Below are positions 1 to 64,000 of a DNA stretch of 64,000 nt, piece by piece. Position numbers and translations under genes: made by a program. Location of the stretch: IMG/VR virus record IMGVR_UViG_3300023174_000042, positions 1-64,000 of that record; one strand, 5' to 3'. This stretch comes from a virus. The stretch's first letter is position 1. Each line of letters begins with the position of its first letter. Below the pieces are notes generated by a model, which saw only the letters and a program-made list of their open reading frames with translations, had not been told where the DNA came from and did no database searches.

Positions 1-134
1 TCTTTGGCTTGTTCTATTTTTTCAGCTAATACCCAAGATTGTATTTTAATAATATAATTCTCTTGGTCTTTAATATCAGCAAAATCATATTCTTTTAATT
101 GCTCAACCAACCACTCTACTGCTGTTTGTTTCAT
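1..134 (-). CDS. Partial small phage protein with KQTAVEWL N-terminus
   Basis: The 5' end of a minus-strand gene runs off the left edge of the window; 44 codons are visible. It begins MKQTAVEWLVEQLKEYDF and continues with a helical, charged stretch. The opening is shared with the next gene upstream (KKQTAVECLINEL), so the two are paralogs or share a module. Its start lies inside the end of that gene (32-base overlap). Short proteins opening with this peptide recur in phages of Bacteroidota, from memory. Function unknown. Confidence 0.7.
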   Translation of the reverse strand, partial: MKQTAVEWLVEQLKEYDFADIKDQENYIIKIQSWVLAEKIEQAK

Positions 135-393
135 TGTTCTTGTTTTTCAAATATTCTTTAAGTAAATCAATAGTTCTCTCAGCACCATCGTATTTTGATT
201 TTGCGTGTAACATTTCTCCATTAACATTTTTATTTTTATCAGTGTATGTTGCTACAAAATCTGCAAAATCACACATTTGTTGTTTTTCCATTTCTTTGGC
301 TTTTTCATAAAAAACTTTAGGAACATTAAAACCTTCTAATATTAATTCATTAATTAAACACTCTACTGCTGTTTGTTTTTTATTATTTTCCAT
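103..393 (-). CDS. Hypothetical protein, KQTAVE N-terminal module
   Basis: A 96-aa protein beginning MENNKKQTAVECLINEL. The KQTAVE(W/C)L segment is shared with the partial gene downstream, followed by predicted helices and a Lys/Asn-rich tail. No catalytic motif or membrane segment is visible. It is the first of a tight run with the 81-aa gene upstream (2-base gap). Function unknown. Confidence 0.7.
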   Translation of the reverse strand: MENNKKQTAVECLINELILEGFNVPKVFYEKAKEMEKQQMCDFADFVATYTDKNKNVNGEMLHAKSKYDGAERTIDLLKEYLKNKNNETNSSRVVG

Positions 394-395
394 TT

Positions 396-641
396 TTAAC
401 TTTCAATATTTAAATTATATGAATTAAGTGTTTCTCTTATTTCATCTCTAATTTTTTGACATATTTCTATTTCTTCAGAAGATGCTTCTTCATTTGAATA
501 AAACTTTAAACCATGTTTGGTTGTGGTTCTTAATTTTTGGTCTAATTCCCACATTGCTAGTTTCCACTTATGACCATCAAGAGCATCTCTCGCATCTTGT
601 GATTCTTCTACCGAATCAAATTCTATTATTATTTTTCCCAT
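396..641 (-). CDS. Conserved small phage protein (GHKWKLAMWELDQ)
   Basis: An 81-aa acidic protein with a beta-strand opening (MGKIIIEFDS) and the core DGHKWKLAMWELDQKLR. I recognise this core as recurring in small phage proteins of unknown role. No signal peptide or metal-binding residues. Co-directional with neighbours in an accessory operon. Confidence 0.75.
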   Translation of the reverse strand: MGKIIIEFDSVEESQDARDALDGHKWKLAMWELDQKLRTTTKHGLKFYSNEEASSEEIEICQKIRDEIRETLNSYNLNIES

Positions 642-651
642 GAAAACAAAG

Positions 652-882
652 TTATAAATTTTTTTCTAATATATCAAGGTATTCATTAAAATCTTTTCTT
701 GATGGTGGTCTTCCATCAATGTTGTAATGACCATTATAGAAATTTCTAATCTTTTGAATTGTTTCATATTTTTCGACTTCATGAAGTCCGTCCATTAGTG
801 TGTTGTCCCATAGTTTTTGTTCTTCTTCATCCATGTAATAAAATCCGTCTGAACCTATATATGGTATTCTGTCTTCGCTCAT
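652..882 (-). CDS. Hypothetical protein
   Basis: A 76-aa acidic, aromatic-rich soluble protein (IGSDGFYYMDEEEQKLW near the N-terminus). No family recognised. It sits in the same minus-strand run, 10 bases from the next gene. The start is the first ATG, after an A/T-rich spacer. Confidence 0.6.
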   Translation of the reverse strand: MSEDRIPYIGSDGFYYMDEEEQKLWDNTLMDGLHEVEKYETIQKIRNFYNGHYNIDGRPPSRKDFNEYLDILEKNL

Positions 883-927
883 AATGTTTTTTTTTAAAAA
901 TAGTTTAAATTTTTTTATCTATCAATA

Positions 928-1749
928 CTAAATCGAATCTGATATAATATCATCAACAACAATTTCTTCAAAGTCATAAGAATGTTTAATGTCTTGGACA
1001 TTATTTTTAATAAATTCTTCGATAAGATTTTGATTTCGTTCAGGTGAAGATTTAACACCATTTTGAATCGCATCTTGTATAGTGTAAGAAAATCTACCTC
1101 TTAATGGTGAAGTGTCTTTTACACTATCTTTCATACATTCATTTATTTTTGGATCTAGGTTATCAGTGTCATTAACACATTTGATTCCATTTTGGATAAT
1201 GTCTTTTACAAAAAATTCCATAGGCCTGATTGGATTTAAAACACGTTTTACACCATTTTGAATGGTGTCTTCAACGATTAATGATAAAAAACTTCTTGAA
1301 TGGATGGTGTGTCTTACCCCATTTTGAATGGTGTCTTCAATAATCCCAACATATGGGATTGGTTGACCCTCGGTGTGTCTTACCCCATTTTGAATGGTGT
1401 CTTCAACAACTACACCCCTGATAGCCCTTTTTCGAAAGGTGTGTCTTACCCCATTTTGAATGGTGTCTTCAACAGGTTCAATACCCAAAAATCTTGATTC
1501 AAACCAGTTCTTAATTAAATCTTTTTTTTCTGTGCAGTCCTTACCAATTAGTTCCAACTCACTTTGAAATAGGTTATAGTTGAACCACAAAGTTTTATCT
1601 TTTGTGAATTCAACCACCCATCTTTTGTCTTCGGTAAATATTAACCAAGTTGATCCTTGTTTTGTTGTATACTTGTCTGCACCTTCAATCATTTGGTCAA
1701 ACATTCTAAACACAAGTTTCTCTAATTTTTTTCCTGATGGATTTTTCAT
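928..1749 (-). CDS. Repeat protein with 22-residue VEDTIQNGVRHT repeats
   Basis: A 273-aa protein. Residues 1-90 form a unique N-terminal domain with an FTEDKRWVVEFTKDKTLWF beta-hairpin-like core. Residues about 95-270 consist of a 22-residue repeat whose first 12 residues are nearly invariant (VEDTIQNGVRHT) and whose last 10 are unrelated between copies. Copies decay toward the C-terminus (VEDTIQNGVKRV, VKDIIQNGIKCV, IQDAIQNGVKSS). The DNA is also repeated (see the repeat entry) and every unit is in frame, so the repeat is translated. Function unknown; repeated binding modules with variable faces are one possibility. Confidence 0.75.
   Translation of the reverse strand: MKNPSGKKLEKLVFRMFDQMIEGADKYTTKQGSTWLIFTEDKRWVVEFTKDKTLWFNYNLFQSELELIGKDCTEKKDLIKNWFESRFLGIEPVEDTIQNGVRHTFRKRAIRGVVVEDTIQNGVRHTEGQPIPYVGIIEDTIQNGVRHTIHSRSFLSLIVEDTIQNGVKRVLNPIRPMEFFVKDIIQNGIKCVNDTDNLDPKINECMKDSVKDTSPLRGRFSYTIQDAIQNGVKSSPERNQNLIEEFIKNNVQDIKHSYDFEEIVVDDIISDSI
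1174..1472 (-). repeat. CRISPR-like 66-bp tandem repeat (35-bp conserved, 31-bp variable)
   Basis: Five units start at 1174, 1240, 1306, 1372 and 1438, exactly 66 bp apart. The units at 1306, 1372 and 1438 are identical over 35 bp. The unit at 1240 has a few changes and the one at 1174 is clearly degenerate; weaker traces continue to about 980. The 31-bp intervals share no obvious sequence. The unit contains a near-palindrome, perfect at about 1250-1268 (ACACCATT, loop TTG, AATGGTGT). The whole block lies inside a coding frame and 66 is a multiple of 3. No cas gene is present in the window. Confidence 0.85.
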
Positions 1750-1793
1750 ATAAAAAATATATGAATTAATTTTTGAATTAACAATAAATAAAA

Positions 1794-2231
1794 TTAATTT
1801 TCGGTGTCGTTATTTAAGAAATATTTTTCAAATGAAGTTAATTTATCAATACCAACGTCAAGTATTCTATCTAAAATACTATCAACATCTAAGTTGTCAG
1901 TTAGAAATTCATTTAATTTTTCCATAAAATAATCGGTGAATACCTCATTTGGGTTTGTTAAAAGGTTTTTGGTTAAATCTTCTTTAACAAATGAAACATC
2001 ATATTTTTTTAATATTGTTTCAATTTCATTTTCTAACTTTTCGTTTAAGAAAAAAAGATCCCAAGCTTTTGATTCTGTTAAATTTGCAGTATCATTAATA
2101 CCTTCCAAAGTTATTTGAATTGCCCAACTAACTTCTTTTTCGTTCATTTTATCCCAAACTTTTGTTTCAAGTTCTTCTGTGGAAAATTCGTATTGATATT
2201 TTACAATTTTGAAGTTTGTTAGATCAATCAT
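1794..2231 (-). CDS. Hypothetical protein
   Basis: A 145-aa acidic, largely helical protein. The N-terminal half has alternating strands (TNFKIVKYQYEFSTEEL); the C-terminal half is Leu/Asp-rich (FLTDNLDVDSILDRILDVG). No recognised family, signal peptide or membrane segment. It is separated from its neighbours by short A/T spacers in the same operon. Confidence 0.65.
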   Translation of the reverse strand: MIDLTNFKIVKYQYEFSTEELETKVWDKMNEKEVSWAIQITLEGINDTANLTESKAWDLFFLNEKLENEIETILKKYDVSFVKEDLTKNLLTNPNEVFTDYFMEKLNEFLTDNLDVDSILDRILDVGIDKLTSFEKYFLNNDTEN

Positions 2232-2246
2232 TATTGGGTGACTTTA

Positions 2247-2501
2247 CTAATAAATAGTATCAAAATCAATTAGACGAATTTTAGCACAATAATTTTTAAT
2301 TAACATATTTTTTGTTGGACAATGTTCTCCTTTAACAACTATCTCAAAATCAACTGTTGATGTATTTTCTAAAACTTTAATTGTTGATTGTTCTTCAATC
2401 CAACGTAAAGTTTCTTCACATAATTCATATTGTTTAACTTCTTTGCCGTCTTGATGTTCGACAAAAAATTTATTTTCTCTTGTTACAATAAATCCTGTCA
2501 T
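2247..2501 (-). CDS. Hypothetical protein
   Basis: An 84-aa mixed alpha/beta protein opening MTGFIVTRENKFFVEHQDG. Its start overlaps the stop of the preceding gene by 4 bases, indicating translational coupling. No family recognised. Confidence 0.65.
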   Translation of the reverse strand: MTGFIVTRENKFFVEHQDGKEVKQYELCEETLRWIEEQSTIKVLENTSTVDFEIVVKGEHCPTKNMLIKNYCAKIRLIDFDTIY

Positions 2502-2743
2502 AAATTAAGTTGTTTTTCGATTATTTCAAATCTTTTATTTGAACACATACTTTCCAAAGTTAAAATCATCATAGAAAAAACTCCGGTCAAATAATATTTT
2601 TCTGCATATTCTTTTTTTAATTGTTTTTCAAAGTTTGAAACCAAATTTCTTGCAACAGTTGTGTGTTCTTTTGTTTCGCAAGAATTGATTACCTTTTCAA
2701 TCCATTTTGCTACATCTCCGTAATGTTTGCTTCTATTTTCCAT
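2498..2743 (-). CDS. Conserved phage protein (KHYGDVAKWIEKVINSCET)
   Basis: An 81-aa helical protein. The motif from residue 6 (KHYGDVAKWIEKVINSC) followed by a FEKQL helix resembles a small protein family seen repeatedly in Bacteroidota phages, with no function I can name. Coupled to the following gene by a 4-base overlap. Confidence 0.7.
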   Translation of the reverse strand: MENRSKHYGDVAKWIEKVINSCETKEHTTVARNLVSNFEKQLKKEYAEKYYLTGVFSMMILTLESMCSNKRFEIIEKQLNL

Positions 2744-2745
2744 TT

Positions 2746-2925
2746 TTATCTAAATAAATTTTCAAGTTGTTTCATAATTAAAATTTGTCTTCTTTGAAGT
2801 TCAGAAATTTTTCTTTTTTCTTCTTCATTAAGTTCAAAACTATTTGCTTTGATGTCGGCAATTTCATTTGCTAATCTTCGATGTTCGTTCATCAAATGTC
2901 CGTGTATTATTCTTTTGTCTTCCAT
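2746..2925 (-). CDS. Small helical protein, 59 aa
   Basis: Reading from ATG at 2925 gives a charged, almost entirely helical 59-aa protein beginning MEDKRIIHGHLMNEHRRLA and ending KQLENLFR before TAA. Its stop lies 2 bases before the ATG of the next gene, which fits the operon spacing and supports it as real. Possible coiled coil; function unknown. Confidence 0.65.
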   Translation of the reverse strand: MEDKRIIHGHLMNEHRRLANEIADIKANSFELNEEEKRKISELQRRQILIMKQLENLFR

Positions 2926-2938
2926 ATTTTATTTTTTT

Positions 2939-3520
2939 TTAATCCCACCATTGAGTGATCTTTTCCTCCAAAATTCGAAAAAGAAGTTTATTTGCTTTAC
3001 TATGATTATAATAAGATACTTCTAAACATAAAGTTTTTTTATTCTCAATAACCCCATTTTTTTTAATAACAGCACGAACTGAAGATGGATATTTATTTAA
3101 ATAATCATCAAATCTTTCATTTTTTGTTTTTATTTTAACATATTTTGAATTTGGTTTTTCTAAAACATTTTCAAAACTTATATTATCCTCCCAATAATCC
3201 ATACACTCCAATTCATAATAACCTTCTCTAACTCTTTCAAGTAGGTTAAGAACCAAGGTCATATCTCTATTATCTCTTTCAATATCCGTATGTCTATTGG
3301 CATTAACAAGTTCTTTTCTTTGAAACTCTATTTTCTTTTGTAGAATTTTTAAAATGAAGTCCCCGTCCCAATCTCTATCGTGGTATATAGTGGGCAACCA
3401 TCTAAAAATGTTTTTTACACCTGTAAGAAAGTATCTTAATCTCCAGTGTAATTTATAAAACAAAGTATTTCTATTCCACGCACTTTCTTTCGGAACCAAT
3501 AATTTTTTATATGTCTTCAT
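2939..3520 (-). CDS. Conserved phage protein (FRWLPTIYHDRDWD)
   Basis: A 193-aa protein. The region around residues 36-60 (NIFRWLPTIYHDRDWDGDF) followed by an ILQKKIEFQRKEL helix matches a conserved hypothetical family common in large phages, as I recall it. The C-terminal third is basic. No catalytic motif identified. It overlaps the upstream membrane-protein gene by 14 bases. Confidence 0.7.
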   Translation of the reverse strand: MKTYKKLLVPKESAWNRNTLFYKLHWRLRYFLTGVKNIFRWLPTIYHDRDWDGDFILKILQKKIEFQRKELVNANRHTDIERDNRDMTLVLNLLERVREGYYELECMDYWEDNISFENVLEKPNSKYVKIKTKNERFDDYLNKYPSSVRAVIKKNGVIENKKTLCLEVSYYNHSKANKLLFRILEEKITQWWD

Positions 3521-3785
3521 CTTTAAATCTTATTAAATATTCTTCTTTTAGATCATCATATTCTTGTAACGCAACATTGTATTTTTTTTCTAAATGATAA
3601 TTGGATAACAAAAAAAATATTATAAAAATAAAATAATACATGTCATACTTAATATAAGACATAAAACCCATTACAACTTCTAAAATTAATAGTAAATTCA
3701 CTATAATTTTAATAAAGTTATAAGTTGATAGTTCATTAACTTTTAATGCCATTTGTAGTAACAACTTATCTTTTTGATCTTCCAT
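3507..3785 (-). CDS. Small membrane protein, two TM segments
   Basis: A 92-aa protein with two hydrophobic segments at about residues 24-45 and 48-64 (IVNLLLILEVVMGFM and YYFIFIIFFLL), flanked by charged cytoplasmic-looking ends. No family recognised. Overlaps the downstream gene and lies 5 bases from the PcfJ-like gene upstream. Confidence 0.7.
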   Translation of the reverse strand: MEDQKDKLLLQMALKVNELSTYNFIKIIVNLLLILEVVMGFMSYIKYDMYYFIFIIFFLLSNYHLEKKYNVALQEYDDLKEEYLIRFKDEDI

Positions 3786-3790
3786 TTTTT

Positions 3791-5533
3791 TTAAGGTAAT
3801 TCGTCTAAAATATTAATATTAATAATGTTTTGATTAAAATAATCAAGGTTTAAAATATCATTTTGCCAATTTTGTAATTCAGGAGTTTCTGTATTCCACC
3901 TTGGAGTCCTTGCGGATACTATTGTTCTTTCATGTTCCAAACTTTTGAAGGTTGATTCTTGCACAATAGTTCTACCATTACGATATTTTTTTGTCATCTT
4001 TGGTAACTTCAATGTTCCAACTTTATACATAAGATTTATATTTGCTAGTTGTATTTGAGCAACCTGTGAAAACTCTATAGATGGCATTTGATTAAATTTT
4101 GCTCTTTCTTGAACATTCAATATTTCATTTTGTCTATATTGATATTCAACAGTAATTCTATCATCGCCATCACGAGAGTCTTTACGAATTGAAAATATTA
4201 AACAATCCGGTCTTTCTGAATAACCTCGAACACAGTTTCTTTGATGTTGTGATTCTTTTTCATAGTCCATAGTCTTTCTTAAAAGAACAGGATAATAAGT
4301 TTCACCTTCGTGTTCAATGGGGTTTTCTAAACTATCAACATCACCATAAAATCTTTCAACTTCACCTTTTCTGTACGATTGTAAAAGACGACTAAATTCT
4401 TCATGTTCTAAGTTGAAACTGCTAATGTTTGTAAATTTAAACTTAACATCTTCTCCCAAATTATTAAGGTCTTTTTTTAACTCTAAATGGTCCAATAATG
4501 TCATAAAATTTCTATCATCAAAATGATTTATAATGTTTAAAATTTTATCTTTTTCTTTTGGTAGTAATGGTATTAACAACTTGTTTTTCATCCACAGATG
4601 GTTTTCATAAAAACAATCGTAGTATCTGCCCATTTTATTTTTTTCTAGTAGTTGCGGATAAGGACTATTAGAAAAAAATTCATCAAAAATTTTATTATCA
4701 ATTTTATTAAATCTATCGATACCAAGAAGTTTGTAGAAAAAATTAAGTCGGTTAAAATCAACCCATTCAATTTCGTTTAAAATCTTTTTAACTTTCGAAC
4801 CTTTTAAATTTAGTTTTTTCATAATTGAATCGACCAAATTCATATCTGATGATTTTAAATCTTTTTTTGGAATAAAAACATTAGTGAATTTTTTCCAAGT
4901 GTTTGGAATTTTAATGCCGTTCACCAAGTAGTATGTTAAACTATAAAATGACTCAGCAGAGTCCCAAGAAAAATTTTGTGGATTTTCCATTCCCATTTTA
5001 TCCCATATTTTTTCTAAAAAGAAAATAAAATGATTTTCAGGTTTAACACTTTCATCAATATGAACACCTCTTAAAAAACCTTGAACTGCGCTAAAAGTTG
5101 GATTAACTTTCATACGTGCTCCAATTTTTCGTTTTTTCTTTGTGATAAGTGTTCCTGAGTAAAACAATTTAGTTTTGAAATTAAATGAAAAATATTCTGT
5201 TGTTTTTCTTTCAACAAAAAACTTACCTCCAACTCTTCTTTGTTTTGTGTATAGTTGATACTTTAAAGAAATTTTATTTTCACTTTCTTCAATAAAAAAT
5301 CTATATCTAACTCTATATACTGAAGCGCAAGGATTTCCATAATGTTTAACAAAATCATCTTCAGAAAATAGTTGGGTGTCGGTATAAAATTTTTCTTTGT
5401 TTTTTGTGATATGAACTGACTCATAACTGTTATTATGTTTTGAATCAATATCACAGAAGTTTTTATAAAGTTCAACTCTGTAATTCTTTTTTTCGATAAA
5501 CTTATGAAATGTTTTTCCTTCTACTTCTAACAT
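3791..5533 (-). CDS. PcfJ-like protein
   Basis: A 580-aa soluble protein. The C-terminal part (about residues 410-500) has the PcfJ-family pattern: a Met/Glu-rich helix, HQRNCVRGY, then SIR...DRITVEYQYRQN and a strand ending NVQERAKFN. PcfJ proteins occur on conjugative plasmids and phages and have no settled biochemical role. The long N-terminal region is rich in Phe/Tyr/Lys and not recognised. This gene heads an operon: a host-type promoter ends 4 bases before its ATG, so its message would be leaderless. Confidence 0.7.
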   Translation of the reverse strand: MLEVEGKTFHKFIEKKNYRVELYKNFCDIDSKHNNSYESVHITKNKEKFYTDTQLFSEDDFVKHYGNPCASVYRVRYRFFIEESENKISLKYQLYTKQRRVGGKFFVERKTTEYFSFNFKTKLFYSGTLITKKKRKIGARMKVNPTFSAVQGFLRGVHIDESVKPENHFIFFLEKIWDKMGMENPQNFSWDSAESFYSLTYYLVNGIKIPNTWKKFTNVFIPKKDLKSSDMNLVDSIMKKLNLKGSKVKKILNEIEWVDFNRLNFFYKLLGIDRFNKIDNKIFDEFFSNSPYPQLLEKNKMGRYYDCFYENHLWMKNKLLIPLLPKEKDKILNIINHFDDRNFMTLLDHLELKKDLNNLGEDVKFKFTNISSFNLEHEEFSRLLQSYRKGEVERFYGDVDSLENPIEHEGETYYPVLLRKTMDYEKESQHQRNCVRGYSERPDCLIFSIRKDSRDGDDRITVEYQYRQNEILNVQERAKFNQMPSIEFSQVAQIQLANINLMYKVGTLKLPKMTKKYRNGRTIVQESTFKSLEHERTIVSARTPRWNTETPELQNWQNDILNLDYFNQNIININILDELP

Positions 5534-5537
5534 AACA

Positions 5538-5568
5538 CAAAGATAAACATTTTGTTTTAAAAAAACAA
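5538..5568 (-). promoter_or_regulatory. Host-type promoter, leaderless
   Basis: On the minus strand the -7 box TATCTTTG lies at 5538-5545 and a -33 TTG at 5566-5568 (20-base spacer). This matches the Bacteroidota consensus TTG and TAnnTTTG. The ATG at 5533 is 4 bases after the box, so transcription would begin at or next to the start codon. Confidence 0.75.
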
Positions 5569-5919
5569 TTACGATTTTTTCATTATATCATATTTGTTTT
5601 TAAATTCTAACAAAATATAAATTAAATCATCAATGTCGGTGAAATTCCATTTTTCTGAACTTAATACAAAACTATCATTGCCATCACAACTTTCAGTTTT
5701 AATTTCCATAGTCTGATATAATTTACTACTATTACATCTATTTGTTGATTGCTCCCAAGTTACAGAAAACTTCTCATCACTTATAAAAAATTTATGTTCT
5801 TTTTTTTCTAATGTGTTTTTTTCTTCTATTATTTCTTCTTTAATAATTTTAGCCGGTTCAACTTTATCTATTATCAGATCATCGGCGGTGATTTTTTTTC
5901 TTGGTTTTCTTTCTTTCAT
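5569..5919 (-). CDS. Hypothetical protein
   Basis: A 116-aa protein with a basic N-terminus (MKERKPRKKITADDLIID), a charged linker, then a beta-rich C-terminal domain (FFISDEKFSVTWEQSTN). No family recognised. Its start overlaps the stop of the Smr-like gene by 4 bases. Its end abuts the -33 element of the next promoter. Confidence 0.6.
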   Translation of the reverse strand: MKERKPRKKITADDLIIDKVEPAKIIKEEIIEEKNTLEKKEHKFFISDEKFSVTWEQSTNRCNSSKLYQTMEIKTESCDGNDSFVLSSEKWNFTDIDDLIYILLEFKNKYDIMKKS

Positions 5920-6137
5920 GTTAATTTAATAATTAATTTTCCAGGGTTGTTATATTCTTCCTCTATTGAAAACTGATAATCGTTAATTGTTTCCGAAACA
6001 ATCATTTTCATTTGATCACTAATTCCTGTAATTATTTCTACTTCTTGGGATTTTGATTTCATATTTTCCCAAATAAATTGATCGACCAATTTAGAAACTT
6101 CAGCATGTTTAATACCGTGTAGATCCAAAGTTTTCAT
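5916..6137 (-). CDS. Small Smr-like domain protein
   Basis: 73 aa covering most of a Smr (small MutS-related) domain: MKTLDLHGIKHAEV at the N-terminus matches the LDLHG motif, and VEIITGISDQMKMIV matches the V-x-I-I-T-G-x-G...MK-x-x-V motif, although the expected second glycine is replaced (GISD). Smr domains bind or nick nucleic acid. This minimal stand-alone copy may be structure-specific or inactive. Coupled to the next gene (ATGA). Confidence 0.75.
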   Translation of the reverse strand: MKTLDLHGIKHAEVSKLVDQFIWENMKSKSQEVEIITGISDQMKMIVSETINDYQFSIEEEYNNPGKLIIKLT

Positions 6138-6188
6138 TTTTTGGGTATTTGATTAGCGGGTTTTTGTGTTGGGGGAATAAATAACATT

Positions 6189-6290
6189 TTATTTATTTTT
6201 TTTAAAAAATCTATAAACAAGATGACAACAAATAATTAGAATTACGGATATGATTCCATAAAATTGTATTTGTGCTTCCAAGTTGAGCAT
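6189..6290 (-). CDS. Single-span membrane microprotein, 33 aa
   Basis: Reading from ATG at 6290 gives a 33-aa protein with one hydrophobic span (IQFYGIISVILIICCHLVY) and a basic C-terminus (RFFKKNK). Its ATG shares a base with the stop of the upstream gene, the coupling seen throughout this operon. Function unknown. Confidence 0.55.
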   Translation of the reverse strand: MLNLEAQIQFYGIISVILIICCHLVYRFFKKNK

Positions 6291-6607
6291 TAGATGCTAT
6301 ATTTATACACCCCATTTTCAAACTCAACATCCATAATACCTTCGTTTTCCAAAATCTTTTCAATCTGTTCTGGTTGAAATTTAACGTTTTCAGGTTCCAT
6401 GAATACTTTGTAAGCTTGATTTGAAGATAATTTATTTTGTGTTACCAAATTGTATATGGTTTCATTTTCACAGTTAATTAGTGATCCGTGTTGACCTGCG
6501 ACTGTGACGATTACTTTATCTCCTATTTCAATTTTCTCTAACGATACGATATATGGTTTTTCATCAACCATAATCATTTTTACTTTTTGTTTTGTTGTTT
6601 CACTCAT
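6290..6607 (-). CDS. Conserved phage hypothetical protein
   Basis: A 105-aa protein with the segment KIEIGDKVIVTVAGQHGS followed by a helix, then QAYKVFMEPENVKF. The GDKVIVTV...K(V)VM-x-PEN arrangement resembles small proteins in other large phages, as I recall. No catalytic residues. Coupled by 4-base overlap to the next gene. Confidence 0.65.
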   Translation of the reverse strand: MSETTKQKVKMIMVDEKPYIVSLEKIEIGDKVIVTVAGQHGSLINCENETIYNLVTQNKLSSNQAYKVFMEPENVKFQPEQIEKILENEGIMDVEFENGVYKYSI

Positions 6608-6915
6608 AATCTTATACCGTATAATTCTGATACGACCTCCATGTATTTTTTTAAATTTATTACAGATTGTTCAAAGTTTATTTTTGGTTGTTCTTTAAAT
6701 CTTTGAGCCAATTCATTATCAGTTAAAGTATCACAACAACTATTATAGATGTCTTTTAATATCTGTAAATAAATCTCTTCTTTATTATAAGTATCATCAA
6801 TTTTATTTTCTAAAACTTGTCCTTCCAAGTCAACACAATACTCAATCAGGTCCTGAACTTCAGGATGGTCGATTAAACTTTTATTATTTTTGAATATTTG
6901 ATTTATGTTTTTCAT
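6604..6915 (-). CDS. Hypothetical helical protein
   Basis: A 103-aa acidic, helical protein with the segment HPEVQDLIEYCVDLEGQVLE near residues 17-36. No named domain. It overlaps the upstream zinc-ribbon gene by 32 bases and the downstream gene by 4. Confidence 0.65.
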   Translation of the reverse strand: MKNINQIFKNNKSLIDHPEVQDLIEYCVDLEGQVLENKIDDTYNKEEIYLQILKDIYNSCCDTLTDNELAQRFKEQPKINFEQSVINLKKYMEVVSELYGIRL

Positions 6916-7270
6916 AGTGTGTGTCGCATAACGTGGTGTGCCAACCGATATTTGTTCTTAATTCACCTTTTTCACCACAGGTCTCACAGGTTTTATAACT
7001 TAGATTTTCAGCTTCACTTATTCTTTTATGAACCTCATCTGATGCGGAGTTTATATAAAATCTAAGTCCACCAAACTTTTCCTTCACCTGACAAGTTTGT
7101 TTATCCCATCCTAATTCTATTAGATCAATTATAAGATCCTTAATTAGTGAATACCAACCAGATCCAACATCAAAAAAAGATGAATCTTTAATTGGTTTTC
7201 TATCAGTGTAATATCCGTTTTCTAATCCTCCAATGGATTCCAAAAACTCATTCATTTCTTTATCTGTCAT
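6884..7270 (-). CDS. Zinc-ribbon phage protein
   Basis: A 128-aa protein. The N-terminal half carries a GWYSLIKDLIIDLIELG helix; the centre has QVKEKFGGLRFYIN; the C-terminal half has a CxxC...CDTH cluster (TCETCGEKGELRT... LCDTHYEKH) expected to bind zinc. The QVKEKFG-x-LRFY plus Cys cluster arrangement is a recurring phage hypothetical family. Function unknown. Confidence 0.75.
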   Translation of the reverse strand: MTDKEMNEFLESIGGLENGYYTDRKPIKDSSFFDVGSGWYSLIKDLIIDLIELGWDKQTCQVKEKFGGLRFYINSASDEVHKRISEAENLSYKTCETCGEKGELRTNIGWHTTLCDTHYEKHKSNIQK

Positions 7271-7280
7271 ATTGTATAAT

Positions 7281-7367
7281 TTAAAGATCCCAAATTGATT
7301 TTCGTTTTTTCTTTGGAAATCTAAACGACCACCAAAGAAGTAGTTTTTGAATTGTTCTTTTCATCAT
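7281..7367 (-). CDS. Basic aromatic microprotein, 28 aa
   Basis: Two adjacent ATGs (7367, 7364) open a 28-aa frame beginning MMKRTIQKLLLWWSFRFPKK and ending in a basic stretch. It ends 10 bases before the ATG of the zinc-ribbon gene and follows a good promoter at 7414-7444. The size makes this tentative; a leader peptide or untranslated leader is possible. Confidence 0.35.
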   Translation of the reverse strand: MMKRTIQKLLLWWSFRFPKKKRKSIWDL

Positions 7368-7413
7368 TGTCTAAGTTTTCTTTTTATTTTTACAATTGAT
7401 AAAAATAATACTA

Positions 7414-7444
7414 CAAATATATACAATATACCCCACATAAACAA
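7414..7444 (-). promoter_or_regulatory. Host-type promoter
   Basis: On the minus strand: -7 box TATATTTG at 7414-7421 and -33 TTG at 7442-7444 with a 20-base spacer. It points at the operon starting at 7367/7270 and lies just past the terminators of the non-coding RNA locus. Confidence 0.65.
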
Positions 7445-7467
7445 ATAATAGTCAATTTAATTAAATA

Positions 7468-7500
7468 AAAAAGGGGGAGTAGCGAATTCCCCCTTTTGAT
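7468..7500. terminator. Intrinsic terminator (AAGGGGG hairpin)
   Basis: An inverted repeat AAGGGGGA...TCCCCCTT at 7471-7497 surrounds a 9-base loop. On the minus strand it is followed by a T run, giving a rho-independent terminator; the plus strand also has a short T run. It insulates the promoter at 7414-7444 from the RNA locus. Confidence 0.75.
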
Positions 7501-7552
7501 TGTTGCCTTAACAGACAACGGTCCTAAAAGCCCACCACTGAGGATGGGGTCT

Positions 7553-7586
7553 CTTAAAAAAAGATCCCCACCATTAAGATGGGGAT
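7553..7586 (-). terminator. Terminator of the 7.6-kb non-coding RNA
   Basis: On the minus strand ATCCCCA...TGGGGAT (7564-7586) is followed by seven T residues (7554-7560). This is a strong intrinsic terminator with no upstream gene to serve except a transcript from the promoter at 7690-7719. Confidence 0.75.
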
Positions 7587-7683
7587 TAATTTTACCTAGG
7601 GGTGGGATTTTCAACCTGTGTCGGATTACGCCAGACACCCTACGATTGGTATTTTTTAATGATTGAACCAATAACAATCAATT
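7553..7683 (-). ncRNA. Candidate structured non-coding RNA (about 130 nt)
   Basis: No convincing protein lies here, yet the stretch has its own host-type promoter, a terminator, and GC-rich complementary segments unlike the surrounding DNA. A hairpin GTGTC...GACAC sits around 7607-7628 on the minus strand, nested in GGGTG...CACCC. A conserved-looking piece (GGCGTAATCCGACACAGG, then GAAAATCC) resembles the RNA candidate at 48.7-48.9 kb. The 88-codon frame across the region is Pro/Gly/Leu-rich and unlike other proteins here. No known RNA family recognised. Confidence 0.55.
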
Positions 7684-7689
7684 CTTATA

Positions 7690-7719
7690 CAAAGATAGTA
7701 ATTTTTTACAACTCCACAA
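7690..7719 (-). promoter_or_regulatory. Host-type promoter of the 7.6-kb RNA
   Basis: On the minus strand: -7 box TATCTTTG at 7690-7697 and -33 TTG at 7717-7719 (19-base spacer). It lies partly inside the 3' end of the preceding gene and points into a stretch without a supportable protein gene, implying a short RNA starting near 7683. Confidence 0.7.
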
Positions 7720-8224
7720 CTATTTCACCACTTTTACATGAATTTTCTTTTAAATTTTCTTTTTTAGTTCTTGGTCTAACACCAAAATATAAAAAATTAC
7801 CGTCTTCAGAAAATGCTGAACTTATAATTTTTAATTCATTTTCATCTTTTTGTAAAACAAACTCAACAAAATCAAAATATTCTTCATCTTGATTGTCATT
7901 TCTTTCTTTTGTAAAAATAATTCTTTTATTACATGGATTGTGGGTTTTGAAACTTTCTATAATCTTTTGTATTTTATTTTCAATTATAGGAATTAATATT
8001 TTATCTGGAACACCTACTCTGTAATTTTCATCTGAAAGATTTTTTTCAAAAAACAAATCATAATTTTCATCATAAGAATTATCACCGTGTCTATCAAACC
8101 ATTGATGATACGTTGATATTATTTTATACATTATATTATTATAAATTTTATTTCCTTTTTGTTTTGGGAATTTTTTTGTTTCAAACAAATATTGTCTAAT
8201 AACTCTTTCTATTAATGTATCCAT
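7706..8224 (-). CDS. Tagged putative virion protein
   Basis: A 172-aa protein whose N-terminus (MDTLIERVIRQYLFETK) is a short amphipathic helix ending L-F-E, the pattern of the proposed capsid-targeting tag. The rest is mixed alpha/beta and unrecognised. A late-type box (TATTTATA) lies 4 bases before ATG. I infer a packaged or structural protein; its activity is unknown. Confidence 0.65.
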   Translation of the reverse strand: MDTLIERVIRQYLFETKKFPKQKGNKIYNNIMYKIISTYHQWFDRHGDNSYDENYDLFFEKNLSDENYRVGVPDKILIPIIENKIQKIIESFKTHNPCNKRIIFTKERNDNQDEEYFDFVEFVLQKDENELKIISSAFSEDGNFLYFGVRPRTKKENLKENSCKSGEIVVEL

Positions 8225-8228
8225 ATGT

Positions 8229-8238
8229 TATAAATATA
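8229..8238 (-). promoter_or_regulatory. Late-type promoter box
   Basis: Coding-strand TATATTTATA ends about 4 bases before the ATG at 8224. It matches the box found before many tagged genes in this window and lacks the TAnnTTTG host element. Confidence 0.6.
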
Positions 8239-8241
8239 AAA

Positions 8242-8260
8242 CCCCACATTAAAAGTGGGG
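8242..8260 (-). terminator. Intrinsic terminator
   Basis: CCCCAC...GTGGGG (8242-8247, 8255-8260) followed on the minus strand by TTTTATA. It closes the 8267-8995 gene; its T run runs into the late-type box of the next gene. Confidence 0.7.
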
Positions 8261-8266
8261 ATTCAA

Positions 8267-8995
8267 TTATAAAATTTCAAGTAAGAAGTTGGAGTTACCT
8301 TCCCAATTTTTAAGTTGAGATTTTGGAACCCAGAAGATCATTTCTCCTATTTCTTCAACTCTTTTTAAATAGTCCTTTCGAAAACGATCCGCTTGACTCT
8401 TATCTTTAATGTATTCAACACCCATGTGTTTAGCACATGTTTTACCCATTGTGGTCAACATTGAAAACTCGTCGGTTAAACTTTTAGCACAACATACACA
8501 AACTTTAGCTCTTTTTACGGTCATTTTACCTGAGAACTTTACTGCTTTAGGCGAAATTGCCAAAACCTTAGTAATGTCCAAGATAGTTGGGTTGAACTCC
8601 AAACCATAAGTTTCTTTCATTTGTTGACCAATACGACGACCAACTTGGATGGTGTCTCCTTCAGTGGGGACATTCATTTGTTTGGTGGCCGCTTTTGTTT
8701 CTTCTTTTTTTATTTGATTGATTGCTGCTAACACTTGTTTGTCGGACAATTTACCATAGGTTTCAAGTTTAGATTGAATCTCTTTTACAAAAGAGTTTTC
8801 TCCTGCGTAAGATTGAATTTTTTTCATGTCGTCTGTTAACTCAACTTGTTTTGCTTCAACAGGAGCGTTTAAGATTTTTTCAATAGCAGCTTCTTGTTTA
8901 GAAGTTAAGGAACCGTATTTTTTTATTACATCTTTCATTTTTAAAACAAAAGAGTTAGATCCTTGATAATTTTGAACTTGAGTGATGGTAGACAT
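8267..8995 (-). CDS. Protein with repeated NSFV...KYGxLTxKQ helices and a Cys cluster
   Basis: A 242-aa soluble protein. Two copies of a helical module occur at about residues 9-45 and 64-100 (NYQGSNSFVLKMK...KYGSLTSKQ and SYAGENSFVKEIQ...TYGKLSDKQ), and the C-terminus holds a partial third (NWEGNSNFLLEIL). Around residues 165-190 a cluster CVCCAKSL...GKTCAKHMG could bind zinc. This module appears in several Bacteroidota phage proteins, from memory; its role is unknown. Transcribed alone from a strong host-type promoter to a terminator. Confidence 0.7.
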   Translation of the reverse strand: MSTITQVQNYQGSNSFVLKMKDVIKKYGSLTSKQEAAIEKILNAPVEAKQVELTDDMKKIQSYAGENSFVKEIQSKLETYGKLSDKQVLAAINQIKKEETKAATKQMNVPTEGDTIQVGRRIGQQMKETYGLEFNPTILDITKVLAISPKAVKFSGKMTVKRAKVCVCCAKSLTDEFSMLTTMGKTCAKHMGVEYIKDKSQADRFRKDYLKRVEEIGEMIFWVPKSQLKNWEGNSNFLLEIL

Positions 8996-9020
8996 ATAAA
9001 GTGTTTAATTGATTACAATA

Positions 9021-9050
9021 CAAAGATAGTAATATTTTTGTTTCAACCAA
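9021..9050 (-). promoter_or_regulatory. Host-type promoter
   Basis: Minus strand: -7 box TATCTTTG at 9021-9028 and -33 element TTTTGG (TTG at 9048-9050), 19-base spacer. The leader to the ATG at 8995 is about 20 bases. Confidence 0.75.
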
Positions 9051-9063
9051 AAACTTTATAAAA

Positions 9064-9291
9064 TTATTTTACAAATTTTATTGTATCAATAGAATAGTAA
9101 CAATAGTTTTCTTTTTCTATGTGACAATGTTCAACTTTAATTTTGATTGAATCATTTTTTATGTTGTTGTTTCCATAAGCATCGCAATTAGACTTACTTG
9201 ATTTACAACTAGTCAGTATAATATAAACATACATGACTATAAGTTTTATAGTTGTATACATAAAAGTTTTTTTATTAATTTCTAATTTCAT
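9064..9291 (-). CDS. Small putative lipoprotein
   Basis: A 75-aa protein with a basic N-terminus, a hydrophobic segment (IKLIVMYVYIILTSC) and a lipobox-like LTSC followed by KSSKSN, typical of Bacteroidota lipoprotein signals. The mature part has several Cys and His residues and is otherwise unrecognised. It would be exported and anchored in the host envelope; a superinfection role is only a guess. Confidence 0.65.
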   Translation of the reverse strand: MKLEINKKTFMYTTIKLIVMYVYIILTSCKSSKSNCDAYGNNNIKNDSIKIKVEHCHIEKENYCYYSIDTIKFVK

Positions 9292-9350
9292 TTTTTTAAA
9301 TTTTGTTAATCGAATGACTATTTTGAATAAATAATCTGATCATATCATTT

Positions 9351-9503
9351 TTATTTTAAAAATCTTAAATAATATATCTCTGCCAACAAAAAAATTGACA
9401 TGGAAGACATTATAAATCCTAATTCTTGTTTTAGATAAAAACTTATAACCATTATAATAAACAACATTAAAAATAATGGTATGTAATAAATTTGTTTTTT
9501 CAT
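9351..9503 (-). CDS. Small membrane protein, 50 aa
   Basis: From ATG at 9503: a 50-aa protein with two hydrophobic segments (YYIPLFLMLFIIMVISFYL and a second ending FLLAEIYYL). The ATG overlaps the stop of the AAA ATPase gene by 4 bases (ATGA), supporting translation. Function unknown. Confidence 0.6.
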   Translation of the reverse strand: MKKQIYYIPLFLMLFIIMVISFYLKQELGFIMSSMSIFLLAEIYYLRFLK

Positions 9504-10492
9504 TGTGCGAATCCTACTTTACCTGTTCCTTTTATTGATGGTGCTTTCTTTAGTCCTTCGAGGTTATCCATCACTTCCTCAAATTCTCTTCCCATAACTA
9601 TAGTTGAAATTACAACTTCTTTCAAGTGTGAAAGTGACATTCCTTCAGTTCTTTTTATCCATTCTTGAATATCAACGCTTTTGAGATCTTCATTTTTTAG
9701 TTTGTGTCTAATATATGCTTCTCTTATTTCTTTATTTGGTAGTTCAACTTTGTATCGTCTATCAAATCTAGAAGGTCTGTTTGTAATTCGTTCTTGTAGT
9801 TTTTCAGGATAGTTGGTTGTCGCAATATAAACAACGTCTTCAATTTGTTTTACACCATCTAAGATATTTAATAATCTACTAGTTGAATGACTATTTTCAC
9901 CCGCGATTGAATCAATGTCCTCTAATATCACAATTAAAGGTCTTTCTTTTTCAATTTTTCGAAATGTTGAAATAAAATCAATAAAATAATCAATATCATC
10001 ATGATCTTTTACGTTAATTATAATTCCATCATTTTCAATAAGTTGTTTTGATATTAGTTGAATTATTCCTGATTTGCCACAACCTGGTTCTCCATACATT
10101 AAAATGCCACGCTTATGAACAAAGTTATAGTTTCTATATTTGTCTTTACGATCCCAAAAATTTTGAATGTCTTTAAGAATATCTTGTATTTCATAAGATG
10201 GCAATTGATATAGTTCATCTGTTTTGAATGGTTGTTTTTTTAATGCGTGTGAATTTACTTGTCTGTTCCATACTATTTCATAAATACCCGCCGGAACTTT
10301 TTGAACTGATGTAAATGCAGGAACAAATTCTTCATCTTGTAAAGTTCCCCAACATGTTGGCGAATTGTTAATTGGTTTATCATTTTTATCTTGATTTAAA
10401 TTTTCAATATAAATATTGTTTGTTTCATCAATTTCATTAACACTAATGTGTTTTAAGTCTTTTATATAATTTTCTAATGTGTAATCTTCCAT
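9500..10492 (-). CDS. BCS1-like AAA+ ATPase
   Basis: 330 aa. Walker A (GEPGCGKS, residues 134-141), Walker B with acidic pair (IVILEDID, 187-194), a sensor-1-like ATTN near 225 and an arginine-finger region RPSRFDRR near 240 define an AAA+ ATPase of the BCS1/FtsH-like clade. The N-terminal 100 residues are not recognised and no membrane segment is present. Such ATPases are common in large phages, where their substrate is unknown; remodelling of a protein complex is expected. Flanked by overlapping small genes. Confidence 0.85.
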   Translation of the reverse strand: MEDYTLENYIKDLKHISVNEIDETNNIYIENLNQDKNDKPINNSPTCWGTLQDEEFVPAFTSVQKVPAGIYEIVWNRQVNSHALKKQPFKTDELYQLPSYEIQDILKDIQNFWDRKDKYRNYNFVHKRGILMYGEPGCGKSGIIQLISKQLIENDGIIINVKDHDDIDYFIDFISTFRKIEKERPLIVILEDIDSIAGENSHSTSRLLNILDGVKQIEDVVYIATTNYPEKLQERITNRPSRFDRRYKVELPNKEIREAYIRHKLKNEDLKSVDIQEWIKRTEGMSLSHLKEVVISTIVMGREFEEVMDNLEGLKKAPSIKGTGKVGFAQ

Positions 10493-10674
10493 TCTTTATA
10501 TTTTTCTTGTAAATTATTCCAATCTTCTTTTTTTATTGCCACTCTAATATCATCTACTGAAAAAAAAACTTCATTTGGAAAAACTAAAACATTTTTAATT
10601 TTTTCAAGATCAATTTCTATTCTTGTATAGTATAAACTTTCGTTAGCAAATCTAACTAACAACTCTTCTTTCAT
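10474..10674 (-). CDS. Hypothetical protein
   Basis: A 66-aa protein with alternating beta segments (LLVRFANESLYYTRIEIDL) and a charged C-terminal helix. It overlaps the AAA ATPase start by 19 bases and abuts the upstream gene at TAATG, so it is likely cotranslated. No family recognised. Confidence 0.6.
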   Translation of the reverse strand: MKEELLVRFANESLYYTRIEIDLEKIKNVLVFPNEVFFSVDDIRVAIKKEDWNNLQEKYKEWKITH

Positions 10675-10934
10675 TACAATTTGTTTGAAATGTTTTTAAT
10701 TATTTCTTCGTCTTCTTTTGAGAGTCTATGTCTATTTTCATTTAAGGTGAGAATTGCGGTCTCCCACTCTTTATCTAATAAGTTCAAACTTTTATTTTCA
10801 TAAGGAGTTTTAGAAATTACAAAACCGTCTTCAACAAAAAAATCAATCAATTTTTTTATTTCTCGATCTGATAAATTATCATAAATTTCATTAACATCCA
10901 AACTTATTTCTGTTTCTTTCCAAAATGTTGCCAT
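10674..10934 (-). CDS. Hypothetical protein
   Basis: An 86-aa acidic protein. DVNEIYDNLSDREIKKLIDF suggests a helical pair of a type found in small phage proteins. No catalytic motif. First gene after the terminator of the RNA ligase unit; no clear host-type promoter found in the short gap. Confidence 0.6.
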   Translation of the reverse strand: MATFWKETEISLDVNEIYDNLSDREIKKLIDFFVEDGFVISKTPYENKSLNLLDKEWETAILTLNENRHRLSKEDEEIIKNISNKL

Positions 10935-10960
10935 AATATTTTCTTTTTTTAAATTATAAT

Positions 10961-10998
10961 AAAAAAAGGTGATTCCATCAAGTTAATGGGAGTCACCT
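10961..10998 (-). terminator. Terminator after the RNA ligase gene
   Basis: AGGTGATTCC (10967-10976) pairs with GGGAGTCACCT (10988-10998) with one bulge. On the minus strand it is followed by CACCTTTTTTTATT. The hairpin overlaps the last codons of the ligase gene. Confidence 0.65.
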
Positions 10999-12104
10999 AC
11001 GTTGTTTTTTTCGCTGAATATGTGATAATCAGGATTGATAACTTTTCCAACTTTTTGACGATCACCGCTGATATGTTTTACAACAACACCTTCGTGCGGA
11101 ACTTTGGTTCCTTCAATAAAATTGTTAAATACAAAACTATCTTGAGTTTCTTTATTCCAATTACCTTGATAAAGTAAATCAACCACAGGTAAATCTAAGT
11201 CATTAAATATTCCCCTTTCAACTAGAAACTCACGATAAAACCCATCAACCTCAACGTCAAATCCAGAAAAACGAATATCACTTAATCCATAGTCATAATT
11301 TTTTTGTATTCCATGTCCATAGATCTCACCATAGATTACTATACCGGTTCCCAATCTTTCAGGGGTGTAATATTCTTTAACATACTTCCAAAGTTTGTTT
11401 TGGATATTGTATTGTTCTGCCACAGTTCTCCAAACATCAGTAGAATAAAATCCTTGAGATGTAGATCCTTTCTCTAAATTGTGGGATCCATAGACATAAT
11501 CGAATTCAACCCATTCATTACCAAAGAACTTTCTAACACGATCCCAAAGACTTATTCTTTTCTTTCTTACTATACCATAACGAGCATTTGTTCCGTGCAT
11601 TTTACGAGTGATAACAACCTCATCTTCTTCGGTGAATAACTCAGGAACATTCTTCAAGTTAGGAAACTTATAATAAACGTGGAAGTTAGGATTTTGGTGG
11701 TATTTAACCTTTCTACCTCCAACACTCATTTCAACCATCTTAACTGGCGGTTCGTATTTGGAAACCTCAAGTAATTCCATACAATCAGATCCTTCATATC
11801 TGTATTTATCAGGAACAAAACCTATTGGTATTATTAAACATTCAGAATATACTCCGCGAAGTTTTACAGTTCTAACTCTTTGACCTTTTCTCAAGTATCC
11901 TGTCACACCCAAACCATCAGAAAGTTTCAATGGTATTACAGCGTCGGTAGTCGCAACAACAACCAAATCAGTTACTTTATATTCACCTTTTTTAACTATT
12001 GCATTCCAACCACCAACTACCGCAAGTTCTATGTTATCTGCCCCTTCTATTGGTTTTATTTCACAAACTAAACCAACATAACATACGCTATTTAAATTTT
12101 CCAT
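10983..12104 (-). CDS. RNA ligase, DRB0094-like
   Basis: 373 aa. The nucleotidyltransferase motif I is KMHGTN with the lysine at 168. Other family motifs are visible: GE at 259-260, EGVVVK at 338-343 and the motif-V-like KVINPDY at 354-360. An N-terminal beta-rich segment of about 120 residues resembles the extra OB-like domain of the DraRnl (DRB0094) group. Such enzymes adenylate and seal RNA ends using ATP; phages use them to repair host-cleaved tRNA or other nicks. Single gene ending at a terminator. Confidence 0.85.
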   Translation of the reverse strand: MENLNSVCYVGLVCEIKPIEGADNIELAVVGGWNAIVKKGEYKVTDLVVVATTDAVIPLKLSDGLGVTGYLRKGQRVRTVKLRGVYSECLIIPIGFVPDKYRYEGSDCMELLEVSKYEPPVKMVEMSVGGRKVKYHQNPNFHVYYKFPNLKNVPELFTEEDEVVITRKMHGTNARYGIVRKKRISLWDRVRKFFGNEWVEFDYVYGSHNLEKGSTSQGFYSTDVWRTVAEQYNIQNKLWKYVKEYYTPERLGTGIVIYGEIYGHGIQKNYDYGLSDIRFSGFDVEVDGFYREFLVERGIFNDLDLPVVDLLYQGNWNKETQDSFVFNNFIEGTKVPHEGVVVKHISGDRQKVGKVINPDYHIFSEKNNVGDSH

Positions 12105-12116
12105 AATATTTTAATT

Positions 12117-12431
12117 TTAGTATAAAGCGTCTTTTTCAACATACTTTCTAATTAATTTAAAAATTTCTTTAATATCAGTAAATTCTGATGGAGGACTATC
12201 AAGTCTAGGAGGTAGAAATATCAAAGTAAACCCATGATTTCCTTTAAATCTCTCTTTCACTTTGATGCCACAGATTTCGTGAATATAAACCCATGGGTAA
12301 TTACCCATAAGTTTAACCTCAATTCCAATTTTTTTCAATCTCTCCACAAAGACCTTGATTTTATCACCAGTCAATTTTGTAGGGTCGTTTTCTCTTTCTA
12401 TATAAGTTCCAAATTTAGTTTCTTTTTTCAT
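12117..12431 (-). CDS. Hypothetical protein
   Basis: 104 aa counted from the ATG at 12431, which overlaps the stop of the upstream membrane-protein gene by 4 bases. A longer frame to 12521 would duplicate coding of that gene and is disfavoured. The sequence has a strand-helix pattern (KIGIEVKLMGNYPWVYIHEI, then FTLIFLPP). No family recognised. Confidence 0.65.
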   Translation of the reverse strand: MKKETKFGTYIERENDPTKLTGDKIKVFVERLKKIGIEVKLMGNYPWVYIHEICGIKVKERFKGNHGFTLIFLPPRLDSPPSEFTDIKEIFKLIRKYVEKDALY

Positions 12432-12691
12432 TTTAATAATTCTAAAAATATTATAACAACAACGGACCCAAACAAATATCCAAGTCCTGAACATGATGCC
12501 AATTTTAATCTTTCGTTCCAAGTTTTTGACTCAATCATAAATCCTACAAAAGGTAATGATAAAAATGGGCCGATAAGTGCAAAAAATAACATTCCAAGAT
12601 AATTTTTATCACTAACTACCGATATGTAACATGTGCTTCCTACTTCTAATATTAGAGCAGAAAAAAATACAATCAAATATTTTTTAATCAT
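12428..12691 (-). CDS. Small membrane protein, three TM segments
   Basis: An 87-aa protein with hydrophobic segments at about 3-20, 32-52 and 66-86, separated by short charged loops. It resembles phage-encoded small membrane proteins with an N-terminal LxxxxS/T-C-Y-I pattern, without a known activity. Coupled at both ends by 4-base overlaps. Confidence 0.65.
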   Translation of the reverse strand: MIKKYLIVFFSALILEVGSTCYISVVSDKNYLGMLFFALIGPFLSLPFVGFMIESKTWNERLKLASCSGLGYLFGSVVVIIFLELLK

Positions 12692-12909
12692 CGAAGAACA
12701 AATTGATGAATTACTACTACTAATTTTCCTTCAACTATGGCTCTATCTTTTTTTATTTCAATATTCATCCAACCCAAGTCTTCTTTTAGTCTATTGGCTT
12801 GAACTTCAACCTCGTGTTCGGCATCTTCTTTTGTTTTGAAGAATCCAAAATACGTCTCGCACGATCCTGTCTTATCACAAACTCCGTAAATTACTTCTCT
12901 ACTTTTCAT
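12688..12909 (-). CDS. Hypothetical protein
   Basis: A 73-aa mixed protein beginning MKSREVIYGVCDKTGSCETY, followed by FGFFKTKEDAEHEVEVQANR, compatible with a beta-beta-alpha fold. No family recognised. Coupled to the membrane protein downstream (4-base overlap). Confidence 0.6.
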   Translation of the reverse strand: MKSREVIYGVCDKTGSCETYFGFFKTKEDAEHEVEVQANRLKEDLGWMNIEIKKDRAIVEGKLVVVIHQFVLR

Positions 12910-13105
12910 CTTTTAACCTTTTTTTTGATTCTTGTTTTAACCCTGTTAATATTCCTTTTTTATAAGCTACGTAATCTTCTTCGTATTTAGATGGCCAAGC
13001 CACAAGATAAGAATTTAAATTATCTTTTGGATAAGTATAGAAATCTTTTTCTAATCTTTTTTTGGTTTTTCTTGGTAATCTAAACTTCTTTATTTTTTGA
13101 ACCAT
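12899..13105 (-). CDS. Small basic protein
   Basis: A 68-aa lysine- and arginine-rich protein (KIKKFRLPRKTKKRLEKDF) with a tyrosine/tryptophan-rich centre. It overlaps both neighbours (11 and 26 bases). Nucleic-acid binding is plausible from charge alone. No family recognised. Confidence 0.55.
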   Translation of the reverse strand: MVQKIKKFRLPRKTKKRLEKDFYTYPKDNLNSYLVAWPSKYEEDYVAYKKGILTGLKQESKKRLKDEK

Positions 13106-13262
13106 AACATTCTAATTTTTCGTTTTTAACATTCCACAAATCTTTTTTTCCTTCTGTCATATGACAATTATGACGTTTGTTGGTCCTACGACCAAAATCA
13201 ACAATCATATCATTATGACGATTAGAAATTAAGTGTGGGCATTCTTTACAGGGTTTTTTCAT
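13080..13262 (-). CDS. Cys/His-rich small protein
   Basis: 60 aa with CKECPHLISNRHNDM, then NKRHNCHMTEGKKDLW and LECYGS. Four Cys and several His are arranged like a small zinc-binding phage family (CxxCP...HxCH), which I recall without a function. It lies 2 bases from its neighbour. Confidence 0.65.
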   Translation of the reverse strand: MKKPCKECPHLISNRHNDMIVDFGRRTNKRHNCHMTEGKKDLWNVKNEKLECYGSKNKEV

Positions 13263-13263
13263 A

Positions 13264-13500
13264 TTAGCAATGAATTTTATAAATTAAAAACCCCTCAATA
13301 TCTCTAAGAATTTGACCTATTCCGTTTTTTGCCGAATGAATATACAAAAAATTACCTCCATTCTTAATTGAAACTATCTTACCATTAGACAGGTGTATTC
13401 TTTTTTTTGTTTTTTTGGTAACGATTACATCGTTGTATCCTTCGCCAACATTCAAAGATAATAAAAACTTTTCGGCAAATTCGAAATCACTCATTTTCAT
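13264..13500 (-). CDS. Hypothetical protein
   Basis: A 78-aa mainly beta protein (VIVTKKTKKRIHLSNGKIVS, then NFLYIHSAKNG) resembling a small SH3-like barrel by pattern only. A -7-like TATATTTG lies 5 bases upstream of ATG at 13506-13513 but has no clear -33 element. Overlaps the upstream gene by 4 bases. Confidence 0.6.
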   Translation of the reverse strand: MKMSDFEFAEKFLLSLNVGEGYNDVIVTKKTKKRIHLSNGKIVSIKNGGNFLYIHSAKNGIGQILRDIEGFLIYKIHC

Positions 13501-13700
13501 AAAAACAAATATACGTAAGTTATTTGAATTAAAAAAAATAAATTGTAAAAAAAATAAAAAATTAGAAAAAATAAAATAAGAAGTATTATCACAGTAAGGT
13601 TTTTATTTTCATTCCACATATATGAAAAAAATTCATAAATATCGATCAATAAAAATCTTAAAACAAATGAAGTAAGAACTATTATAAATATTAAAATCAT
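13497..13700 (-). CDS. Small membrane protein, two TM segments
   Basis: A 67-aa very hydrophobic protein: one segment at 1-20 and a second at about 36-66 separated by a charged YMWNENKN loop. Extreme A/T composition. Coupled by a 4-base overlap to the end of the 1345-aa secreted protein gene. Confidence 0.55.
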   Translation of the reverse strand: MILIFIIVLTSFVLRFLLIDIYEFFSYMWNENKNLTVIILLILFFLIFYFFYNLFFLIQITYVYLFL

Positions 13701-16700
13701 CTAATTATTAGTTTCAATGTCTCGGTTGAGTTTTCGGTCGAGAACACTGACACATAATAAACTCCTGATGGTAATTTAATATTTGACACATCAAATAGGT
13801 TAATACCTTTAATAATACTTACATTTAAAGAAAAAACTTCAGATCCTTTTGAATCTCTAACTATTAAAGTTCCATCACCAATCATTTGTTTATTATTTAA
13901 TACAACTTGAAAATCGCCTGAACTTGGATTTGGAAATATTGAAAAATAACCTTTTGAATTTCCATTACAAACAACATTTATCGGACCATGTTCTTTAAAT
14001 TGTCCGTCAATGTCGTATTGAATTAATTTATAATAATTATTTCCATCGATCGCATTTTCATCTTTTGTTGTATAATCTGTTATTTGATTTGAATTGCCAA
14101 CTGAATTTAAAGTGGTCAATTTAGACCAATTAATTCCATCTCTTGATTTTTGAATTTCAAAATAATCTGAGTTATGTTCAGTTGCTGTTTTCCAATTTAA
14201 AGTAATTAAATTATCACTACAAGTTCCATTGAAAGATAATAACTCAACTGGAAGTGCTTGTGAGTTTGGAGTTCCAATATTAAACCAACTAAACCCTTGT
14301 GTGTTATTACTTGATATCAAAAATGATTGTGGGTTTGCGTTTTGAGGAATTGTTACATGTGTTCCACAGGATTGCCAAGAAGTATGATTTGACCCTGGTG
14401 ATTTTATAATTCTACAAATCTGTGGTGTTGTCATACCAGTTATGTTATTTGCAAAAAACGTAATATTATATGGTGTTGAGTTTATGCTAGATGAATAATT
14501 TCCACCATTTGGAATTACTTCCCAATAACCATCAATAGAATAGTTTTGAATAAGTGAATTTGAAATTGTTAAAGGTAATCCGTTATATAAAGGACTTCCA
14601 TTAACAATAGGAGCTCCTGTATTATATCTAACGGTTAAAGATTGATTTACACCTGGCGATGAAGTAAAATTGATGTTTGAATATCTATTATAGGTTGATG
14701 TTCCAACAGGAAAAAATCCTTCAATACCGTTTGTAGGTAGGTTATTAAAAAACCTCTTAAATGGTCCTACAATTGTTCCTGTGTTATATGTTAAAGTTCC
14801 AGAATTTGAACTACTTGAACCTAATGTTAATAAATTAGTTGGTGTTGTAAAAATATTTCCTTGAATCATATTCAAGTTTCCTGTTACTACTACAGGATGG
14901 TTTAAGGTAAGGGTTGCTCCTCCCGTTTTATTTACTTTCATATTTAAAAGTTGTGAAGTTCCTGTTCCAATAAAAGATGAATTTTGACTTCCAACAAAAC
15001 TAACGGTTCCATTACTAGCGGTCAACGTTCCATTATTAACAATGTCATGATATATATGTAAACTATCATTTGTAAGATTTAAAGTTATTCCTGGATTTAC
15101 AAAAACATCATAAGCGTTTCCACTTGTAGTTAAAGTTGGGTTTGTATTTCCAATACAAATACCACCGTTTGCTTGATTTAATGTAAATACCTGACTTGAG
15201 TTTGTTGGTTGAGCATTTCCTGACATTCTAACAAAATGACCTGCTGGTTGTTTTTCATACCAATTTGTAGAAGTTGCCCAATCTGTAGATGTTAAACCTC
15301 CCCATAATAAATCAAATGAACCTATATTTGCTCCAAGTGAAGCCGCATTTGGCTGATTAAATGTAACTAATTTTTGATATGAAGTTGAGCATTGTCCATT
15401 AGTAACAGTCCATTGTAATGTATAAGATTGTCCGTAATTTCCTGTAAATGTTGATGTAGGTGAATTTACGTTTGAAAAAGAACCTCCAACTCCATTAAAA
15501 ACCATCCAAGTTCCAGTTTGACCTGCTTGTGGCGTGTTAGCTGCTAACTGAACCTGATTGATACCACAAGTAGAAACTCCAGTCTCCGGTTGACCTGCAT
15601 TTGCAACAGGTGCTGAAACTACTGTAACTGTTGTTGATGCGGTATTGGAACATCCATTTGAATTTGTTCCTGTTACAGTATAGGTTTGTGTTCCGTTTGG
15701 ATAAAAAGTAACTCCATTTGTTACTCCGTTATTCCAAGAGTAAGTGGTTGCTCCTGAACCGTTTAAAGATACTCCTGATCCTGAACAAATTGTTTGATTT
15801 GGTCCGGCACCAACTGATGGTAATGGGTTAACTGTAATTGTTCTACTTGAAGAGCTTGAACATCCATTTGAAGTGGCAATGACTGTATAAGTAGTTGTTG
15901 TAGTTGGAGTCGCAGTTGGGTTTGAAATTGAAGAATTATTAAGTGATGCTGATGGTGTCCATGAGTAAGTAATTGGTGGAGTTGTAGAACAAGTATTGAC
16001 CGATTGATTTACAACTTGACCTCCACCTAAACTTCCGCTCGAAATAGTCACTCCATTACAAGTAATTAGAAAAGTTGCTGTGTTGTCATTAAAAGTTCCT
16101 TGAGTTTCAATTGAAAATGTATAAGGTCCATTTGCTGTTGATCCAATTGTTATGGTATTTGTAGATCCTAAAGAATAATTTCCTCCTGAACCAATTAAAG
16201 ACCCTAAACTATTATATAATGTCCAACTTGTTTCATCCATAAATCCACCACTTGAAATTGTTACCACCAGATTCGCAGGAACAGATATACCTGAAACATT
16301 ACAATTAAGTTGAGTTGATGATCCAAGACAAATTGTATTTGATAAAGATGTGACACTGACAGTAGGCACTTGGTTTACTGTAATTGACGTAGATACACAA
16401 TTTGTACTAAATTGACTTCCATTATAGTTTCTTGCATAGTAGGTTGTGTTGGTAGTTGGTGAAACGGTAATTGAATTTCCTGTTCCGATTTGCGCCGTGC
16501 CACAACCTCCAGTATACCAATATACAGTTCCACTTGCTCCGTTTGCGGTTAATGTTGTAGATTGACCATTACATATTGTTGATTGTGTTGTAGAAATAGA
16601 AGTAGGATCTGGTGGTGGTGGGGTAGTACAAATAAGACCAATCTGAAAAGCGCTATTAGTGCTATATCCATGAACCAATATGTAATAAGTAAGACCTGGA

Positions 16701-17734
16701 ACTGATGTCCATTGATATGAAGCGGAAGTTGAAAGGCAACTTGGCCCGTTATCATCATTTCCTCCAACACACGTAAGTGATGAGCAGTTAGGTCCACTAA
16801 AAACGGAGATTTTGCTATCCCAAACTGTGTTACAAAGATAAGCCGTCATAATTTGACCTGTCCCTGTAATCTTAAACCAAACACCTGGCATTGTTTGTGT
16901 TACACTGCAAGTATTATTTTCTCCAGTTCCGCTATTAGTAGCATTTACAGTAGTGGCCGAAAGTAATTGACCACATGATATTGAATAAGCGTTACAAACC
17001 AAGTCGTTTGCCGGAGCAGAAGGAGCCGAACAAGTTATACAACTAACGGTAGATGTTCCACATGAAGACGCAGTTCCACAACTAGAATTTGTATTGTAAT
17101 GAACATAAACGGTTCCTGTATAGGATGAAGCCCAATTAAGAGGAGCAGTTCCATAAGCAACGATTGGTCCGTTATATGTTCCTGTATGAACAGTTATATA
17201 ACCACCCAGACTATATCCAAACTGATACGTTTGTCCGGCAACTACTCCTGATACGGTTGAATATTCACTTTGAAAGTTACAACTTGAAATTGTAACAGTT
17301 GTAGGTGTGTTTGGAGCAACCGCCGATCCGTATGAACTAGTATTTGTACATCCTGGTGTAGCAACACCACAACTTCCTATACAAGTTTGTCCTCCTGAAG
17401 TTGCCGTTCCAATTACAGGTTGAATGGTGTTTAACAGGACAGTTCCTACATTGTTTACTATCTGAACTCTCATTTCAGAAGGATATGACCCTGCAATTGT
17501 TCTAAAAACACGAATTGTTGAGCCTGAAGATGCTGAGAAATTATAGTTTAGTGGTCCATAACCTGAAGCAAGTGTTATGTTAGTTAGAACTGTAATACCA
17601 TTAACAGAAACAGAAACATAACCTCCATTCCAACCATCTCCCCAAGTATCGGTGAGTTTAATAGTATGGGTGCATGATTGTGAATAAAAAAAACTTGATA
17701 AAAACAAAAACAAATAAAGTAAAGCATTTCTCAT
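13697..17734 (-). CDS. Secreted multi-domain protein with type IX secretion sorting domain
   Basis: 1345 aa. Residues 1-20 are a signal peptide (ALLYLFLFLSSFFYSQ). Then come a DTWGDGWNGGYVSVSVNG module, a PPC-like region (PGVWFKITG...), several Ig/PKD-like repeats beginning ICNGQSTTLTANG, GSSTQLNC and SVGAGPNQTICSG, a region with the GLTSTDWATSTNW motif, and a C-terminal domain of about 75 residues starting FSIFPNPSSGDF and ending LPSGVYYVSVFST...LKLIIR. The last part is the Por/type IX secretion C-terminal sorting domain, used in Bacteroidota to cross the outer membrane and attach to the surface. Preceded by a late-type box and structured leader. An adhesin or surface-masking role is inference. 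Confidence 0.85.
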   Translation of the reverse strand: MRNALLYLFLFLSSFFYSQSCTHTIKLTDTWGDGWNGGYVSVSVNGITVLTNITLASGYGPLNYNFSASSGSTIRVFRTIAGSYPSEMRVQIVNNVGTVLLNTIQPVIGTATSGGQTCIGSCGVATPGCTNTSSYGSAVAPNTPTTVTISSCNFQSEYSTVSGVVAGQTYQFGYSLGGYITVHTGTYNGPIVAYGTAPLNWASSYTGTVYVHYNTNSSCGTASSCGTSTVSCITCSAPSAPANDLVCNAYSISCGQLLSATTVNATNSGTGENNTCSVTQTMPGVWFKITGTGQIMTAYLCNTVWDSKISVFSGPNCSSLTCVGGNDDNGPSCLSTSASYQWTSVPGLTYYILVHGYSTNSAFQIGLICTTPPPPDPTSISTTQSTICNGQSTTLTANGASGTVYWYTGGCGTAQIGTGNSITVSPTTNTTYYARNYNGSQFSTNCVSTSITVNQVPTVSVTSLSNTICLGSSTQLNCNVSGISVPANLVVTISSGGFMDETSWTLYNSLGSLIGSGGNYSLGSTNTITIGSTANGPYTFSIETQGTFNDNTATFLITCNGVTISSGSLGGGQVVNQSVNTCSTTPPITYSWTPSASLNNSSISNPTATPTTTTTYTVIATSNGCSSSSSRTITVNPLPSVGAGPNQTICSGSGVSLNGSGATTYSWNNGVTNGVTFYPNGTQTYTVTGTNSNGCSNTASTTVTVVSAPVANAGQPETGVSTCGINQVQLAANTPQAGQTGTWMVFNGVGGSFSNVNSPTSTFTGNYGQSYTLQWTVTNGQCSTSYQKLVTFNQPNAASLGANIGSFDLLWGGLTSTDWATSTNWYEKQPAGHFVRMSGNAQPTNSSQVFTLNQANGGICIGNTNPTLTTSGNAYDVFVNPGITLNLTNDSLHIYHDIVNNGTLTASNGTVSFVGSQNSSFIGTGTSQLLNMKVNKTGGATLTLNHPVVVTGNLNMIQGNIFTTPTNLLTLGSSSSNSGTLTYNTGTIVGPFKRFFNNLPTNGIEGFFPVGTSTYNRYSNINFTSSPGVNQSLTVRYNTGAPIVNGSPLYNGLPLTISNSLIQNYSIDGYWEVIPNGGNYSSSINSTPYNITFFANNITGMTTPQICRIIKSPGSNHTSWQSCGTHVTIPQNANPQSFLISSNNTQGFSWFNIGTPNSQALPVELLSFNGTCSDNLITLNWKTATEHNSDYFEIQKSRDGINWSKLTTLNSVGNSNQITDYTTKDENAIDGNNYYKLIQYDIDGQFKEHGPINVVCNGNSKGYFSIFPNPSSGDFQVVLNNKQMIGDGTLIVRDSKGSEVFSLNVSIIKGINLFDVSNIKLPSGVYYVSVFSTENSTETLKLIIR

Positions 17735-17850
17735 AGCGTATAAAATTTTTTAATAAATTAATTTTACACTCACTTGAAGAATCCTTACTGGAAACCCCCA
17801 TCTACCATGGGCCGGTCGAGTTTTTAATAAATACACGAAAACACTTAAAT
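17735..17850 (-). promoter_or_regulatory. Late-type box and long structured 5' leader of the secreted protein gene
   Basis: On the minus strand a TATTTATT box lies at about 17826-17833, followed by a leader of about 85 bases that is unusually GC-rich (ACTCGACCGGCCCATGG...) and contains the hairpin CCCAT/ATGGG at 17800-17815. This is the longest leader in the late class here, so post-transcriptional control is possible. The stretch 17850-17897 shows nothing else. Confidence 0.5.
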
Positions 17851-17897
17851 TTTAAACAGAAAAACTCGTAAATTGAGCAAAACAACTATTTGGTTGA

Positions 17898-18305
17898 TTA
17901 TTTTTTAATTTTTACAGTATCAACAGGAATTAAGGTTACTTTTGTAACACCTCTTTTAATAAAATTAAGTTTTTTAGCCGTTCCATAACTAAGATCAATA
18001 ATAAATTTTGAACTTTTTGGTAGTCTGTCATTAACTTTAACATAACATACTGAGTCGTTGTTTTGATTTACAACTTTTAGAATTGTTCCAAACTTAAAGT
18101 GTTTATGAGCGGCCGTTAAACTATCGGCATGAAATCTTTCACCTGAAGCAGTTAATCTTCCTGTCCAATGTTGTCCGTAATAAGATGCGGTTCCTTCGTA
18201 ATTATTTGGTGTTGATATAAAAGAAACAAAAAATAATGAAGTAATTAAGATAAGTTTATTTAAAATTCCAATTTTTGTATTTAGTTTCGATTTTTCTTTT
18301 TCCAT
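17898..18305 (-). CDS. RlpA-like double-psi beta-barrel protein
   Basis: 135 aa. An N-terminal signal/anchor (LNKLILITSLFFVSFIS) is followed by an RlpA-type double-psi beta-barrel: GTASYYGQHWTGRLTASGE, AAHKHFKFGTILKV, VKVNDRLPKSSKFIIDLS. RlpA proteins bind denuded peptidoglycan and some are lytic transglycosylases; the family's catalytic region is short here. It would act in the host envelope, possibly in cell-wall opening. Its start overlaps the end of the tagged metalloprotease-like gene by 50 bases. Confidence 0.8.
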   Translation of the reverse strand: MEKEKSKLNTKIGILNKLILITSLFFVSFISTPNNYEGTASYYGQHWTGRLTASGERFHADSLTAAHKHFKFGTILKVVNQNNDSVCYVKVNDRLPKSSKFIIDLSYGTAKKLNFIKRGVTKVTLIPVDTVKIKK

Positions 18306-19506
18306 ATTTTTTTTCCATAATTTGTTGGTGAAGATCCCAATTCTGTATTGATTCTGTCATTTCTTTATCATCTTCAGCCATATCATATAACTTGACAATT
18401 TTTTTAATCATTTTATTTGCAACATAATTAAATTTTTCAAATTCATCTTCAAAAAATTTAGTTGGGTTTTTTTGGTATTTAGTAGTTTGGTTTAAAAATT
18501 TTTGTCTAACTTCATTGGTTTTACCCAACTTTTCAACTTCCCCTTGTAATTCATTTGGTAATAACCCAATTTGAGCACCAAATTTTAACATATCATCCAT
18601 TCCGTGTTCAGTCATTCTAAAAAACATTTCCAGTCTGTTATTTACTAAATCAATATAAACAATTTCTAAAACTTTGTCAATTTTTTCTTTAATTGTCATA
18701 TCAGAAGGGTCTTCACCAATATGTTCTATAAGTTTGTCCATTCTTTCTTCTTGTTCTTTTAGATTTGAAATAAAATCTTCAAAAGTAAAATTTCTTATTT
18801 CTAATAATTCTTTATAAACTCTGTTATTTTCAATAAAGTCCTTGAATTGTGATTTAGTTATTTTTTTTCTTTTCAAAGAATATGCAACTTCAGTTGGTCT
18901 AACCAAATTTTCAATTCCATGAATAAAATACATATACCTGTAAAAGACGTTATCAATAACAGGTATTGCAAAAGTTCCTCTTTGTTGTGTTGCTTGATAT
19001 TTGGCGTCAGGTCCAACTTTACTAAATATATTAACTTGTTTATCGTATTTATGTTTTAATTCATGAGCCAAAGATGCTACTTGTTCGTCTCGTTCTTCTT
19101 CTAATTTTTCATATAATTGATGAGGTTCCCAATTTTCACCAACAGCAAAAGTTATTGTTAAATCTAAAGTGCCTGATGGTTCTATTTCTTTTAAAAATTT
19201 ATCTCGATTAAACGCAAATCTTCCACCCATAGCCATCGACGTTATATCTAAAACACCTTCTTCATTAGAAATTTCTTCTGTAACAATTTTTAAAGTATAA
19301 GAATTTAAAAAAACTTTTTTATTGTCTCCTATTACAAAAATAAATCTACCATCAAAATTATACTCGTCTTCTTTTGTTTTAATTGATTTTAATTTTTTTA
19401 AAACAAGGTCATATAATTTATCAGCAGCATTTAAGATGTTATCTGGAACTCCTAAAGCTTCAGTAATTAGTTTTAATTGATTTTTGGTGATGATAATATT
19501 TCCCAT
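18256..19506 (-). CDS. Tagged putative HExxH metalloprotease
   Basis: 416 aa. The N-terminus MGNIIITKNQLKLITEALG is the type-A tag, with L-I-T-E as the putative cleavage site after residue 16. At residues 148-152 HELKH matches the HExxH zinc-binding motif inside a helix (VASLAHELKHKYDKQ). A third ligand is not obvious. The C-terminal 200 residues are helical and charged. I infer a packaged protein delivered with DNA or used in entry; protease activity is a prediction. A late-type box lies 3 bases upstream of ATG. Confidence 0.65.
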   Translation of the reverse strand: MGNIIITKNQLKLITEALGVPDNILNAADKLYDLVLKKLKSIKTKEDEYNFDGRFIFVIGDNKKVFLNSYTLKIVTEEISNEEGVLDITSMAMGGRFAFNRDKFLKEIEPSGTLDLTITFAVGENWEPHQLYEKLEEERDEQVASLAHELKHKYDKQVNIFSKVGPDAKYQATQQRGTFAIPVIDNVFYRYMYFIHGIENLVRPTEVAYSLKRKKITKSQFKDFIENNRVYKELLEIRNFTFEDFISNLKEQEERMDKLIEHIGEDPSDMTIKEKIDKVLEIVYIDLVNNRLEMFFRMTEHGMDDMLKFGAQIGLLPNELQGEVEKLGKTNEVRQKFLNQTTKYQKNPTKFFEDEFEKFNYVANKMIKKIVKLYDMAEDDKEMTESIQNWDLHQQIMEKKYGKRKIETKYKNWNFK

Positions 19507-19510
19507 ATTA

Positions 19511-19520
19511 ATAAATATAA
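19511..19520 (-). promoter_or_regulatory. Late-type promoter box
   Basis: Coding-strand TTATATTTATT ends 3 bases before the ATG at 19506, one of the clearest members of the class. Confidence 0.6.
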
Positions 19521-19572
19521 CAAATAAAAAAACATAAACCTTAAACTACGTAAAAGGTTTAAATCATTTGTC

Positions 19573-19770
19573 TTAAATTATTATGACAGTTGTTGTTTGA
19601 ATAGGTATGTTTGTAACTGATGTTGCGGGCGGAGTTGCACCAACAACAGGTGGTTGGGGATTTCCTGTTACTTGTTCAGTTATCAAGTTCCATTCTTTAA
19701 TTTTTCTTGATTCGTGAAGATTTAAAATTCTATTTTTTTCCTCTTGACTTATTTGAAATCTTTTTTTTAT
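19573..19770 (-). CDS. Tagged small protein, apparently starting at ATA
   Basis: An open frame of 65 codons encodes ...KKRFQISQEEKNRILNLHESR..., then LITEQ and a Pro/Thr/Val-rich tail. The opening closely parallels the next tagged protein (FILTEEESKRILSLHN...FLNE), so it is a genuine member of the family. No ATG, GTG or TTG precedes the conserved part; ATA at 19770 is the only codon at the right position, 13 bases after the upstream stop. Either ATA initiates or the gene has lost its start. Confidence 0.5.
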   Translation of the reverse strand: MKKRFQISQEEKNRILNLHESRKIKEWNLITEQVTGNPQPPVVGATPPATSVTNIPIQTTTVIII

Positions 19771-19783
19771 TTTTTAAAAAAAA

Positions 19784-19993
19784 TTAGAATCTGTAAGATG
19801 TGTATTTTTCGATTGCCTTTTTTGTGTTTTCTCCAGCAATACCATCTTCAGTTAATCCAGCATTGAAACAAGAATTTAATTTTTTTTGAACTTGCATAAC
19901 TTGATCTGAAGTTTGTTCATTTAAAATTGAACTTTCGATTAAATTATTTTTTAATCTTTTATATTGGTCTTCGGTTAGTTTAATTTTACTCAT
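19784..19993 (-). CDS. Tagged peptidoglycan-binding domain protein
   Basis: 69 aa. Residues 1-28 are the tag (MSKIKLTEDQYKRLKNNLIE, then SSILNEQ, giving two (I/L)-x-E sites). Residues about 32-69 form a PG_binding_1 repeat: VMQVQKKLNSCFNAG, then DGIAGENTKKAIEKY. A capsid-type tag on a cell-wall-binding domain suggests delivery or a role at the virion-wall contact. Sits between other tagged genes with 14-base spacing. Confidence 0.75.
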   Translation of the reverse strand: MSKIKLTEDQYKRLKNNLIESSILNEQTSDQVMQVQKKLNSCFNAGLTEDGIAGENTKKAIEKYTSYRF

Positions 19994-20007
19994 GTTTATT
20001 TTTTTTA

Positions 20008-20832
20008 TTAAGCGATGAATGTTTGATATGCATCTTTAGTTATTGCTGGGCCAACTTCGGGTGTTGGTGCTCCTGTTGAAGTTCCTGCTGGTGTTGTTGT
20101 TTGTTGAGATGAACCAACAGTCTTACACTTAGATTCAATTTCTTTCATAATTGTATTAAAATCAAAGGTATATCTTGTTGATTTACTACCACCTTTTTTA
20201 GAAGTAGTTGTTTTTTTTACTTGATTTACTTGATTTACTTGATTTACTTGTTGTGTTTTTGGTGTTTTTGCCGCGACTTTTGCCAACTCTCTTGATTTTC
20301 TAACAGCAGTAAGTAATGGTTGATACACAAATTCGTTCCATTGTTCATCATCATCAAAATTTAGGTCTAAAAAATCAAACAATTTTCTACCTGGATGATT
20401 TTCAGCAAATCTTGTTGAAAGGGCACATAAATCAGGTATAGTTGGAATTGATTTAAGGGCTTTCTTAATTGCTTCTTCATTTGTGTTATATCCACCAACA
20501 CCTCCAGCATCCCATATTATTTTTACAAGTTTATCCAATACGTTTCCATTTAAAGTTTGTGGACCAACACCTTGAGCTTTACAAGCTTGGAAAATTTTTT
20601 TAACACCTTCGCTTGAACCATATGATTGACCCAATAATCCTAAAGAAGCTCCTATCACCGCTCCTGGAATACCATATAACTTGAATCCTAAAGCAGCACT
20701 TCCTACAACACCTGATGAAATTTGTTCGTTTAGATTGTTGTTATTTTTTTTCTCGTTTAAGAAAAATTCTTTATTATGAAGAGACAAAATTCTTTTTGAT
20801 TCTTCTTCTGTTAGTATAAAATTGTTTCTCAT
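20008..20832 (-). CDS. Tagged glycine-zipper protein
   Basis: 274 aa. The N-terminus MRNNFILTEEESKRILSLHN is a type-B tag, with EFFLNE and NNLNEQ as possible L-x-E sites. Residues about 42-72 form a Gly/Ala-rich hydrophobic segment (VVGSAALGFKLYGIPGAVIG) typical of glycine-zipper membrane-active regions. About residue 200 is a VNQ repeat encoded by a 9-base tandem repeat. The tail is Thr/Pro-rich. I infer an internal virion protein that may interact with membranes during genome entry. Confidence 0.65.
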   Translation of the reverse strand: MRNNFILTEEESKRILSLHNKEFFLNEKKNNNNLNEQISSGVVGSAALGFKLYGIPGAVIGASLGLLGQSYGSSEGVKKIFQACKAQGVGPQTLNGNVLDKLVKIIWDAGGVGGYNTNEEAIKKALKSIPTIPDLCALSTRFAENHPGRKLFDFLDLNFDDDEQWNEFVYQPLLTAVRKSRELAKVAAKTPKTQQVNQVNQVNQVKKTTTSKKGGSKSTRYTFDFNTIMKEIESKCKTVGSSQQTTTPAGTSTGAPTPEVGPAITKDAYQTFIA

Positions 20833-20846
20833 GAAATTATATTTTT

Positions 20847-20857
20847 AATATAAATAC
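20847..20857 (-). promoter_or_regulatory. Late-type promoter box
   Basis: Coding-strand GTATTTATATT, about 15 bases upstream of the ATG at 20832; heads the tagged gene run 20832 to 17898. Confidence 0.55.
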
Positions 20858-20869
20858 TATAAAAATAAA

Positions 20870-20899
20870 AAAAGGTGAAGTAATCTCCACCTTTTTTTG
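20870..20899. terminator. Bidirectional terminator with adjacent hairpin
   Basis: AGGTG (20873-20877) pairs with CACCT (20888-20892), flanked by T runs in both directions. Immediately upstream on the minus strand is a second hairpin GACAC-loop-GTGTC (20902-20918). It closes the lipoprotein gene. The extra hairpin may be part of a short RNA, but no convincing promoter was found. Confidence 0.65.
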
Positions 20900-20958
20900 G
20901 TCGACACCGAATGTGTCATCTTTCTCTCCACCACTTTGTTTTAAAGATAACAAAGAAA

Positions 20959-21393
20959 CTATTGTTTTACCATCCAAATTTTAACACTATTTTGTCCTGT
21001 AAAATAGTTTTTGAATTGACAATTTTCTATTAAACCTTGAATTAAATTGTAATCATAAATAGTTCCACTAATATGACCCCAAGGTGTGTTGTTTAATGTT
21101 AATGAATAACCAAAAACGTTTGGATATAAATTATATGTTGACTGAACACCATTAAAAGAATAAACAGTTTTTGAAACAAAAACAAGTGTGTCTGATCTTG
21201 TTTCTTGATTGAAACTTGTATTTAATATTTTTGTTATGACCCAAGTGGTGTTTTTTAAACTAATTGTTGAATCAACAGTGGTTGTGTCTGTGATAATAGG
21301 TTGTGGTGCCAATGGTTGTTGTGGTTTAATATCTTGTTTCACACAAGAAGTTATTGCCAAAATCAATAATAAAAGAAATGCCGCTTTTTTCAT
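20959..21393 (-). CDS. Putative lipoprotein
   Basis: 144 aa with a clear lipoprotein signal (MKKAAFLLLLILAITSC, cysteine at 17), a Pro/Gln/Thr linker, then a beta-rich domain (TTWVITKILNTSF... DTLVFVSKTVYSF) like small Bacteroidota lipocalin-type domains. Surface or periplasmic location in the host is expected. Phage lipoproteins often block superinfection, but nothing in the sequence proves this. Confidence 0.75.
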   Translation of the reverse strand: MKKAAFLLLLILAITSCVKQDIKPQQPLAPQPIITDTTTVDSTISLKNTTWVITKILNTSFNQETRSDTLVFVSKTVYSFNGVQSTYNLYPNVFGYSLTLNNTPWGHISGTIYDYNLIQGLIENCQFKNYFTGQNSVKIWMVKQ

Positions 21394-21394
21394 G

Positions 21395-21670
21395 TTATAC
21401 TAATGTTTCAATTTTATTTCTAATTTGTTCACTTAAAGTAACCTCAACAACGTTTGTTAAAATTACCGAATCTTTTAAGATTTTGAAAGGGATATGAACC
21501 AAAAAAGTGTTTCCATCATAATAAGATAGATCCTCATTAAGGTTCAAGGCCCCATCGACCATTTTTAAAAAGATTTTGAATTGCGTTGGATCAACAAACG
21601 ATTCGGTTAATAAATTTCCGAACTTTTCGTTCATTATTGTAATCTTGTGGTTGAATGTTGATTTAATCAT
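21395..21670 (-). CDS. Hypothetical protein
   Basis: 91 aa from the first ATG; an internal ATG at 21634 gives MNEKFGNLLTESF..., which looks like the proposed tag (LLTE) and may be the real start. The rest is alpha/beta (FKIFLKMVDGALNL, NTFLVHIPFKIL). A TATATTTG sequence lies at 21686-21693 but without a clear -33 element. It lies 1 base from the lipoprotein gene. Confidence 0.55.
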   Translation of the reverse strand: MIKSTFNHKITIMNEKFGNLLTESFVDPTQFKIFLKMVDGALNLNEDLSYYDGNTFLVHIPFKILKDSVILTNVVEVTLSEQIRNKIETLV

Positions 21671-21719
21671 TGTTGTTTATTTCTACAAATATAATAAAAA
21701 CTTTCAAATAAAAAAAGTT

Positions 21720-22133
21720 TTAGAAAATTTTATTTAAAATTTCCAAAAGTTCTTCATTACCTTTTTGTTTTGGTATTTCATCTTGTTTAAAATATTTACA
21801 AGACGTATGTTCCCAACCATCTTTTGCTTCTTTAAGATCTGGTTCAAGTTTTTTGTCAGAATCAAATAAAAAAACAAACATGTGTCCTTTTTTTGTTTTG
21901 TTTTTTTTATACTTGTTTAAAAAACCAACAAAATCTAAATTTTTATTTAGTTTTAAATTTGTTTCTTCATAAAACTCCCGTAATGCCGCAACTCCTGGTG
22001 ACTCACCACTTTCTATTTTTCCTGATGGAATGGACCAAATGTTTGGTAATGATTTGTCGGGTGCTCTTTTACAAAGTAATACTTCGTCTTTATGTTTTAA
22101 TATAACTCCAGACCATTTTTTAAATTCAATCAT
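21720..22133 (-). CDS. Nudix hydrolase
   Basis: 137 aa counted from ATG at 22133 (MIEFKKWSGVILKHKDEVLL); a longer frame would run through the divergent promoter region. The Nudix box is complete: GKIESGESPGVAALREFYEE followed by T-N-L. Preceding PNIWSIPSG is typical of MutT/NTP pyrophosphohydrolases. Likely substrates are oxidised nucleotides or nucleoside diphosphate derivatives; substrate cannot be fixed from sequence. Confidence 0.85.
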   Translation of the reverse strand: MIEFKKWSGVILKHKDEVLLCKRAPDKSLPNIWSIPSGKIESGESPGVAALREFYEETNLKLNKNLDFVGFLNKYKKNKTKKGHMFVFLFDSDKKLEPDLKEAKDGWEHTSCKYFKQDEIPKQKGNEELLEILNKIF

Positions 22134-22134
22134 A

Positions 22135-22146
22135 GTATTTATAAAT
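22135..22146. promoter_or_regulatory. Palindromic late-type box between divergent genes
   Basis: Two divergent ATGs (22133 minus, 22147 plus) are 13 bases apart. The gap is GTATTTATAAAT, whose core ATTTATAAAT is a palindrome matching the late box in both directions. Any transcript from it would be leaderless or nearly so. Confidence 0.55.
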
Positions 22147-22491
22147 ATGAAGGTTAAAATTAATAATAATCTTTTCGATGTTAAATGTGTATTAACTTCC
22201 AAAGATACTCAAAAAGGTATGATGGGAAAAAAATTTGACAAATCTTTTGATGGTATGTTGTTTTTTATGAAAAACGAACCACATTCATTTTGGATGAAAA
22301 ATTGTGTAATTTCTTTGGATATAATTTTTATGGAAGACAATGTAATTTCTAAAATTCATCATAATTGTAAACCATGTTTTTCAGATACCTGTGAGCATTA
22401 TATGGGAGATGGCGATATGATTTTAGAATTACGTGGCGGTGATTGTAAAAAATATAAAATAGAAGAGGGTGATTTTGTTGAATTAATTTAA
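22147..22491 (+). CDS. DUF192 family protein
   Basis: 114 aa from ATG at 22147. The DUF192 pattern is evident: [35 protein letters not shown], then the PC...D.C pair and [18 protein letters not shown]192 proteins are small beta-barrels of unknown biochemical role; most bacterial members are exported, but this one has no signal peptide. It is an isolated plus-strand gene, ending 9 bases inside the convergent methyltransferase gene. Confidence 0.85.
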
Positions 22492-23337
22492 ATCTTCAAT
22501 CTTTACCTTAGTTTTTTCATCTACAAAATGCTGGACTCTTTTTCTCGCGATTTCACAATAATTTTCTGATAGTTCAATTCCTAACCATCTGCGGTTCAAT
22601 ATTTCTGCGGCGACTAAAGTGGTCCCGCTACCAGCGAAAGGATCAAGAATTATATCGTTTTTGTAGGACAATATTTTAATTGCTTTGGTCGGTATGTCAA
22701 GCGAGAAAGTCGCTTTGGTGAGTGATTTAGTATCTGCAAAGTAATTCCACTGACCAAAAACAAGTTCCATGAATTCTTTTTTGTCAGATTCACTATAAAC
22801 CATTTTGTTTCTTTTAGTTCCATCCTCATTTTCAATTTCAGTTAATTCACCAGTCCATTCAGGTTGTCCTTTGACTTTTTTGATGTGTTTGTTTTTGTAT
22901 GCCAAAATTACACATTCCTTCGGGTTATAAATGTATGGCGAACTAGGACTCATCCAAGATCCCCAAGCTGTAGTTTTACTCCTATGTGGTGATTGTTCTT
23001 CAAGATCTACAATACCAAAAAACCCAAATCCAATTTCTTTCATGATTTGCCACATTTCAGAAACAAAGAAAATACGACCCCCTTTTTTTTGTCTGTTAAT
23101 TTCATAAGGTATGTTTAAAGCGATTCGTCCATCATCTTTTAACACTCTATACACCTCAGACAACCAAGACTTAGCAAATTCAATATATTGATCAAATTCA
23201 ACGTCATCTTGGTGAACATCGTAATCGATTCCAACTCCATAAGGAGGACTTGTCACAACTAAATCAACACACCCTTCAGGTAATGTTTTCATCACCTCAA
23301 TACAATCTCCGTTTATAATTTTATTTGTTTCTATCAT
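22483..23337 (-). CDS. DNA methyltransferase (TSPPY class)
   Basis: 284 aa. Catalytic motif IV TSPPY is at residues 29-33, with [17 protein letters not shown], and the AdoMet-binding motif [10 protein letters not shown] is near residue 238, followed by [16 protein letters not shown]. The order IV...I places it in the beta class; TSPPY is common in N4-cytosine and some N6-adenine enzymes. It likely modifies phage DNA against host restriction. No partner endonuclease adjacent. Confidence 0.85.
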
Positions 23338-23340
23338 TTT

Positions 23341-23637
23341 TTAAATAATTGTTGTTAATAATTGTGCGACTTTATATCCTGTAAAGGCACCTGCGGCTGC
23401 TGATCCAGGAAGAACAATAAATTTTCCAAGTATTGTGTCGTATTTTTTTCTATTAACAATATAAGAAATTAAAATGTAATAGACAATATAGTTAATCAAA
23501 ACTAATAAGTCCAGTTCTTTTGAAGCAAAAACAACGATAGAGTTTCCTAAAAATCCCCATGTAAAATTAATCAAAGTTTCACGAATTAATTCATTTGGTG
23601 TGGTTAGTGCGTCTAAAACACTAATTTCCTTGTTCAT
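23341..23637 (-). CDS. Phage membrane protein, about three TM segments
   Basis: 98 aa counted from ATG at 23637 (MNKEISVLDALTTPNELIRE), which overlaps the DUF3310 gene end in the usual way; the upstream extension would cover that gene. Hydrophobic segments at about 26-42, 45-64 and 76-97. Resembles a conserved phage membrane family I cannot name. Confidence 0.65.
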   Translation of the reverse strand: MNKEISVLDALTTPNELIRETLINFTWGFLGNSIVVFASKELDLLVLINYIVYYILISYIVNRKKYDTILGKFIVLPGSAAAGAFTGYKVAQLLTTII

Positions 23638-23869
23638 TGTTGATTTTTTGTTTGAGTTGTTCGATGTGGTGTTCGAGATACCATTTTGCTTTGGATAAAT
23701 CTTCCAATTCTTTGTTTTTTCCTTTTTTTCCTGCACGACTTATATATTTTATTGTATTTCCTAAACTAAACCCTAGATCCCAAGCATCGATCACTTTAAT
23801 GGCTTCGTAAGTGTTATCTTCTCCGCCATAATGTTGTGGGTGATTTACTTGTTCTTTATTGTTTTCCAT
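23621..23869 (-). CDS. DUF3310 family protein
   Basis: 82 aa. VNHPQHYGG at the N-terminus and GFSLGNTIKYISRAGKKG, then LEDLSKAKWYLEHHIEQL are the hallmark of DUF3310, related to the C-terminal part of T7 gp1.7-like nucleotide kinase proteins. Widely found in phages; likely linked to nucleotide metabolism. It overlaps the glutamine synthetase gene by 14 bases. Confidence 0.85.
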   Translation of the reverse strand: MENNKEQVNHPQHYGGEDNTYEAIKVIDAWDLGFSLGNTIKYISRAGKKGKNKELEDLSKAKWYLEHHIEQLKQKINNEQGN

Positions 23870-25079
23870 TTAAATCAAATTTAATTTCTTCAGTTGGTAT
23901 ATTTGATCCTTTCATGGTTTCTGAATCTATCAAATAATCTTCATCATTTTGATATTCATTTAATAGTTCATTACTTGTTAATGTTCCATATTTTTTATCT
24001 AAATCATTTACATCAACTTTATAATTAATTTTATACTTCATTTCATTAATTGCTTCAGCATTTTTTAATGAAAGAACAATTTGATTTATAATTTTATAAG
24101 GGTCTGCGTTTGATCCTGGTCTTCTATCTTCTAAATAACCTGTCCAATCTTCTGCCGTAGATTGTGGAACTCTAATCGATGCCCCTCTATCTGATACACC
24201 CCAACTAAACTTATCAATAGATTGTGTTTCAAATTGTCCTGTTAGTCTTAAATCGTTTTGTGATCCATAATTTTTAATATGTTCATAATGTCTTGATTCA
24301 AAACTTGAAAATAAAGATTTAAAGTATTCTTCTCTTTCAGTAAAACTTGTATTGTTTTTTTGGTTTCTCATTAAATCGGTTGAAAAGTTTGTGTGAAGTC
24401 CTGATCCGTTCCACTCTCCGTGTGTGATTGGTTTGGGGTGTAATTCAATGTGATATCCATATTTTTCTGAAGTTTTTAATAGAAAATATCTTGTCATCCA
24501 AAGATCATCTCCTGCTTGTAATTTACCTTGTGAAAATACTTGATACTCCCACTGACCTAAAGCAACTTCTGCGTTTATACCTGTAATGTTGATTCCGTAA
24601 TCTAAACACATATTCAAATGTTCATCAACAAAGTCACGACCAATTACGTTATGTCCAACCCCACAATAATATTCACCCTGACCTTTTAAAATATTTCTTT
24701 TATGACCTAAAATGTTTCCATTAACTTCTTCTCGAATAAAATATTCTTGTTCAAAACCAAACCAAAGATCTTCATATCCTTCAGCGACTTTAGCTCTTTT
24801 ATTAGATTCGTGTGGTGTTCCATCAGGATTTAAAACTTCGCATAAGACATAAATTGTTGATTGCATATTTCTAATATAATGTCTTACTGGTTTTAACATT
24901 CGATCTGAATTTCCTGTTTCTGCTTGCGATGTAGATGAACCATCGAAGTTCCAAGTTGGAAAATTGCCATCTAAAAAAGCGGTAGCTACTGAATCATAAT
25001 CAACAACTTTAACTTTGCTTCTTAAATTTGGTTCTGGTTTATATCCATCTAACCATACATACTCTAATATAATTTTCAT
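23856..25079 (-). CDS. glnA: Glutamine synthetase (GSII-like)
   Basis: 407 aa, close to full length. Hallmarks of the type II (eukaryote-like) enzyme: EYVWLDGY near residue 6, TWNFDGSST near 41, FGFEQEYF (metal-binding glutamates), INAEVALGQWEYQV, NGSGLHTNFS, and the C-terminal GVSDRGASIRVP and DRRPGSNADPY. These cover the ammonium, glutamate and ATP sites, so the enzyme appears intact. It converts glutamate, ammonia and ATP to glutamine, feeding nucleotide synthesis. It lies inside a phage operon, overlapping DUF3310, so it is a true phage gene. Capture from a host is the likely origin. Confidence 0.9.
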   Translation of the reverse strand: MKIILEYVWLDGYKPEPNLRSKVKVVDYDSVATAFLDGNFPTWNFDGSSTSQAETGNSDRMLKPVRHYIRNMQSTIYVLCEVLNPDGTPHESNKRAKVAEGYEDLWFGFEQEYFIREEVNGNILGHKRNILKGQGEYYCGVGHNVIGRDFVDEHLNMCLDYGINITGINAEVALGQWEYQVFSQGKLQAGDDLWMTRYFLLKTSEKYGYHIELHPKPITHGEWNGSGLHTNFSTDLMRNQKNNTSFTEREEYFKSLFSSFESRHYEHIKNYGSQNDLRLTGQFETQSIDKFSWGVSDRGASIRVPQSTAEDWTGYLEDRRPGSNADPYKIINQIVLSLKNAEAINEMKYKINYKVDVNDLDKKYGTLTSNELLNEYQNDEDYLIDSETMKGSNIPTEEIKFDLNGKQ

Positions 25080-25084
25080 AACTT

Positions 25085-25849
25085 TTAATAATTTTCGTTT
25101 ATATTTTCAAATTTTTTTGTTTGTAAAATAAATCCAGCAATTCTTCTTTTAAACATTGGAAGTAATGTTTCTTTTATTGGAAACTCACCTGAACTTATCA
25201 TATGAAATACTGGAGTTGTTTTTTTATCTTCACTATTGAGAGTAGAAAAATTATTTATAATTTTTGGTAATGTCAAATCATTCAACTGATCTTCGTAAAT
25301 TAGTTTTATATTTGTCATCTCTTGTGGGTTATATTTTGTTTCTTTTTTAATTGCATATTCCCAAACATAATATTTTTTATCCTTGTCAATAAAATAAAAA
25401 AAACCTTTAGAATTTGTAATGTTTTTTTTATTTCTTTTGATTTTCATATCCAAAGAATCATAAACAATTGTCCATACAGATTTTGCAATATTAAAATACT
25501 CTAAAATTCTTGGTGCAGAATATTTGAGTATTTTTTGAAACTCTTCAGTTTCTTCTTTTGTCATGGTTGGGATGTCTTTAAATTTAAGATCCTTAACCAT
25601 TATTTCATCATCTATATTGTTTAATTTTTTATCGGTGTAAAGAATTTTATGGTCTCTCATAAGAGCTTGAACATTCATCAAGTGTAATGACAATTCAATA
25701 AATCCTGGATATAACTCTAAATTGTCAAGTTTTTCTCCCATCTTTTGAAAATAGGAAAGTAATTTGTATTCTTTATACTCTTGATCAATTGGTTTTTCAA
25801 ACATCCAATCAGTATTTAATAAAAATTCTATTTTTTTTCTTCTTGCCAT
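25085..25849 (-). CDS. Conserved phage protein
   Basis: 254 aa. The opening RRKKIEFLLNTDWMFEKPID followed by KEYKLLSYFQKMGEKL and LSLHLMNVQALMRD resembles a conserved large-phage protein with no function known to me. The C-terminal domain is basic. A late-type box (AATATTTATT, about 25883-25892) lies upstream, so it and the glutamine synthetase may be expressed late. Confidence 0.65.
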   Translation of the reverse strand: MARRKKIEFLLNTDWMFEKPIDQEYKEYKLLSYFQKMGEKLDNLELYPGFIELSLHLMNVQALMRDHKILYTDKKLNNIDDEIMVKDLKFKDIPTMTKEETEEFQKILKYSAPRILEYFNIAKSVWTIVYDSLDMKIKRNKKNITNSKGFFYFIDKDKKYYVWEYAIKKETKYNPQEMTNIKLIYEDQLNDLTLPKIINNFSTLNSEDKKTTPVFHMISSGEFPIKETLLPMFKRRIAGFILQTKKFENINENY

Positions 25850-25892
25850 CTCTGTGTTAAAAAGTAATACAAAAAGATGAACAAATAAATAT

Positions 25893-27095
25893 TTAACTTG
25901 ATCTCATTACAAAATACCAATCACCATTTACCTGTGTTTCAAACATTTCTCCATCATAAGAGTTTAGTAAATGACCATAACCATCACTATTTACGACAAT
26001 ATCTGTAACCTCATCTAAATCAACAAAATCCATTATGAAATTTTTTTCATAACCGTAGTTTTTAATAAAATCATCTATGTCATCAACATATTCATTGACT
26101 CTATCGGCAACTTCTTGTTCAATCATATCTTCATCATAACCACCTTGTGGATCTTCTTTGATTTCTTCTATTGTTTCTTCTAACGTTTCTATTTTTTTTT
26201 CAATGTTTTCGTATTCTTCGTCAGACAATTCTTGATTTTTTAGTTTATTATTTAAGTTTTCTATAGTTTTTGTTAATTGATCCACTTGATGTTGTTGATT
26301 TACAGATAGTTGAAGTGGTATATCATAACTTTCGGGATCGTCTCTAATAATATCTTCATAAAAACTTTCTAACCAACTATTCCACTGTTCTCTATCAATT
26401 GCTTGATCCCACACCCAACTCATAAATGCCTCATAACCTAAGTCATCTACTATACTTTCAACATATTCTCTAGCGGCACTATCTAACTCATCTTGAGTAT
26501 AAACATCATATGTGTCTGGTTGTAAAGTATCATCACCTAACCATTCGTATTGTTTTCCACCGTAGTTTCCACGACCACTAGGATAAATAAAATACTTATC
26601 TTCTTCTATTTCTTCACCATTTTCATCTTCGTATAAAGTTGGGACTCCTTCTTCTACTAAAAATTCGTATAATGCTTCTGTTCTTTCAGATTCATCATCA
26701 CCGTTTTCAACATTCCATTCATCATCTTTTCTATATTCATCAAGTTCTGAAATTTTAGATTCTCGTTGTTTTTTTAGCTTTATTGTATTCATTGTTGATC
26801 CCCAATCACTAATGTATCGATCAACAGTAATACCATTAAGATGTGGGACGTTGGTTCCAGAAATATCTAATCTTCCCATAACTCTTACAATACCTGTAAG
26901 TGGTCCAACATTTTTGAAGTTTCTAAGATCTAAATCACCGTTAATTACAATACCTTTACCACGATATGGTTTAAGTTTTGAAATTCTTTCTGCTATTCCT
27001 CCAACATCTTCTAATGTTTCTAAATATTGTTCAGGAGTCAATGTTACAAGATTGTCATCTTGTTCCAACAAGAAATTTTTTATAAAATTTTTCAT
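25893..27095 (-). CDS. Tagged acidic putative virion protein
   Basis: 400 aa, highly acidic. The N-terminus MKNFIKNFLLEQ is a short amphipathic helix ending L-L-E, matching the tag. Residues about 45-90 look like pentapeptide or right-handed beta repeats (GIVINGDLDLRNFKNVG, VRVMGRLDIS). A coiled coil lies at about 270-320. The C-terminal domain ends in WYFVMRSS. A late-type box is 4 bases upstream. Confidence 0.6.
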   Translation of the reverse strand: MKNFIKNFLLEQDDNLVTLTPEQYLETLEDVGGIAERISKLKPYRGKGIVINGDLDLRNFKNVGPLTGIVRVMGRLDISGTNVPHLNGITVDRYISDWGSTMNTIKLKKQRESKISELDEYRKDDEWNVENGDDESERTEALYEFLVEEGVPTLYEDENGEEIEEDKYFIYPSGRGNYGGKQYEWLGDDTLQPDTYDVYTQDELDSAAREYVESIVDDLGYEAFMSWVWDQAIDREQWNSWLESFYEDIIRDDPESYDIPLQLSVNQQHQVDQLTKTIENLNNKLKNQELSDEEYENIEKKIETLEETIEEIKEDPQGGYDEDMIEQEVADRVNEYVDDIDDFIKNYGYEKNFIMDFVDLDEVTDIVVNSDGYGHLLNSYDGEMFETQVNGDWYFVMRSS

Positions 27096-27099
27096 ATTT

Positions 27100-27171
27100 T
27101 ATAAATATAAGAAAAAAATATAATTGATTTTTATTTTTTTTAAGTTAAAGTTGTTTTACAAACTATTTATA
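27100..27171. promoter_or_regulatory. Divergent late-type promoter region
   Basis: Two boxes in opposite orientations: 27100-27109 (minus, TATTTATA 4 bases before ATG 27095) and 27164-27171 (plus, TATTTATA, 29 bases before ATG 27201). Between them lies a T-rich stretch. Confidence 0.6.
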
Positions 27172-27200
27172 AATAAATAAACTAATAAAAAACATTTAAC

Positions 27201-27356
27201 ATGGGGTGTGGATGCAAGCAAAAACAACAAGGACAACAAGGGCAACAGACTACTCAACAAGGTCAGCAAGCTCAACAAGGGTCAAACACCGCTCAAAATA
27301 ACTCTAATGTTCAAGAGTCGGTAAAAAAAATTATTAGCAAATATTATAGAAGATAA
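27201..27356 (+). CDS. Small Cys- and Gln-rich protein, 51 aa
   Basis: From ATG at 27201: MGCGCKQKQQGQQGQQ, a Gln/Ser/Asn-rich linker, then VQESVKKIISKYYRR. The CGCK start and the QES-VKK-II-KYY tail recur in small proteins of Bacteroidota phages, from memory; the tail resembles the tag helices in this window but at the C-terminus. Late-type box upstream and terminator downstream make it a stand-alone transcription unit. Confidence 0.65.
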   Translation: MGCGCKQKQQGQQGQQTTQQGQQAQQGSNTAQNNSNVQESVKKIISKYYRR

Positions 27357-27379
27357 TATTTCTAAATTATTAGAATTAT

Positions 27380-27408
27380 AGGTGTTCTTATTGGACACCT
27401 TTTTTTTT
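27380..27408 (+). terminator. Intrinsic terminator
   Basis: AGGTGT...ACACCT hairpin (27380-27400) followed by nine T residues on the plus strand. Ends the transcript of the 51-aa gene. Confidence 0.8.
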
Positions 27409-27414
27409 ATTTGA

Positions 27415-27422
27415 TATTTATA
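27415..27422 (+). promoter_or_regulatory. Late-type promoter box
   Basis: GATATTTATAAATT with the TATTTATA core at 27415-27422, 15 bases before ATG 27438 and immediately after a terminator, which isolates it as a promoter. Confidence 0.65.
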
Positions 27423-27437
27423 AATTAAATCATTGAA

Positions 27438-28337
27438 ATGAACTCCCTTCACGAAGATATAAGAAGAATAAAAAAATTAATGAATCTACTTGAGGGCGAA
27501 CAACTCTATTTAGATTTAGATTTTGGCGAAAAGGACCAAAACAAAATTACAATTAATAGTCCTGAATTTAGTAAAGCGTTTAAAGAAAAAGTTTTTTTTA
27601 TATTAAAGGATATATACGGAAATACAAATTGGTCAAATCAAAAGGGTAAAGGAACAAGAGGTCGTGGTGGATTTGTAAATTTATACACTGTCTATGATTT
27701 AATGAAACAAAAAGGACTTGATGACTATGAAAAAGAAGGTGGTGATTGGTCAATAATAAATTATTTTGACACAAATCCACAAGTAAGAAAATATTTAGTA
27801 AATCTATGGAGAGCTGAGACTTCTAATGAATTGAAAAATGAAGAAAGTATTAAAGATTTTATTTTATGGATGTCAAGAAATAGAAATAAAATTTTCAAAG
27901 AAGGTCCTATACTTAAAAATTTGGTAGATTTGAATGCAACCTCTCTTTATAACGGAGAGCTAAATGAAAGAAAGGCTCACGAATATTTGTCAAAAGTTTT
28001 AAAAGAACTTCCTGATTGGGAACTTTTGAAAAGGTCTTTACCAGGTTCTACAAATGACAGAAAAGGTATTGACATCAAAATGAAAAATAAAAAAACAAAT
28101 AATGAGGCCGATTTTCAAGTAAAACCTTTATCAAACTTTGAAAAAACAAAAGATGGTTATTTGATTACTTCATATAATATAGTTGGTTTGAATGAAAAAC
28201 CTGTAGATTATTTTATATTTGCTTCTCACAATGTTGATGACGTATATATATTTAAAAATATAATAGGAAATTATGAAATTTTAAGCGATACAAAAGTTTT
28301 ATTTAAGGATAAACCTATAGAGTTTAAGTATTTATAA
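27438..28337 (+). CDS. Tagged putative nuclease-fold protein
   Basis: 299 aa. N-terminal tag MNSLHEDIRRIKKLMNLLEG with L-L-E as cleavage candidate. The C-terminal half resembles a restriction-endonuclease fold: helix with E177, then GIDI (D212) and a strand FQVKP (Q227, K229) spaced as in the PD-(D/E)xK superfamily with Gln in place of the acidic residue. Nuclease activity is a prediction; if packaged, it could cut host DNA on entry or process DNA in the head. First gene of a three-gene plus-strand unit. Confidence 0.55.
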   Translation: MNSLHEDIRRIKKLMNLLEGEQLYLDLDFGEKDQNKITINSPEFSKAFKEKVFFILKDIYGNTNWSNQKGKGTRGRGGFVNLYTVYDLMKQKGLDDYEKEGGDWSIINYFDTNPQVRKYLVNLWRAETSNELKNEESIKDFILWMSRNRNKIFKEGPILKNLVDLNATSLYNGELNERKAHEYLSKVLKELPDWELLKRSLPGSTNDRKGIDIKMKNKKTNNEADFQVKPLSNFEKTKDGYLITSYNIVGLNEKPVDYFIFASHNVDDVYIFKNIIGNYEILSDTKVLFKDKPIEFKYL

Positions 28338-28340
28338 AAT

Positions 28341-29456
28341 ATGAGTTTAGAAAGAGCAAGACAATTAGTTGATTCATTTAATGATGGCGAATTTGAAGAT
28401 GAAATTGAGCCATATTTTAATGACCTTATTACTTTTTTTAAGTTTGTTAAAAAATATGGTCTTTTAGATGAAATTGATTTAGGTCAAATAGACCATCGTG
28501 ATTGGGATGATGAACTATTTAACTTTTTAGATGAAAATGGTGTTTTAACAAATCTTAGTTATGATGATTCACCTGAAGAACTTAAAAATTTATTACTTCT
28601 AAGAAATTTAGAAGACAACTACGAAGATACAGTTTATTTTATAATTAAAAATCTAATAACTGATGTTGAAATTAGAAATGGTGGTTTTTATCTAAGATTA
28701 AGAGATAGAGAAGAGTTAAGTGAATATTTTTGTAGTGGTAGTAGAAGAGGTGATAGTGACTCTAGACATGTTGCAAAACTAATTTTAAGTGATGAAGGTT
28801 TAGGTCACGATTGGTATTATGATTCTAGTATGACACCATACGATACAGTAGATGTTTTAAATGATTCTAATATTACACATCTTAAAGATGTTATTTATAA
28901 AAAAATAGGAAATCAAGAATTATCTTTAGAGGATTATGATTCGGACTTTTTTGAACACTTATCTGAAATACAAGAAACTGAAGGTTATTTTAGAATAAGA
29001 CCTGAAGATTTAAACGACCTATTAAAAGATAGTGACGCATCAAACGAACTTTTTAAAAATGATTTGGAAGATTTAGGTTCTGAGTTGAGAAGTGTCTATT
29101 ACAGCGCTGAAAATACAGCATACGAAGATGAGGTTTATGATTCCGTTTATAATGGTTTGGAGGAATACTTTGAGGGTCGTATTGATGAAGTTCCAAGAAA
29201 GGTCGGTGAAAAAACCAAATACGACCAATATATTAAAATCAGAGATTTTATTGGGAATATAACAACATTTTTAGAAAATAATAAGGTTGCAACATATTCT
29301 GACTCTTTTTTAGAATATTTTGGTGGATATACAACACTTATTAATAGTATGATTTATAATGGTGAATTAGAATGTATTGATATTAGAATACCTGATTATC
29401 CTGATTGGGACAGAACAAGAAGATACATTAACGAAATGTTTGAAGATTATATTTAA
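28341..29456 (+). CDS. Acidic hypothetical protein
   Basis: 371 aa, very rich in Asp/Glu and Tyr; no signal or membrane segment. It follows the tagged gene by 3 bases and is in a late-type unit, so a virion-associated or DNA-mimic-like role is possible, but no motif supports a specific call. Two halves have similar composition (ELxxYF...DSD), without an obvious repeat. Confidence 0.6.
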   Translation: MSLERARQLVDSFNDGEFEDEIEPYFNDLITFFKFVKKYGLLDEIDLGQIDHRDWDDELFNFLDENGVLTNLSYDDSPEELKNLLLLRNLEDNYEDTVYFIIKNLITDVEIRNGGFYLRLRDREELSEYFCSGSRRGDSDSRHVAKLILSDEGLGHDWYYDSSMTPYDTVDVLNDSNITHLKDVIYKKIGNQELSLEDYDSDFFEHLSEIQETEGYFRIRPEDLNDLLKDSDASNELFKNDLEDLGSELRSVYYSAENTAYEDEVYDSVYNGLEEYFEGRIDEVPRKVGEKTKYDQYIKIRDFIGNITTFLENNKVATYSDSFLEYFGGYTTLINSMIYNGELECIDIRIPDYPDWDRTRRYINEMFEDYI

Positions 29457-29457
29457 C

Positions 29458-29465
29458 TATTTATA
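29458..29465 (+). promoter_or_regulatory. Late-type promoter box
   Basis: TATTTATA core at 29458-29465, directly after the stop codon of the preceding gene and 40 bases before ATG 29506. Confidence 0.5.
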
Positions 29466-29505
29466 GTTTCATTTAATTCTCATATTAATTATAAAAATTA
29501 AACAT

Positions 29506-30201
29506 ATGAGAAAATTAGAAAAAAACACAAGACGGTATTTTGTAAACCTATTTGCAGACTACATCCTGTCAAAATTCGACAAAAAAGAAAATACAATTAT
29601 TCAAATAACTGATTATGAATCTTTTGTTGTTGTAAATGGTCAAACAACAAGTAAAGAAATTATGGACCTTAATGAAATTAAATATGAGTTTTCAAATTGG
29701 TTTGATGATCTTTTAAGTTATTTAGGTATTAAAGAAATAAACATAATTGATGTAATAAAGTATGATCAAGAAATTTCTGATTTTGATAACAAATGGATTT
29801 TTGTTTCTAAAGAACTTTATACTATTGAACAAGAACCGATTTCTGAATTAAATTGTAGTTCGGAATTTCCTTACGGACATAGTTTAAGTTGCGGTAGATC
29901 AATTTTTTATTATACAAATTATATATTTAACCATATGTATTCCTTACTTGGCACTGATCAAACTTATTTTTATTACACCACCGAACAAAATGAAGATGAA
30001 GATTATAAAATTAAAGTTTCATGTAATTCCATAATTGACTCTAAAAAAATTAAAAGTTTGATTTTAGATTGTTTTGATATGGATTTGACAGAATTCAATA
30101 ACCGTCTTAGTGAATATTCATTTATGGATGATATTTTAGATCAAACATTAAATAAACCTTATTTAATTCAAGACAGGTTAGAAGATGTAATTTTAGTATA
30201 A
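29506..30201 (+). CDS. Hypothetical protein
   Basis: 231 aa. Basic N-terminus (MRKLEKNTRRYFVNLF), then mainly acidic alpha/beta sequence with a Cys-containing segment (NCSSEFPYGHSLSCGRS). No family recognised. Last gene of the plus-strand group; ends at a terminator shared with the convergent glutaredoxin gene. Confidence 0.6.
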   Translation: MRKLEKNTRRYFVNLFADYILSKFDKKENTIIQITDYESFVVVNGQTTSKEIMDLNEIKYEFSNWFDDLLSYLGIKEINIIDVIKYDQEISDFDNKWIFVSKELYTIEQEPISELNCSSEFPYGHSLSCGRSIFYYTNYIFNHMYSLLGTDQTYFYYTTEQNEDEDYKIKVSCNSIIDSKKIKSLILDCFDMDLTEFNNRLSEYSFMDDILDQTLNKPYLIQDRLEDVILV

Positions 30202-30206
30202 AAATA

Positions 30207-30229
30207 AACCCCATTTTTAAGGTGGGGTT
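30207..30229. terminator. Bidirectional terminator
   Basis: AACCCCA (30207-30213) pairs with TGGGGTT (30223-30229) with T run on the plus strand and a shorter one on the minus strand. Separates convergent genes. Confidence 0.8.
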
Positions 30230-30235
30230 TTTTAT

Positions 30236-30523
30236 TTATCTTTTGTAAAACTCTTTTATTATTTTTACTCCATGTTTTACATCCTCAAAATCCCTGTCAG
30301 GAGCGTATAAACCAGTTATGGGAGTTTCACTTTCAGGATTTTCAATTAACATAAATGCAGGAACAAAATCATTTCCTGTTGCTTCAACAAACATATCATA
30401 CTCTTCTTCATACTCTTCAATATCTCTGTCAATAAAGTCTATTTCTGATTCTGTTAACATGTTTTTAAAAGTATGACAATGAGGACAACTTTTCATTGTA
30501 AAAACTACCGCTATTTTATCCAT
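30236..30523 (-). CDS. Glutaredoxin-like protein
   Basis: 95 aa. Thioredoxin fold with CPHC active site at residues 13-16 (VVFTMKSCPHCHTFKNML) and a cis-proline segment VPAFMLIE. The size fits glutaredoxins. Likely electron donor for phage ribonucleotide reduction (no reductase in this window) or virion protein disulfides. A late-type box lies about 10 bases upstream of ATG. Confidence 0.8.
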   Translation of the reverse strand: MDKIAVVFTMKSCPHCHTFKNMLTESEIDFIDRDIEEYEEEYDMFVEATGNDFVPAFMLIENPESETPITGLYAPDRDFEDVKHGVKIIKEFYKR

Positions 30524-30532
30524 AAATTATTT

Positions 30533-30540
30533 TATAAATA
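30533..30540 (-). promoter_or_regulatory. Late-type promoter box
   Basis: Coding-strand AATATTTATA with core at 30533-30540, about 10 bases before ATG 30523. Confidence 0.5.
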
Positions 30541-30546
30541 TTTATT

Positions 30547-30894
30547 TTAATCTTTTTTTAGTTTTTTCAAACTTAATATAAAAAACTCAACGTCTTTTTT
30601 CTTTCTTATAGGATAATAAATCTTACAAGAAAATGAAGAGACAATTGGATCGCTTTTAGATAAATATATATAAACATTTTCATCGAATAAAAAAATTGAG
30701 TCTGAATAAGATATTCCATTAGAGTATTGGACTCCTTCCATTAGGTATTGAACAAATTTATTCTTATCAATTAAAATTTCAGGTGATAATTGGTGTCCAT
30801 CTGCTAATTCAAAAATTGAAAATAATTCATTACTTTGATCAGTTATAAAGTTCAAAAATCTTTCTTCGTGTTTAAATATTTTTGGTTTTTCCAT
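30547..30894 (-). CDS. Hypothetical protein
   Basis: 115 aa, mixed alpha/beta: KHEERFLNFITDQSNELF, then IDKNKFVQYLMEGVQYSNGI and a SFSCKIYYPIRKKKD strand. No family recognised. Lies between the glutaredoxin and the terminator after the DUF932 gene. Confidence 0.6.
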   Translation of the reverse strand: MEKPKIFKHEERFLNFITDQSNELFSIFELADGHQLSPEILIDKNKFVQYLMEGVQYSNGISYSDSIFLFDENVYIYLSKSDPIVSSFSCKIYYPIRKKKDVEFFILSLKKLKKD

Positions 30895-30904
30895 AATTCA
30901 AAAT

Positions 30905-30921
30905 GGGGGTCAGTGACCCCC
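30905..30921 (-). terminator. Perfect-palindrome terminator
   Basis: GGGGGTCAGTGACCCCC is a perfect 17-base inverted repeat, followed on the minus strand by ATTTTG. It ends the DUF932 transcript; the short T run makes it moderate in strength. Confidence 0.65.
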
Positions 30922-30926
30922 GTTTT

Positions 30927-31688
30927 TTAGTTTAAGACCAATTCTTCAGCGGCTTCCCAAAGTTTGGTATTTAGATTATGTGATGCTTGAATGCTTTTAA
31001 TTCCTCGTAGTTTAGTTGTTCGACCTTTTGGTGTTTGATAGGAAAATCCACCTCTTGTCATTTTCTCTTGAATTACGTTAAATACGGTCCAAAGATCACT
31101 TCCTTCATCTTCAGGTCGAAATGGTGTTAAAAGTTCTGAAATGTCAAGTGCTGAAGGCGCACTACCCAAAGCCCATCGAATCTCAACCGCCTTTTTGATC
31201 AAACGAAGTTTTTCTTTTTCGTTTAATTCTTTTTCCATCATTCGAGAAACAGAAGCCTCAATTTTTGGAAGTTTTTTAGAGAAGTCTTCTGCTAATCCTT
31301 TAACCTCATCTAAAGAAAAATGATTGTGACGAATTGAAAAACGTTCAACAACTGATGTGGGAACTGTGAGTCCGTTGGAGCATACTAGTCTGAAAAGTCC
31401 TGCTCCCATCGAAAATGTTGCTGATCCATCGTGAGAGTTACGAATAATTGCCTCAACAACCGTATCACCAACTTTGGGTAGTTGTCCGTTACGATATTTT
31501 AATTCATGAACGTTATGAATTCCTCTACCTGTTTGTTTTACAGATGAAAGTTGCCAACCTTCACGATCAAACATTTCCATAACCTCGTGTGTTGGGACAA
31601 ACTCATACTTGTTTGTCATTTTTAATGATGGAGATGTTGCGAATACTGCTGGAGCAATTGATTTGATTAATTCTGGTGTATATATCAT
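30927..31688 (-). CDS. DUF932 phage/plasmid-like protein
   Basis: 253 aa. The DUF932 family pattern is clear: KYEFVPTHEVMEMFDREGW, NVHELKYRNG, VGDTVVEAIIRNSHDGSA, GAGLFRLVCSNGLTVP, and IRHNHFSL. The family is found on plasmids and phages and its activity is unknown; links to DNA replication or protection have been suggested. It lies 4 bases after a 38-aa basic gene from a strong promoter. Confidence 0.85.
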   Translation of the reverse strand: MIYTPELIKSIAPAVFATSPSLKMTNKYEFVPTHEVMEMFDREGWQLSSVKQTGRGIHNVHELKYRNGQLPKVGDTVVEAIIRNSHDGSATFSMGAGLFRLVCSNGLTVPTSVVERFSIRHNHFSLDEVKGLAEDFSKKLPKIEASVSRMMEKELNEKEKLRLIKKAVEIRWALGSAPSALDISELLTPFRPEDEGSDLWTVFNVIQEKMTRGGFSYQTPKGRTTKLRGIKSIQASHNLNTKLWEAAEELVLN

Positions 31689-31692
31689 AGTT

Positions 31693-31809
31693 TTAATTAT
31701 TTTCTTTGTTTTTGTGTTTTTGTTTTCTTGAATACGATTTTTTACTCTTCTGAACTGAAGGTCTAGTAGCCGCCCATATTTCTTTCATAGTAAGTTCTAT
31801 TGTTTTCAT
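31693..31809 (-). CDS. Small basic protein, 38 aa
   Basis: From ATG at 31809: MKTIELTMKEIWAATRPSVQ, then a Lys/Arg/Ser tail (KSKKSYSRKQKHKNK). Short proteins with an xEIW motif and KSKKxYSRK tail recur in phages of this type, as I recall. It starts about 25 bases after a host-type promoter and 4 bases before DUF932. Nucleic-acid binding is likely from charge. Confidence 0.65.
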   Translation of the reverse strand: MKTIELTMKEIWAATRPSVQKSKKSYSRKQKHKNKENN

Positions 31810-31832
31810 TTCGCTTTTTGTTAATCACATTA

Positions 31833-31862
31833 CAAAGATAAATAAGTTTTAATAAATACCAA
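31833..31862 (-). promoter_or_regulatory. Host-type promoter
   Basis: Minus strand: -7 box TATCTTTG at 31833-31840; -33 TTTGG with TTG at 31860-31862; 19-base spacer. Drives the 38-aa gene and DUF932. Confidence 0.75.
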
Positions 31863-31880
31863 ACTTTTTTATAAAAAAAA

Positions 31881-31904
31881 AACCACAGTTTTCTGACTGT
31901 GGTT
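31881..31904 (-). terminator. Intrinsic terminator
   Basis: AACCACAG (31881-31888) pairs with CTGTGGTT (31897-31904), followed on the minus strand by eight or more T residues. Ends the 31926-32207 gene. Confidence 0.8.
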
Positions 31905-31925
31905 AAATTAATTGTATTCTAACAA

Positions 31926-32207
31926 TCAATTTAAATTAATATCGCCCCATTTTGTGATCTGAATATAAGATTCAACACTTTCTTCCGTTATTTCAGGGAT
32001 TTTTAAACTTAAAACAATTTCAATCATTTGATCTCTTGATATAATGTGATCACCTCCATTTTTTGAGTTTTTTTCACATTGTTCTCTCAGTTTGTCAAAA
32101 AATTGTTTTTTTTGAACGTCCCCAATTAATGTCATGAGATCATTTGGATTATTTTCAAAAAAAGTAACGAGTTGGCTAATGTATATTTCGCAGTCTATGT
32201 TTCCCAT
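31926..32207 (-). CDS. Conserved phage protein
   Basis: 93 aa: CEIYISQLVTFFENNPNDL, then LIGDVQKKQFFDKLREQC and a C-terminal helix. The FF-x-x-NPNDL...LIG...FF-x-K(L)REQC pattern recurs in Bacteroidota phages; function unknown. Sits upstream of a terminator. Confidence 0.7.
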   Translation of the reverse strand: MGNIDCEIYISQLVTFFENNPNDLMTLIGDVQKKQFFDKLREQCEKNSKNGGDHIISRDQMIEIVLSLKIPEITEESVESYIQITKWGDINLN

Positions 32208-32245
32208 GATATAAAAATAAGGTTTTTATTAAATTAAATCAAAAA

Positions 32246-33487
32246 TTAAATATCCAAATCACTCAAATCAACATCACCATAGTCCTCATCTTCGTCATCA
32301 TCATAACCCATCGCTTCTTTATAATCTTGTTCTTTAAGTTCTTTTACAATATCATCAACCATTTCTTGAATAAATCTTTCTCCTTGTGGATCACCTTTAA
32401 GAATCATTTTGGCAACTCTCATAAATTCTTCAGCATCAAGGGCGGAAAATCTCATGAAAAGATAATGTTGGATATGTTTTTTATCTTCATCAAATAACTC
32501 AAGTGGATATGTTGCTAAAAACTTTTCCCAAAATATCGGACCAAGTCTTGAATCCCAAATTTCAGCAGGAAGTGTGTCTTCAGCTTTCAATATCATTTCT
32601 TGTTGTCTTGGATCATCAGGAAGACCGTGTGTTCCAAATATTTCATAAACACCTTTAACAAGTTCATGAACAAGTAATGGAAATGTTACTGCTCTTGCCT
32701 TTACTGTTGGTGGATCAGTTTCTTCATCAACTTCTGATTGTCCCATTTGACCACCACCACCTCCGGCCATTCCTTCCATGTCAGGAAACAACCAATAAGC
32801 GTGTTCCATAAGAGACTGAGTTACAGCGTATAGATTCATTAATTGTGGATTGATATCATTAATTTCATCTCTTACAAGATTATACATATGACCACCTTTA
32901 AATGCCGCTCCTTGAATTAAGGAATTAATGAATCTTCTTTTTTCTCTTTCTAAATTAAAGTTTTCCATGTCTCCCATTAGTTCTTCCACTTCTTCTTCAC
33001 TTGGCATTTCAGATTCGCTTTGCATTCCTTCCGCTGCGCTCATGGGTTGCATAACAAGTTTTGCGTCAAATTGCATTGCTCCTTCAGGAATACCTAATTC
33101 GTTTTTGACCAATTCTACTGCTAAGTTTTCAAGTTCTTCTTTATTTTGAGATTGAATCATAATTACTCTTTGAAGTGCTTGTCCAACGGACATCATAAGT
33201 TGCATTAGAGCGTTTGGTCCTTGGATAGTTCTTGTATCTCCCATTGCCATTCTAACTTTTTCAACCGAATCCTTGAATCTTTTAGAAGATATTAACTCGA
33301 TAAAATCTTGGTCCATTTCTGGCATTGCAGGAAATTTATGATATGGTGTTTGTTTTCCTGTGATTTTTCTTTCGATATCCCCTGCCATTCTTTCAGGTCC
33401 TTCGTAGTCGATTGGGGCTTCCATAAGTCTTAGTAACTCTTTTTTGGTAATACCTTCGGTATATAATCTTTTTTTAATATTTTTCAT
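32246..33487 (-). CDS. Tagged large putative virion protein
   Basis: 413 aa. N-terminus MKNIKKRLYTEGITKKELL, then LMEAPIDYEG: two candidate cleavage sites (Y-T-E and L-M-E). The body is helical and Met/Gln-rich with an acidic C-terminus (GYDDDEDEDYGDVDLSD) and a Gly-rich loop (GMAGGGGGQMG). No enzyme motif. The size, the tag and the virion-gene neighbourhood suggest a structural or scaffold-like protein. Confidence 0.6.
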   Translation of the reverse strand: MKNIKKRLYTEGITKKELLRLMEAPIDYEGPERMAGDIERKITGKQTPYHKFPAMPEMDQDFIELISSKRFKDSVEKVRMAMGDTRTIQGPNALMQLMMSVGQALQRVIMIQSQNKEELENLAVELVKNELGIPEGAMQFDAKLVMQPMSAAEGMQSESEMPSEEEVEELMGDMENFNLEREKRRFINSLIQGAAFKGGHMYNLVRDEINDINPQLMNLYAVTQSLMEHAYWLFPDMEGMAGGGGGQMGQSEVDEETDPPTVKARAVTFPLLVHELVKGVYEIFGTHGLPDDPRQQEMILKAEDTLPAEIWDSRLGPIFWEKFLATYPLELFDEDKKHIQHYLFMRFSALDAEEFMRVAKMILKGDPQGERFIQEMVDDIVKELKEQDYKEAMGYDDDEDEDYGDVDLSDLDI

Positions 33488-33488
33488 T

Positions 33489-33845
33489 TTATCTTATATT
33501 AATTCCAAGTTTATCAAAAGTTAACCAATCTGGCATTTCTTCTTTTCTTGCCTTGGGGTTTTTCTTTGGTCCTGGTTTTGGTCTATATGGAGTTCCGGGT
33601 TTATTTGGTTTTGTTGGTGTTTTAATTCCCGGTCTAACAGGTGTTTCAATTTCTCTGTTTTCAAAAGTTTCATCTTTAAGATAATTTAAATCCTCTTCTT
33701 CTTCATTCCACTCTTCATCCATTTCAATTTCTTCAAAATCCACATCTTCAGATTCAAATTGTTCTTGTTCAGAAATTACACGACCTCTATTGTAATTAAA
33801 AAGATATTTAATATCCTTTAATTCCTCGTTTAATTTATTTTTCAT
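33489..33845 (-). CDS. Tagged acidic/proline-rich protein
   Basis: 118 aa from ATG at 33845, chosen because a longer frame would start upstream of the late-type box. The tag-like N-terminus runs MKNKLNEELKDIKYLFNYNR, then VISEQ (I-S-E). An acidic segment follows, and a Pro/Lys/Gly-rich stretch (TPTKPNKPGTPYRPKPGP). The YNR segment also occurs at the C-terminus of the 554-aa tagged protein. Confidence 0.6.
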   Translation of the reverse strand: MKNKLNEELKDIKYLFNYNRGRVISEQEQFESEDVDFEEIEMDEEWNEEEEDLNYLKDETFENREIETPVRPGIKTPTKPNKPGTPYRPKPGPKKNPKARKEEMPDWLTFDKLGINIR

Positions 33846-33860
33846 AGATATTTTTTTTTT

Positions 33861-33870
33861 AATAAATATC
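33861..33870 (-). promoter_or_regulatory. Late-type promoter box
   Basis: Coding-strand GATATTTATT at 33861-33870, 15 bases upstream of ATG 33845, followed by an A tract. Confidence 0.6.
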
Positions 33871-33878
33871 AAGGTTTT

Positions 33879-34163
33879 TTATTCTGGCACCATATAATAA
33901 TGATAACCCAAAGAATAATACAAAAATTGTCCTTTTTTTCTCAAAACATCATTTAAATTTTCTCGATTATCAACTTTAACACCAACAATTTTGCGTCCTT
34001 TAATTAGTTTTCTTCCATGGTGTGTATTTAATACATCTTCAACCGGATCCAAATAGTATTTAAGTTTTTTAATTAAAGACTTTTTATCTCCAACAGGACT
34101 AATGTCGTATTGTTTGCAAAGTAATTTGATTTCGGGTAATTCGAGTTCGTTTAGATCTTCCAT
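33879..34163 (-). CDS. SAP-like DNA-binding domain protein
   Basis: 94 aa. Residues 1-36 fit a SAP/HeH helix-extended loop-helix: LELPEIKLLCKQYDIS, then VGDKKSLIKKLKYYL. The C-terminal part is basic (HHGRKLIKGRKIVG) with a beta-rich end. DNA binding is likely. It starts 4 bases after a host-type -7 box, so its mRNA would be leaderless. Confidence 0.7.
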   Translation of the reverse strand: MEDLNELELPEIKLLCKQYDISPVGDKKSLIKKLKYYLDPVEDVLNTHHGRKLIKGRKIVGVKVDNRENLNDVLRKKGQFLYYSLGYHYYMVPE

Positions 34164-34167
34164 ACCA

Positions 34168-34198
34168 CAAAGATAAGAAAATTATTTTATTTGACCAA
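34168..34198 (-). promoter_or_regulatory. Host-type promoter, leaderless
   Basis: Minus strand: -7 box TATCTTTG at 34168-34175; -33 TTTTGG with TTG at 34196-34198; 20-base spacer. ATG at 34163 follows the box after 4 bases. The -33 element overlaps the end of the upstream gene. Confidence 0.75.
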
Positions 34199-34421
34199 AA
34201 GTGAAATTTGAAAAATAATTTTTGTATTTAGCATCAAAGTAGTTCCAAGTTGGTTTTTTATTCATTTCTTTATCATAGAAGCCTTTTGTATATGCTTCAT
34301 TGATAAGTCTTTTTTCATCTTCTTTAACTTGATTTTTTAATATCGTTAAAGCCAACTTTGTTTCTTCAGAAAGTCCTTCTGTTTTTGATAAATCTATAAT
34401 TTTTTTTTCAATTGGTCCCAT
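34182..34421 (-). CDS. Hypothetical protein
   Basis: 79 aa. A helical N-terminal half and AYTKGFYDKEMNKKPTWNYF near residue 43, resembling small phage proteins with an AYxxG motif and a terminal YY/YF cluster. No activity known. A weak late-type sequence (AATTTATA) lies upstream. Confidence 0.6.
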   Translation of the reverse strand: MGPIEKKIIDLSKTEGLSEETKLALTILKNQVKEDEKRLINEAYTKGFYDKEMNKKPTWNYFDAKYKNYFSNFTFGQIK

Positions 34422-34440
34422 AGTGATAATAATTATAAAT

Positions 34441-35028
34441 TTAAATTTCTTTTAGATCAAGATCCACATCAATTGGTATTCCGTATTTTTCTAACTTTTT
34501 GTAAAAAAAGTCATAAACCTCACTTCTTAAATAAGCAAGAAGATCTCCAGTCTCATAATTACCCTGAGCCTCTAAATAAGCAGCTTCAATCGTATCATTT
34601 ACTTCTATTTCTCTATCAGTTCCTTCTTCATACATGTTGAAGTTCATTGTTCCTTGATCGTCAACATACACAAAAATATCAACTCCAAAATCTTCTCCTA
34701 ATCTACCAAACTGATTTACTTCAATAACCTTAATTCTTGTATCAAGATTACCCCAACTACTTTTCAGATCATATATTTTATCATCAATTTCATTTTTTAA
34801 TTTTTTAAATAGGTTATTAAAACCACCGTTGTATTCATACCAAATGGGTCTAATAAGTTGGAAGTCTTCGTTTGTATTTTTTCTAATGTCTGTAATGTCA
34901 TATATCACATCATCAAGATGTGGTTCTTCACCCATCTTTTTTTGTTTATTCCATACCGTATAGCAAAGTTTTCGAAGGTTATCTTCGGTTAATCTATTAT
35001 ATTGTTTTTCTGTAATTATTATTTTCAT
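34441..35028 (-). CDS. Tagged protein of the MKIIITE family
   Basis: 195 aa from ATG at 35028, which overlaps the upstream stop as TAATG (a second ATG two codons earlier is less likely). N-terminus MKIIITEKQYNRLTEDNLRK: tag with L-T-E. Acidic alpha/beta body with a repeated strand pattern (VDIFVYVDDQGTMNFNMYEE). Last of five consecutive tagged genes. Confidence 0.65.
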   Translation of the reverse strand: MKIIITEKQYNRLTEDNLRKLCYTVWNKQKKMGEEPHLDDVIYDITDIRKNTNEDFQLIRPIWYEYNGGFNNLFKKLKNEIDDKIYDLKSSWGNLDTRIKVIEVNQFGRLGEDFGVDIFVYVDDQGTMNFNMYEEGTDREIEVNDTIEAAYLEAQGNYETGDLLAYLRSEVYDFFYKKLEKYGIPIDVDLDLKEI

Positions 35029-35378
35029 TACCAATCTGTTCTTGGATTTTCGTTTATAACATTAAGTAATTTGAATTTGAAATTATTTTTCCCTAAATAG
35101 TTTTCCAAATTTAATTTTAAGTCCCACAAATAGTCACCAACATCAAATGTGTCAAAAATTGTATCTATATAAATAATTATTCCTAACTCAACAACATTAT
35201 CAGTCTTGTATGCCGTTACCACATCAATTTTTGTAATCGCTTCGTAATTATCCCCATATCCACCTTCATCATAATAATCTTCTTCTTTTATGTTATCAGC
35301 AATGTCTTTCCAAGCCATATCAACCGCATTTTGAAATGATATAGTTTTTAATTGTGATTCTGTTATTATTATTTTCAT
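35028..35378 (-). CDS. Tagged protein of the MKIIITE family
   Basis: 116 aa. N-terminus MKIIITESQLKTISFQNAVD. The body is alpha/beta with VVELGIIIYIDTIFDTFDV and a C-terminal KFKLLNVI strand, similar in layout to neighbours. The tag's final (I/L)-x-E is less clear here (only I-T-E at residues 5-7). Confidence 0.65.
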   Translation of the reverse strand: MKIIITESQLKTISFQNAVDMAWKDIADNIKEEDYYDEGGYGDNYEAITKIDVVTAYKTDNVVELGIIIYIDTIFDTFDVGDYLWDLKLNLENYLGKNNFKFKLLNVINENPRTDW

Positions 35379-35380
35379 TT

Positions 35381-35932
35381 CTAATAAATAGTAACCAAAG
35401 GAACCGTTACATAATATCCTGTAACAGGTAAAATTATTTCATTCATGCAATCTTGAACAACATCATTAACTTCTTCTTGGATTTCCCAACCTATATCTTC
35501 ATCCTCCAAAGCTTGATCTAAGGTTAGATGTCTTCCATCCTCCATAAGTGTTACGGAACCTCCAGGTAGAGTTTTTCCATATAGAAAAACATCATAATCT
35601 CTATATTCCATATTAGTGATTTCCCACTCAAAATCATAACCACCAACTAATCTTTCACTAAAATCTTTTGTTGAAAATTTCTTGTTTTTTAATGTATTTA
35701 TAAATTTTTTAACAAATGCCTCATCCCCAACTAATTCTTGAAATTCTGTTTGAGCGTGTAACTTATCGGTAAATTCGGTTATACCCCAAAATTCAAGTTC
35801 ATCTCTATCAAATCTAATTTTGTTACCTTTTTCTAACTCTTTTTTCCAATACTTAATAACCGCACCAATACCTTTATTTCGGTAAGATTCTTTAATAAGA
35901 CTATATTGTTTATTAGATATTATTACTTTCAT
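35381..35932 (-). CDS. Tagged protein of the MKIIITE family
   Basis: 183 aa. N-terminus MKVIISNKQYSLIKESYRNK with I-K-E as candidate site. Acidic alpha/beta body (DFEWEITNMEYRDYDVFLYG) and a hydrophobic C-terminus (PVTGYYVTVPLVTIY). Overlaps the next gene by 4 bases. Confidence 0.65.
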   Translation of the reverse strand: MKVIISNKQYSLIKESYRNKGIGAVIKYWKKELEKGNKIRFDRDELEFWGITEFTDKLHAQTEFQELVGDEAFVKKFINTLKNKKFSTKDFSERLVGGYDFEWEITNMEYRDYDVFLYGKTLPGGSVTLMEDGRHLTLDQALEDEDIGWEIQEEVNDVVQDCMNEIILPVTGYYVTVPLVTIY

Positions 35933-36255
35933 AATTCCGCTTTGATATATTTTACATCAACATTAAATTTATTTTCAAAAGAGTTTTTAATCATATCTAA
36001 CACTTTTTCTTTTTTGATTGGGAACCAAGATTCTAAGTTGTTTAAATATTTTTTTGATATCCACAATCTACCATCAGATTTATCATATTCAATAAACGGC
36101 TCGTTATCAATGTTCCAAACATTTCTCTTATCCCAAATAACAATATAATAATCAACATAAGAAGGTTCATTTTCATCTAAGGTATCATCTACGAGTGATT
36201 TAATAAAATCATTCAATAGTTTTTTTTTCTGTGATTCTGTAATTATTATTTTCAT
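35929..36255 (-). CDS. Tagged protein of the MKIIITE family
   Basis: 108 aa. N-terminus MKIIITESQKKKLLNDFIKS. The C-terminal half (LESWFPIKKEKVLDMIKNSF, then DVKYIKAEL) aligns by eye with the end of the adjacent 124-aa tagged protein, so the two are paralogs whose tags and bodies duplicated together. Confidence 0.65.
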   Translation of the reverse strand: MKIIITESQKKKLLNDFIKSLVDDTLDENEPSYVDYYIVIWDKRNVWNIDNEPFIEYDKSDGRLWISKKYLNNLESWFPIKKEKVLDMIKNSFENKFNVDVKYIKAEL

Positions 36256-36257
36256 GA

Positions 36258-36632
36258 CTATACAATATTAGCCCCACTTACCTCTTTTATTTCAATATCA
36301 GGAAAAAGTCCTTTGAAGTAATCATAAACTGCGTTTTTTAAGTGTCTTGACATTATATGAGAAGGTATATAATCTTCCATATCTCTATCTATTGAATAAT
36401 CGTAATATAGTGATTTTGATTCTTTTCTATACACAAATAAAGGTTCCCCGTTTTCGTTCATCAAATATATTGAGTTGTGAACCTCACCCCAACTTTTAAC
36501 ATCTTTAGAAATGGTCTTTAAAAACAACTTCTTATATTTTGGGTATTCATCCTCATACTTAGCATCAAAACGATCTCTTCTATAAGTTTCGTTGATTAAA
36601 TCAAGTTGATGTTGGGTTACAATGATTTTCAT
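36258..36632 (-). CDS. Tagged protein of the MKIIITE family
   Basis: 124 aa. N-terminus MKIIVTQHQLDLINETYRRD with I-N-E. The body has SLYYDYSIDRDMEDYIPSH and the end LKNAVYDYFKGLFPDIEIKE, similar to the neighbouring 108-aa protein. First gene of the five-gene tagged run, preceded by a late-type box 4 bases from ATG. Confidence 0.65.
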   Translation of the reverse strand: MKIIVTQHQLDLINETYRRDRFDAKYEDEYPKYKKLFLKTISKDVKSWGEVHNSIYLMNENGEPLFVYRKESKSLYYDYSIDRDMEDYIPSHIMSRHLKNAVYDYFKGLFPDIEIKEVSGANIV

Positions 36633-36636
36633 ATAA

Positions 36637-36645
36637 GATAAATAC
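36637..36645 (-). promoter_or_regulatory. Late-type promoter box
   Basis: Coding-strand GTATTTATC at 36637-36645, 4 bases before ATG 36632, directly after a terminator. Probably transcribes the five tagged genes 36632 to 34441. Confidence 0.6.
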
Positions 36646-36660
36646 TTTATAAAAGAAAAA

Positions 36661-36688
36661 ACCCCCGATCAAAAGAAAGAAGGGGGGT
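36661..36688 (-). terminator. Intrinsic terminator
   Basis: ACCCCC (36661-36666) pairs with GGGGGT (36683-36688) around a purine-rich loop; the minus strand continues with TTTTTTC. Ends the LRR-protein gene. Confidence 0.75.
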
Positions 36689-36710
36689 TATGTTTTTATT
36701 TAATTTAATA

Positions 36711-38093
36711 TTAACTATGTGTAAATAAGTTGAAGTCCTCATCTTCTTCAGCTCTTCTGAAAACAGAATCAGGTAGAACTCTTTTTGGATCAGATCCTCC
36801 TAAGTTTAAAACCATAAGGTTTGGCATATCACCAATACATTCAGGTAGTTTTTGTAAATCAGGATTATTAACTAATGATAGATATTGTAAATTTTGTAAA
36901 CCACAAATTGCTTCAGGTAAAGAAGCCACGCACCCAACAAAGTTAATTGCACTTAGATTTTTGAACCTACCGATGTCATTTGGAATATTAAGTGATAGTT
37001 TATCTTTTGAAGAATTTTTAAAGGTAAATCTTTGTAAAGATTGAGGTAAGGTCGCAAAAAACTCATCGAATCCATAAAGTGCGATAAACTTAGACGCCGA
37101 ATCACCTGGATAATCAATAACCACTTTTTCACCTTTCTCACCTGCTAATGACTTCATAAACTCAGGTTTGAAGAATTGTTTTAGACCTTCTTCGTTTGTA
37201 TTTAAAAATTCAATCAAATTGATTTGTCTATCATCAGCATCCATGAATTGATTATCAGGGAAGTGGAACTGATAACGATTTGCTGGAAGTCCTGAAACTT
37301 CACCAGTTTCTTTTCCATAAGATTTAAAAGATGTTGGTGTGTTTGGAATTACAACATATAAAGGTCCTTTAGCGATATATCTTTCAAACCAACTATATCC
37401 TGGTGATGAGGTGCACCAATTGGTTTCTCCTCTTCTTGCTTCATTATGAGATCCACCGTAGAAACATGCCGCTTCTTTTCCTAATGGCCCTGTGTTTGAT
37501 ATTTTAGCAACCGTCCAATCTTGACCTCTATAAACGATGTCAGCTCCAGGGTGAGCAAATGTCTGAGAAGCCTCTTTTTTCTCAGCGGCAGTTGCTTTAG
37601 TTTTTTCTAAACTGAAATCTTTAACTTGATCATATAAAGTCTCAGGAGTTAGTTTATTTATATCTCTAAACTCTTGAGGTAATCTATTTTTGAATCTTTC
37701 AAACTTTTGAAGGTTTGTCGTAACTTTATATAAGTCTTCCATGAAAAGGTCTTGAAATGACTTTAAAGCCGCCTTATATTGACCTGATTGTGGATCAGAA
37801 ATCATTAATGGGTGATCTGCTGGTAACTTAGGTGTAACAAAGTTTTTTAATAACCACTGAGCGTATTTTCCAATTTTAACCCTCTCCATTTGTTCAGGTT
37901 TAACATTATTAACGTCCATTCCGTCCGGAACTTTTGTTGTCGGATCTGCGGCGATAATTGTAAATAAAGTTTCGAAAGGCATTATACCTCTTTGACCTTT
38001 TTCTTTTGGTTTTACGAACTTATCAAATAATACTTGAAATCTTGAGCTTTCAACAATTAAATCTCTTAAAATGTTTGTAAATCTTAACGACAT
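36711..38093 (-). CDS. Tagged leucine-rich-repeat protein
   Basis: 460 aa. N-terminus MSLRFTNILRDLIVESSRFQ (tag, I-V-E). The middle has a phage-type domain: RRGETNWCTSSPGYSWFERY, GPLYVVIPN, RYQFHFPDNQFMDADDRQI, which I recall from other phages without a known role. Residues about 375-455 are leucine-rich repeats (LPEAICGLQNLQYLSLVNNP, LPECIGDMPNLMVLNLGG). Packaged LRR protein is the inference; target unknown. Confidence 0.7.
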   Translation of the reverse strand: MSLRFTNILRDLIVESSRFQVLFDKFVKPKEKGQRGIMPFETLFTIIAADPTTKVPDGMDVNNVKPEQMERVKIGKYAQWLLKNFVTPKLPADHPLMISDPQSGQYKAALKSFQDLFMEDLYKVTTNLQKFERFKNRLPQEFRDINKLTPETLYDQVKDFSLEKTKATAAEKKEASQTFAHPGADIVYRGQDWTVAKISNTGPLGKEAACFYGGSHNEARRGETNWCTSSPGYSWFERYIAKGPLYVVIPNTPTSFKSYGKETGEVSGLPANRYQFHFPDNQFMDADDRQINLIEFLNTNEEGLKQFFKPEFMKSLAGEKGEKVVIDYPGDSASKFIALYGFDEFFATLPQSLQRFTFKNSSKDKLSLNIPNDIGRFKNLSAINFVGCVASLPEAICGLQNLQYLSLVNNPDLQKLPECIGDMPNLMVLNLGGSDPKRVLPDSVFRRAEEDEDFNLFTHS

Positions 38094-38106
38094 AATATAA
38101 TTTTAT

Positions 38107-38115
38107 AATAAATAT
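38107..38115 (-). promoter_or_regulatory. Late-type promoter box
   Basis: Coding-strand AATATTTATTA, core at 38107-38115, 14 bases before ATG 38093. Confidence 0.55.
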
Positions 38116-38132
38116 TCGTATATAGTAAAAAA

Positions 38133-38984
38133 TTAATAGTTCATTATCAATATTTCCTCTCCCATGTTTTGTTTCTCACCTTTTTTAGCGGAAGCGGCCT
38201 TTGCAAACTCTTTTTTAACCCAAGTGTATTGGTCTTCGGGGAACCATTCGTGAAGAAGTTCAAAGTCATAATAGGATAATGAAAACTTACCTTTAACTTC
38301 GTGTAATACATTTGCCAATCTTTCATGGTCTTGACGATCAAAGTCGTGATTGGAGTAGTATGATCCTTCTCCCACAACATAATAGGGTGGGTCAACATAA
38401 AAATATGTATTTGGTGAATCATATTTTTCTATCACTTCCTGAAAGTCCATATTTTCAACAAAAGTAATAGATTCGAACATCTTTTGCCACTTTTCATTTT
38501 TTAATTTGTTTATGAAAGATGTGAATTTAGAATGGTATTTACCTTTTAAATCAATAAACTTTGATTTTGAAGGATTGGCTCCTGAAAAAACTTGTGTTAA
38601 AACATAGATATATTTTGCGGCAACTTCATAGTCATAAGCCTTTGGGCTGAAGTTTTCTTCGAATATTTCAGCCTGAAACCTTATAAATTGTTCTTCACAA
38701 ATTGGATCTGTTGGTCGTATATCTTTTTTTTGAACAACTAATTTTTCACACTCTTGAAGTAATTTTTGGTGATCTTTCAAACATTGATACATATTAAAGT
38801 TCAACTTGTTAAAGTCGTTATACACAACGGTTTTTAAATTTGGGTAATCTTCCAAGTTCATCTTAAAAAATGTCCAAAATTGACCACTAAATGGTTCTAC
38901 AAATGTCTCAATGTCTTTAGGGATGTTAGGTATTATTAATTGTGGGGCGATTTTTGATTTACCTCCGATATAACTTACGCACAT
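38133..38984 (-). CDS. dam: DNA adenine methyltransferase (D12 class)
   Basis: 283 aa. Motif I SYIGGKSKI near residues 4-12, VEPFSGQ at 29-35, motif IV DPPY at 198-201 (TYFYVDPPYYVVGEG), and the ANVLHEVKGKFSLSYYDF region typical of the D12 (Dam-like) class. Methylates adenine N6 in a short site. A common phage defence against restriction. Stand-alone between the LRR gene and a small plus-strand gene. Confidence 0.85.
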   Translation of the reverse strand: MCVSYIGGKSKIAPQLIIPNIPKDIETFVEPFSGQFWTFFKMNLEDYPNLKTVVYNDFNKLNFNMYQCLKDHQKLLQECEKLVVQKKDIRPTDPICEEQFIRFQAEIFEENFSPKAYDYEVAAKYIYVLTQVFSGANPSKSKFIDLKGKYHSKFTSFINKLKNEKWQKMFESITFVENMDFQEVIEKYDSPNTYFYVDPPYYVVGEGSYYSNHDFDRQDHERLANVLHEVKGKFSLSYYDFELLHEWFPEDQYTWVKKEFAKAASAKKGEKQNMGEEILIMNY

Positions 38985-39114
38985 AATTATTATTTTAAAT
39001 TTTATTTGATTTAGTTAAATTGTCTTTAACCCATAAAGGTTGTAAGTTATCTAACGAATTAATTATAGTAATTTTATTATTTATTTTCAACTGAATACTA
39101 ATTAAATTATAGGT

Positions 39115-39276
39115 ATGGAAGAACAAAAAGCAACAGAAGTTAAATGTAAAGCGTGTGAAAGTAGCAGACAAGTTAAAAATACCCAAACGTTTGTTTTATT
39201 ATTTGGTGGCATTTTTACTTTTTTCGCAATCTATGGATTAATTTCAGCAATTAGAGATTTTATCAATATTTTTTAA
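39115..39276 (+). CDS. Small CxxC single-TM protein, 53 aa
   Basis: From ATG at 39115: an N-terminal CKAC pair (MEEQKATEVKCKACESSRQV), then one hydrophobic span (FVLLFGGIFTFFAIYGLISA). Small phage proteins with this CxxC-TM layout are common in large Bacteroidota phages, from memory. It ends 4 bases inside the convergent dnaJ. An AT-rich TTTATT at about 39080 may be a weak late box. Confidence 0.6.
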   Translation: MEEQKATEVKCKACESSRQVKNTQTFVLLFGGIFTFFAIYGLISAIRDFINIF

Positions 39277-40196
39277 TCTCTGTCAAATTTAACAAACTGA
39301 TTAACAATTAGGTCACCAACTGTGTCTAATTTGAACCCTTTGGACTTAACTCTTAAGGGTTTTGATGTATCAATATGTTTTGGTAATTTAATGTTTAATG
39401 TCCCTTCTGGATGTGGAATTGTAATATTTCCTACTTTCAAGTCTTCCAAGTTTAAATAAGCATCATAAACAAGATGGTTATCCACTTTATTAAACCCGTC
39501 TTGTGGTTTAAGATCAATTCTAACAACCAAATCGCCATAAATTCCATGTTTATAGTCTCCCATCCCTTGAAGTCTTAGAAATTGTCCGTTGTCGATTCCA
39601 TGTGGCAATGAAATATCCAAAACTTTCATTTCGGGTTTTGATCCGACACCGGCACACATAAAACAAGGGTTGATTAAAATTGATCCGGTTCCATGACAAC
39701 TATCACACCCCATTTGTATTAATTGGACAAACATTCCTGATCCAACTTGTTTTACAACGCTTCCTGAACCTCCACAAGTCTGACATGGTTTTTTATCCCC
39801 ACCTGAACCATTACAGGGTTGACACATAGTTTGTCTTTTATAAGACAAGGTGTGCTTTCCTCCATTGAAGGAGTTTAATGTTCCAATATTTACGGTAATG
39901 TTTGACGTGTGTGTCTGTCTTTGTTGTTTTGTTGTTCTTTGATTAAAAAAACTATTAAACATATCATTCATATTAAATCCACCGCCAAATGGATTTTTTC
40001 TTTGATTGTCGTATTGTTGTCTTTTTTGTTCATCTCCTAGTATATCATAAGCAGATGATATTTTTTTAAAAAGATCTTCATTTCCTCCGGCATCGGGATG
40101 ATTTTCTTTTGCTAACTTTCTATATTTTTTTTTAATTTCTTCTTGTGTTGCGGTTTCTTCCAAACCCAAAACATCATAAAAATTTTCATTATTCAT
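39273..40196 (-). CDS. dnaJ: DnaJ-like co-chaperone
   Basis: 307 aa. J domain at 1-70 with HPD at 33-35 (LAKENHPDAGGNEDLFKKI), a Gly/Phe-rich linker, four CxxCxGxG-type zinc repeats (CQPCNGSGG, CQTCGGSGS, CDSCHGTGS, CFMCAGVGS), and a C-terminal substrate-binding region. All expected parts of a type I DnaJ are present but shorter than in bacteria (about 370 aa). It would recruit host DnaK, perhaps for virion assembly. Confidence 0.85.
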   Translation of the reverse strand: MNNENFYDVLGLEETATQEEIKKKYRKLAKENHPDAGGNEDLFKKISSAYDILGDEQKRQQYDNQRKNPFGGGFNMNDMFNSFFNQRTTKQQRQTHTSNITVNIGTLNSFNGGKHTLSYKRQTMCQPCNGSGGDKKPCQTCGGSGSVVKQVGSGMFVQLIQMGCDSCHGTGSILINPCFMCAGVGSKPEMKVLDISLPHGIDNGQFLRLQGMGDYKHGIYGDLVVRIDLKPQDGFNKVDNHLVYDAYLNLEDLKVGNITIPHPEGTLNIKLPKHIDTSKPLRVKSKGFKLDTVGDLIVNQFVKFDRD

Positions 40197-40226
40197 TTAT
40201 TATGATATAATATTATTATTGTTAAT

Positions 40227-40865
40227 ATGAACTATATTGTAGTATTGTTTAAAAATAAGGAAAGAAAAAAAATAATCAATAAGTTTAAGACCATTGAGCG
40301 AGCAACTGAGTTTTTCAACAAAAAAATAGAAGAAAATAAAAATGTTTTATTTGAAAAACAGGTGGAAAACGCAAACGATTGTAATTTTGAGTTGTGTCTA
40401 CTTCAAAAAAAAGATTCTAATTTTGATAGTTTATATGTCAGAGACAATTTAGGAAGGCAAATTAAAATTGAAACGGATGATCCTGAATATAAAATAATTA
40501 ATGTTTCAAATTACAAAGTGGAAGAGTTGGTTTTTGATATTTCTGAAAACAAAAAAATTACAATTAAAGAGTTTATTAGAAAATACTTACCAAAAAGTTC
40601 AATAAAATTAGTATCGAGATTAAATAACAAAATTGTTGTTCAAAATGACGATAAGGTTAATTTATTTTCTTTGAAAAATGAATATGAATCAAAAAGGTTT
40701 TTGGAATCTTTGAGTGATTACTTTTTTGAAAAGGATAGAACTGACTCTATTTTTGTTATAGATGCTTCAAAAGAACAAAAGAAATATTTGTATGAAATAT
40801 TATCAAAGGTGGGAATAGATAAACAATTACTTTACAGAAAATCAACCACGTTTAAACCAAGATAA
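40227..40865 (+). CDS. Hypothetical protein
   Basis: 212 aa, charged alpha/beta: MNYIVVLFKNKERKKIINKF at the start, then KTIERATEFFNKKIEENKN. No recognised motif. Starts 30 bases from divergent dnaJ; its end overlaps the convergent downstream gene by 24 bases. No promoter of either class was identified. Confidence 0.6.
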   Translation: MNYIVVLFKNKERKKIINKFKTIERATEFFNKKIEENKNVLFEKQVENANDCNFELCLLQKKDSNFDSLYVRDNLGRQIKIETDDPEYKIINVSNYKVEELVFDISENKKITIKEFIRKYLPKSSIKLVSRLNNKIVVQNDDKVNLFSLKNEYESKRFLESLSDYFFEKDRTDSIFVIDASKEQKKYLYEILSKVGIDKQLLYRKSTTFKPR

Positions 40866-41162
40866 TAATTTATCTTTGAATGATAGTTTTTTAGCAGGTT
40901 CAATTTGTGGTTTAAGATCATTTGTTAATTCATTTGAGATTTCTTCATCAATAAAAACATGTTCAACTCCTGATATGTCGACAGAGAATTTTTTGAACTG
41001 GTTATCTATTCTTCTGAAGTTATTTTGAACTTTTTTGAAATCCTTACTGTTTAATTCATAAAGACATATAATTTTACCATCAGGGAAAATGTTTTGTAGT
41101 CCATCTGTAATAAGTGCCAAATTTGCTAAGACCCCATCATCACTTTTTTTATTCTCATCCAT
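40842..41162 (-). CDS. Hypothetical protein
   Basis: 106 aa, alpha/beta (LALITDGLQNIFPDGKIICL, then FSVDISGVEHVFIDEE) with a basic C-terminus ending SWFKRG. Its end overlaps the convergent gene. It starts within the end of the upstream small coiled-coil gene. No family recognised. Confidence 0.6.
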   Translation of the reverse strand: MDENKKSDDGVLANLALITDGLQNIFPDGKIICLYELNSKDFKKVQNNFRRIDNQFKKFSVDISGVEHVFIDEEISNELTNDLKPQIEPAKKLSFKDKLLSWFKRG

Positions 41163-41326
41163 AAAGTCAATCTTTCTTTTTGTTTAAATATGTTTTCTTT
41201 TTTAAGATTCTTAATTGACTCAATTAATTTTTTCTTTTCGATTTCAAGTTCAATTTTATCTTTTTCAATCTCACTTTTAAGCCAATTAATCGATTGCTCC
41301 TCTCGTGTCAACGATTTCTTCTCCAT
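41126..41326 (-). CDS. Small coiled-coil protein
   Basis: 66 aa: SLTREEQSINWLKSEIEKDK, then a Lys/Glu helix and LTLWMRIKKVMMG. The pattern of a WLK helix, charged coil and terminal LW-x-RIKKV is a small conserved phage family as I recall. Overlaps both neighbours by about 40 bases. Confidence 0.65.
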   Translation of the reverse strand: MEKKSLTREEQSINWLKSEIEKDKIELEIEKKKLIESIKNLKKENIFKQKERLTLWMRIKKVMMGS

Positions 41327-41705
41327 GTTCCAATTTTTCTTCTTGTTCTAAAATATCAAATTTTAATAATTGTAAATTTTCAAGATTTTCTTTTTCAAAT
41401 ATTTTTTTGAGTTCGTCAATTTTTTGTTTTAATAATCTTTCTTTCATCTCAATTTCTTTATTGTAATGAATGATGTTTTTAATATTATCAACCGTAGTAT
41501 TTAAAACTTTTTCATCAAACTCACACACAAACGAAAAAAATCTAGTGTTTTCTGTTACTTTTTGATTTTCAACAATTTTATCTTCTTGGACAAATTTCTT
41601 TGGTATTTTCCAACTAATTGGAAATTCGATATCGATTGATAGATATGTTTTAAGTTTTCTTACGGAAACTAAATACTCAAAAATACTTTTTAGTTCATTA
41701 TACAT
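41286..41705 (-). CDS. Hypothetical coiled-coil protein
   Basis: 139 aa: alpha/beta N-terminal half (KLKTYLSIDIEFPISWKIP) and a long charged coiled-coil C-terminal half (MKERLLKQKIDELKKIFEKE). No enzyme motif. It lies 1 base from the upstream small membrane protein gene. Confidence 0.6.
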   Translation of the reverse strand: MYNELKSIFEYLVSVRKLKTYLSIDIEFPISWKIPKKFVQEDKIVENQKVTENTRFFSFVCEFDEKVLNTTVDNIKNIIHYNKEIEMKERLLKQKIDELKKIFEKENLENLQLLKFDILEQEEKLEHGEEIVDTRGAID

Positions 41706-41706
41706 A

Positions 41707-41907
41707 TTATAGGATTTTTGTTATAAAATACGTTATAAGATAAGAAATGAAGAAATAGTTGGATATTTTTTCCCAAAAACCGTAAACGATTTTTCTGGGT
41801 TCTTCACTAAATATATTTTTAATAATGTTAAATATTTGATTTGAAACAAATATTATTGATAAAACAAAAATAAATTTAAAAAAAATATCCAAGCTAATCA
41901 TAATCAT
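41707..41907 (-). CDS. Small membrane protein, two TM segments
   Basis: 66 aa with hydrophobic segments at about 3-22 and 50-65 separated by a charged loop (NIFSEEPRKIVYGFWEK). The ATG overlaps the stop of the histone-like gene by 4 bases. Function unknown. Confidence 0.6.
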   Translation of the reverse strand: MIMISLDIFFKFIFVLSIIFVSNQIFNIIKNIFSEEPRKIVYGFWEKISNYFFISYLITYFITKIL

Positions 41908-42074
41908 TTTTTTCTTTCTTCTAAAATTTCAGTTCTTAATTGTTGCAAAATTGTTTTCAAGTCTTGTGAAGTTTTTCTTGCTCTTGTTCCAGCACTGTTG
42001 TTTCCTGCATAAAACTTAGTGACATCAATACTTAATTGCTCAGTAAGTTCTTTAATTTTTTCTAATGTATCCAT
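41904..42074 (-). CDS. Histone H1-like protein (Hc1-type)
   Basis: 56 aa from ATG at 42074: MDTLEKIKELTEQLSIDVTK, then FYAGNNSAGTRARKTSQDL and a helix ending LRTEILEERKK. The FY-x-GN-x-AGTRARK-x-x-Q-(E/D)LK core is the signature of the histone H1-like (Hc1) family found in Bacteroidota and Chlamydia, where it binds DNA. It lacks the usual long lysine-rich tail. A phage copy could compact or protect DNA or act on the host nucleoid. Confidence 0.75.
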   Translation of the reverse strand: MDTLEKIKELTEQLSIDVTKFYAGNNSAGTRARKTSQDLKTILQQLRTEILEERKK

Positions 42075-42136
42075 TTTTTTTAAAAAATTATAGTTTATTT
42101 AGTATAAAATACTATTTGATCTTTAAATTGTAAAGA

Positions 42137-42604
42137 TTATCTAATTAAATTTTTGTCCAATGATTTATATATGTTGTAAATTAAATCTAAATCAACTTGG
42201 GTAAAGGCCTTTTCTCTATTGAATAGATCATTGAAGAATATATCTATTGATTTTTTTAAATCTTCATTATTTTGATTGTAATAAATTTCCATAAACAAGG
42301 ATTTGAAATAGTCGTGGTGATCCCCTTCTGTTGCAAAAATTATATTTTCTTTTTTAAAGTTTTCAATTGTTTTTTTCCAACACCAATCAAAATGTCTTTG
42401 GTTATCATCATCATTCATTTCCACATTAGTTTCGTTTTTATTATTTAACGATCCCAAATATGTTGTTTTGATTAACAAAAAAATACTATATGAAAAATCA
42501 TAATATAACTCCATTTTTTCAGGAATTATATTATTTGACCTAAACCAAGTATCAACTTGTTCAGGATCAATATTTTTTGTTATGTAGTTGAAAAAATTTG
42601 TCAT
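42137..42604 (-). CDS. Hypothetical protein
   Basis: 155 aa, helical and acidic, Trp/Phe-rich (QVDTWFRSNNIIPEKMELYY; DWCWKKTIENFKKENIIF). No family recognised. Transcribed with the small genes downstream, ending 60 bases before the histone-like gene. Confidence 0.6.
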   Translation of the reverse strand: MTNFFNYITKNIDPEQVDTWFRSNNIIPEKMELYYDFSYSIFLLIKTTYLGSLNNKNETNVEMNDDDNQRHFDWCWKKTIENFKKENIIFATEGDHHDYFKSLFMEIYYNQNNEDLKKSIDIFFNDLFNREKAFTQVDLDLIYNIYKSLDKNLIR

Positions 42605-42651
42605 AGTAAAAAACTATGAAAAAATTATAAGTTAAGACCCAATAATGTAAA

Positions 42652-44316
42652 TTATTGAGTCTTTCTATTATAAGACATTAAACTATTGATTCTATCAAAT
42701 TCTTCATTAAGTTTTTCAACTTTTTTGAAGTCTTCAGACTCATCAACTTTATTTAAAATTGATTGTGCCGTTATTTTTCCTTTTTTTGACTTTAGTGAAC
42801 CTCTTTCAGTATGTTCTCCCGCTTGATCAACAGGTTGTGGTTGTCTTTTATAAGATGCGCTCATTTGTTCTTGGCCGTAAAAATTGTCTTTGTAGTTTTT
42901 AAAGAATTTTTCACCAACTTTACTTGGAACTACATTTCCTAATGCCTTTCCATCGTCATCAACTTGAGCATTTCCTGTTGTTCTGTGACCTTTCAAGTAT
43001 TTTTCAATATTTTCATCGTTAGGCTTAATTTCGTCGTAAACCAAGTTAGTTTGACCAGGATAAGAAAATGCGTCAAGGTATTCATCAACCGCATCAGATG
43101 GTGTATATTTTTTTCTATTACCTTTTTTTAATCCTCCATTTTCAGTTGGAAACTTTTGAGTTTCTTTCATTTCGTATTTAGATCCAGAATCTGAAGCCCC
43201 CTTCAAATAATCAGTCATTTTTTTAGCAACGCTTTTCAAATAATCGTCGTTTTCTTTTTTATCTGCCTTATGTGCTCTTTCGTATTCTCTATAACCTTTT
43301 GGTTCTTTAACTTTAAATTTTGTTTCTTCTTTAACCAATTTTTCTATAAGATCAATCAAGTCTGTTTCAGTAAAAAGAATAGTTTCATTAACTTTGGCTT
43401 TGCCCTTTCCTTTCCAACCTTGTTTTGCTCTTTTTGCGAAATAAAGTTGACTCATTTTTGTTCGATCTGCGTGTGAAACTTTTTTTCCTGATTCTTTGGT
43501 TCTATCGTTTTTATCTTTTTGTTTTTTAATAGCCGCGTTTAATTCTTCAATTGACATGTCAGAATATTCACCTGTATGTTCCACTTCAACATCTCCTTTC
43601 CACTTTTCAGTAACCTCATATTTTTTTCCATCAACTTCAAAAGAATCTTCTCCTCGTTTTTTTGCTTTTGCTAATGCCCCTGTAAATGCGTTACCTTCAT
43701 CAGTTTCTTGTTTTTCAAACTCAATTTCATAAAGTTGTTCCTCTTCGTTTTGATGTTTTCTTAACATTTTAAAATCTTCAGAATCTAATCTACCATTTTT
43801 ATTTTTGTCAAGTTTATATTGTTTTCCATATAATTTTTCCTTCATTTCATATGAAGAACCACATTCCATACATTCAGACTCATCGATTTCAAGTTCGTAT
43901 TCAAACTCCTCATCATCATGATCGTCAAATTTTCTTTTTGGACGGTTTTCCATTTTTTTAAATTTATCATCAAAAGAATGTTCGTAATTTCTATCTGAAA
44001 TAAGATCTTCCTTTTCTTTTCGAGACATTTTTGATAAATTTTTATTTCCGAATCTTGGGTGTCCGTCGTCCATACCACCTAACTCCATAACCTCACCACT
44101 ACCTTTCCATCCACACTCCATACATTCGCCTTCATACATTTCTCCACCACATTCACAAGTCTCCCCTTCTTGGACATAATCAAATGCTTCACCACTAGGG
44201 TTAAAAGGGACTTCTTTTTTGTAATTCAATTTATTTAAAATTGATTCACTTTTTTCTTTTATATTTTCTTGTAAAATTTTTTTAAATCTTGATACGATAT
44301 ATTGTTCTTTGTTCAT
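42652..44316 (-). CDS. Large tagged protein with zinc ribbons and EF-hand-like loop
   Basis: 554 aa. N-terminus MNKEQYIVSRFKKILQENIK (tag, L-Q-E). Two Cys clusters (CECGGEMYEGECMECGW near 52; CMECGSS near 148), an EF-hand-like loop DKNKNGRLDSEDF near 172-184, and charged low-complexity segments. An internal tag-like stretch TETDLIDLIEKLVKEE lies near residue 320 and a C-terminal one (LNEEFDRINSLMSYNRK). Several cleavage sites would make it a polyprotein-like precursor. A late-type box lies upstream. Confidence 0.65.
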   Translation of the reverse strand: MNKEQYIVSRFKKILQENIKEKSESILNKLNYKKEVPFNPSGEAFDYVQEGETCECGGEMYEGECMECGWKGSGEVMELGGMDDGHPRFGNKNLSKMSRKEKEDLISDRNYEHSFDDKFKKMENRPKRKFDDHDDEEFEYELEIDESECMECGSSYEMKEKLYGKQYKLDKNKNGRLDSEDFKMLRKHQNEEEQLYEIEFEKQETDEGNAFTGALAKAKKRGEDSFEVDGKKYEVTEKWKGDVEVEHTGEYSDMSIEELNAAIKKQKDKNDRTKESGKKVSHADRTKMSQLYFAKRAKQGWKGKGKAKVNETILFTETDLIDLIEKLVKEETKFKVKEPKGYREYERAHKADKKENDDYLKSVAKKMTDYLKGASDSGSKYEMKETQKFPTENGGLKKGNRKKYTPSDAVDEYLDAFSYPGQTNLVYDEIKPNDENIEKYLKGHRTTGNAQVDDDGKALGNVVPSKVGEKFFKNYKDNFYGQEQMSASYKRQPQPVDQAGEHTERGSLKSKKGKITAQSILNKVDESEDFKKVEKLNEEFDRINSLMSYNRKTQ

Positions 44317-44331
44317 TTTAAGTTGTTTTAT

Positions 44332-44340
44332 AATAAATAT
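44332..44340 (-). promoter_or_regulatory. Late-type promoter box
   Basis: Coding-strand GATATTTATTA, core at 44332-44340, about 15 bases before ATG 44316 and overlapping the gap after the upstream gene. Confidence 0.6.
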
Positions 44341-44342
44341 CT

Positions 44343-45095
44343 TTATCTTTGCGTTTTTACTATTTCTTCAAAAACAAGATCAGAAATATATTCTTTGTTT
44401 ATTTTATATTTAACAGAAACATTTTCTATCGCTTTTTGGACTTGTTCACTTTCAAAAATTTTCAAAGCGTTTATATCTCCCTGATTACAGTAGGGAAACT
44501 TTTTACACTTCTTTTTAACTTGAACTCTTTTGGATCCAGGCATGAACTTTGTTGTCGCACCCTTCCAATCTTTTTTACTGAGCGATTTTGCCCAAATTGC
44601 TGGTTGTGAATATTGTCCTGAAGATGCTGATGTTGTTGCTTCTTTTGTTTCAGCCTTTTTAAGTTCTGAGTCTTCAATATCTAAACTTTCCCTAACAGTT
44701 TTTATACCTTTTGTAATGTCTCCTTTTGTTGTAGAGAATAATGGCATAGAATATCCACCCGCAGATGCCGCTCCTGTTGATTCAGTATTTTCTTCTTTTT
44801 TGTTAGGTTTCTCGTCTAAAATTGATTGTAAAAATTTTTTTACATCTTCGGGGTTTTTTAAATAATTTTTTATTTTTGACTTTATTTGATTGTTTGAAAG
44901 TTTCTTGTTTGTTATTAATCGGTAAATCTCTATAATGTCGTTTTTATCTTTTAAGAAGTTTAAATATTTTTTTATTCTTTCTTCTTTAACTTCGGCTTTT
45001 TCGATACTTTTAATCACATTTCTTCTTAGCTCAGGTTCGCCAGCCAAAGCACTTGTCATGGCCGATTTTAATTTTTCTGTTACATTTGAGTCCAT
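44343..45095 (-). CDS. Conserved large-phage structural-type protein
   Basis: 250 aa. Helical N-terminal half; two similar Ser/Gly segments (AASAGGYSMPLFS; SASSGQYSQPAIWAKSLSKK) and the block VKKKCKKFPYCNQGDINAL. The GQYSxPAxWAK...KKCxxFPYCNQGDI pattern recurs in large Bacteroidota phages next to virion genes; I recall it without a proven role. Starts at TAATG with the downstream gene. Confidence 0.7.
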   Translation of the reverse strand: MDSNVTEKLKSAMTSALAGEPELRRNVIKSIEKAEVKEERIKKYLNFLKDKNDIIEIYRLITNKKLSNNQIKSKIKNYLKNPEDVKKFLQSILDEKPNKKEENTESTGAASAGGYSMPLFSTTKGDITKGIKTVRESLDIEDSELKKAETKEATTSASSGQYSQPAIWAKSLSKKDWKGATTKFMPGSKRVQVKKKCKKFPYCNQGDINALKIFESEQVQKAIENVSVKYKINKEYISDLVFEEIVKTQR

Positions 45096-45340
45096 TATAA
45101 ACTTTTAAATTTTTGTTCCCAAAATCCTCTCTGTTGATACATAACAGTAAAGTATTCTTGAAAAGATTTTATGACTATATCTTTTACGTCTTTTTTTAAT
45201 TCACCTTTTTGTAAATCTTGAGAAATTTTATCCAATAATTTTTTTTCAAATTGTTTAGATGTGTTTGAGTCAAAAAAATCTTTAATTTCTTTTCTGATCA
45301 ATACTTCAATTTCTTTTTTTTCTGTTGATGAAAGTGCCAT
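45095..45340 (-). CDS. Conserved small phage protein
   Basis: 81 aa: SSTEKKEIEVLIRKEIKDFF, FEKKLLDKISQDLQKGELKK and a C-terminal FQEYFTVMYQQRGFWEQ. Helical, charged; recurs in large phage virion clusters, as I recall. Coupled to both neighbours by single-base overlaps. Confidence 0.7.
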   Translation of the reverse strand: MALSSTEKKEIEVLIRKEIKDFFDSNTSKQFEKKLLDKISQDLQKGELKKDVKDIVIKSFQEYFTVMYQQRGFWEQKFKSL

Positions 45341-45768
45341 TATTTAAAAACCGCAATGTAAGTTAATGGAGCAATTATTACTGCCGAAATTATATTAAAT
45401 AAAACACCTTTGGTTTTAATTCTTTTGTTTTCCTTTTTTAAATCAAGATTTTCTTTTTCATAAATCTTAATTTTTTCATTTTTTTCTGAAATAATAATTC
45501 TGTTCAAGGAATCTTCTGACATCCATGATTTATTTTCTTTTTGAAGAAATAAGATTTTATTGTTTAACTCTAGTATTTCTTTTTTATCTAATTGGGACAA
45601 TTCTTTTAACTTATCGTAATCGTTAAGATCTATAAGTATTTTTTGGACCACGGAATATGGTATACACATTTTTGATGTGTCAGAATTTGAACTATTGTTT
45701 TTTTGGGAAAATACATTTAACCCAAATAAAATTATTACCAAAGTTGTAAATATTTTTTTCATGTTCAA
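45340..45768 (-). CDS. Spanin-like envelope protein (signal, coiled coil, C-terminal TM)
   Basis: 142 aa. N-terminal signal (MKKIFTTLVIILFGLNVFSQ), a Leu/Lys/Glu coiled coil at about 50-115, and a C-terminal hydrophobic segment (GVLFNIISAVIIAPLTYIAV). It lies next to another TM-coiled-coil protein and an amidase, as in spanin pairs, but the topology (TM at the C-terminus) is not the standard o-spanin lipoprotein. A lysis or envelope-spanning role is inferred. Confidence 0.55.
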   Translation of the reverse strand: MNMKKIFTTLVIILFGLNVFSQKNNSSNSDTSKMCIPYSVVQKILIDLNDYDKLKELSQLDKKEILELNNKILFLQKENKSWMSEDSLNRIIISEKNEKIKIYEKENLDLKKENKRIKTKGVLFNIISAVIIAPLTYIAVFK

Positions 45769-46118
45769 AAGTTATATTTTTTTCTTAATAAACTATCAAT
45801 TTTTTTCTTGTCAGCAGTTTTAATCTCTTCTTCTTTTATTGTATAATAATTATTAACCTGATTTTTTTCTACTTTTATGTTTGAAATTTTGGTGTCGATG
45901 TCTTTTATTTTTAATTTATATGATATTATTGAATCTTTAAGGTCACTTTGAAGTTTTTTTATTTCTTCGGTTTTTTTATCAATTTGTTCTAGTTTATATT
46001 TATTCAATTCACTATGATTGGGTATTGGTGTAAAAACACGAATTAATAAATACACAAAAATCACCCCTAAAATTGTAAGAGTGATTGTTTTCCAATTATG
46101 TGTTAAAAATTCTTTCAT
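45765..46118 (-). CDS. Spanin-like inner-membrane protein
   Basis: 117 aa. One N-terminal TM segment (WKTITLTILGVIFVYLLIRV), then a coiled coil (KTEEIKKLQSDLKDSIIS), as in Rz/i-spanins. Overlaps the next gene by 4 bases and the tagged gene by 4. With the amidase it suggests a lysis cassette. Confidence 0.6.
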   Translation of the reverse strand: MKEFLTHNWKTITLTILGVIFVYLLIRVFTPIPNHSELNKYKLEQIDKKTEEIKKLQSDLKDSIISYKLKIKDIDTKISNIKVEKNQVNNYYTIKEEEIKTADKKKIDSLLRKKYNF

Positions 46119-46702
46119 ACGTCTTCTTGTCTTGATGATACTATTTTACCCCATTTTGATTTAAATTTTTCGTAATAGGATTGTATTTTACCAATCATTT
46201 CTAAATATTGTTGATCTATTTTAACCATCTGTCCATTAACATAGATGCCATTAGGTTCATTAATTGTGTAAAAAAACTCCAAATTTAATTCTAAAATTTT
46301 TCCACTCCATTCAACATTGTCAGGAAAAACATTTAATTTGCCAAAATCAACCAACTCTGCAACTTGATTTCTAAACTCATCAACACTTTCAACAAAAGCA
46401 GTTTTTTCGTCTGTTGTTAATTGGGTATCGGCCTTTGTTTTCCCGTGTAATACGATGATGTTTCCTTGTATTCTAAACGCCTTTTGTTTGTCTCTTGGTG
46501 TTCCAATATCGTCAGAGTCTTTTGATTCTGAACTTTTTTCGGGGTCTTTTTTTGTATCGATGGTTAAATCAACCTCTTCTTCTTGTTCTAAAATTAGACC
46601 ATATTGTTTTCTGATTTCACTTTTGGAACTTTCGTTGATGTTGGCATTAAGAACTTTTCTTGATGCTTCAATCAATTTTTTTATTTCATCGTAATTATTC
46701 AT
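46115..46702 (-). CDS. Tagged protein inside the lysis region
   Basis: 195 aa. N-terminus MNNYDEIKKLIEASRKVLNA (I-E-A site), then a second tag-like RKQYGLILEQEEE (I-L-E). An acidic linker follows and an alpha/beta body (AFRIQGNIIVLHGKTKA... LELNLEFFYTIN). Starts 8 bases inside the amidase gene end. Virion protein is likely; enzymatic role unknown. Confidence 0.6.
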   Translation of the reverse strand: MNNYDEIKKLIEASRKVLNANINESSKSEIRKQYGLILEQEEEVDLTIDTKKDPEKSSESKDSDDIGTPRDKQKAFRIQGNIIVLHGKTKADTQLTTDEKTAFVESVDEFRNQVAELVDFGKLNVFPDNVEWSGKILELNLEFFYTINEPNGIYVNGQMVKIDQQYLEMIGKIQSYYEKFKSKWGKIVSSRQEDV

Positions 46703-47288
46703 TTTTTAACAAATTATTAAATCTTTCAAAATCAAATGCCGGACTTACGTCTGTGGCGTATTCATCAAAGTTGGATCTTGTTATAATACCCAAGTAAGTT
46801 TCCGATCCTTTTACTTTGGTATTATGTCCTATACATTTCAAGTTTATATTATGTTTTTTTGACAACTCGATACAAAGTTTAGCTGTATTTTTCAACTGAA
46901 TTTCTGTATATGGGTGCCAAAAAAAATAATCTCTCCACTTCTTTTCTACAACTTTTTTCTTATAAATATTGCCGATCCAGTTTATGTGTTGATTTTTTAA
47001 AGGTTGTTTTTCTAACCAACCAAAATTTTCTAAAGAAATTACTATGGATTTGTAATTTATTGTGATATTATTAAAATAATTAGAATTAGTTTTATCTTCT
47101 AAAGTTTGTATAACTTTTCCATCCTGTCCTACAATGTAGTGTGGTAATTTTTGTGGTTTTCCATTATATCTTGTTTTTAAAGAAACAACATAGTCTAACA
47201 AATTTCTTGACGTATGGACCAAAACAATTTGATTTTTATTTTCAATTTTTGAGAAATTTGTTTCAAACAATTGGTCGATAATTTCCAT
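46695..47288 (-). CDS. N-acetylmuramoyl-L-alanine amidase (endolysin)
   Basis: 197 aa. Amidase_2 / T7-lysozyme-like fold: H25 in IVLVHTSRNLLDY, H50 in LPHYIVGQDGKVI, the SIVISLENFG strand, and GHNTKVKG near 158 as the third metal-ligand region. It would cleave the stem peptide from glycan. No signal peptide, so release depends on a holin or spanin-type route. Neighbours encode spanin-like proteins. Confidence 0.75.
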   Translation of the reverse strand: MEIIDQLFETNFSKIENKNQIVLVHTSRNLLDYVVSLKTRYNGKPQKLPHYIVGQDGKVIQTLEDKTNSNYFNNITINYKSIVISLENFGWLEKQPLKNQHINWIGNIYKKKVVEKKWRDYFFWHPYTEIQLKNTAKLCIELSKKHNINLKCIGHNTKVKGSETYLGIITRSNFDEYATDVSPAFDFERFNNLLKNE

Positions 47289-47291
47289 ACT

Positions 47292-48623
47292 TTATTTTTT
47301 ATAAGATAAAACCCTTCTATTTGAATCTTTATTTTTTTTTAAAAAATTTACTTCATCTATTATATTTCCTTCTTGGTCCAAGATTTCACCGCTTTCTCTA
47401 ACATAGTAATTAACAGGAACCTCAACAATTTTTTCAACTTCTTTAATAACCTCAACAGGAACCTCAACAATTTTTTCAACTTCTTTAATAACCTCAACAG
47501 GAATTTCGCGAACAACCTCAACCAATCTATCAACAGGAACCTCACGAACAACCTCAACCAATCTATCAACAGGAACCTCAACAATTTTTTCAACTTCTTT
47601 GATAACTTCAACAGGAACCTCAACAATTTTTTCAACTTCCACAATTCTGTCAATTTCAAATGGAATTTCTATTGGAACTTCAACAATTTTTTCAATTATT
47701 TCAGGCTCAACTTGGGGGGTATCTTGGGAGTCATCTAAGGTTAAAAAACTTTCAGGAACTTCAACTTCGTCTTCTTCAAAGACTTCTTTAATAACAGGTT
47801 TAATTTCTTCATCCTCTTCTTTTCTTCTATATTTTTTAAATGCCTGATTTGTTGATATAACAAGAGCAATTGCCAATGGATCAAAAACAAATATTAAAGT
47901 TAAAATAAAAAAGTTTGCGGTTTTTTTAACATCCCATCCGGTGATTTCACTAAGATATTTAATTGCCCCCAGTTCCCCTGATTCAATCTCTTTAGATGAT
48001 ATATCCAATATTTGAATATCCAAATTGGTAATGCTGTCATTTAGATTATCAATCTTTTTACTTAAAGTGTCTCTTGATTTTTGAGCGATGTTTAATTGTT
48101 GTTGAAATGCTCTTCTATTTCCATCATTTGCCTTTGTTAAAACTTGTCCTGACCTTCTATCAATAGTTTGAGTTGTTGTGCTTGTAGAAAGGGATGTTCT
48201 TAAACTTGTGATGTCTTTATCCAACCCATTTTTTTCTTTTTGGTATTCTTTTTTAATCTCCTCAAATCTTTGTTTCTTTACTTCAATATTTTTAATTTTT
48301 TTATTGTTGATTTCAAGACCAGCAATACTCTTTTGAAACCCTGTTGCCAAAAGTCCATAAATACCGATTGAAGTCAAAATTGATAACGTGACAAGAGCAA
48401 TGGTTAAATATAACTTTAATACACCATATATCTTGTTCCAAGCGTCATGAAGATAAGTGGCAATTGATATTTTAGAAATCTCCAAAAAAGATCCCATAAT
48501 GATTACAGGTATTGAAACTCCTGAAAAAATAATTGAAAGTCCGTATACACTATAATATGCTGCCGTTCCCGATAGTCCAAGTGCACAAAACAATAATAAC
48601 CAAGGTAAAAATTTACTATTCAT
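47292..48623 (-). CDS. Membrane protein with VPVEVIKEVEKIVE repeat tail
   Basis: 443 aa. Four hydrophobic segments at about 5-28, 30-50, 66-90 and 230-258 (the last with FVFDPLAIALVISTN, seen in membrane proteins of large marine phages, from memory). A coiled coil lies between. Residues about 300-405 repeat a Val/Pro/Glu/Lys unit (KIVEVPVEVIKEVE...VPVDRLVEVVREVPV). The C-terminus is basic (KKNKDSNRRVLSYKK). A host-membrane or virion role cannot be settled from sequence. A late-type box lies upstream. Confidence 0.7.
   Translation of the reverse strand: MNSKFLPWLLLFCALGLSGTAAYYSVYGLSIIFSGVSIPVIIMGSFLEISKISIATYLHDAWNKIYGVLKLYLTIALVTLSILTSIGIYGLLATGFQKSIAGLEINNKKIKNIEVKKQRFEEIKKEYQKEKNGLDKDITSLRTSLSTSTTTQTIDRRSGQVLTKANDGNRRAFQQQLNIAQKSRDTLSKKIDNLNDSITNLDIQILDISSKEIESGELGAIKYLSEITGWDVKKTANFFILTLIFVFDPLAIALVISTNQAFKKYRRKEEDEEIKPVIKEVFEEDEVEVPESFLTLDDSQDTPQVEPEIIEKIVEVPIEIPFEIDRIVEVEKIVEVPVEVIKEVEKIVEVPVDRLVEVVREVPVDRLVEVVREIPVEVIKEVEKIVEVPVEVIKEVEKIVEVPVNYYVRESGEILDQEGNIIDEVNFLKKNKDSNRRVLSYKK
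47400..47700 (-). repeat. VPVEVIKEVEKIVE coding repeats
   Basis: Units of about 33-48 bases in the gene for the membrane protein, using the pattern EVPVEVIKEVEKIVEVPVD with VREVPVDRLVEVV variants. The same Val/Glu/Pro code occurs independently in the 57.3-58.2 kb gene. Likely gives an extended or coiled rod of variable length. Confidence 0.75.
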
Positions 48624-48640
48624 TTAAATTCTTCTTAAAT

Positions 48641-48650
48641 ATAAATATCA
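48641..48650 (-). promoter_or_regulatory. Late-type promoter box
   Basis: Coding-strand GATATTTATA at 48641-48650, 17 bases before ATG 48623, following a terminator that closes the RNA locus. Confidence 0.6.
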
Positions 48651-48689
48651 AAATAACTAAATAGATTGAAAATATAAACTCTATAACAA

Positions 48690-48886
48690 ATAAAACCCCC
48701 CACCGATATCAGTGGGGGAGTGTAGTTTCATCTCACCATATAGATAAGATTGAGGATTTTCACCTTGAGAACCTCGTGTCTCATTCCGCCGAGTTGTTAG
48801 GGTAATCTCGGTTCAACCCTTTTTTTTCGGTCCAATTCTAAAAATTCAAACCCGACAAACTTAATTGATTATATCTATCGTCGTTT
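48690..48886 (-). ncRNA. Candidate structured non-coding RNA (about 195 nt)
   Basis: A stretch without a convincing reading frame, between a host-type promoter (48893-48922) and a strong terminator (48696-48718). On the minus strand it contains CCGAG...CTCGG, GAGG...CCTC and an 8-bp hairpin AUCUUAUC...GGUGAGAU. Composition is more GC-rich than neighbours. A piece (GGCGGAATGAGACACGAGG, then GAAAATCC) resembles the RNA candidate at 7.55-7.68 kb. No known family recognised; could be a phage regulatory RNA. Confidence 0.6.
48696..48718 (-). terminator. Terminator of the 48.8-kb RNA
   Basis: CCCCCAC...GTGGGGG (48697-48703 with 48712-48718) followed on the minus strand by GTTTTATTTG. Among the strongest GC stems in the window. 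Confidence 0.8.
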
Positions 48887-48892
48887 ATTATA

Positions 48893-48922
48893 CAAAGATA
48901 AAACAAATATTTAATTTACCAA
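48893..48922 (-). promoter_or_regulatory. Host-type promoter of the 48.8-kb RNA
   Basis: Minus strand: -7 box TATCTTTG at 48893-48900; -33 TTTTGG with TTG at 48920-48922; 19-base spacer. It lies just after the end of the sigma-factor gene and points into non-coding sequence. Confidence 0.75.
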
Positions 48923-48929
48923 AACTTTT

Positions 48930-49730
48930 TTATAAATAATCGAATAATTCTGAAGAATCATTTCTAAGTCTTCGAAGGGCCTTTTCTTTGATTTGTCGAA
49001 CACGTTCTTTGGTTAGACCAAAATCAGATCCAATATCTTCTAAAGTTCTTGGAGTTCCAGTAAGTCCAAAATAATCACCAACAATCGACTTTTCACGATC
49101 ATCCAAAACATCCAAAAGTTTTAATAATTTGTCTTTAAGAATGTCTTTTGTATCAAATATCGCGTCCGGAAGTTCGGCATCCTTATTTGCGATCATATCC
49201 AACAAAGTATCACCATCTTCATTTATATTCATATCAAGATCAATCATAGATGGAAGAGAAGCAAACTTATCTTCAAGTTTTTTTCCGGTTTGCTCAACCT
49301 CTTTTTTTGCCTTATGAAGATCCTGAACCACATTAACGGGAAGACGAATTGTTCTTGAGTTATCATTTAACGATTGGATGATAGATTGTTTTACCCACCA
49401 TACCGCATATGATATAAATCTCAAATCTTTGTTCCAATCAAAGTTTTTAATTGCCTTCATTAAACCCAAATTTCCTTCAGCAATCAAGTCAGATAAATCA
49501 AGTCCCTGATTTTGATATTGTTTTGCCACCGTAATTACAAAACGAAGATTTCCTGTTAAAAGTTCTTCTTCAACTTTTTGTTTTTCTTTTAGTTCAATAT
49601 TATCAGACTTCATTTTTACCGCCAGTTCGCGTTCTCTTTCTGCGGTCATTACCTTAATTTTTCGAATATCTTTAAGGTAGTGATAAATTTCATCCTGATT
49701 AATTGGGGATCCTGCGCTTTTTTCTTTCAT
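48930..49730 (-). CDS. Phage RpoD-like sigma factor
   Basis: 266 aa. Region 1.2 at about 10-40 (DEIYHYLKDIRKIKVMTAE), region 2 at 57-130 (NLRFVITVAKQYQNQG; SYAVWWVKQSIIQSL; SRTIRLPVN), a reduced region 3, and region 4 at about 205-258 (LEDIGSDFGLTKERVRQIKE). It closely resembles Bacteroidota primary sigma factors but is shorter. It would redirect host RNA polymerase. The late-type ATATTTAT box in this window is its obvious candidate target, by inference only. Transcribed from the promoter at 50302-50334 with the 178-aa gene. Confidence 0.9.
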   Translation of the reverse strand: MKEKSAGSPINQDEIYHYLKDIRKIKVMTAERERELAVKMKSDNIELKEKQKVEEELLTGNLRFVITVAKQYQNQGLDLSDLIAEGNLGLMKAIKNFDWNKDLRFISYAVWWVKQSIIQSLNDNSRTIRLPVNVVQDLHKAKKEVEQTGKKLEDKFASLPSMIDLDMNINEDGDTLLDMIANKDAELPDAIFDTKDILKDKLLKLLDVLDDREKSIVGDYFGLTGTPRTLEDIGSDFGLTKERVRQIKEKALRRLRNDSSELFDYL

Positions 49731-49739
49731 ATATTATAT

Positions 49740-50276
49740 TTAAATTGTTTTTGAGTATTCTTCTAACTTTTGTTTTTCTAAATCAGTTAAGGAGTTCATA
49801 CCTTTTTCGATAATCTTATCAAGCAATTCGTCCAAAGTCATATTACAGGTCAAAGGTTGTTTGAAGTGGTTAATAATCTCTGTGTATTGTTCAAATGGAT
49901 TAACGAACTTTCGTCTTTTATTAAAACTTTCTTTTAACTGGTTTGTGTCATCAATATTATTGTTTTTTGGTGAAGTCTTTTTTAAGGTCATTAGATGATC
50001 TAAATTTTCTTGACCAAAGTTTGATGCGTAATCCTTAGACTTTTTTGTAACAAAATATTCAAAGTTTCCAACCTCCTCAGAGATAAACAAAATAACATCA
50101 CTAACGTCTTGAAATTCTCCTTTGTATCCGAAATGAAATACCGCATGTGTTGGTCCATACATAAATTTTACTTGACCGCTTGTCATGTGTTCGGCAATTT
50201 TTGTTCCAATTTCTTGTGTTTTTTTCTCGGCGTTTTTTACAGTTTTATCAAAGTAAGCAAAAAGTAAGTAATTCAT
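49740..50276 (-). CDS. Conserved phage hypothetical protein
   Basis: 178 aa. Alpha/beta N-terminal domain (MNYLLFAYFDKTVKNAEKK, YGPTHAVFHFGYKGEF) and a helical C-terminus ending TDLEKQKLEEYSKTI. The last helix resembles the ends of other phage proteins (LTxxEKxxLxxYS). First gene of the sigma-factor operon; role unknown. Confidence 0.65.
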   Translation of the reverse strand: MNYLLFAYFDKTVKNAEKKTQEIGTKIAEHMTSGQVKFMYGPTHAVFHFGYKGEFQDVSDVILFISEEVGNFEYFVTKKSKDYASNFGQENLDHLMTLKKTSPKNNNIDDTNQLKESFNKRRKFVNPFEQYTEIINHFKQPLTCNMTLDELLDKIIEKGMNSLTDLEKQKLEEYSKTI

Positions 50277-50301
50277 ATGTTTATGTTTTTAATTGTTTCT
50301 A

Positions 50302-50334
50302 CAAATATAAGGATAAAATTGGGATTTGTTACAA
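50302..50334 (-). promoter_or_regulatory. Promoter of the sigma-factor operon (duplicate type)
   Basis: Minus strand: -7 box TATATTTG at 50302-50309 and TTG at 50332-50334 (22-base spacer). Over about 37 bases it nearly matches the promoter at 54013-54045 (ACTTG(A/T)AACAAATC...TTTAT...TATATTTG). The rest of 50335-50473 holds no gene I can support. Confidence 0.7.
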
Positions 50335-50473
50335 GTTTTTTAAAAAAAATACACAAATGACTAATTGTGAATTTAATATATACTCCCAACTTCAACTTCC
50401 ATGATAGATTACAATGTAACTACCTTTACCCATTTCCCATGTCTTGAATGTTTGTGTGATATACAAATATGAA

Positions 50474-51928
50474 TTAACATAATTTATATATATTTTCATA
50501 CTTAAATACTTTAGTACGATATACAGTATTAATAGAATGAATTGTACGTATATAAAAATCCTTATCGAAATTTGTATCAGTATTTAAATAGAAATCCTCC
50601 GAGTCAATCATATTTATGTTAGAAATAACAATATTTTTACAAATATTTTCACAATCATTCACCTTATTAATTCTCGATAATGAATGATCTGTAAATATAT
50701 CACAACCTTTTTCTTCTTGTTGTATAAAAATATATTTTCTATTAACATTTTGTAATTTATCGGATTCAACTAATCCGTGATATGTTGAGTTTGACCCCGC
50801 ACACCAATCAAGAATAATATCACCATCGTTAGTGAATGATGTAATAATGTCCCTCATTAATATAATTGATTTAGGAGTGTTAAACGTTTTTTCACCGTAT
50901 AGTTTCTTCAACACATCAGTTGCCTGTGTATTTCCATATTCAGTTTTATCCATAATGGTCTTCATAGGTTGGAATGTTTTTACTTTTTCCATGTAGTTGA
51001 TAACACCGTTATTTTCATGTAAAACATCATATGGTTTATTTTTATTTAAAATAGTCTCATATGTTGGTACCCATCTACCCCACTTTTCTCCATATTTTGG
51101 AAATATTACTTTATGAGTTTTAGAGTATTTCTCCTCAATATTTTTAACATATTCACTAATTTTATTATTCATATCATCAGTGTATATTTTTGTTTTACTG
51201 TAGTCTTTACAGACATTATTAACAAACTTTTTTAGTAAAAGATATTCATTCTTACTTATTGTTGAGATTTTATTAGTTCCTTTTTCAATTAAGAATGGGT
51301 AAAATTGTCCTTGTCTATCGCAAACTAACTTTGCATTATATGCCAACAGACTTCTAGGTTTTACGTCTTTACCCTTGTCTTTACTTTCATTCAAAACACC
51401 TTCACCATATTCAAGTAAATTAATATTTTTAGCACAAACCACTAAATATTCATTAGTCGTTACTAAATCTTTTTTATTCCTTCTTCCACCACCACCTCTA
51501 TTTGACACAACAGTTGCAGTTGTTAATACATTTTTTTCACCAAAAACATCAACACATAAATTTTCCAAATTTCTTTTCTCATTGTGATCAATAGAAATAA
51601 CCATAACCCCATTATCGGAAAGTAGTTCTCTAACAATAATTAATCTAGGTAACATCCAAGAAATCCAATCTGAATGATAATTTAATGAATCGGTAGTATT
51701 AAATGTATCATTATAAATGAAATCCTCATTTCCGGTGTTATAAGGTACATCAGCATATGCTAATTTTATTTTTCCCTTATAAATGGAACTTAACCCTATT
51801 AATGATTGTAAATTATCACCTTTAACACCTAAAACATCAAATTCATCACTAAAATTAATGTTTGGAATTTTAACACCGTCTAAAATTTCTTTGTACTCGT
51901 TTGGTACTGTATTTTTATAAACTACCAT
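50474..51928 (-). CDS. Type III Mod-like DNA methyltransferase
   Basis: 484 aa. Layout of type III Mod or beta-class N6-adenine methyltransferases: N-terminal IKLAYADVPYNTGNEDFIYN with the catalytic tetrapeptide D60-V-P-Y instead of DPPY, WISWMLPRLIIVRELLSDNG, and a C-terminal AdoMet motif-I-like LDWCAGSNSTYHGLV near 380 instead of DPFAGSGTT. Both catalytic motifs deviate, so activity is uncertain. It starts inside the end of the helicase gene (14-base overlap), pairing the two. Confidence 0.75.
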   Translation of the reverse strand: MVVYKNTVPNEYKEILDGVKIPNINFSDEFDVLGVKGDNLQSLIGLSSIYKGKIKLAYADVPYNTGNEDFIYNDTFNTTDSLNYHSDWISWMLPRLIIVRELLSDNGVMVISIDHNEKRNLENLCVDVFGEKNVLTTATVVSNRGGGGRRNKKDLVTTNEYLVVCAKNINLLEYGEGVLNESKDKGKDVKPRSLLAYNAKLVCDRQGQFYPFLIEKGTNKISTISKNEYLLLKKFVNNVCKDYSKTKIYTDDMNNKISEYVKNIEEKYSKTHKVIFPKYGEKWGRWVPTYETILNKNKPYDVLHENNGVINYMEKVKTFQPMKTIMDKTEYGNTQATDVLKKLYGEKTFNTPKSIILMRDIITSFTNDGDIILDWCAGSNSTYHGLVESDKLQNVNRKYIFIQQEEKGCDIFTDHSLSRINKVNDCENICKNIVISNINMIDSEDFYLNTDTNFDKDFYIRTIHSINTVYRTKVFKYENIYKLC

Positions 51929-53990
51929 ATCTTTGATTTATATTAATCCAACATTTATTATTAAGAAAACTACTTTCTTCGTATTCATCTTTCAACAAAG
52001 TTACTAAATTTTCTTGATTATTTATAACAACTAACATGTAATTATTAGGAACTCCTTCAGATTTAATAAATTTTTCCTTTTCTGAAATCATATTCCATGA
52101 AGTAATCTCCACAAACAATATTCTACCATTGTAACTAATTATATAGTCAGGCGAGTGGTTAACATCATATTCTGGAATATAAAATGAAATACCACCTTGA
52201 TTAGTTCTAGGATTTTGGAAAACCCAATCTGTTTTTTTTCGACTAATAATCTCATCAAAAAATTTAAGTTCACCCTTAGAATCAAAATAAACTTTATTGT
52301 CACAATCAGAATATAAAACTTTATCATAAAAAAGAGTATCTTCATCCATATATTTAACAATATTAGATTTATGACGAAGTATTTCTTTAGGAAAAATATA
52401 TTCTTTAGAACCACAAACTTTATAAGTTTTATTTATCTTTTTAAATTCGTCTAAAGTTTTTTTTACTAATTCACGTACTTTTAAATTTTTAGCAACATCA
52501 ACAACCAATTGTTTTTTATTAATACCTAATTTACTTAAGAAATAATTAAAAGACCCTTCAAGTATTGTGTTGTAATTATTCTCAAATCTATCAACAAAAT
52601 CAATCGCATCACATAAACTAATTTTATCAAAGAAATTTTTCTCAGAGTCTTTTTCCACATTATTAATTGTATCACCAGATAATAGATTATCAGTTATATA
52701 ATACATAGTTGTTAAAGTGTAAATTTGGTTTCTAATATTATTATAATTTATACCAAGTAATATTTTATCAATATTTTTAAAATTCTTATTAACATTAACC
52801 GTTTCAACGATAGGTTTAATAATTTTAACTTCGTCAATTTTTAAAGGGTTCTTTAATTCATAGACGGTTTTTTCTTGATTTAATATTTCTTTCATCATGT
52901 ATGATGGTAAGATAAAATCATCTTTAATAAAAAGAAAAACGGTATCCTGTACTTCATTTTCAACTTCAGATCCATTAAAAGTCCTTTTTGCTCTACCAAT
53001 AATTTGTATCTTTTGTTTTTCTGCCGATTTGGGTAAATTCCTCATTAACGCCAAGATACTAATTGATGGGCAATCAAACCCAATAGTTCCTGCGTATTTA
53101 GTTAAAATGATTTTATATTTATGTTTAGTGTTTTCACTAATCTCTTTAGTAAATGTTTCATACCCGTCAACATTATCTGACTTACCAACAACACTCAAGT
53201 CAAAAATTTCATCTTCTTTTATACCCCTTAATCTACATACATCATGTATAATTTTTTTCATTACTTTAAAATCTGAACCTTTTTCACATACAAATTGGGC
53301 CGTAACGGTATTACCATTGTAGAAAGGTTCAATCTCAAATAATTTATTTATTACGTCGTTAACAGTTTCATAATCATCAGTGTGACCTAATCGTAATAAC
53401 ATGATATTATTTTTAACACGTTTAGTTTTTTTAACTTCAACATCATCCATTACAAATATTTTATCATATTCAATATTTAAATCGGGTGTTGCGGAAAAAT
53501 GAAGTTCTAAGGTATTAATAGGTAATTTTTTAATTATTTTAACAGTCTCATTATTTTTATCGGTCACAAAAATACCTGATTCATCAATTGATAATATAAT
53601 ATTATAACCAATTTGACTATACTCATGTAAAAGAGTTAAAACACCTTTATCGTCACCATCAAGATGAAGTTTAGAACTTTCAGAATTAATAGAAGCGTGA
53701 GTATCAACAATACTAATTACATTCTGTAAAGGTTTTACATCTCTAAATTCACTAAACGTATATGATGTCACACCTAATTTACTTTGATTATGTTTTATAC
53801 GTAATGACACATTTTTAGATGGTGATAAAGTAATAAACAAAATTTTACCACCATTAATATATTTGGGTAAGTAACTAATTAAAGTTGTTTTACCACAACC
53901 AGTTCCCCCTTGGAATAATACTCTTATGGGTGATCCGTTGTTATCATTAACAAATTTAAGAAATTCTTTAGGTGTTTTAGTTAAATTCAT
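51915..53990 (-). CDS. Type III Res-like helicase with C-terminal nuclease-like domain
   Basis: 691 aa. SF2 helicase: Walker A GGTGCGKT at 28-35, Walker B IILSIDESG near 135, LHFSATP near 172, and motif VI QIIGRAKR near 325. The C-terminal region (about 610-645) has ISFYIPEYDVNHSPDYIISY, then GRILFVEITSW, spaced like a PD-(D/E)xK nuclease, but with Thr where the catalytic Lys is expected. With the downstream methyltransferase it resembles a type III restriction pair in Res-Mod order. Own promoter. Confidence 0.75.
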   Translation of the reverse strand: MNLTKTPKEFLKFVNDNNGSPIRVLFQGGTGCGKTTLISYLPKYINGGKILFITLSPSKNVSLRIKHNQSKLGVTSYTFSEFRDVKPLQNVISIVDTHASINSESSKLHLDGDDKGVLTLLHEYSQIGYNIILSIDESGIFVTDKNNETVKIIKKLPINTLELHFSATPDLNIEYDKIFVMDDVEVKKTKRVKNNIMLLRLGHTDDYETVNDVINKLFEIEPFYNGNTVTAQFVCEKGSDFKVMKKIIHDVCRLRGIKEDEIFDLSVVGKSDNVDGYETFTKEISENTKHKYKIILTKYAGTIGFDCPSISILALMRNLPKSAEKQKIQIIGRAKRTFNGSEVENEVQDTVFLFIKDDFILPSYMMKEILNQEKTVYELKNPLKIDEVKIIKPIVETVNVNKNFKNIDKILLGINYNNIRNQIYTLTTMYYITDNLLSGDTINNVEKDSEKNFFDKISLCDAIDFVDRFENNYNTILEGSFNYFLSKLGINKKQLVVDVAKNLKVRELVKKTLDEFKKINKTYKVCGSKEYIFPKEILRHKSNIVKYMDEDTLFYDKVLYSDCDNKVYFDSKGELKFFDEIISRKKTDWVFQNPRTNQGGISFYIPEYDVNHSPDYIISYNGRILFVEITSWNMISEKEKFIKSEGVPNNYMLVVINNQENLVTLLKDEYEESSFLNNKCWININQRYGSL

Positions 53991-54012
53991 GGTATTACGT
54001 TTTTTATTAAAA

Positions 54013-54045
54013 CAAATATACGAATAAAGTTGAGATTTGTTTCAA
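54013..54045 (-). promoter_or_regulatory. Promoter of the type III-like pair
   Basis: Minus strand: -7 box TATATTTG at 54013-54020 and TTG at 54043-54045 (22-base spacer). Nearly the same sequence as the promoter of the sigma-factor operon, so the two units may be co-regulated. Confidence 0.7.
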
Positions 54046-54049
54046 GTTT

Positions 54050-56422
54050 TTACAAAACTTTTGACAAATTATTTTCTTTTTTAATTTTCACCACATGGTC
54101 ACCCCATGAGGACACAGCACTATTATGCGATATAACAAACACTTTTTCAAAATAATCTTTAATCTTCACAAAGAATTCATAAACCATATCTAAGTTCTCA
54201 GGAGATATTTTACCAAAGACTTCGTCTAATACGACGAGATTCGGAGTTGGTAAAGTACATATCTTTGTTAATACCGCTCTTAATGCTAATGATGATAAAG
54301 TCTTCTCATATCCACTTCCTGATGTCATTAGTTTTTCAACACCTGTTCCATTATCAATCATCATAAACTCAACTTCATTTTTGTCGTTAATTCTTATTTC
54401 CATTTTGAAATAACATGAATCTTCCATAAGTCTTTGAAGTTCCGTATTGATTAAAGGCATCATAGTTTTCATAATCATTTTTGAAATCCCATTTTTACCA
54501 TAAAGTTCCAAATAGATCTTAAAGATTTTTTCTTTCTCTTCTTCTTCTTTGATTTTAACAATCATTTTTTTGTTATTATCAATCTTTTCATCAAGTGATT
54601 TAATTGATGTTTCATTTGTTAAAATTGAGTTTGTAATAGTTCTATTTTGAATTTCTAAATCTTCTAATCTAAGGTCAGCCTTTATCAACTGTGCGTCTAT
54701 TTTATGATTTTCAGAAATTTTATCTTGTATTTCTTCCCAACGTTTAATCTTATCGTTTAATGAACCAATCTTTAAATCACAACTTTCAACAGATATTTCA
54801 TATTTTTCTTTAACCAGTTTGTTTTTTTCGTATTCATCAAATTCTTTTTTGAGTCTCACAAATGATTGTTCTTTTTTGAAAAAATCATTCATAAGTGTTG
54901 TTTTTGTGTTTTTTTTCACAATAAGTCCATTTAACTCTGCAATTTTTGAATTTGTGATTGCTGCGTTCATTAACTCAATTCCACAATGTTCGCATTTGAT
55001 TCCACCCTCAACTGAAGATTTTAATTTGTTGATTGATTCTATTTCAGTGTCAATTTGAATAATTTCTTTATAAACATTGTTATATTGTTCTTTAATTTCA
55101 TCATGTTTATCCTCATGGTAAAACTCAGATGGTTCAACGACTTTGATTTCAGAAATTTTTGTTAAATAACCTGACTTTTCTTTTTCAATTTCTTTTATTT
55201 CATCTTTGGTTTTATCAGGATTTAATAAACTTAATTCTTGATCAATGTTTGTATGTTTTCTTTTTAACATATCATCACGATATGTTTTTCCTTTCGAAAT
55301 TGCTTGATTTACGTCTGATAAATTTTTCTTTTCTTCTTCAATTTTATTTTTTAATTCTATAATTGAAGTTTGGTATGTTTCAATATCAGTTTTTAATTGT
55401 TCTGAAGAATATAGATTTGATATCTTTTGTTTTGAAAACTCTAAATAGATTTCTTTTGCGACTTCTTCTTTTCTTTTCAAAAACTCAAGTCCCATAAATC
55501 TTGATAACACCTGACCTCTTGCTGTTGGTTTTGATTCCAATAAATCTTCAAGGTTTGATCCTGTTGTAAGGATCGTCATTAAAAAGTCTTCCTTTGTTCC
55601 AATTGAGTTTTTAATGAAGGCTTCTGTTTCTCTTCTTTGTTCTCCCGTAAAATTTAATAAAGAACCATCTGACAACTTTTTAAAAAAGTCCAGTTCGGTT
55701 TTGACATTCCATTCACCTTTTTTGGACATCTTTCTTTCGATGTTTCTAACAATAACATAATCTTCACCATCAATTGTAATTTCACCTTTAACATGAACGT
55801 TATCTTTGTTTGAAAATCGGTTAAATATTTCTTCTGCTTTTGTTGTTTTTGTTGTTTCGTTAAAAAACAAAAACATTAAAAGATCCACCGTTAATACAGT
55901 TTTTCCACCAAAATTGGGAGGATCAGATTCAACCACCACAATACCATTTAAACTATCAAAGTTTAATCTTTGGTTTTCACCGTAGGATAAAAAGTTTGAA
56001 AATTCAATATTTCTGATATACCATTTTTTAAATTGTGATGAAGTTTCTTCATCTCCACTCATCTTATTTTCGACCATTTTGTTGATGTTTAATACATCAT
56101 CAGTTTTGTCTTCATGTCCTTTTGATTTAAGGTAATTTGAAATAAGATCAAGTTGGTATTGTGTGTCAGAGATATTCACCGACACATCAATACTTTGTAT
56201 AGTTTCACTTTCAACATTTTTTGCCTTTGTTAAAACATTAACGTTTGTTGTGTTATACTTTTTAGAAAAATAATGCTTGACACTTTTGATTTTATCTTGT
56301 GTAAAGTTTTCTGGTACGTCTTCCCAAACAACTTGTATAGTGGGATTTTCAAATTTTGAAAAGTCCAAATCTTTTATCATAATATCGTAATTGAATAATT
56401 TCGGTGGATTGAATAAATCCAT
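54050..56422 (-). CDS. SbcC/Rad50-like ATPase (T4 gp46-like)
   Basis: 790 aa. An extra N-terminal 135 residues precede the ATPase: Walker A-like DPPNFGGKT at 167-175, a long coiled coil, a CEHC zinc-hook pair near 478, coiled coil again, the ABC signature TSGSGYEKTLSSLALR near 690, and Walker B PNLVVLDEVFG near 725. With the SbcD-like subunit it forms the nuclease complex that processes DNA ends for recombination-dependent replication. Its unusual N-terminal domain has no match I recognise. Confidence 0.9.
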   Translation of the reverse strand: MDLFNPPKLFNYDIMIKDLDFSKFENPTIQVVWEDVPENFTQDKIKSVKHYFSKKYNTTNVNVLTKAKNVESETIQSIDVSVNISDTQYQLDLISNYLKSKGHEDKTDDVLNINKMVENKMSGDEETSSQFKKWYIRNIEFSNFLSYGENQRLNFDSLNGIVVVESDPPNFGGKTVLTVDLLMFLFFNETTKTTKAEEIFNRFSNKDNVHVKGEITIDGEDYVIVRNIERKMSKKGEWNVKTELDFFKKLSDGSLLNFTGEQRRETEAFIKNSIGTKEDFLMTILTTGSNLEDLLESKPTARGQVLSRFMGLEFLKRKEEVAKEIYLEFSKQKISNLYSSEQLKTDIETYQTSIIELKNKIEEEKKNLSDVNQAISKGKTYRDDMLKRKHTNIDQELSLLNPDKTKDEIKEIEKEKSGYLTKISEIKVVEPSEFYHEDKHDEIKEQYNNVYKEIIQIDTEIESINKLKSSVEGGIKCEHCGIELMNAAITNSKIAELNGLIVKKNTKTTLMNDFFKKEQSFVRLKKEFDEYEKNKLVKEKYEISVESCDLKIGSLNDKIKRWEEIQDKISENHKIDAQLIKADLRLEDLEIQNRTITNSILTNETSIKSLDEKIDNNKKMIVKIKEEEEKEKIFKIYLELYGKNGISKMIMKTMMPLINTELQRLMEDSCYFKMEIRINDKNEVEFMMIDNGTGVEKLMTSGSGYEKTLSSLALRAVLTKICTLPTPNLVVLDEVFGKISPENLDMVYEFFVKIKDYFEKVFVISHNSAVSSWGDHVVKIKKENNLSKVL

Positions 56423-56425
56423 ATT

Positions 56426-56743
56426 TTAATCTTCGGTTGGCAACTCCCTATCTTCTATTGTAAATTCAGCACTATCATATTCAGGTTCAAATTCTTTATT
56501 GATTTTTGCAGATTCTTCTTCATTTGGTGTGAATTTGAATGCGTGTTCAACAACTTTATCTTCAACAATCTCAAAGTTCATTTCTTCACCATTATTTTCA
56601 ACTTTCATTTCATTTTCTTTTAATTTATTAAGTTGTTCTTGTAATAATAGATCAAATGCTTTTTGCATTCCCGATTTTTTTTGAGCAATTTTTGCGTTTC
56701 TTTTTGCAACTTTTTTTCTGTGTTCTTTATCCTTCTTTCCCAT
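56426..56743 (-). CDS. Conserved small phage protein (MGKKDKEHRKKV)
   Basis: 105 aa. Basic N-terminus (KKDKEHRKKVAKRNAKIAQK) and an acidic C-terminal half (EPEYDSAEFTIEDREL). The MGKK(D)xxHRK-x-V-x-x-RN opening recurs in large phages, from memory. Lies between SbcC and a small gene; possible nucleic-acid or protein adaptor. Confidence 0.65.
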   Translation of the reverse strand: MGKKDKEHRKKVAKRNAKIAQKKSGMQKAFDLLLQEQLNKLKENEMKVENNGEEMNFEIVEDKVVEHAFKFTPNEEESAKINKEFEPEYDSAEFTIEDRELPTED

Positions 56744-56909
56744 TTTCTTGTGTGTTTAAATTATTAAATTCTTCCGATCCTTCAACGTTTGCAGGATATT
56801 CATCTCTCATTTCTTCAATTTCGTCGCTAACAACAATTTGTATTGATTGTGGAAAAATTTGATCCGTTCCAACTCCGAGATTTACTTCGATAACTTTTTT
56901 TGTTTCCAT
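56727..56909 (-). CDS. Small hypothetical protein
   Basis: 60 aa, acidic: KKVIEVNLGVGTDQIFPQS, then VSDEIEEMRDEYP and an Asn/Glu-rich tail. Overlaps the upstream end of the 105-aa gene by 17 bases. No family recognised. Confidence 0.55.
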   Translation of the reverse strand: METKKVIEVNLGVGTDQIFPQSIQIVVSDEIEEMRDEYPANVEGSEEFNNLNTQENGKEG

Positions 56910-56919
56910 TTATTTATTT

Positions 56920-57273
56920 TTAATTATTACTAGGTCTATTTTCTTCAAACCATTCTATTACACCATTCAACGCCCAAACGGCACCTGCGGATGTAATACC
57001 GTCAAAAAACCACGAATAGTATAAAGGTGTGTTAAACATATGATTTGTTGGTGAATAAATCAACAAGGATAATACAAAACCTCCCCAAGTGGAAAAACAC
57101 AACGGGCAATTAATTAAACCTGATAAAAACTTACCCAAAAAATTGAAGGGTAATGTTTTATTTTCTCCCCATCGACTTAGAAAGTCTCTCAATCCTTGAA
57201 AAATTGATCCGTAGACCATAATGTTCATTAGTCCGTAACTCATTACAAACCATACTAATACTTGTGTTGTCAT
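56920..57273 (-). CDS. Phage membrane protein (DUF1360-like)
   Basis: 117 aa. Hydrophobic segments at about 4-22, 48-70 and 85-103 and the motif INCPLCFSTWGGFVLSLLI, similar to the CPxCxSxW motif of DUF1360-type membrane proteins. Function unknown. Coupled to the coiled-coil repeat gene by 4 bases. Confidence 0.7.
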   Translation of the reverse strand: MTTQVLVWFVMSYGLMNIMVYGSIFQGLRDFLSRWGENKTLPFNFLGKFLSGLINCPLCFSTWGGFVLSLLIYSPTNHMFNTPLYYSWFFDGITSAGAVWALNGVIEWFEENRPSNN

Positions 57274-58169
57274 AATCTATTATTTAAATTTGATCCCCTT
57301 AAAAAGTAACCCTGATTTTGGTTACCATTCAAAAGTTCTCGGTTTATTTTTTCTAATTCTTTTATTTGTTCGTTCTTTTGTTGTAGTTCATTTCTTAGAT
57401 TTTGTAAAGTCTCTTGTAACATTTTTAACTTATTATTTGTTACAGGATCGTCTAACTTTTGTCTAAGTTCATCTAACTCATTATTCTTTTTTAACATTTC
57501 ATTTTGGAAAAAAATTTCCATTTCTTCTGTTTTAGTGAAAGATTCTTGTCTGATATTGTCAATTTCTGCGGTCTTAATCGAAATTTCTCCGTTTAAGTGT
57601 TCTATTTTTGACAACAATTCATTCAACTGTTCGGAATTTCTTAACAGTTCAATTTCCAACTTGGAGTTTTTTTCGCCAAGTTCGTTTATTTGACTGTCAT
57701 CGGTGGTATAGATTATTTTCTCAACCAATCTATCAACCGGAACTTCTTTAATAACTTCCTTAACAACTACCCTGTCAACAGGTATTTCTTTTGTAACCTC
57801 AACAATCTTTTCTATCTCCTTTACAACATTAAAAGGAACCTCAACTATCTTTTCTACCTCTTTTATTATTTCTACAGGAACCTCAATGATCTTTTCAACT
57901 TCTTTAATTACCTCAACCTCTTTGATGACTTCAACAGGAACTTCCACACGTTTTTCACGGATTACCTCTTTTATTAAGTCTTTTTCACCTTCATTATCCG
58001 TTTTTCCCAAAAACCCATATTTTTTAATATCGAATCCTTGTTTGAAACATAGATATATGAAATTATCGATATCCTTAATTTCTTGTGATTCACAAAATGC
58101 AGACACTGCCTGCATCATTTCTTTACTAAATATTTTGGAGTTTTTCGAATCCATTTTCAATATCTTCAA
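57270..58169 (-). CDS. Coiled-coil protein with VPVEVIKEVEKIVE repeats
   Basis: 299 aa. N-terminal 60 residues unique; residues about 73-150 repeat VEVPVEVIKEVE, KIVEVPFNVVKEIE and VPVDRVVVKEVIKEVPV; then a long Gln/Glu/Leu coiled coil to about 280. The repeat code equals that of the 443-aa membrane protein 10 kb away. Its start overlaps the end of the SbcD-like gene by 44 bases. Likely elongated; role unknown. Confidence 0.7.
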   Translation of the reverse strand: MKILKMDSKNSKIFSKEMMQAVSAFCESQEIKDIDNFIYLCFKQGFDIKKYGFLGKTDNEGEKDLIKEVIREKRVEVPVEVIKEVEVIKEVEKIIEVPVEIIKEVEKIVEVPFNVVKEIEKIVEVTKEIPVDRVVVKEVIKEVPVDRLVEKIIYTTDDSQINELGEKNSKLEIELLRNSEQLNELLSKIEHLNGEISIKTAEIDNIRQESFTKTEEMEIFFQNEMLKKNNELDELRQKLDDPVTNNKLKMLQETLQNLRNELQQKNEQIKELEKINRELLNGNQNQGYFLRGSNLNNRL

Positions 58170-58905
58170 ATGATTTTATGGAGAACTTCAAAAATGGTTT
58201 TGGGTTTGGTAAATCAACGTAAGAATATTCTTTTGTTTCAACATCATAAATACCATAACCATGTTTTCCAATACTCTCTCCAATGTTTTGTTGAATTGGT
58301 GATCCGATCATATAACCTTTACCAGTCTTGAATTTGAATTCTTGTCTTTTGTGAATATCTCCACATAATACGGTTTCAAGTCCATCAAACTTTTCAACAT
58401 CGTATGCCTCTTCACCAAAGTCAAATCCAAGATCTGTTTTCATTCCTTGAATTGGTCCGTGAAACAATCCAATTCTTTTACCTTTTGATTCTGTAATGTC
58501 AGGTGGAATATTTCCTTGATATTGTGAAAACACACACCAACTGATGTTTTCATCTTCATAAACACCTCTGTCTTTGTAATAATAAATGTTTTTACTATTC
58601 AAAGAACTAATGATTGGTGATAAAGCATCCATTCTTTCGGTGTTATTTACCAAGAAGTCGTGGTTTCCAGGTATAATAATTGTCTTTGCAACAAACGAAC
58701 ATTCGGTCAATAACCATCTAACCATTTCAATAAGTTCAGGTGTCATTTGGTTTTTAGAATGAACTAAATCTCCCGTAAAAACAATACGATCAGGTTCTAA
58801 CTCTATCCATTGTTCAATTGCCGTTTTCAAAATAGATTTATACAAATCGTGGTCTTTAAAAAGACGGATGTGTAGGTCAGAAAAATGTATTAGTTTTTTA
58901 ATCAT
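58126..58905 (-). CDS. SbcD/Mre11-like nuclease (T4 gp47-like)
   Basis: 259 aa. Calcineurin-type motifs in order: SDLH (9-12), FTGDLVH (44-50), PGNHDFL (near 82), LFHGP (near 150) and CGDIHKR (near 180). Partner of the SbcC-like ATPase, in the same operon though separated by three genes. Active residues appear complete. Confidence 0.9.
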   Translation of the reverse strand: MIKKLIHFSDLHIRLFKDHDLYKSILKTAIEQWIELEPDRIVFTGDLVHSKNQMTPELIEMVRWLLTECSFVAKTIIIPGNHDFLVNNTERMDALSPIISSLNSKNIYYYKDRGVYEDENISWCVFSQYQGNIPPDITESKGKRIGLFHGPIQGMKTDLGFDFGEEAYDVEKFDGLETVLCGDIHKRQEFKFKTGKGYMIGSPIQQNIGESIGKHGYGIYDVETKEYSYVDLPNPKPFLKFSIKSFEDIENGFEKLQNI

Positions 58906-59146
58906 TTAATTGTTTTTTATCACCACAATATACCTCAAATGGTGGTTTATATGGGTCGTCTTGAATTGGAAAAGGATTCACCGGTATTGGTATTCTTTCA
59001 AATGGTGTAATTTTAACCGATTGGTTTGTTTCTTCTTTGACTTGTCCCATTTTTTCCACAATTGGTGTAATATCAATATTTTTATCTTCTAATTTTCCAT
59101 GAAGATAACCTTCTAGCCAAATATAAAATTCTTTATAACTTAACAT
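58898..59146 (-). CDS. Small phage protein
   Basis: 82 aa: KEFYIWLEGYLHGKLEDKN at the start, then a Pro-rich segment (IPIPVNPFPIQDDPYKPP). Small FYIWLEGxL proteins recur in phages of this type; function unknown. Overlaps neighbours on both sides. Confidence 0.65.
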   Translation of the reverse strand: MLSYKEFYIWLEGYLHGKLEDKNIDITPIVEKMGQVKEETNQSVKITPFERIPIPVNPFPIQDDPYKPPFEVYCGDKKQLND

Positions 59147-59286
59147 AATTCTCTACAATAAAGGTTTATTAAAATAGTTCTTGCTAACTTAAATTCTTTT
59201 GCCCTATTAAGTTTTAAACCATAAATGTCAGCAATGATTTGAAGGTGTGGATACGCTTCAGTTATATTCATTTTTCTTGTTTCCAT
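59140..59286 (-). CDS. Small helical protein, 48 aa
   Basis: From ATG at 59286: METRKMNITEAYPHLQIIAD, then IYGLKLNRAKEFKLARTILI and a Cys-ending tail. The ATG abuts the stop of the zinc-ribbon gene and the end overlaps the next gene's ATG by 7 bases. Consistent operon packing supports it. Confidence 0.55.
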   Translation of the reverse strand: METRKMNITEAYPHLQIIADIYGLKLNRAKEFKLARTILINLYCRELC

Positions 59287-59504
59287 TAGTCAATAAACAA
59301 TTCGAAGTCTGAATTCACATGACCACAATCATTACACATGTAAGTTGGAAATGGAACAATTGTGTCTTCATGACTTCCTGTTAGTAATTTTGGAACTTTC
59401 TTCAACATTGTTATTTCTTTGAAGAATTTTGACTCGCACTTTTCACATTTAATTGTTTCTTGTTGCCGTAAGTCGATTTTTGGTCTGATAATATCGTCGC
59501 TCAT
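59286..59504 (-). CDS. Zinc-ribbon phage protein
   Basis: 72 aa. CEKCESKFFKEITMLKKVPK...then PTYMCNDCGHVNSDF: two CxxC pairs form a zinc ribbon. The FF-x-x-(I/V)xMLKK...TGxxEDTIVP...CxxCGHVN family is conserved in large phages, as I recall. Likely nucleic-acid binding. Confidence 0.75.
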   Translation of the reverse strand: MSDDIIRPKIDLRQQETIKCEKCESKFFKEITMLKKVPKLLTGSHEDTIVPFPTYMCNDCGHVNSDFELFID

Positions 59505-59507
59505 AAC

Positions 59508-59756
59508 TTAATAATTTACAATTTCTTCTTCCTCGTTTGAGTATTTTTGTTTTATCATTTCAGTATTAAACTGAAATTCATCTGCTAGCGTAGATTCGCT
59601 CCCACCTTTAATGTTTTCTTCATACATAATGCTGTTAAAGTGTTCAAGAATTTCTTCTTCTGTTTTTCCTTCTAATTCGGGATAGTCCTCCATATTAACC
59701 TCGATAGGCCCGTAGGATTCAAAAACCGAATACGTTTTTGTCATGTAAATTTTCAT
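59508..59756 (-). CDS. Small acidic protein
   Basis: 82 aa: MKIYMTKTYSVFESYGPIEV, then PELEGKTEEEILEHFNSIMY and an acidic tail. Resembles small phage proteins with a TxxE(I/E)IxE helix. No activity known. Confidence 0.6.
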   Translation of the reverse strand: MKIYMTKTYSVFESYGPIEVNMEDYPELEGKTEEEILEHFNSIMYEENIKGGSESTLADEFQFNTEMIKQKYSNEEEEIVNY

Positions 59757-59842
59757 TTTATTATATAATTTATGTTTATTTTAATTGTTTCATTATCCAA
59801 AGATGTATTGGTATAATAAATTGGTGTAATTGTTGTTTTCAT
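59753..59842 (-). CDS. Microprotein, 29 aa (tentative)
   Basis: ATG at 59842 opens 29 codons (MKTTITPIYYTNTSLDNETI...) ending in a TGA that overlaps the next ATG by 4 bases (ATGA). Only the overlap supports it. It may instead be leader sequence. Confidence 0.3.
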   Translation of the reverse strand: MKTTITPIYYTNTSLDNETIKININYIIK

Positions 59843-59855
59843 ACCTAATTATAGT

Positions 59856-60719
59856 TTATTTTTTAATTTTAGTCAAATAATGTTTCATATCCATTTCTAA
59901 AATTGTGTTGATTGTTTTTTTAGATACTCGGTATTCGTGATATTCCCTCTCATCAGTGATCAATACCACAATACAACCTAATAATTGTATGTTTTCATAT
60001 TTGGTTCCCTCCAACATCTTCAAAAGTAACTTACCATAAAAAGGTAATTGAGTGTTGTAATGTCCCAAAGCATTATCAGGTAAATCTTCGAATGGTTTTT
60101 TCATTTGTTTTGTATAACGTGTTACCACAAAGTTTTTTGGTCGGTTTGATTTCCAATCAGATATTAAAATACCAACATTACCATTTGTTCCAACAACTAA
60201 CCAAACCTTATCTGGTTGACCTGTATATTCTAAGTCAGGATGTCCCAAAACCATTTCTGTATCAATCAATTCACATCCCCTCTCTTTTAAAAGTTTAATA
60301 TAATTTTTTCCTGCAATAATCATAGAATCACTTTTAATTATTTGTTCTGCGTCGCAATCAAATATTGGTTGCCGAACTTCTTTTTCAATACCAAATTCTT
60401 TTAATGTGTGTTCTTCTAACAAGTAGTGACAACGGGATCCAAGATTTGTTGATTTTCTTCCTAATTCTGCCCATTCATTTATCAACCTTTCGGCTTCATC
60501 AGGATCACCACCGGCTTTATTAAAGGCAGCCTGTTCGGTTGGAAACTCATTATAAAAAAGTTTCATTACTTTTGAAACTGATGGAAAATCACTTCTCAAA
60601 TTTCCATCCTTATCCAACATTGTGTATTTGTGACTTTCCTCTTCAAACGTTAGTTGTAATTCTTTCTGTTTTTTTGAAATTATTTCTCTAATTTCTTTTG
60701 CTATTTTTTTTAAATCCAT
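59856..60719 (-). CDS. RecB-like PD-(D/E)xK exonuclease
   Basis: 287 aa. Motif pattern of the RecB/Cas4-like nuclease superfamily: NLGSRCHYLLEEH helix near 95, GHPDLEYTGQPDKVWLV near 160-176 and ILISDWKSN with D-W-K near 190, then a QMKKPF...HYNTQLPFYG helix (QxxxY-type). Likely a 5'-3' or end-processing exonuclease in replication or recombination. Start ATG overlaps the primase stop (TAATG). Confidence 0.85.
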   Translation of the reverse strand: MDLKKIAKEIREIISKKQKELQLTFEEESHKYTMLDKDGNLRSDFPSVSKVMKLFYNEFPTEQAAFNKAGGDPDEAERLINEWAELGRKSTNLGSRCHYLLEEHTLKEFGIEKEVRQPIFDCDAEQIIKSDSMIIAGKNYIKLLKERGCELIDTEMVLGHPDLEYTGQPDKVWLVVGTNGNVGILISDWKSNRPKNFVVTRYTKQMKKPFEDLPDNALGHYNTQLPFYGKLLLKMLEGTKYENIQLLGCIVVLITDEREYHEYRVSKKTINTILEMDMKHYLTKIKK

Positions 60720-61618
60720 TACTTTATTTCAACATAATATTCATCTTTTATCTCACCTCGAAGATCAGCAATATCTGAATCATCAGGTAATTTGATTAAT
60801 TTAATTCTACCCCATAAATCACCGCCACTTAATTCGTGATATAGTTTGATTGCGTTTTGCCACGCATCAGCGTCAAGACAAATAATAATATCACCTTTAG
60901 CTTTTGTATATAAAGTTTCAAACAATAGTTCAGACATATGTTTGCCAAGCATTGGTATTGAGTTTTCTAAAAATAACCCGTCAAATGCACCCTCAACCAA
61001 AAAAACATCTTTTTCCCAATTAATAAGATTTTCCCAAAATATAATTTTATCTTTTTCACACTCAGGATTCTTGTATTTGGCCCTACTTTTAGGATTCCAA
61101 CTTCTTGCGATATAATAGTTAAGTTCACCTTTGGTGTTATAAGATGGAATTACAATACGACCTGAATGGTCACCTTTATCACAAAATCCAATACCATACC
61201 TTTCGATCATATCATCTGTAACACCACGATTTTTTAAATAATTCATGGCTTGTTTTCTAACGGGATATACCGGACTTGAGTCTTTGAATAATGTAAATCC
61301 GTTTGGAAGTTTAAGTGTTTTTTTTGGTCTTTCTCTTTTAACAACTGTTTCTGGTTTAAAAACATTGTAAAGTTTTTTTTGTTTTTTGTTTCCAAACTTA
61401 TCAATTAATTTTCCCAAAGGTCCATGTGTTCCTTCACTATCTCCACAGGACCAACACTTGAAAACGTTGTCTATGTAATTAACTTCTAAATTATGTTTGT
61501 TTCTATCATCATCACAAACAGGGCAATTGAAGGATATTTGACCTCGATTAGGATAGTGAAGTCCGTAATCTCCAAGAATTTCTTCTAATAACTCAACTAA
61601 TCCTTCGTTTTCATCCAT
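60719..61618 (-). CDS. DnaG-like primase
   Basis: 299 aa. N-terminal zinc ribbon with C32, C35, C55 and C58 (FNCPVCDDDRNKHN... KCWSCGD), then a TOPRIM domain: VFLVEGAFDGLFLE near 206 and DIIICLDADAW near 245. An incomplete C-terminus relative to bacterial DnaG is typical of phage primases. A helicase partner is not in this window. Starts 1 base from the upstream gene. Confidence 0.9.
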   Translation of the reverse strand: MDENEGLVELLEEILGDYGLHYPNRGQISFNCPVCDDDRNKHNLEVNYIDNVFKCWSCGDSEGTHGPLGKLIDKFGNKKQKKLYNVFKPETVVKRERPKKTLKLPNGFTLFKDSSPVYPVRKQAMNYLKNRGVTDDMIERYGIGFCDKGDHSGRIVIPSYNTKGELNYYIARSWNPKSRAKYKNPECEKDKIIFWENLINWEKDVFLVEGAFDGLFLENSIPMLGKHMSELLFETLYTKAKGDIIICLDADAWQNAIKLYHELSGGDLWGRIKLIKLPDDSDIADLRGEIKDEYYVEIK

Positions 61619-61866
61619 TATGGTTTAACAATATGTTTTTCAAATATATTAATCAAGCCCTGAACATCACCAAATTCGGTAAATCTAATATATGGATCTG
61701 TGTTAAATACATCAACATACCACTCTTGATCTTCTTTTACCTCATCGTTAGCGCAACTGATAAATTCAAATCCGTCAACAATTTTATATACGTAATAATA
61801 AAATGGATCTTCGTCTAAATGTTCTTCTTTTTGAAAACCTAGTAGTTGTATTTCTTTTTCTGTCAT
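61618..61866 (-). CDS. Hypothetical protein
   Basis: 82 aa, acidic: GFQKEEHLDEDPFYYYVYKI, EDQEWYVDVFNTDPYIRF. A small phage family with similar spacing exists to my recollection. It heads the replication operon; the host-type -7 box lies 4 bases before its ATG. Confidence 0.65.
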   Translation of the reverse strand: MTEKEIQLLGFQKEEHLDEDPFYYYVYKIVDGFEFISCANDEVKEDQEWYVDVFNTDPYIRFTEFGDVQGLINIFEKHIVKP

Positions 61867-61870
61867 ATAA

Positions 61871-61901
61871 CAAATATAAAAAACATCTTTTATTTAATCA
61901 A
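61871..61901 (-). promoter_or_regulatory. Host-type promoter of the replication operon, leaderless
   Basis: Minus strand: -7 box TATATTTG at 61871-61878 and -33 TTG at 61899-61901 (20-base spacer). ATG at 61866 follows after 4 bases. Candidate promoter for primase, nuclease, SbcD and SbcC. Confidence 0.75.
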
Positions 61902-61926
61902 CTACACAAACTTTTTTCTTTTTTTA

Positions 61927-61934
61927 TATTTATA
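61927..61934 (+). promoter_or_regulatory. Late-type promoter box, divergent
   Basis: Plus-strand TATATTTATAC with core 61927-61934, 6 bases before ATG 61941. Together with the host-type promoter on the other strand this 75-base gap separates an early/middle operon from late fibre genes. Confidence 0.65.
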
Positions 61935-61940
61935 CTTGAT

Positions 61941-62159
61941 ATGCCAACGCAAATTACAATTTCATCACTTTCTGGTCTTCCTCCGTTTGATGTTTACACT
62001 TGTGACACAGGTTTTACAAGTTGTATTTACATAAACACAATCGGTTTGGGTCAAATACCATATGTTTTTAACCTTCCATTTATTATGGAAGACATGCATT
62101 CATATGTTGTAAAAGTTGTTGATAGTAATAACTGTATGGTAACACAAGAATTTACATAA
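61941..62159 (+). CDS. Small fibre-associated protein
   Basis: 72 aa from ATG at 61941 (MPTQITISSLSGLPPFDVYT). A single beta-sandwich-like module: FDVYTCDTGFTSCIYINTIG...YVVKVVDSNNCMVTQEF. Similar short modules (ISSLSGxxPxDVYxCDxxxxxC) occur next to fibre genes in large phages, as I recall. Likely virion-associated. 1 base from the fibre gene. Confidence 0.65.
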   Translation: MPTQITISSLSGLPPFDVYTCDTGFTSCIYINTIGLGQIPYVFNLPFIMEDMHSYVVKVVDSNNCMVTQEFT

Positions 62160-62160
62160 T

Positions 62161-63963
62161 ATGGCTTGTAGTGGTTTAGGTTTATTTGCGGTGGACACTA
62201 GTCCAAATTATTCTTTGTGTTTTTCAGCACGAACAAGTCCCGTTTATGGGACTACATTAGGTTTAGGTAATTATCTTTATATCGATTCTGGATGCACTTT
62301 CGCATATTCAACATCTTATTTAAGTGATGGTTCTAATATATATGTGACAAATGGACTTGGAAAAATTACTGAAATTACTGCCTGTGCTTGTAATTTCTTG
62401 GGAACTTTCGCATCAGCATCAGACCCAAATTTATCTTGTATTTCTCCTTTGCTTTTTGATCTTTGGGGTCCAGGATTACTTGTTGGAAATGTGGTATACA
62501 TTGACTCAGGTTGCACCACCCCTTCCACTAATACTTTTTATTCAGATGGAGTTACAATCTATGAAGTTGATTCATCAGGAACGATATTGTCAATTTCTAC
62601 TTGTTCTTGTCCTGGTATTTTTTGTGTTCAAAATGATTCAAATTACGATGATACATATGTATATGCCGGAATGTATGGATCTTATACTTATTATACAGGT
62701 CAGACAAACGGATATTCTATCTTTTATTCTACTGGTGAAACAAGATGGTGCTTGGCTCAAAATCTTGGGGATCCTTGTAATCAATTTGGTCCATATGGGA
62801 GTGTTTCAACTTGTCCCGATTTAGATGATAGTGTTGTTTATTATGGTTCTTGTATAACAACCACAACGACCACAAATCCGTGTGTGGATTTTAATTTTGA
62901 AGCGATTTTTGATTGTTATATTCCACCAACACCAAGTTTTAGTCCGACACCAACACATACACCAACGCCGACACCAACGCCAACAACTTCAAACATTTGT
63001 GGAGGAGTCTCTATGGTAGTTACATCAACCAAAGTTACTCCAACACCAACACCATCTTATTCTCCCACACCTACCCCAACACCTCAAGTTGAGCGTCCTT
63101 GTAATTTTTCGGGTGAAGTTGTGTTTAATACATTTTCCGAAATTATACAATGTGCTAATAGTAAAAAATTCCGTGATTGCTTTACAGGTATTGAATACTT
63201 TACTTCAGATCTCGTATTGGTTTCGGGATCAACGTCACCTAAAGAAAACTACGTTTATAACGCAACTATCAATGGATTAAATTATTGTGTAATTTATGAT
63301 GGTCTATTTGAAAATATCAGTGGTGTTGATAACATTACTTTAACAAATGAAGTAGGTTCTGCTATGGAAGGGTCTTGTTTAGAGTGTGTGCCATCTCCTA
63401 AAGAACCTGTAGCACAATGTTTGGTTATTCATGGAGAATGTGGCACAAGTAATGTAAGTCCAAACGTATTTATAAACGGCAAATTATCTTATATTTGGAG
63501 TTTTAGTTCATATCCTGCGGTATATAGAATATATTGGGATAATTTAAACGTAAGGTGGGTTGCTGAAAATTACGGAACAAACGTTTCTGGATCATATTTG
63601 TATAAGGACACTCAACTTCCGATTGGTTCAAGTATGGAGTGGGTTGATAATCCAAACCATGGTCCTGATGAAACTTGTTTGACTCAAAGCGTTGGATTTT
63701 ATACAACAGTGTTAGATGTTCCTTGTCCTACACCATCAGCAACACCAACACCAACGCCCACACCAAGTCCATGTGTTTCTAGTCAATATAGAATAACAAA
63801 TATTAGTCCTTCAAAAATTACGGCCAAATATTTTGACTGTGTAAAAGGTATGTTGTCAGTTTCAATAAGTCCAAATTCTTCTTTGATATTATGTTCAACA
63901 ACTACACCATCGACAGCAAACCCACAGAACTTACAAATCACAAACTTAGGAACTAGTTGTTAA
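62161..63963 (+). CDS. Fibre-like protein with Thr-Pro repeats
   Basis: 600 aa. Repeated modules: YIDSGCTFAYSTSYLSDGSN and YIDSGCTTPSTNTFYSDGVT, each followed by I-x-x-V/T and a Cys-containing segment; three Thr/Pro-rich linkers (SPTPTHTPTPTPTPTTS; TPTPSYSPTPTPTPQ; TPSATPTPTPTPSP) separate domains. Many Cys. No signal peptide. Domain repeats with TP linkers suit a tail-fibre or surface decoration protein. Ends just before a hairpin at the window end. Confidence 0.7.
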   Translation: MACSGLGLFAVDTSPNYSLCFSARTSPVYGTTLGLGNYLYIDSGCTFAYSTSYLSDGSNIYVTNGLGKITEITACACNFLGTFASASDPNLSCISPLLFDLWGPGLLVGNVVYIDSGCTTPSTNTFYSDGVTIYEVDSSGTILSISTCSCPGIFCVQNDSNYDDTYVYAGMYGSYTYYTGQTNGYSIFYSTGETRWCLAQNLGDPCNQFGPYGSVSTCPDLDDSVVYYGSCITTTTTTNPCVDFNFEAIFDCYIPPTPSFSPTPTHTPTPTPTPTTSNICGGVSMVVTSTKVTPTPTPSYSPTPTPTPQVERPCNFSGEVVFNTFSEIIQCANSKKFRDCFTGIEYFTSDLVLVSGSTSPKENYVYNATINGLNYCVIYDGLFENISGVDNITLTNEVGSAMEGSCLECVPSPKEPVAQCLVIHGECGTSNVSPNVFINGKLSYIWSFSSYPAVYRIYWDNLNVRWVAENYGTNVSGSYLYKDTQLPIGSSMEWVDNPNHGPDETCLTQSVGFYTTVLDVPCPTPSATPTPTPTPSPCVSSQYRITNISPSKITAKYFDCVKGMLSVSISPNSSLILCSTTTPSTANPQNLQITNLGTSC

Positions 63964-63967
63964 AAAA

Positions 63968-63993
63968 AAATATCGGTTAAAAAACCGATATTT
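63968..63993. terminator. Hairpin after the fibre gene
   Basis: AAATATCGGTT pairs with AACCGATATTT around four A bases. The stem is perfect (11 bp); the following T run is weak, so terminator function is moderate. Confidence 0.6.
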
Positions 63994-64000
63994 CAAATTA

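Follow-up and report, generated by a model that had tools for sequence, protein, structure and literature searches.

Why do phage proteins with unrelated bodies open with similar short peptides? In the window (the whole 64,000-nucleotide stretch analyzed here), an earlier note listed 17 such positions and proposed that a single shared N-terminal peptide, mostly followed within 30 residues by (I/L)-x-E, acts as a T4-like capsid-targeting and prohead-protease tag. The source of the window is a 272.6-kb T4-related jumbo phage, a freshwater giant with 308 genes and, by prediction, a host in the phylum Bacteroidetes. It carries a bS21-like ORF amid its head genes, on the opposite strand (identified by eye), and very probably belongs to the bS21-encoding Bacteroidetes jumbo phages of Chen et al. 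2022 (PMC9723584), a paper that links bS21 to translation of phage transcripts and in whose text a term search returned no passage on tags.

Tag families and their distribution

Rather than one peptide, at least five N-terminal tag families were found: A (MKIIITESQ), B (MKKIIRLTESDLxRIVKRVIKE), C (LIRxILKE), D (EEIxRIKxMMGL), and E (ISEEEKxRIL), with HMMs A, C, D, and E represented among the listed genes. By inspection, C and D tags are amphipathic helices, and A, B, and E look like a strand plus a helix; tag length is about 7-43 residues. With HMM families seeded by hand and genes called with a home-made caller, 47 of the 308 genes of this phage are tagged, 263 tagged proteins occur across 15 related genomes, and tag HMM matches fall at N-termini in 265 cases versus 23 elsewhere. 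Two outgroup phages, with 739 genes between them, gave no match to the same HMMs, and a tblastn search of cultured phages with the 23-residue B tag found none either, the query probably being too short. Many tagged genes are lineage-specific and sit in variable clusters distant from the head genes. The interval originally given for the tags, 18256-46702, captured a real phenomenon, but most tagged genes lie beyond it, above all between 200 and 264 kb of the genome.

Few tagged bodies could be named with Pfam, PHROGs, or PADLOC. Matches include lysozyme, DHH, SET, LysM, PG-binding, PAP2, and M78/M48, and the proposed cargo includes enzymes that hydrolyze peptidoglycan (the cell wall), putative metalloproteases, LRR proteins, a DHH protein, and many hypothetical proteins; isolated weak matches to PADLOC and DDT/EspC were discounted as noise. 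Bodies resembling lysozyme could alternatively be plain endolysins.

Tagged genes within the window

Real ORFs with the described openings start at 16 of the 17 listed positions. Apart from 27438 (+), all run on the minus strand, to which the coordinates below refer unless marked; an arrow marks the x-E boundary. The HMMs assign 19506, 19993, 35028, 35378, 35932, 36255, and 36632 to family A, 20832 to E, 27095 to C, and 27438 to D, whereas 8224, 33487, 33845, 38093, 44316, and 46702 are sub-threshold, their [ILV]xE sites nonetheless being kept in orthologues. The remaining position, at 19573..19770, is a family-E-like copy (IKKRFQISQEEKNRILNLHESRKIKEWNLITE↓Q) without an ATG, GTG, or TTG start; it has ATA where relatives have ATG, and it is probably decayed, because the start codon is absent and the ORF has only about 65 codons.

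Gene 18256-19506 has a family A tag (MGNIIITKNQLKLITE↓, 19459..19506) with [IL]xE↓ALGVPD in 6/6 orthologues, among which the invariant block begins at E16-A17. Its 416-aa product, with a conserved HE[LI]KH, is a putative zinc metalloprotease; its predicted structure (pLDDT 66) has low confidence across the tag and does not significantly match any fold. Family A also tags the 69-aa gene 19784-19993 (MSKIKLTEDQYKRLKNNLIE↓S, 19934..19993; one orthologue has MSKIKLTESQYNKLKNNIVE↓S), gene 34441-35028 (MKIIITEKQYNRLTE↓, 34984..35028; 7/7 orthologues in family A), gene 35381-35932 (MKVIISNKQYSLIKE↓S, 35888..35932; LxE or IxE↓S in 4/4 orthologues), and gene 36258-36632 (MKIIVTQHQLDLINE↓, 36588..36632; INE↓N and IQE↓E in orthologues). 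In a few tagged proteins the distal site is absent: genes 35028-35378 (35358..35378) and 35929-36255 (36235..36255) both open with MKIIITE↓SQ, and in the latter the distal site is missing or displaced (LDE28). The copies at 35028 and 35378 had been called weak at the cleavage site, a description that fits 35378 but not 35028, which has LTE15; the similar case of 36255 had gone unflagged.

A family E tag with sites LTE9 and LNE27 opens gene 20008-20832 (20752..20832; HMM E 1.2e-12), and a family D tag opens gene 27438-28337 (MNSLHEDIRRIKKLMNLLE↓G, 27438..27494, plus strand; HMM D 1e-10). Gene 25893-27095 opens with the family C tag MKNFIKNFLLE↓ (27063..27095), whose counterpart in orthologue G001_53 is a B tag, the junctions reading LLE↓Q and IRE↓Q. 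C-like tags are found on gene 7706-8224 (MDTLIERVIRQYLFE↓, 8180..8224; LLE↓[ER] in 3 close orthologues) and on the LRR protein 36711-38093 (MSLRFTNILRDLIVE↓S, 38049..38093; I[IV]E↓[SN]S in the 4 orthologues whose N-terminus is complete). Gene 32246-33487 has a propeptide (MKNIKKRLYTEGITKKELLRLME↓, 33419..33487) where orthologue G001_234 has a B tag, and a variable N-terminus followed by [LIV]xE↓APIDYEGPERM recurs in 75/75 relatives having this anchor; no fold is claimed from its structure prediction (pLDDT 56). Propeptides ending in RVISE↓Q and ILE↓Q belong to genes 33489-33845 (33768..33845), with [IVL]SE↓Q kept in an 8-member orthologue cluster, and 46115-46702 (46586..46702), with hydrophobic-x-E↓[QA] in orthologues, those with short N-termini included. 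The core-like protein 42652-44316 (554 aa) combines an N-terminal propeptide, ...FKKILQE↓N (44266..44316; [LIV]xE in 9/9 orthologues), with an internal B-like motif, FTETDLIDLIEKLVKEE (43324..43374; weak HMM B match), and a C-terminal D-like helix, LNE↓EFDRINSLMSYNRKTQ (42655..42711; kept in orthologues, best iE 8e-4).

The prohead protease and the end of the tag

The checks suggested earlier, for a gp21-like prohead protease and for the same motif in the major capsid protein and in related phages, all gave positive results. A prohead protease of the S77 (gp21) type is encoded at 184046-184774 of the genome (E 1e-23; PF03420, 81 bits versus a cut-off of 27). It is also present in 6/7 relatives, among which an I-x-E near its own N-terminus is invariant; the S80 profile PF20034 (0.0046, 16.6 bits) fell below its cut-off of 23.4, leaving S77 as the clear match. 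In the gp23-type capsid protein (PF07068, E 2.8e-73), the propeptide end LINE↓A is invariant in 42/42 sequences, between variable residues and in the expected place, the site having been placed against T4 E65 by eye, with no alignment spanning the propeptide. Hundreds of related-phage proteins carry the motif at the boundary between variable tag and conserved body.

The presence of (I/L)-x-E within 30 residues is true of tagged proteins (256/263) but is a weak criterion, as it also holds for 918/2234 untagged proteins and 562/1704 internal windows. A non-circular test took 89 B-tagged proteins selected by their first 12 residues alone, with bodies in 68 unrelated clusters; in 89/89, [ILVM]xE falls within residues 17-26, usually at exactly 22, versus a background of 427/2234 (19%). 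E did not stand out in a conservation-jump scan that covered every residue type, and a focused tagged-versus-untagged test was therefore used, in which the boundary result for orthologue clusters was 22/28 for tagged versus 36/213 for untagged (p 9e-11), and 2-4/25 with control residues. Exchange of tag families between orthologues falls exactly at x-E↓, and the boundary where orthologue conservation starts has the same motif as the capsid and protease sites. Cleavage of the tags after [I/L/V]-x-E is strongly supported by these sequence comparisons; the exact cut position is uncertain because A, B, and E tags each contain two possible sites. The S77 protease probably also processes itself at [I/L/V]-x-E.

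Probable capsid targeting and its alternatives

The tags are, we think with good confidence, capsid-targeting sequences (CTS) that load proteins into the head and are removed in prohead maturation. Late in infection, a tag would dock its protein onto the scaffold or core of the growing prohead, where the gp21-type S77 protease would cut after [I/L/V]-x-E, as it does in the capsid protein and probably in its own chain, freeing the tag and leaving the body inside. By analogy with T4, the tagged proteins would be packaged and, after DNA packaging, injected into the host with the DNA at the next infection, and the cargo set would suit envelope breaching and disarming of the host. The tag is a module apart from the body: orthologues exchange families, lineages have their own, and C-terminal placement is possible.

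In T4 itself, cleavage follows L/I-x-E, a CTS alone suffices for packaging, and Alt is cut at both ends (PMC9026906); the IPs are injected anti-restriction proteins, as shown for Ip1-3 (PMC12373910). The system proposed here shares with that of IPI-III, Alt, and gp21 the S77 protease, the L/I-x-E rule, the gp23-type capsid propeptide, and the short N-terminal peptide on unrelated bodies; Alt is also processed at its C-terminus (PMC9026906). T4 has four such cargo proteins with the CTS MKTYQEFIAE, whereas the tagged genes here number 47 or more, and their tags form at least five families that differ from T4's in sequence, are freely swapped, and also occur at C-termini. The polymorphic ip genes of T-even phages likewise place one leader, used to find them, on different bodies; at least 10 Ips occur across T-even phages (PMC12373910), whereas one family here has 89 sampled carriers whose bodies form 68 clusters. 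The giant phages phiKZ, 201phi2-1, and SPN3US also have many head-internal, processed, ejected proteins cut after E, but their protease is S80 and several of their propeptides exceed 100 residues (PMC5694885), whereas the present tags are mostly 7-40 residues long and go with an S77 protease. N-terminal residues of phage P1 DarB suffice to carry a reporter into the capsid, although this was shown for one protein and P1 apparently lacks a separate scaffold (PMC9024508).

The T4-like interpretation gains support from 634-642-kb phages, in which two of the same cargoes carry the tags MISKYNQFINE↓ and MKNFKDFMNE↓, resembling MKTYQEFIAE↓ of T4 IPII/IPIII. In 400 kb of LR745206.1, the T4 CTS pattern [KRS]-[YF]-x-x-[FY]-[IML]-x-E matches 12 times at N-termini and 3 times at other places; in this clade it matches only 0-1 N-termini per genome, so the clade's tags would be T4 CTS by logic, not by sequence.

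Tag helices also occur at C-termini, behind an [LA]xE site, and look like the tails of core proteins from the same phages. In this clade, core protein 42652-44316 and M23 peptidases terminate in D-type helices, and core-like proteins 42652-44316 and 182170-183693 (genome coordinates) have sites and C-terminal helices in common. In phage immuto_2-6A, the genes called over 150 kb contain [KR][MWI][QK]xL[AM]G at three places, namely two N-terminal tags and the scaffold's last residues; two Flavobacterium D-like ORFs without an HMM match were dropped from family D and kept as a resemblance only. Tentatively, the tags may imitate the phage's scaffold, a C-terminal docking helix having been copied to either cargo end with a protease site between; tag families would therefore co-evolve with the scaffold, and cargo could be re-tagged by recombination.

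These shared core features, together with the high conservation of gene 32246-33487 expected of an assembly factor, are also what one would see if the tags were prohead-directed and cut but most carriers were assembly or core components rather than injected effectors. We consider this unlikely for most carriers, many of which are lineage-specific, enzymes included, and lie in variable clusters off the head genes; some tagged proteins could nonetheless be core components that are destroyed, not cargo. The amphipathic C and D helices, and the strand-plus-helix look of A, B, and E, would also suit an uncleaved, head-unrelated localization signal or docking helix (for a membrane, replication site, or common partner) with the final E as helix cap. 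That is improbable given the match of the x-E↓ boundary to the capsid and protease sites and to the onset of conservation, the T4-type CTS substituting on the same cargo, and the tag copies on core-protein tails. A nucleotide-level leader boosting translation, for example by phage bS21-bearing ribosomes, would accord with the apparent bS21 gene, but was rejected by a codon test and is very improbable: same-residue codons match at 61% versus the 51-55% expected from codon usage, a sign that selection acts at the protein rather than the codon level; in the 40 bases upstream the match is just 35-43%, and C-terminal copies exist. Chance, in which AT-rich coding rich in I, L, K, and E yields look-alike N-termini, and (I/L)xE in about a third to 40% of windows, is refuted by position specificity, the 89/89 test, and the orthologue boundary test, and we give it practically no weight.

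If capsid targeting is the correct reading, T4-style capsid loading would grow from a handful to about fifty proteins in each genome of an abundant, uncultured phage group. Proteins delivered as infection begins could then be predicted by a simple sequence rule, and hundreds of hypothetical proteins would gain a functional context. What a CTS binds would become directly testable, with the cultured Flavobacterium phage immuto_2-6A as an immediate test system.

The phage, its head genes and its N-terminal tags

The source record in IMG/VR, whose bases 1-64000 form the window, is 272,576 bp long and carries 308 genes, with calls and start codons taken from our own simple codon-and-start model. 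Its head genes lie at 180-192 kb and include a capsid protein (PF07068 Gp23, E 2.8e-73, Pfam), the prohead protease presupposed by the earlier note (S77, PF03420, E 1e-22, Pfam), and an acidic scaffold-like protein and portal-like and terminase-like genes recognised by inspection. On the opposite strand, a small ORF (genome 185344-185532, +) resembles ribosomal protein bS21 by eye; from this ORF and its position we match the phage, by eye, to the freshwater jumbo phages that Chen et al. (2022) predict to infect Bacteroidetes (PMC9723584). Relatives are numerous (at least 599 stretches in a capsid-protein search of IMG/VR), and some contigs compared are fragments.

The earlier note listed 17 starts bearing short amphipathic peptides, most with (I/L)-x-E after them; 16 are real on reading, and the exception, at 19770, is probably a decayed copy with ATA at the start-codon position. 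As a criterion, (I/L)xE in residues 2-30 finds 256 of 263 tagged proteins, but is weak alone, being present in 41% of untagged proteins. HMMs seeded by hand from N-termini and iterated on four genomes resolved five tag families (A-E). Across 15 clade genomes or large contigs, these gave 265 N-terminal matches and 23 elsewhere, and 263 tagged proteins in all, this genome contributing 47. They had no match among 534 genes in LR745206.1, a phage of 634 kb, or among 205 in the cultured Flavobacterium phage vB_FspM_immuto_2-6A. A search of open-access papers turned up no previous account of the tags.

Other genes of the window have features of their own. A hypothetical protein (928-1749, -) contains five to six near-identical repeats of type VEDTIQNGVRHT at ~20-residue spacing; two otherwise different genes (47292-48623 and 57270-58169, both -) share EVEKIVEVPVEVIKEVEKIVEVP repeats, the former also encoding membrane segments; and a 1345-aa secreted protein (13697-17734, -) is rich in S/T/N/G, its C-terminal end looking like the sorting domain of Bacteroidetes type IX secretion.

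The predicted cleavage site

Tests on family B starts, gene 32246-33487, the capsid protein and the protease were set up as non-circular. IMG/VR was scanned with a degenerate DNA pattern that covers only the first 12 family B residues; all 89 proteins encoded among the matches listed have [ILVM]xE within residues 17-26, with E exactly at residue 22 in 78, against 427/2234 untagged proteins and 339/2014 internal 10-mers. The bodies behind these 89 starts fall into 68 clusters, of which 56 have a single member. Gene 32246-33487 was not HMM-selected, and all 75 anchor-bearing relatives show a variable N-terminus, then a site (LKE, LME, IME, VTE, LNE, ITE, LVE, LRE or INE), then APIDYEGPERM; in a 20-row alignment the invariant block starts at E23-A24. 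The capsid protein also bears the motif, as L-I-N-E/A (slash, predicted cut), invariant in 42 sequences with variable flanks. The protease itself keeps I-x-E in the relatives shown (column at least 90% invariant, 10 sequences); S comes next in most of them, and N or Q in two. When orthologue clusters were compared, 22/28 with tags and 36/213 without had an invariant [ILVM]xE somewhere in residues 5-45 (Fisher 9e-11), and control patterns replacing E by other residues were present in 2-4/25 tagged clusters, a test that is partly circular because the tag HMMs include the E. Families A, B and E hold an upstream I/L-T-E as well, which could be cut instead of, or besides, the distal site.

Exchange of tags and the relation to T4

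Orthologues carry different tag families joined to the body at the same place. A DHH-like gene (genome 251189-252778) has a C-type LLNE/SGIRG here and an A-type IIKE/SGIRD in a relative, and minimal tags elsewhere (MKKLIKE/, MNKLINE/, MSKLITE/). Compared with relative G001, gene 25893-27095 has family C here and B there, gene 248141-249637 family D here but a C-like start in doubled form there, and gene 32246-33487 an unclassified peptide here and B there. Synonymous codons within tags match at 61%, against 51-55% predicted from codon usage; they are nearly as scrambled as predicted, and therefore selection acts on the peptide. Three single ORFs with a second tag mid-ORF (G001 97421-98713 and 117830-119101; G008_266, in another relative) resemble two fused tagged proteins, whose halves the protease would presumably cut apart.

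Tags also occur at the other end. Of the family D matches, 37 lie at the N-terminus, 10 at the C-terminus and 4 inside the protein; hydrophobic-x-E precedes the C-terminal copies, as in NLNE/EIVRIKKLMK ending an M23-like protein (M23 by Pfam in two such proteins). The D helix forms the end of a core-like protein (42652-44316), and a family B tag that of G009_067, from another relative. In immuto_2-6A (NC_055915.1), two N-terminal tags, SEQFKRMQFLAGIITE and SEQFRRMQKLAGIITE, resemble the final residues of the scaffold-like protein, SEQVSRWQKLAGIIK. We infer that tags may mimic a scaffold docking helix. Three other immuto_2-6A proteins have MENxFDLKKFLVE-like starts in common, with a similar one on a fourth (1803-2318, 103806-104354, 118632-118931, 125241-125468), a candidate lineage-specific tag.

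In T4 the L/I-x-E rule is established, the first ten IPIII residues suffice for packaging and Alt is processed at both ends (PMC9026906). T4 ipII and ipIII (NC_000866) both start MKTYQEFIAE/A. Strict T4-like starts number 0-1 per genome in this clade. The DHH orthologue in LR745206.1 and LR756502.1, phages of 634-642 kb, starts MISKYNQFINE/EVG or MLRKYGQFINE/EVG, and the LR745206.1 homologue of 32246-33487 starts MKNFKDFMNE/EVS. Over the first 400 kb of LR745206.1, the strict pattern has 12 occurrences at starts and 3 at other places. The kind of tag therefore tracks phage lineage, not cargo. Those at least 12 proteins are an expanded suite in their own right, in another huge phage (634,780 bp), which also has a weak S77 match at 198525-198959.

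Predicted cargo and overall reading

Pfam names few tagged bodies: lysozymes, LysM, PG-binding, DHH, SET, PAP2, M78 and M48 matches and LRR, with M23 added at C-terminal tags; none of those named is a replication protein. Gene 18256-19506, with an invariant HE[LI]KH, encodes a putative zinc metalloprotease. PHROGs gave some tape-measure-like matches on hydrophobic bodies, and a tail assignment for these was not adopted. In T4, Ip1-3 act against restriction and are injected (PMC12373910). The earlier note was right about the pattern and, to the extent that sequence can show it, about the capsid-targeting and prohead-protease interpretation; on this reading the tag system is a new version of T4 capsid targeting, greatly enlarged, and its cargo would suit a role in opening the envelope or in early action inside the host.
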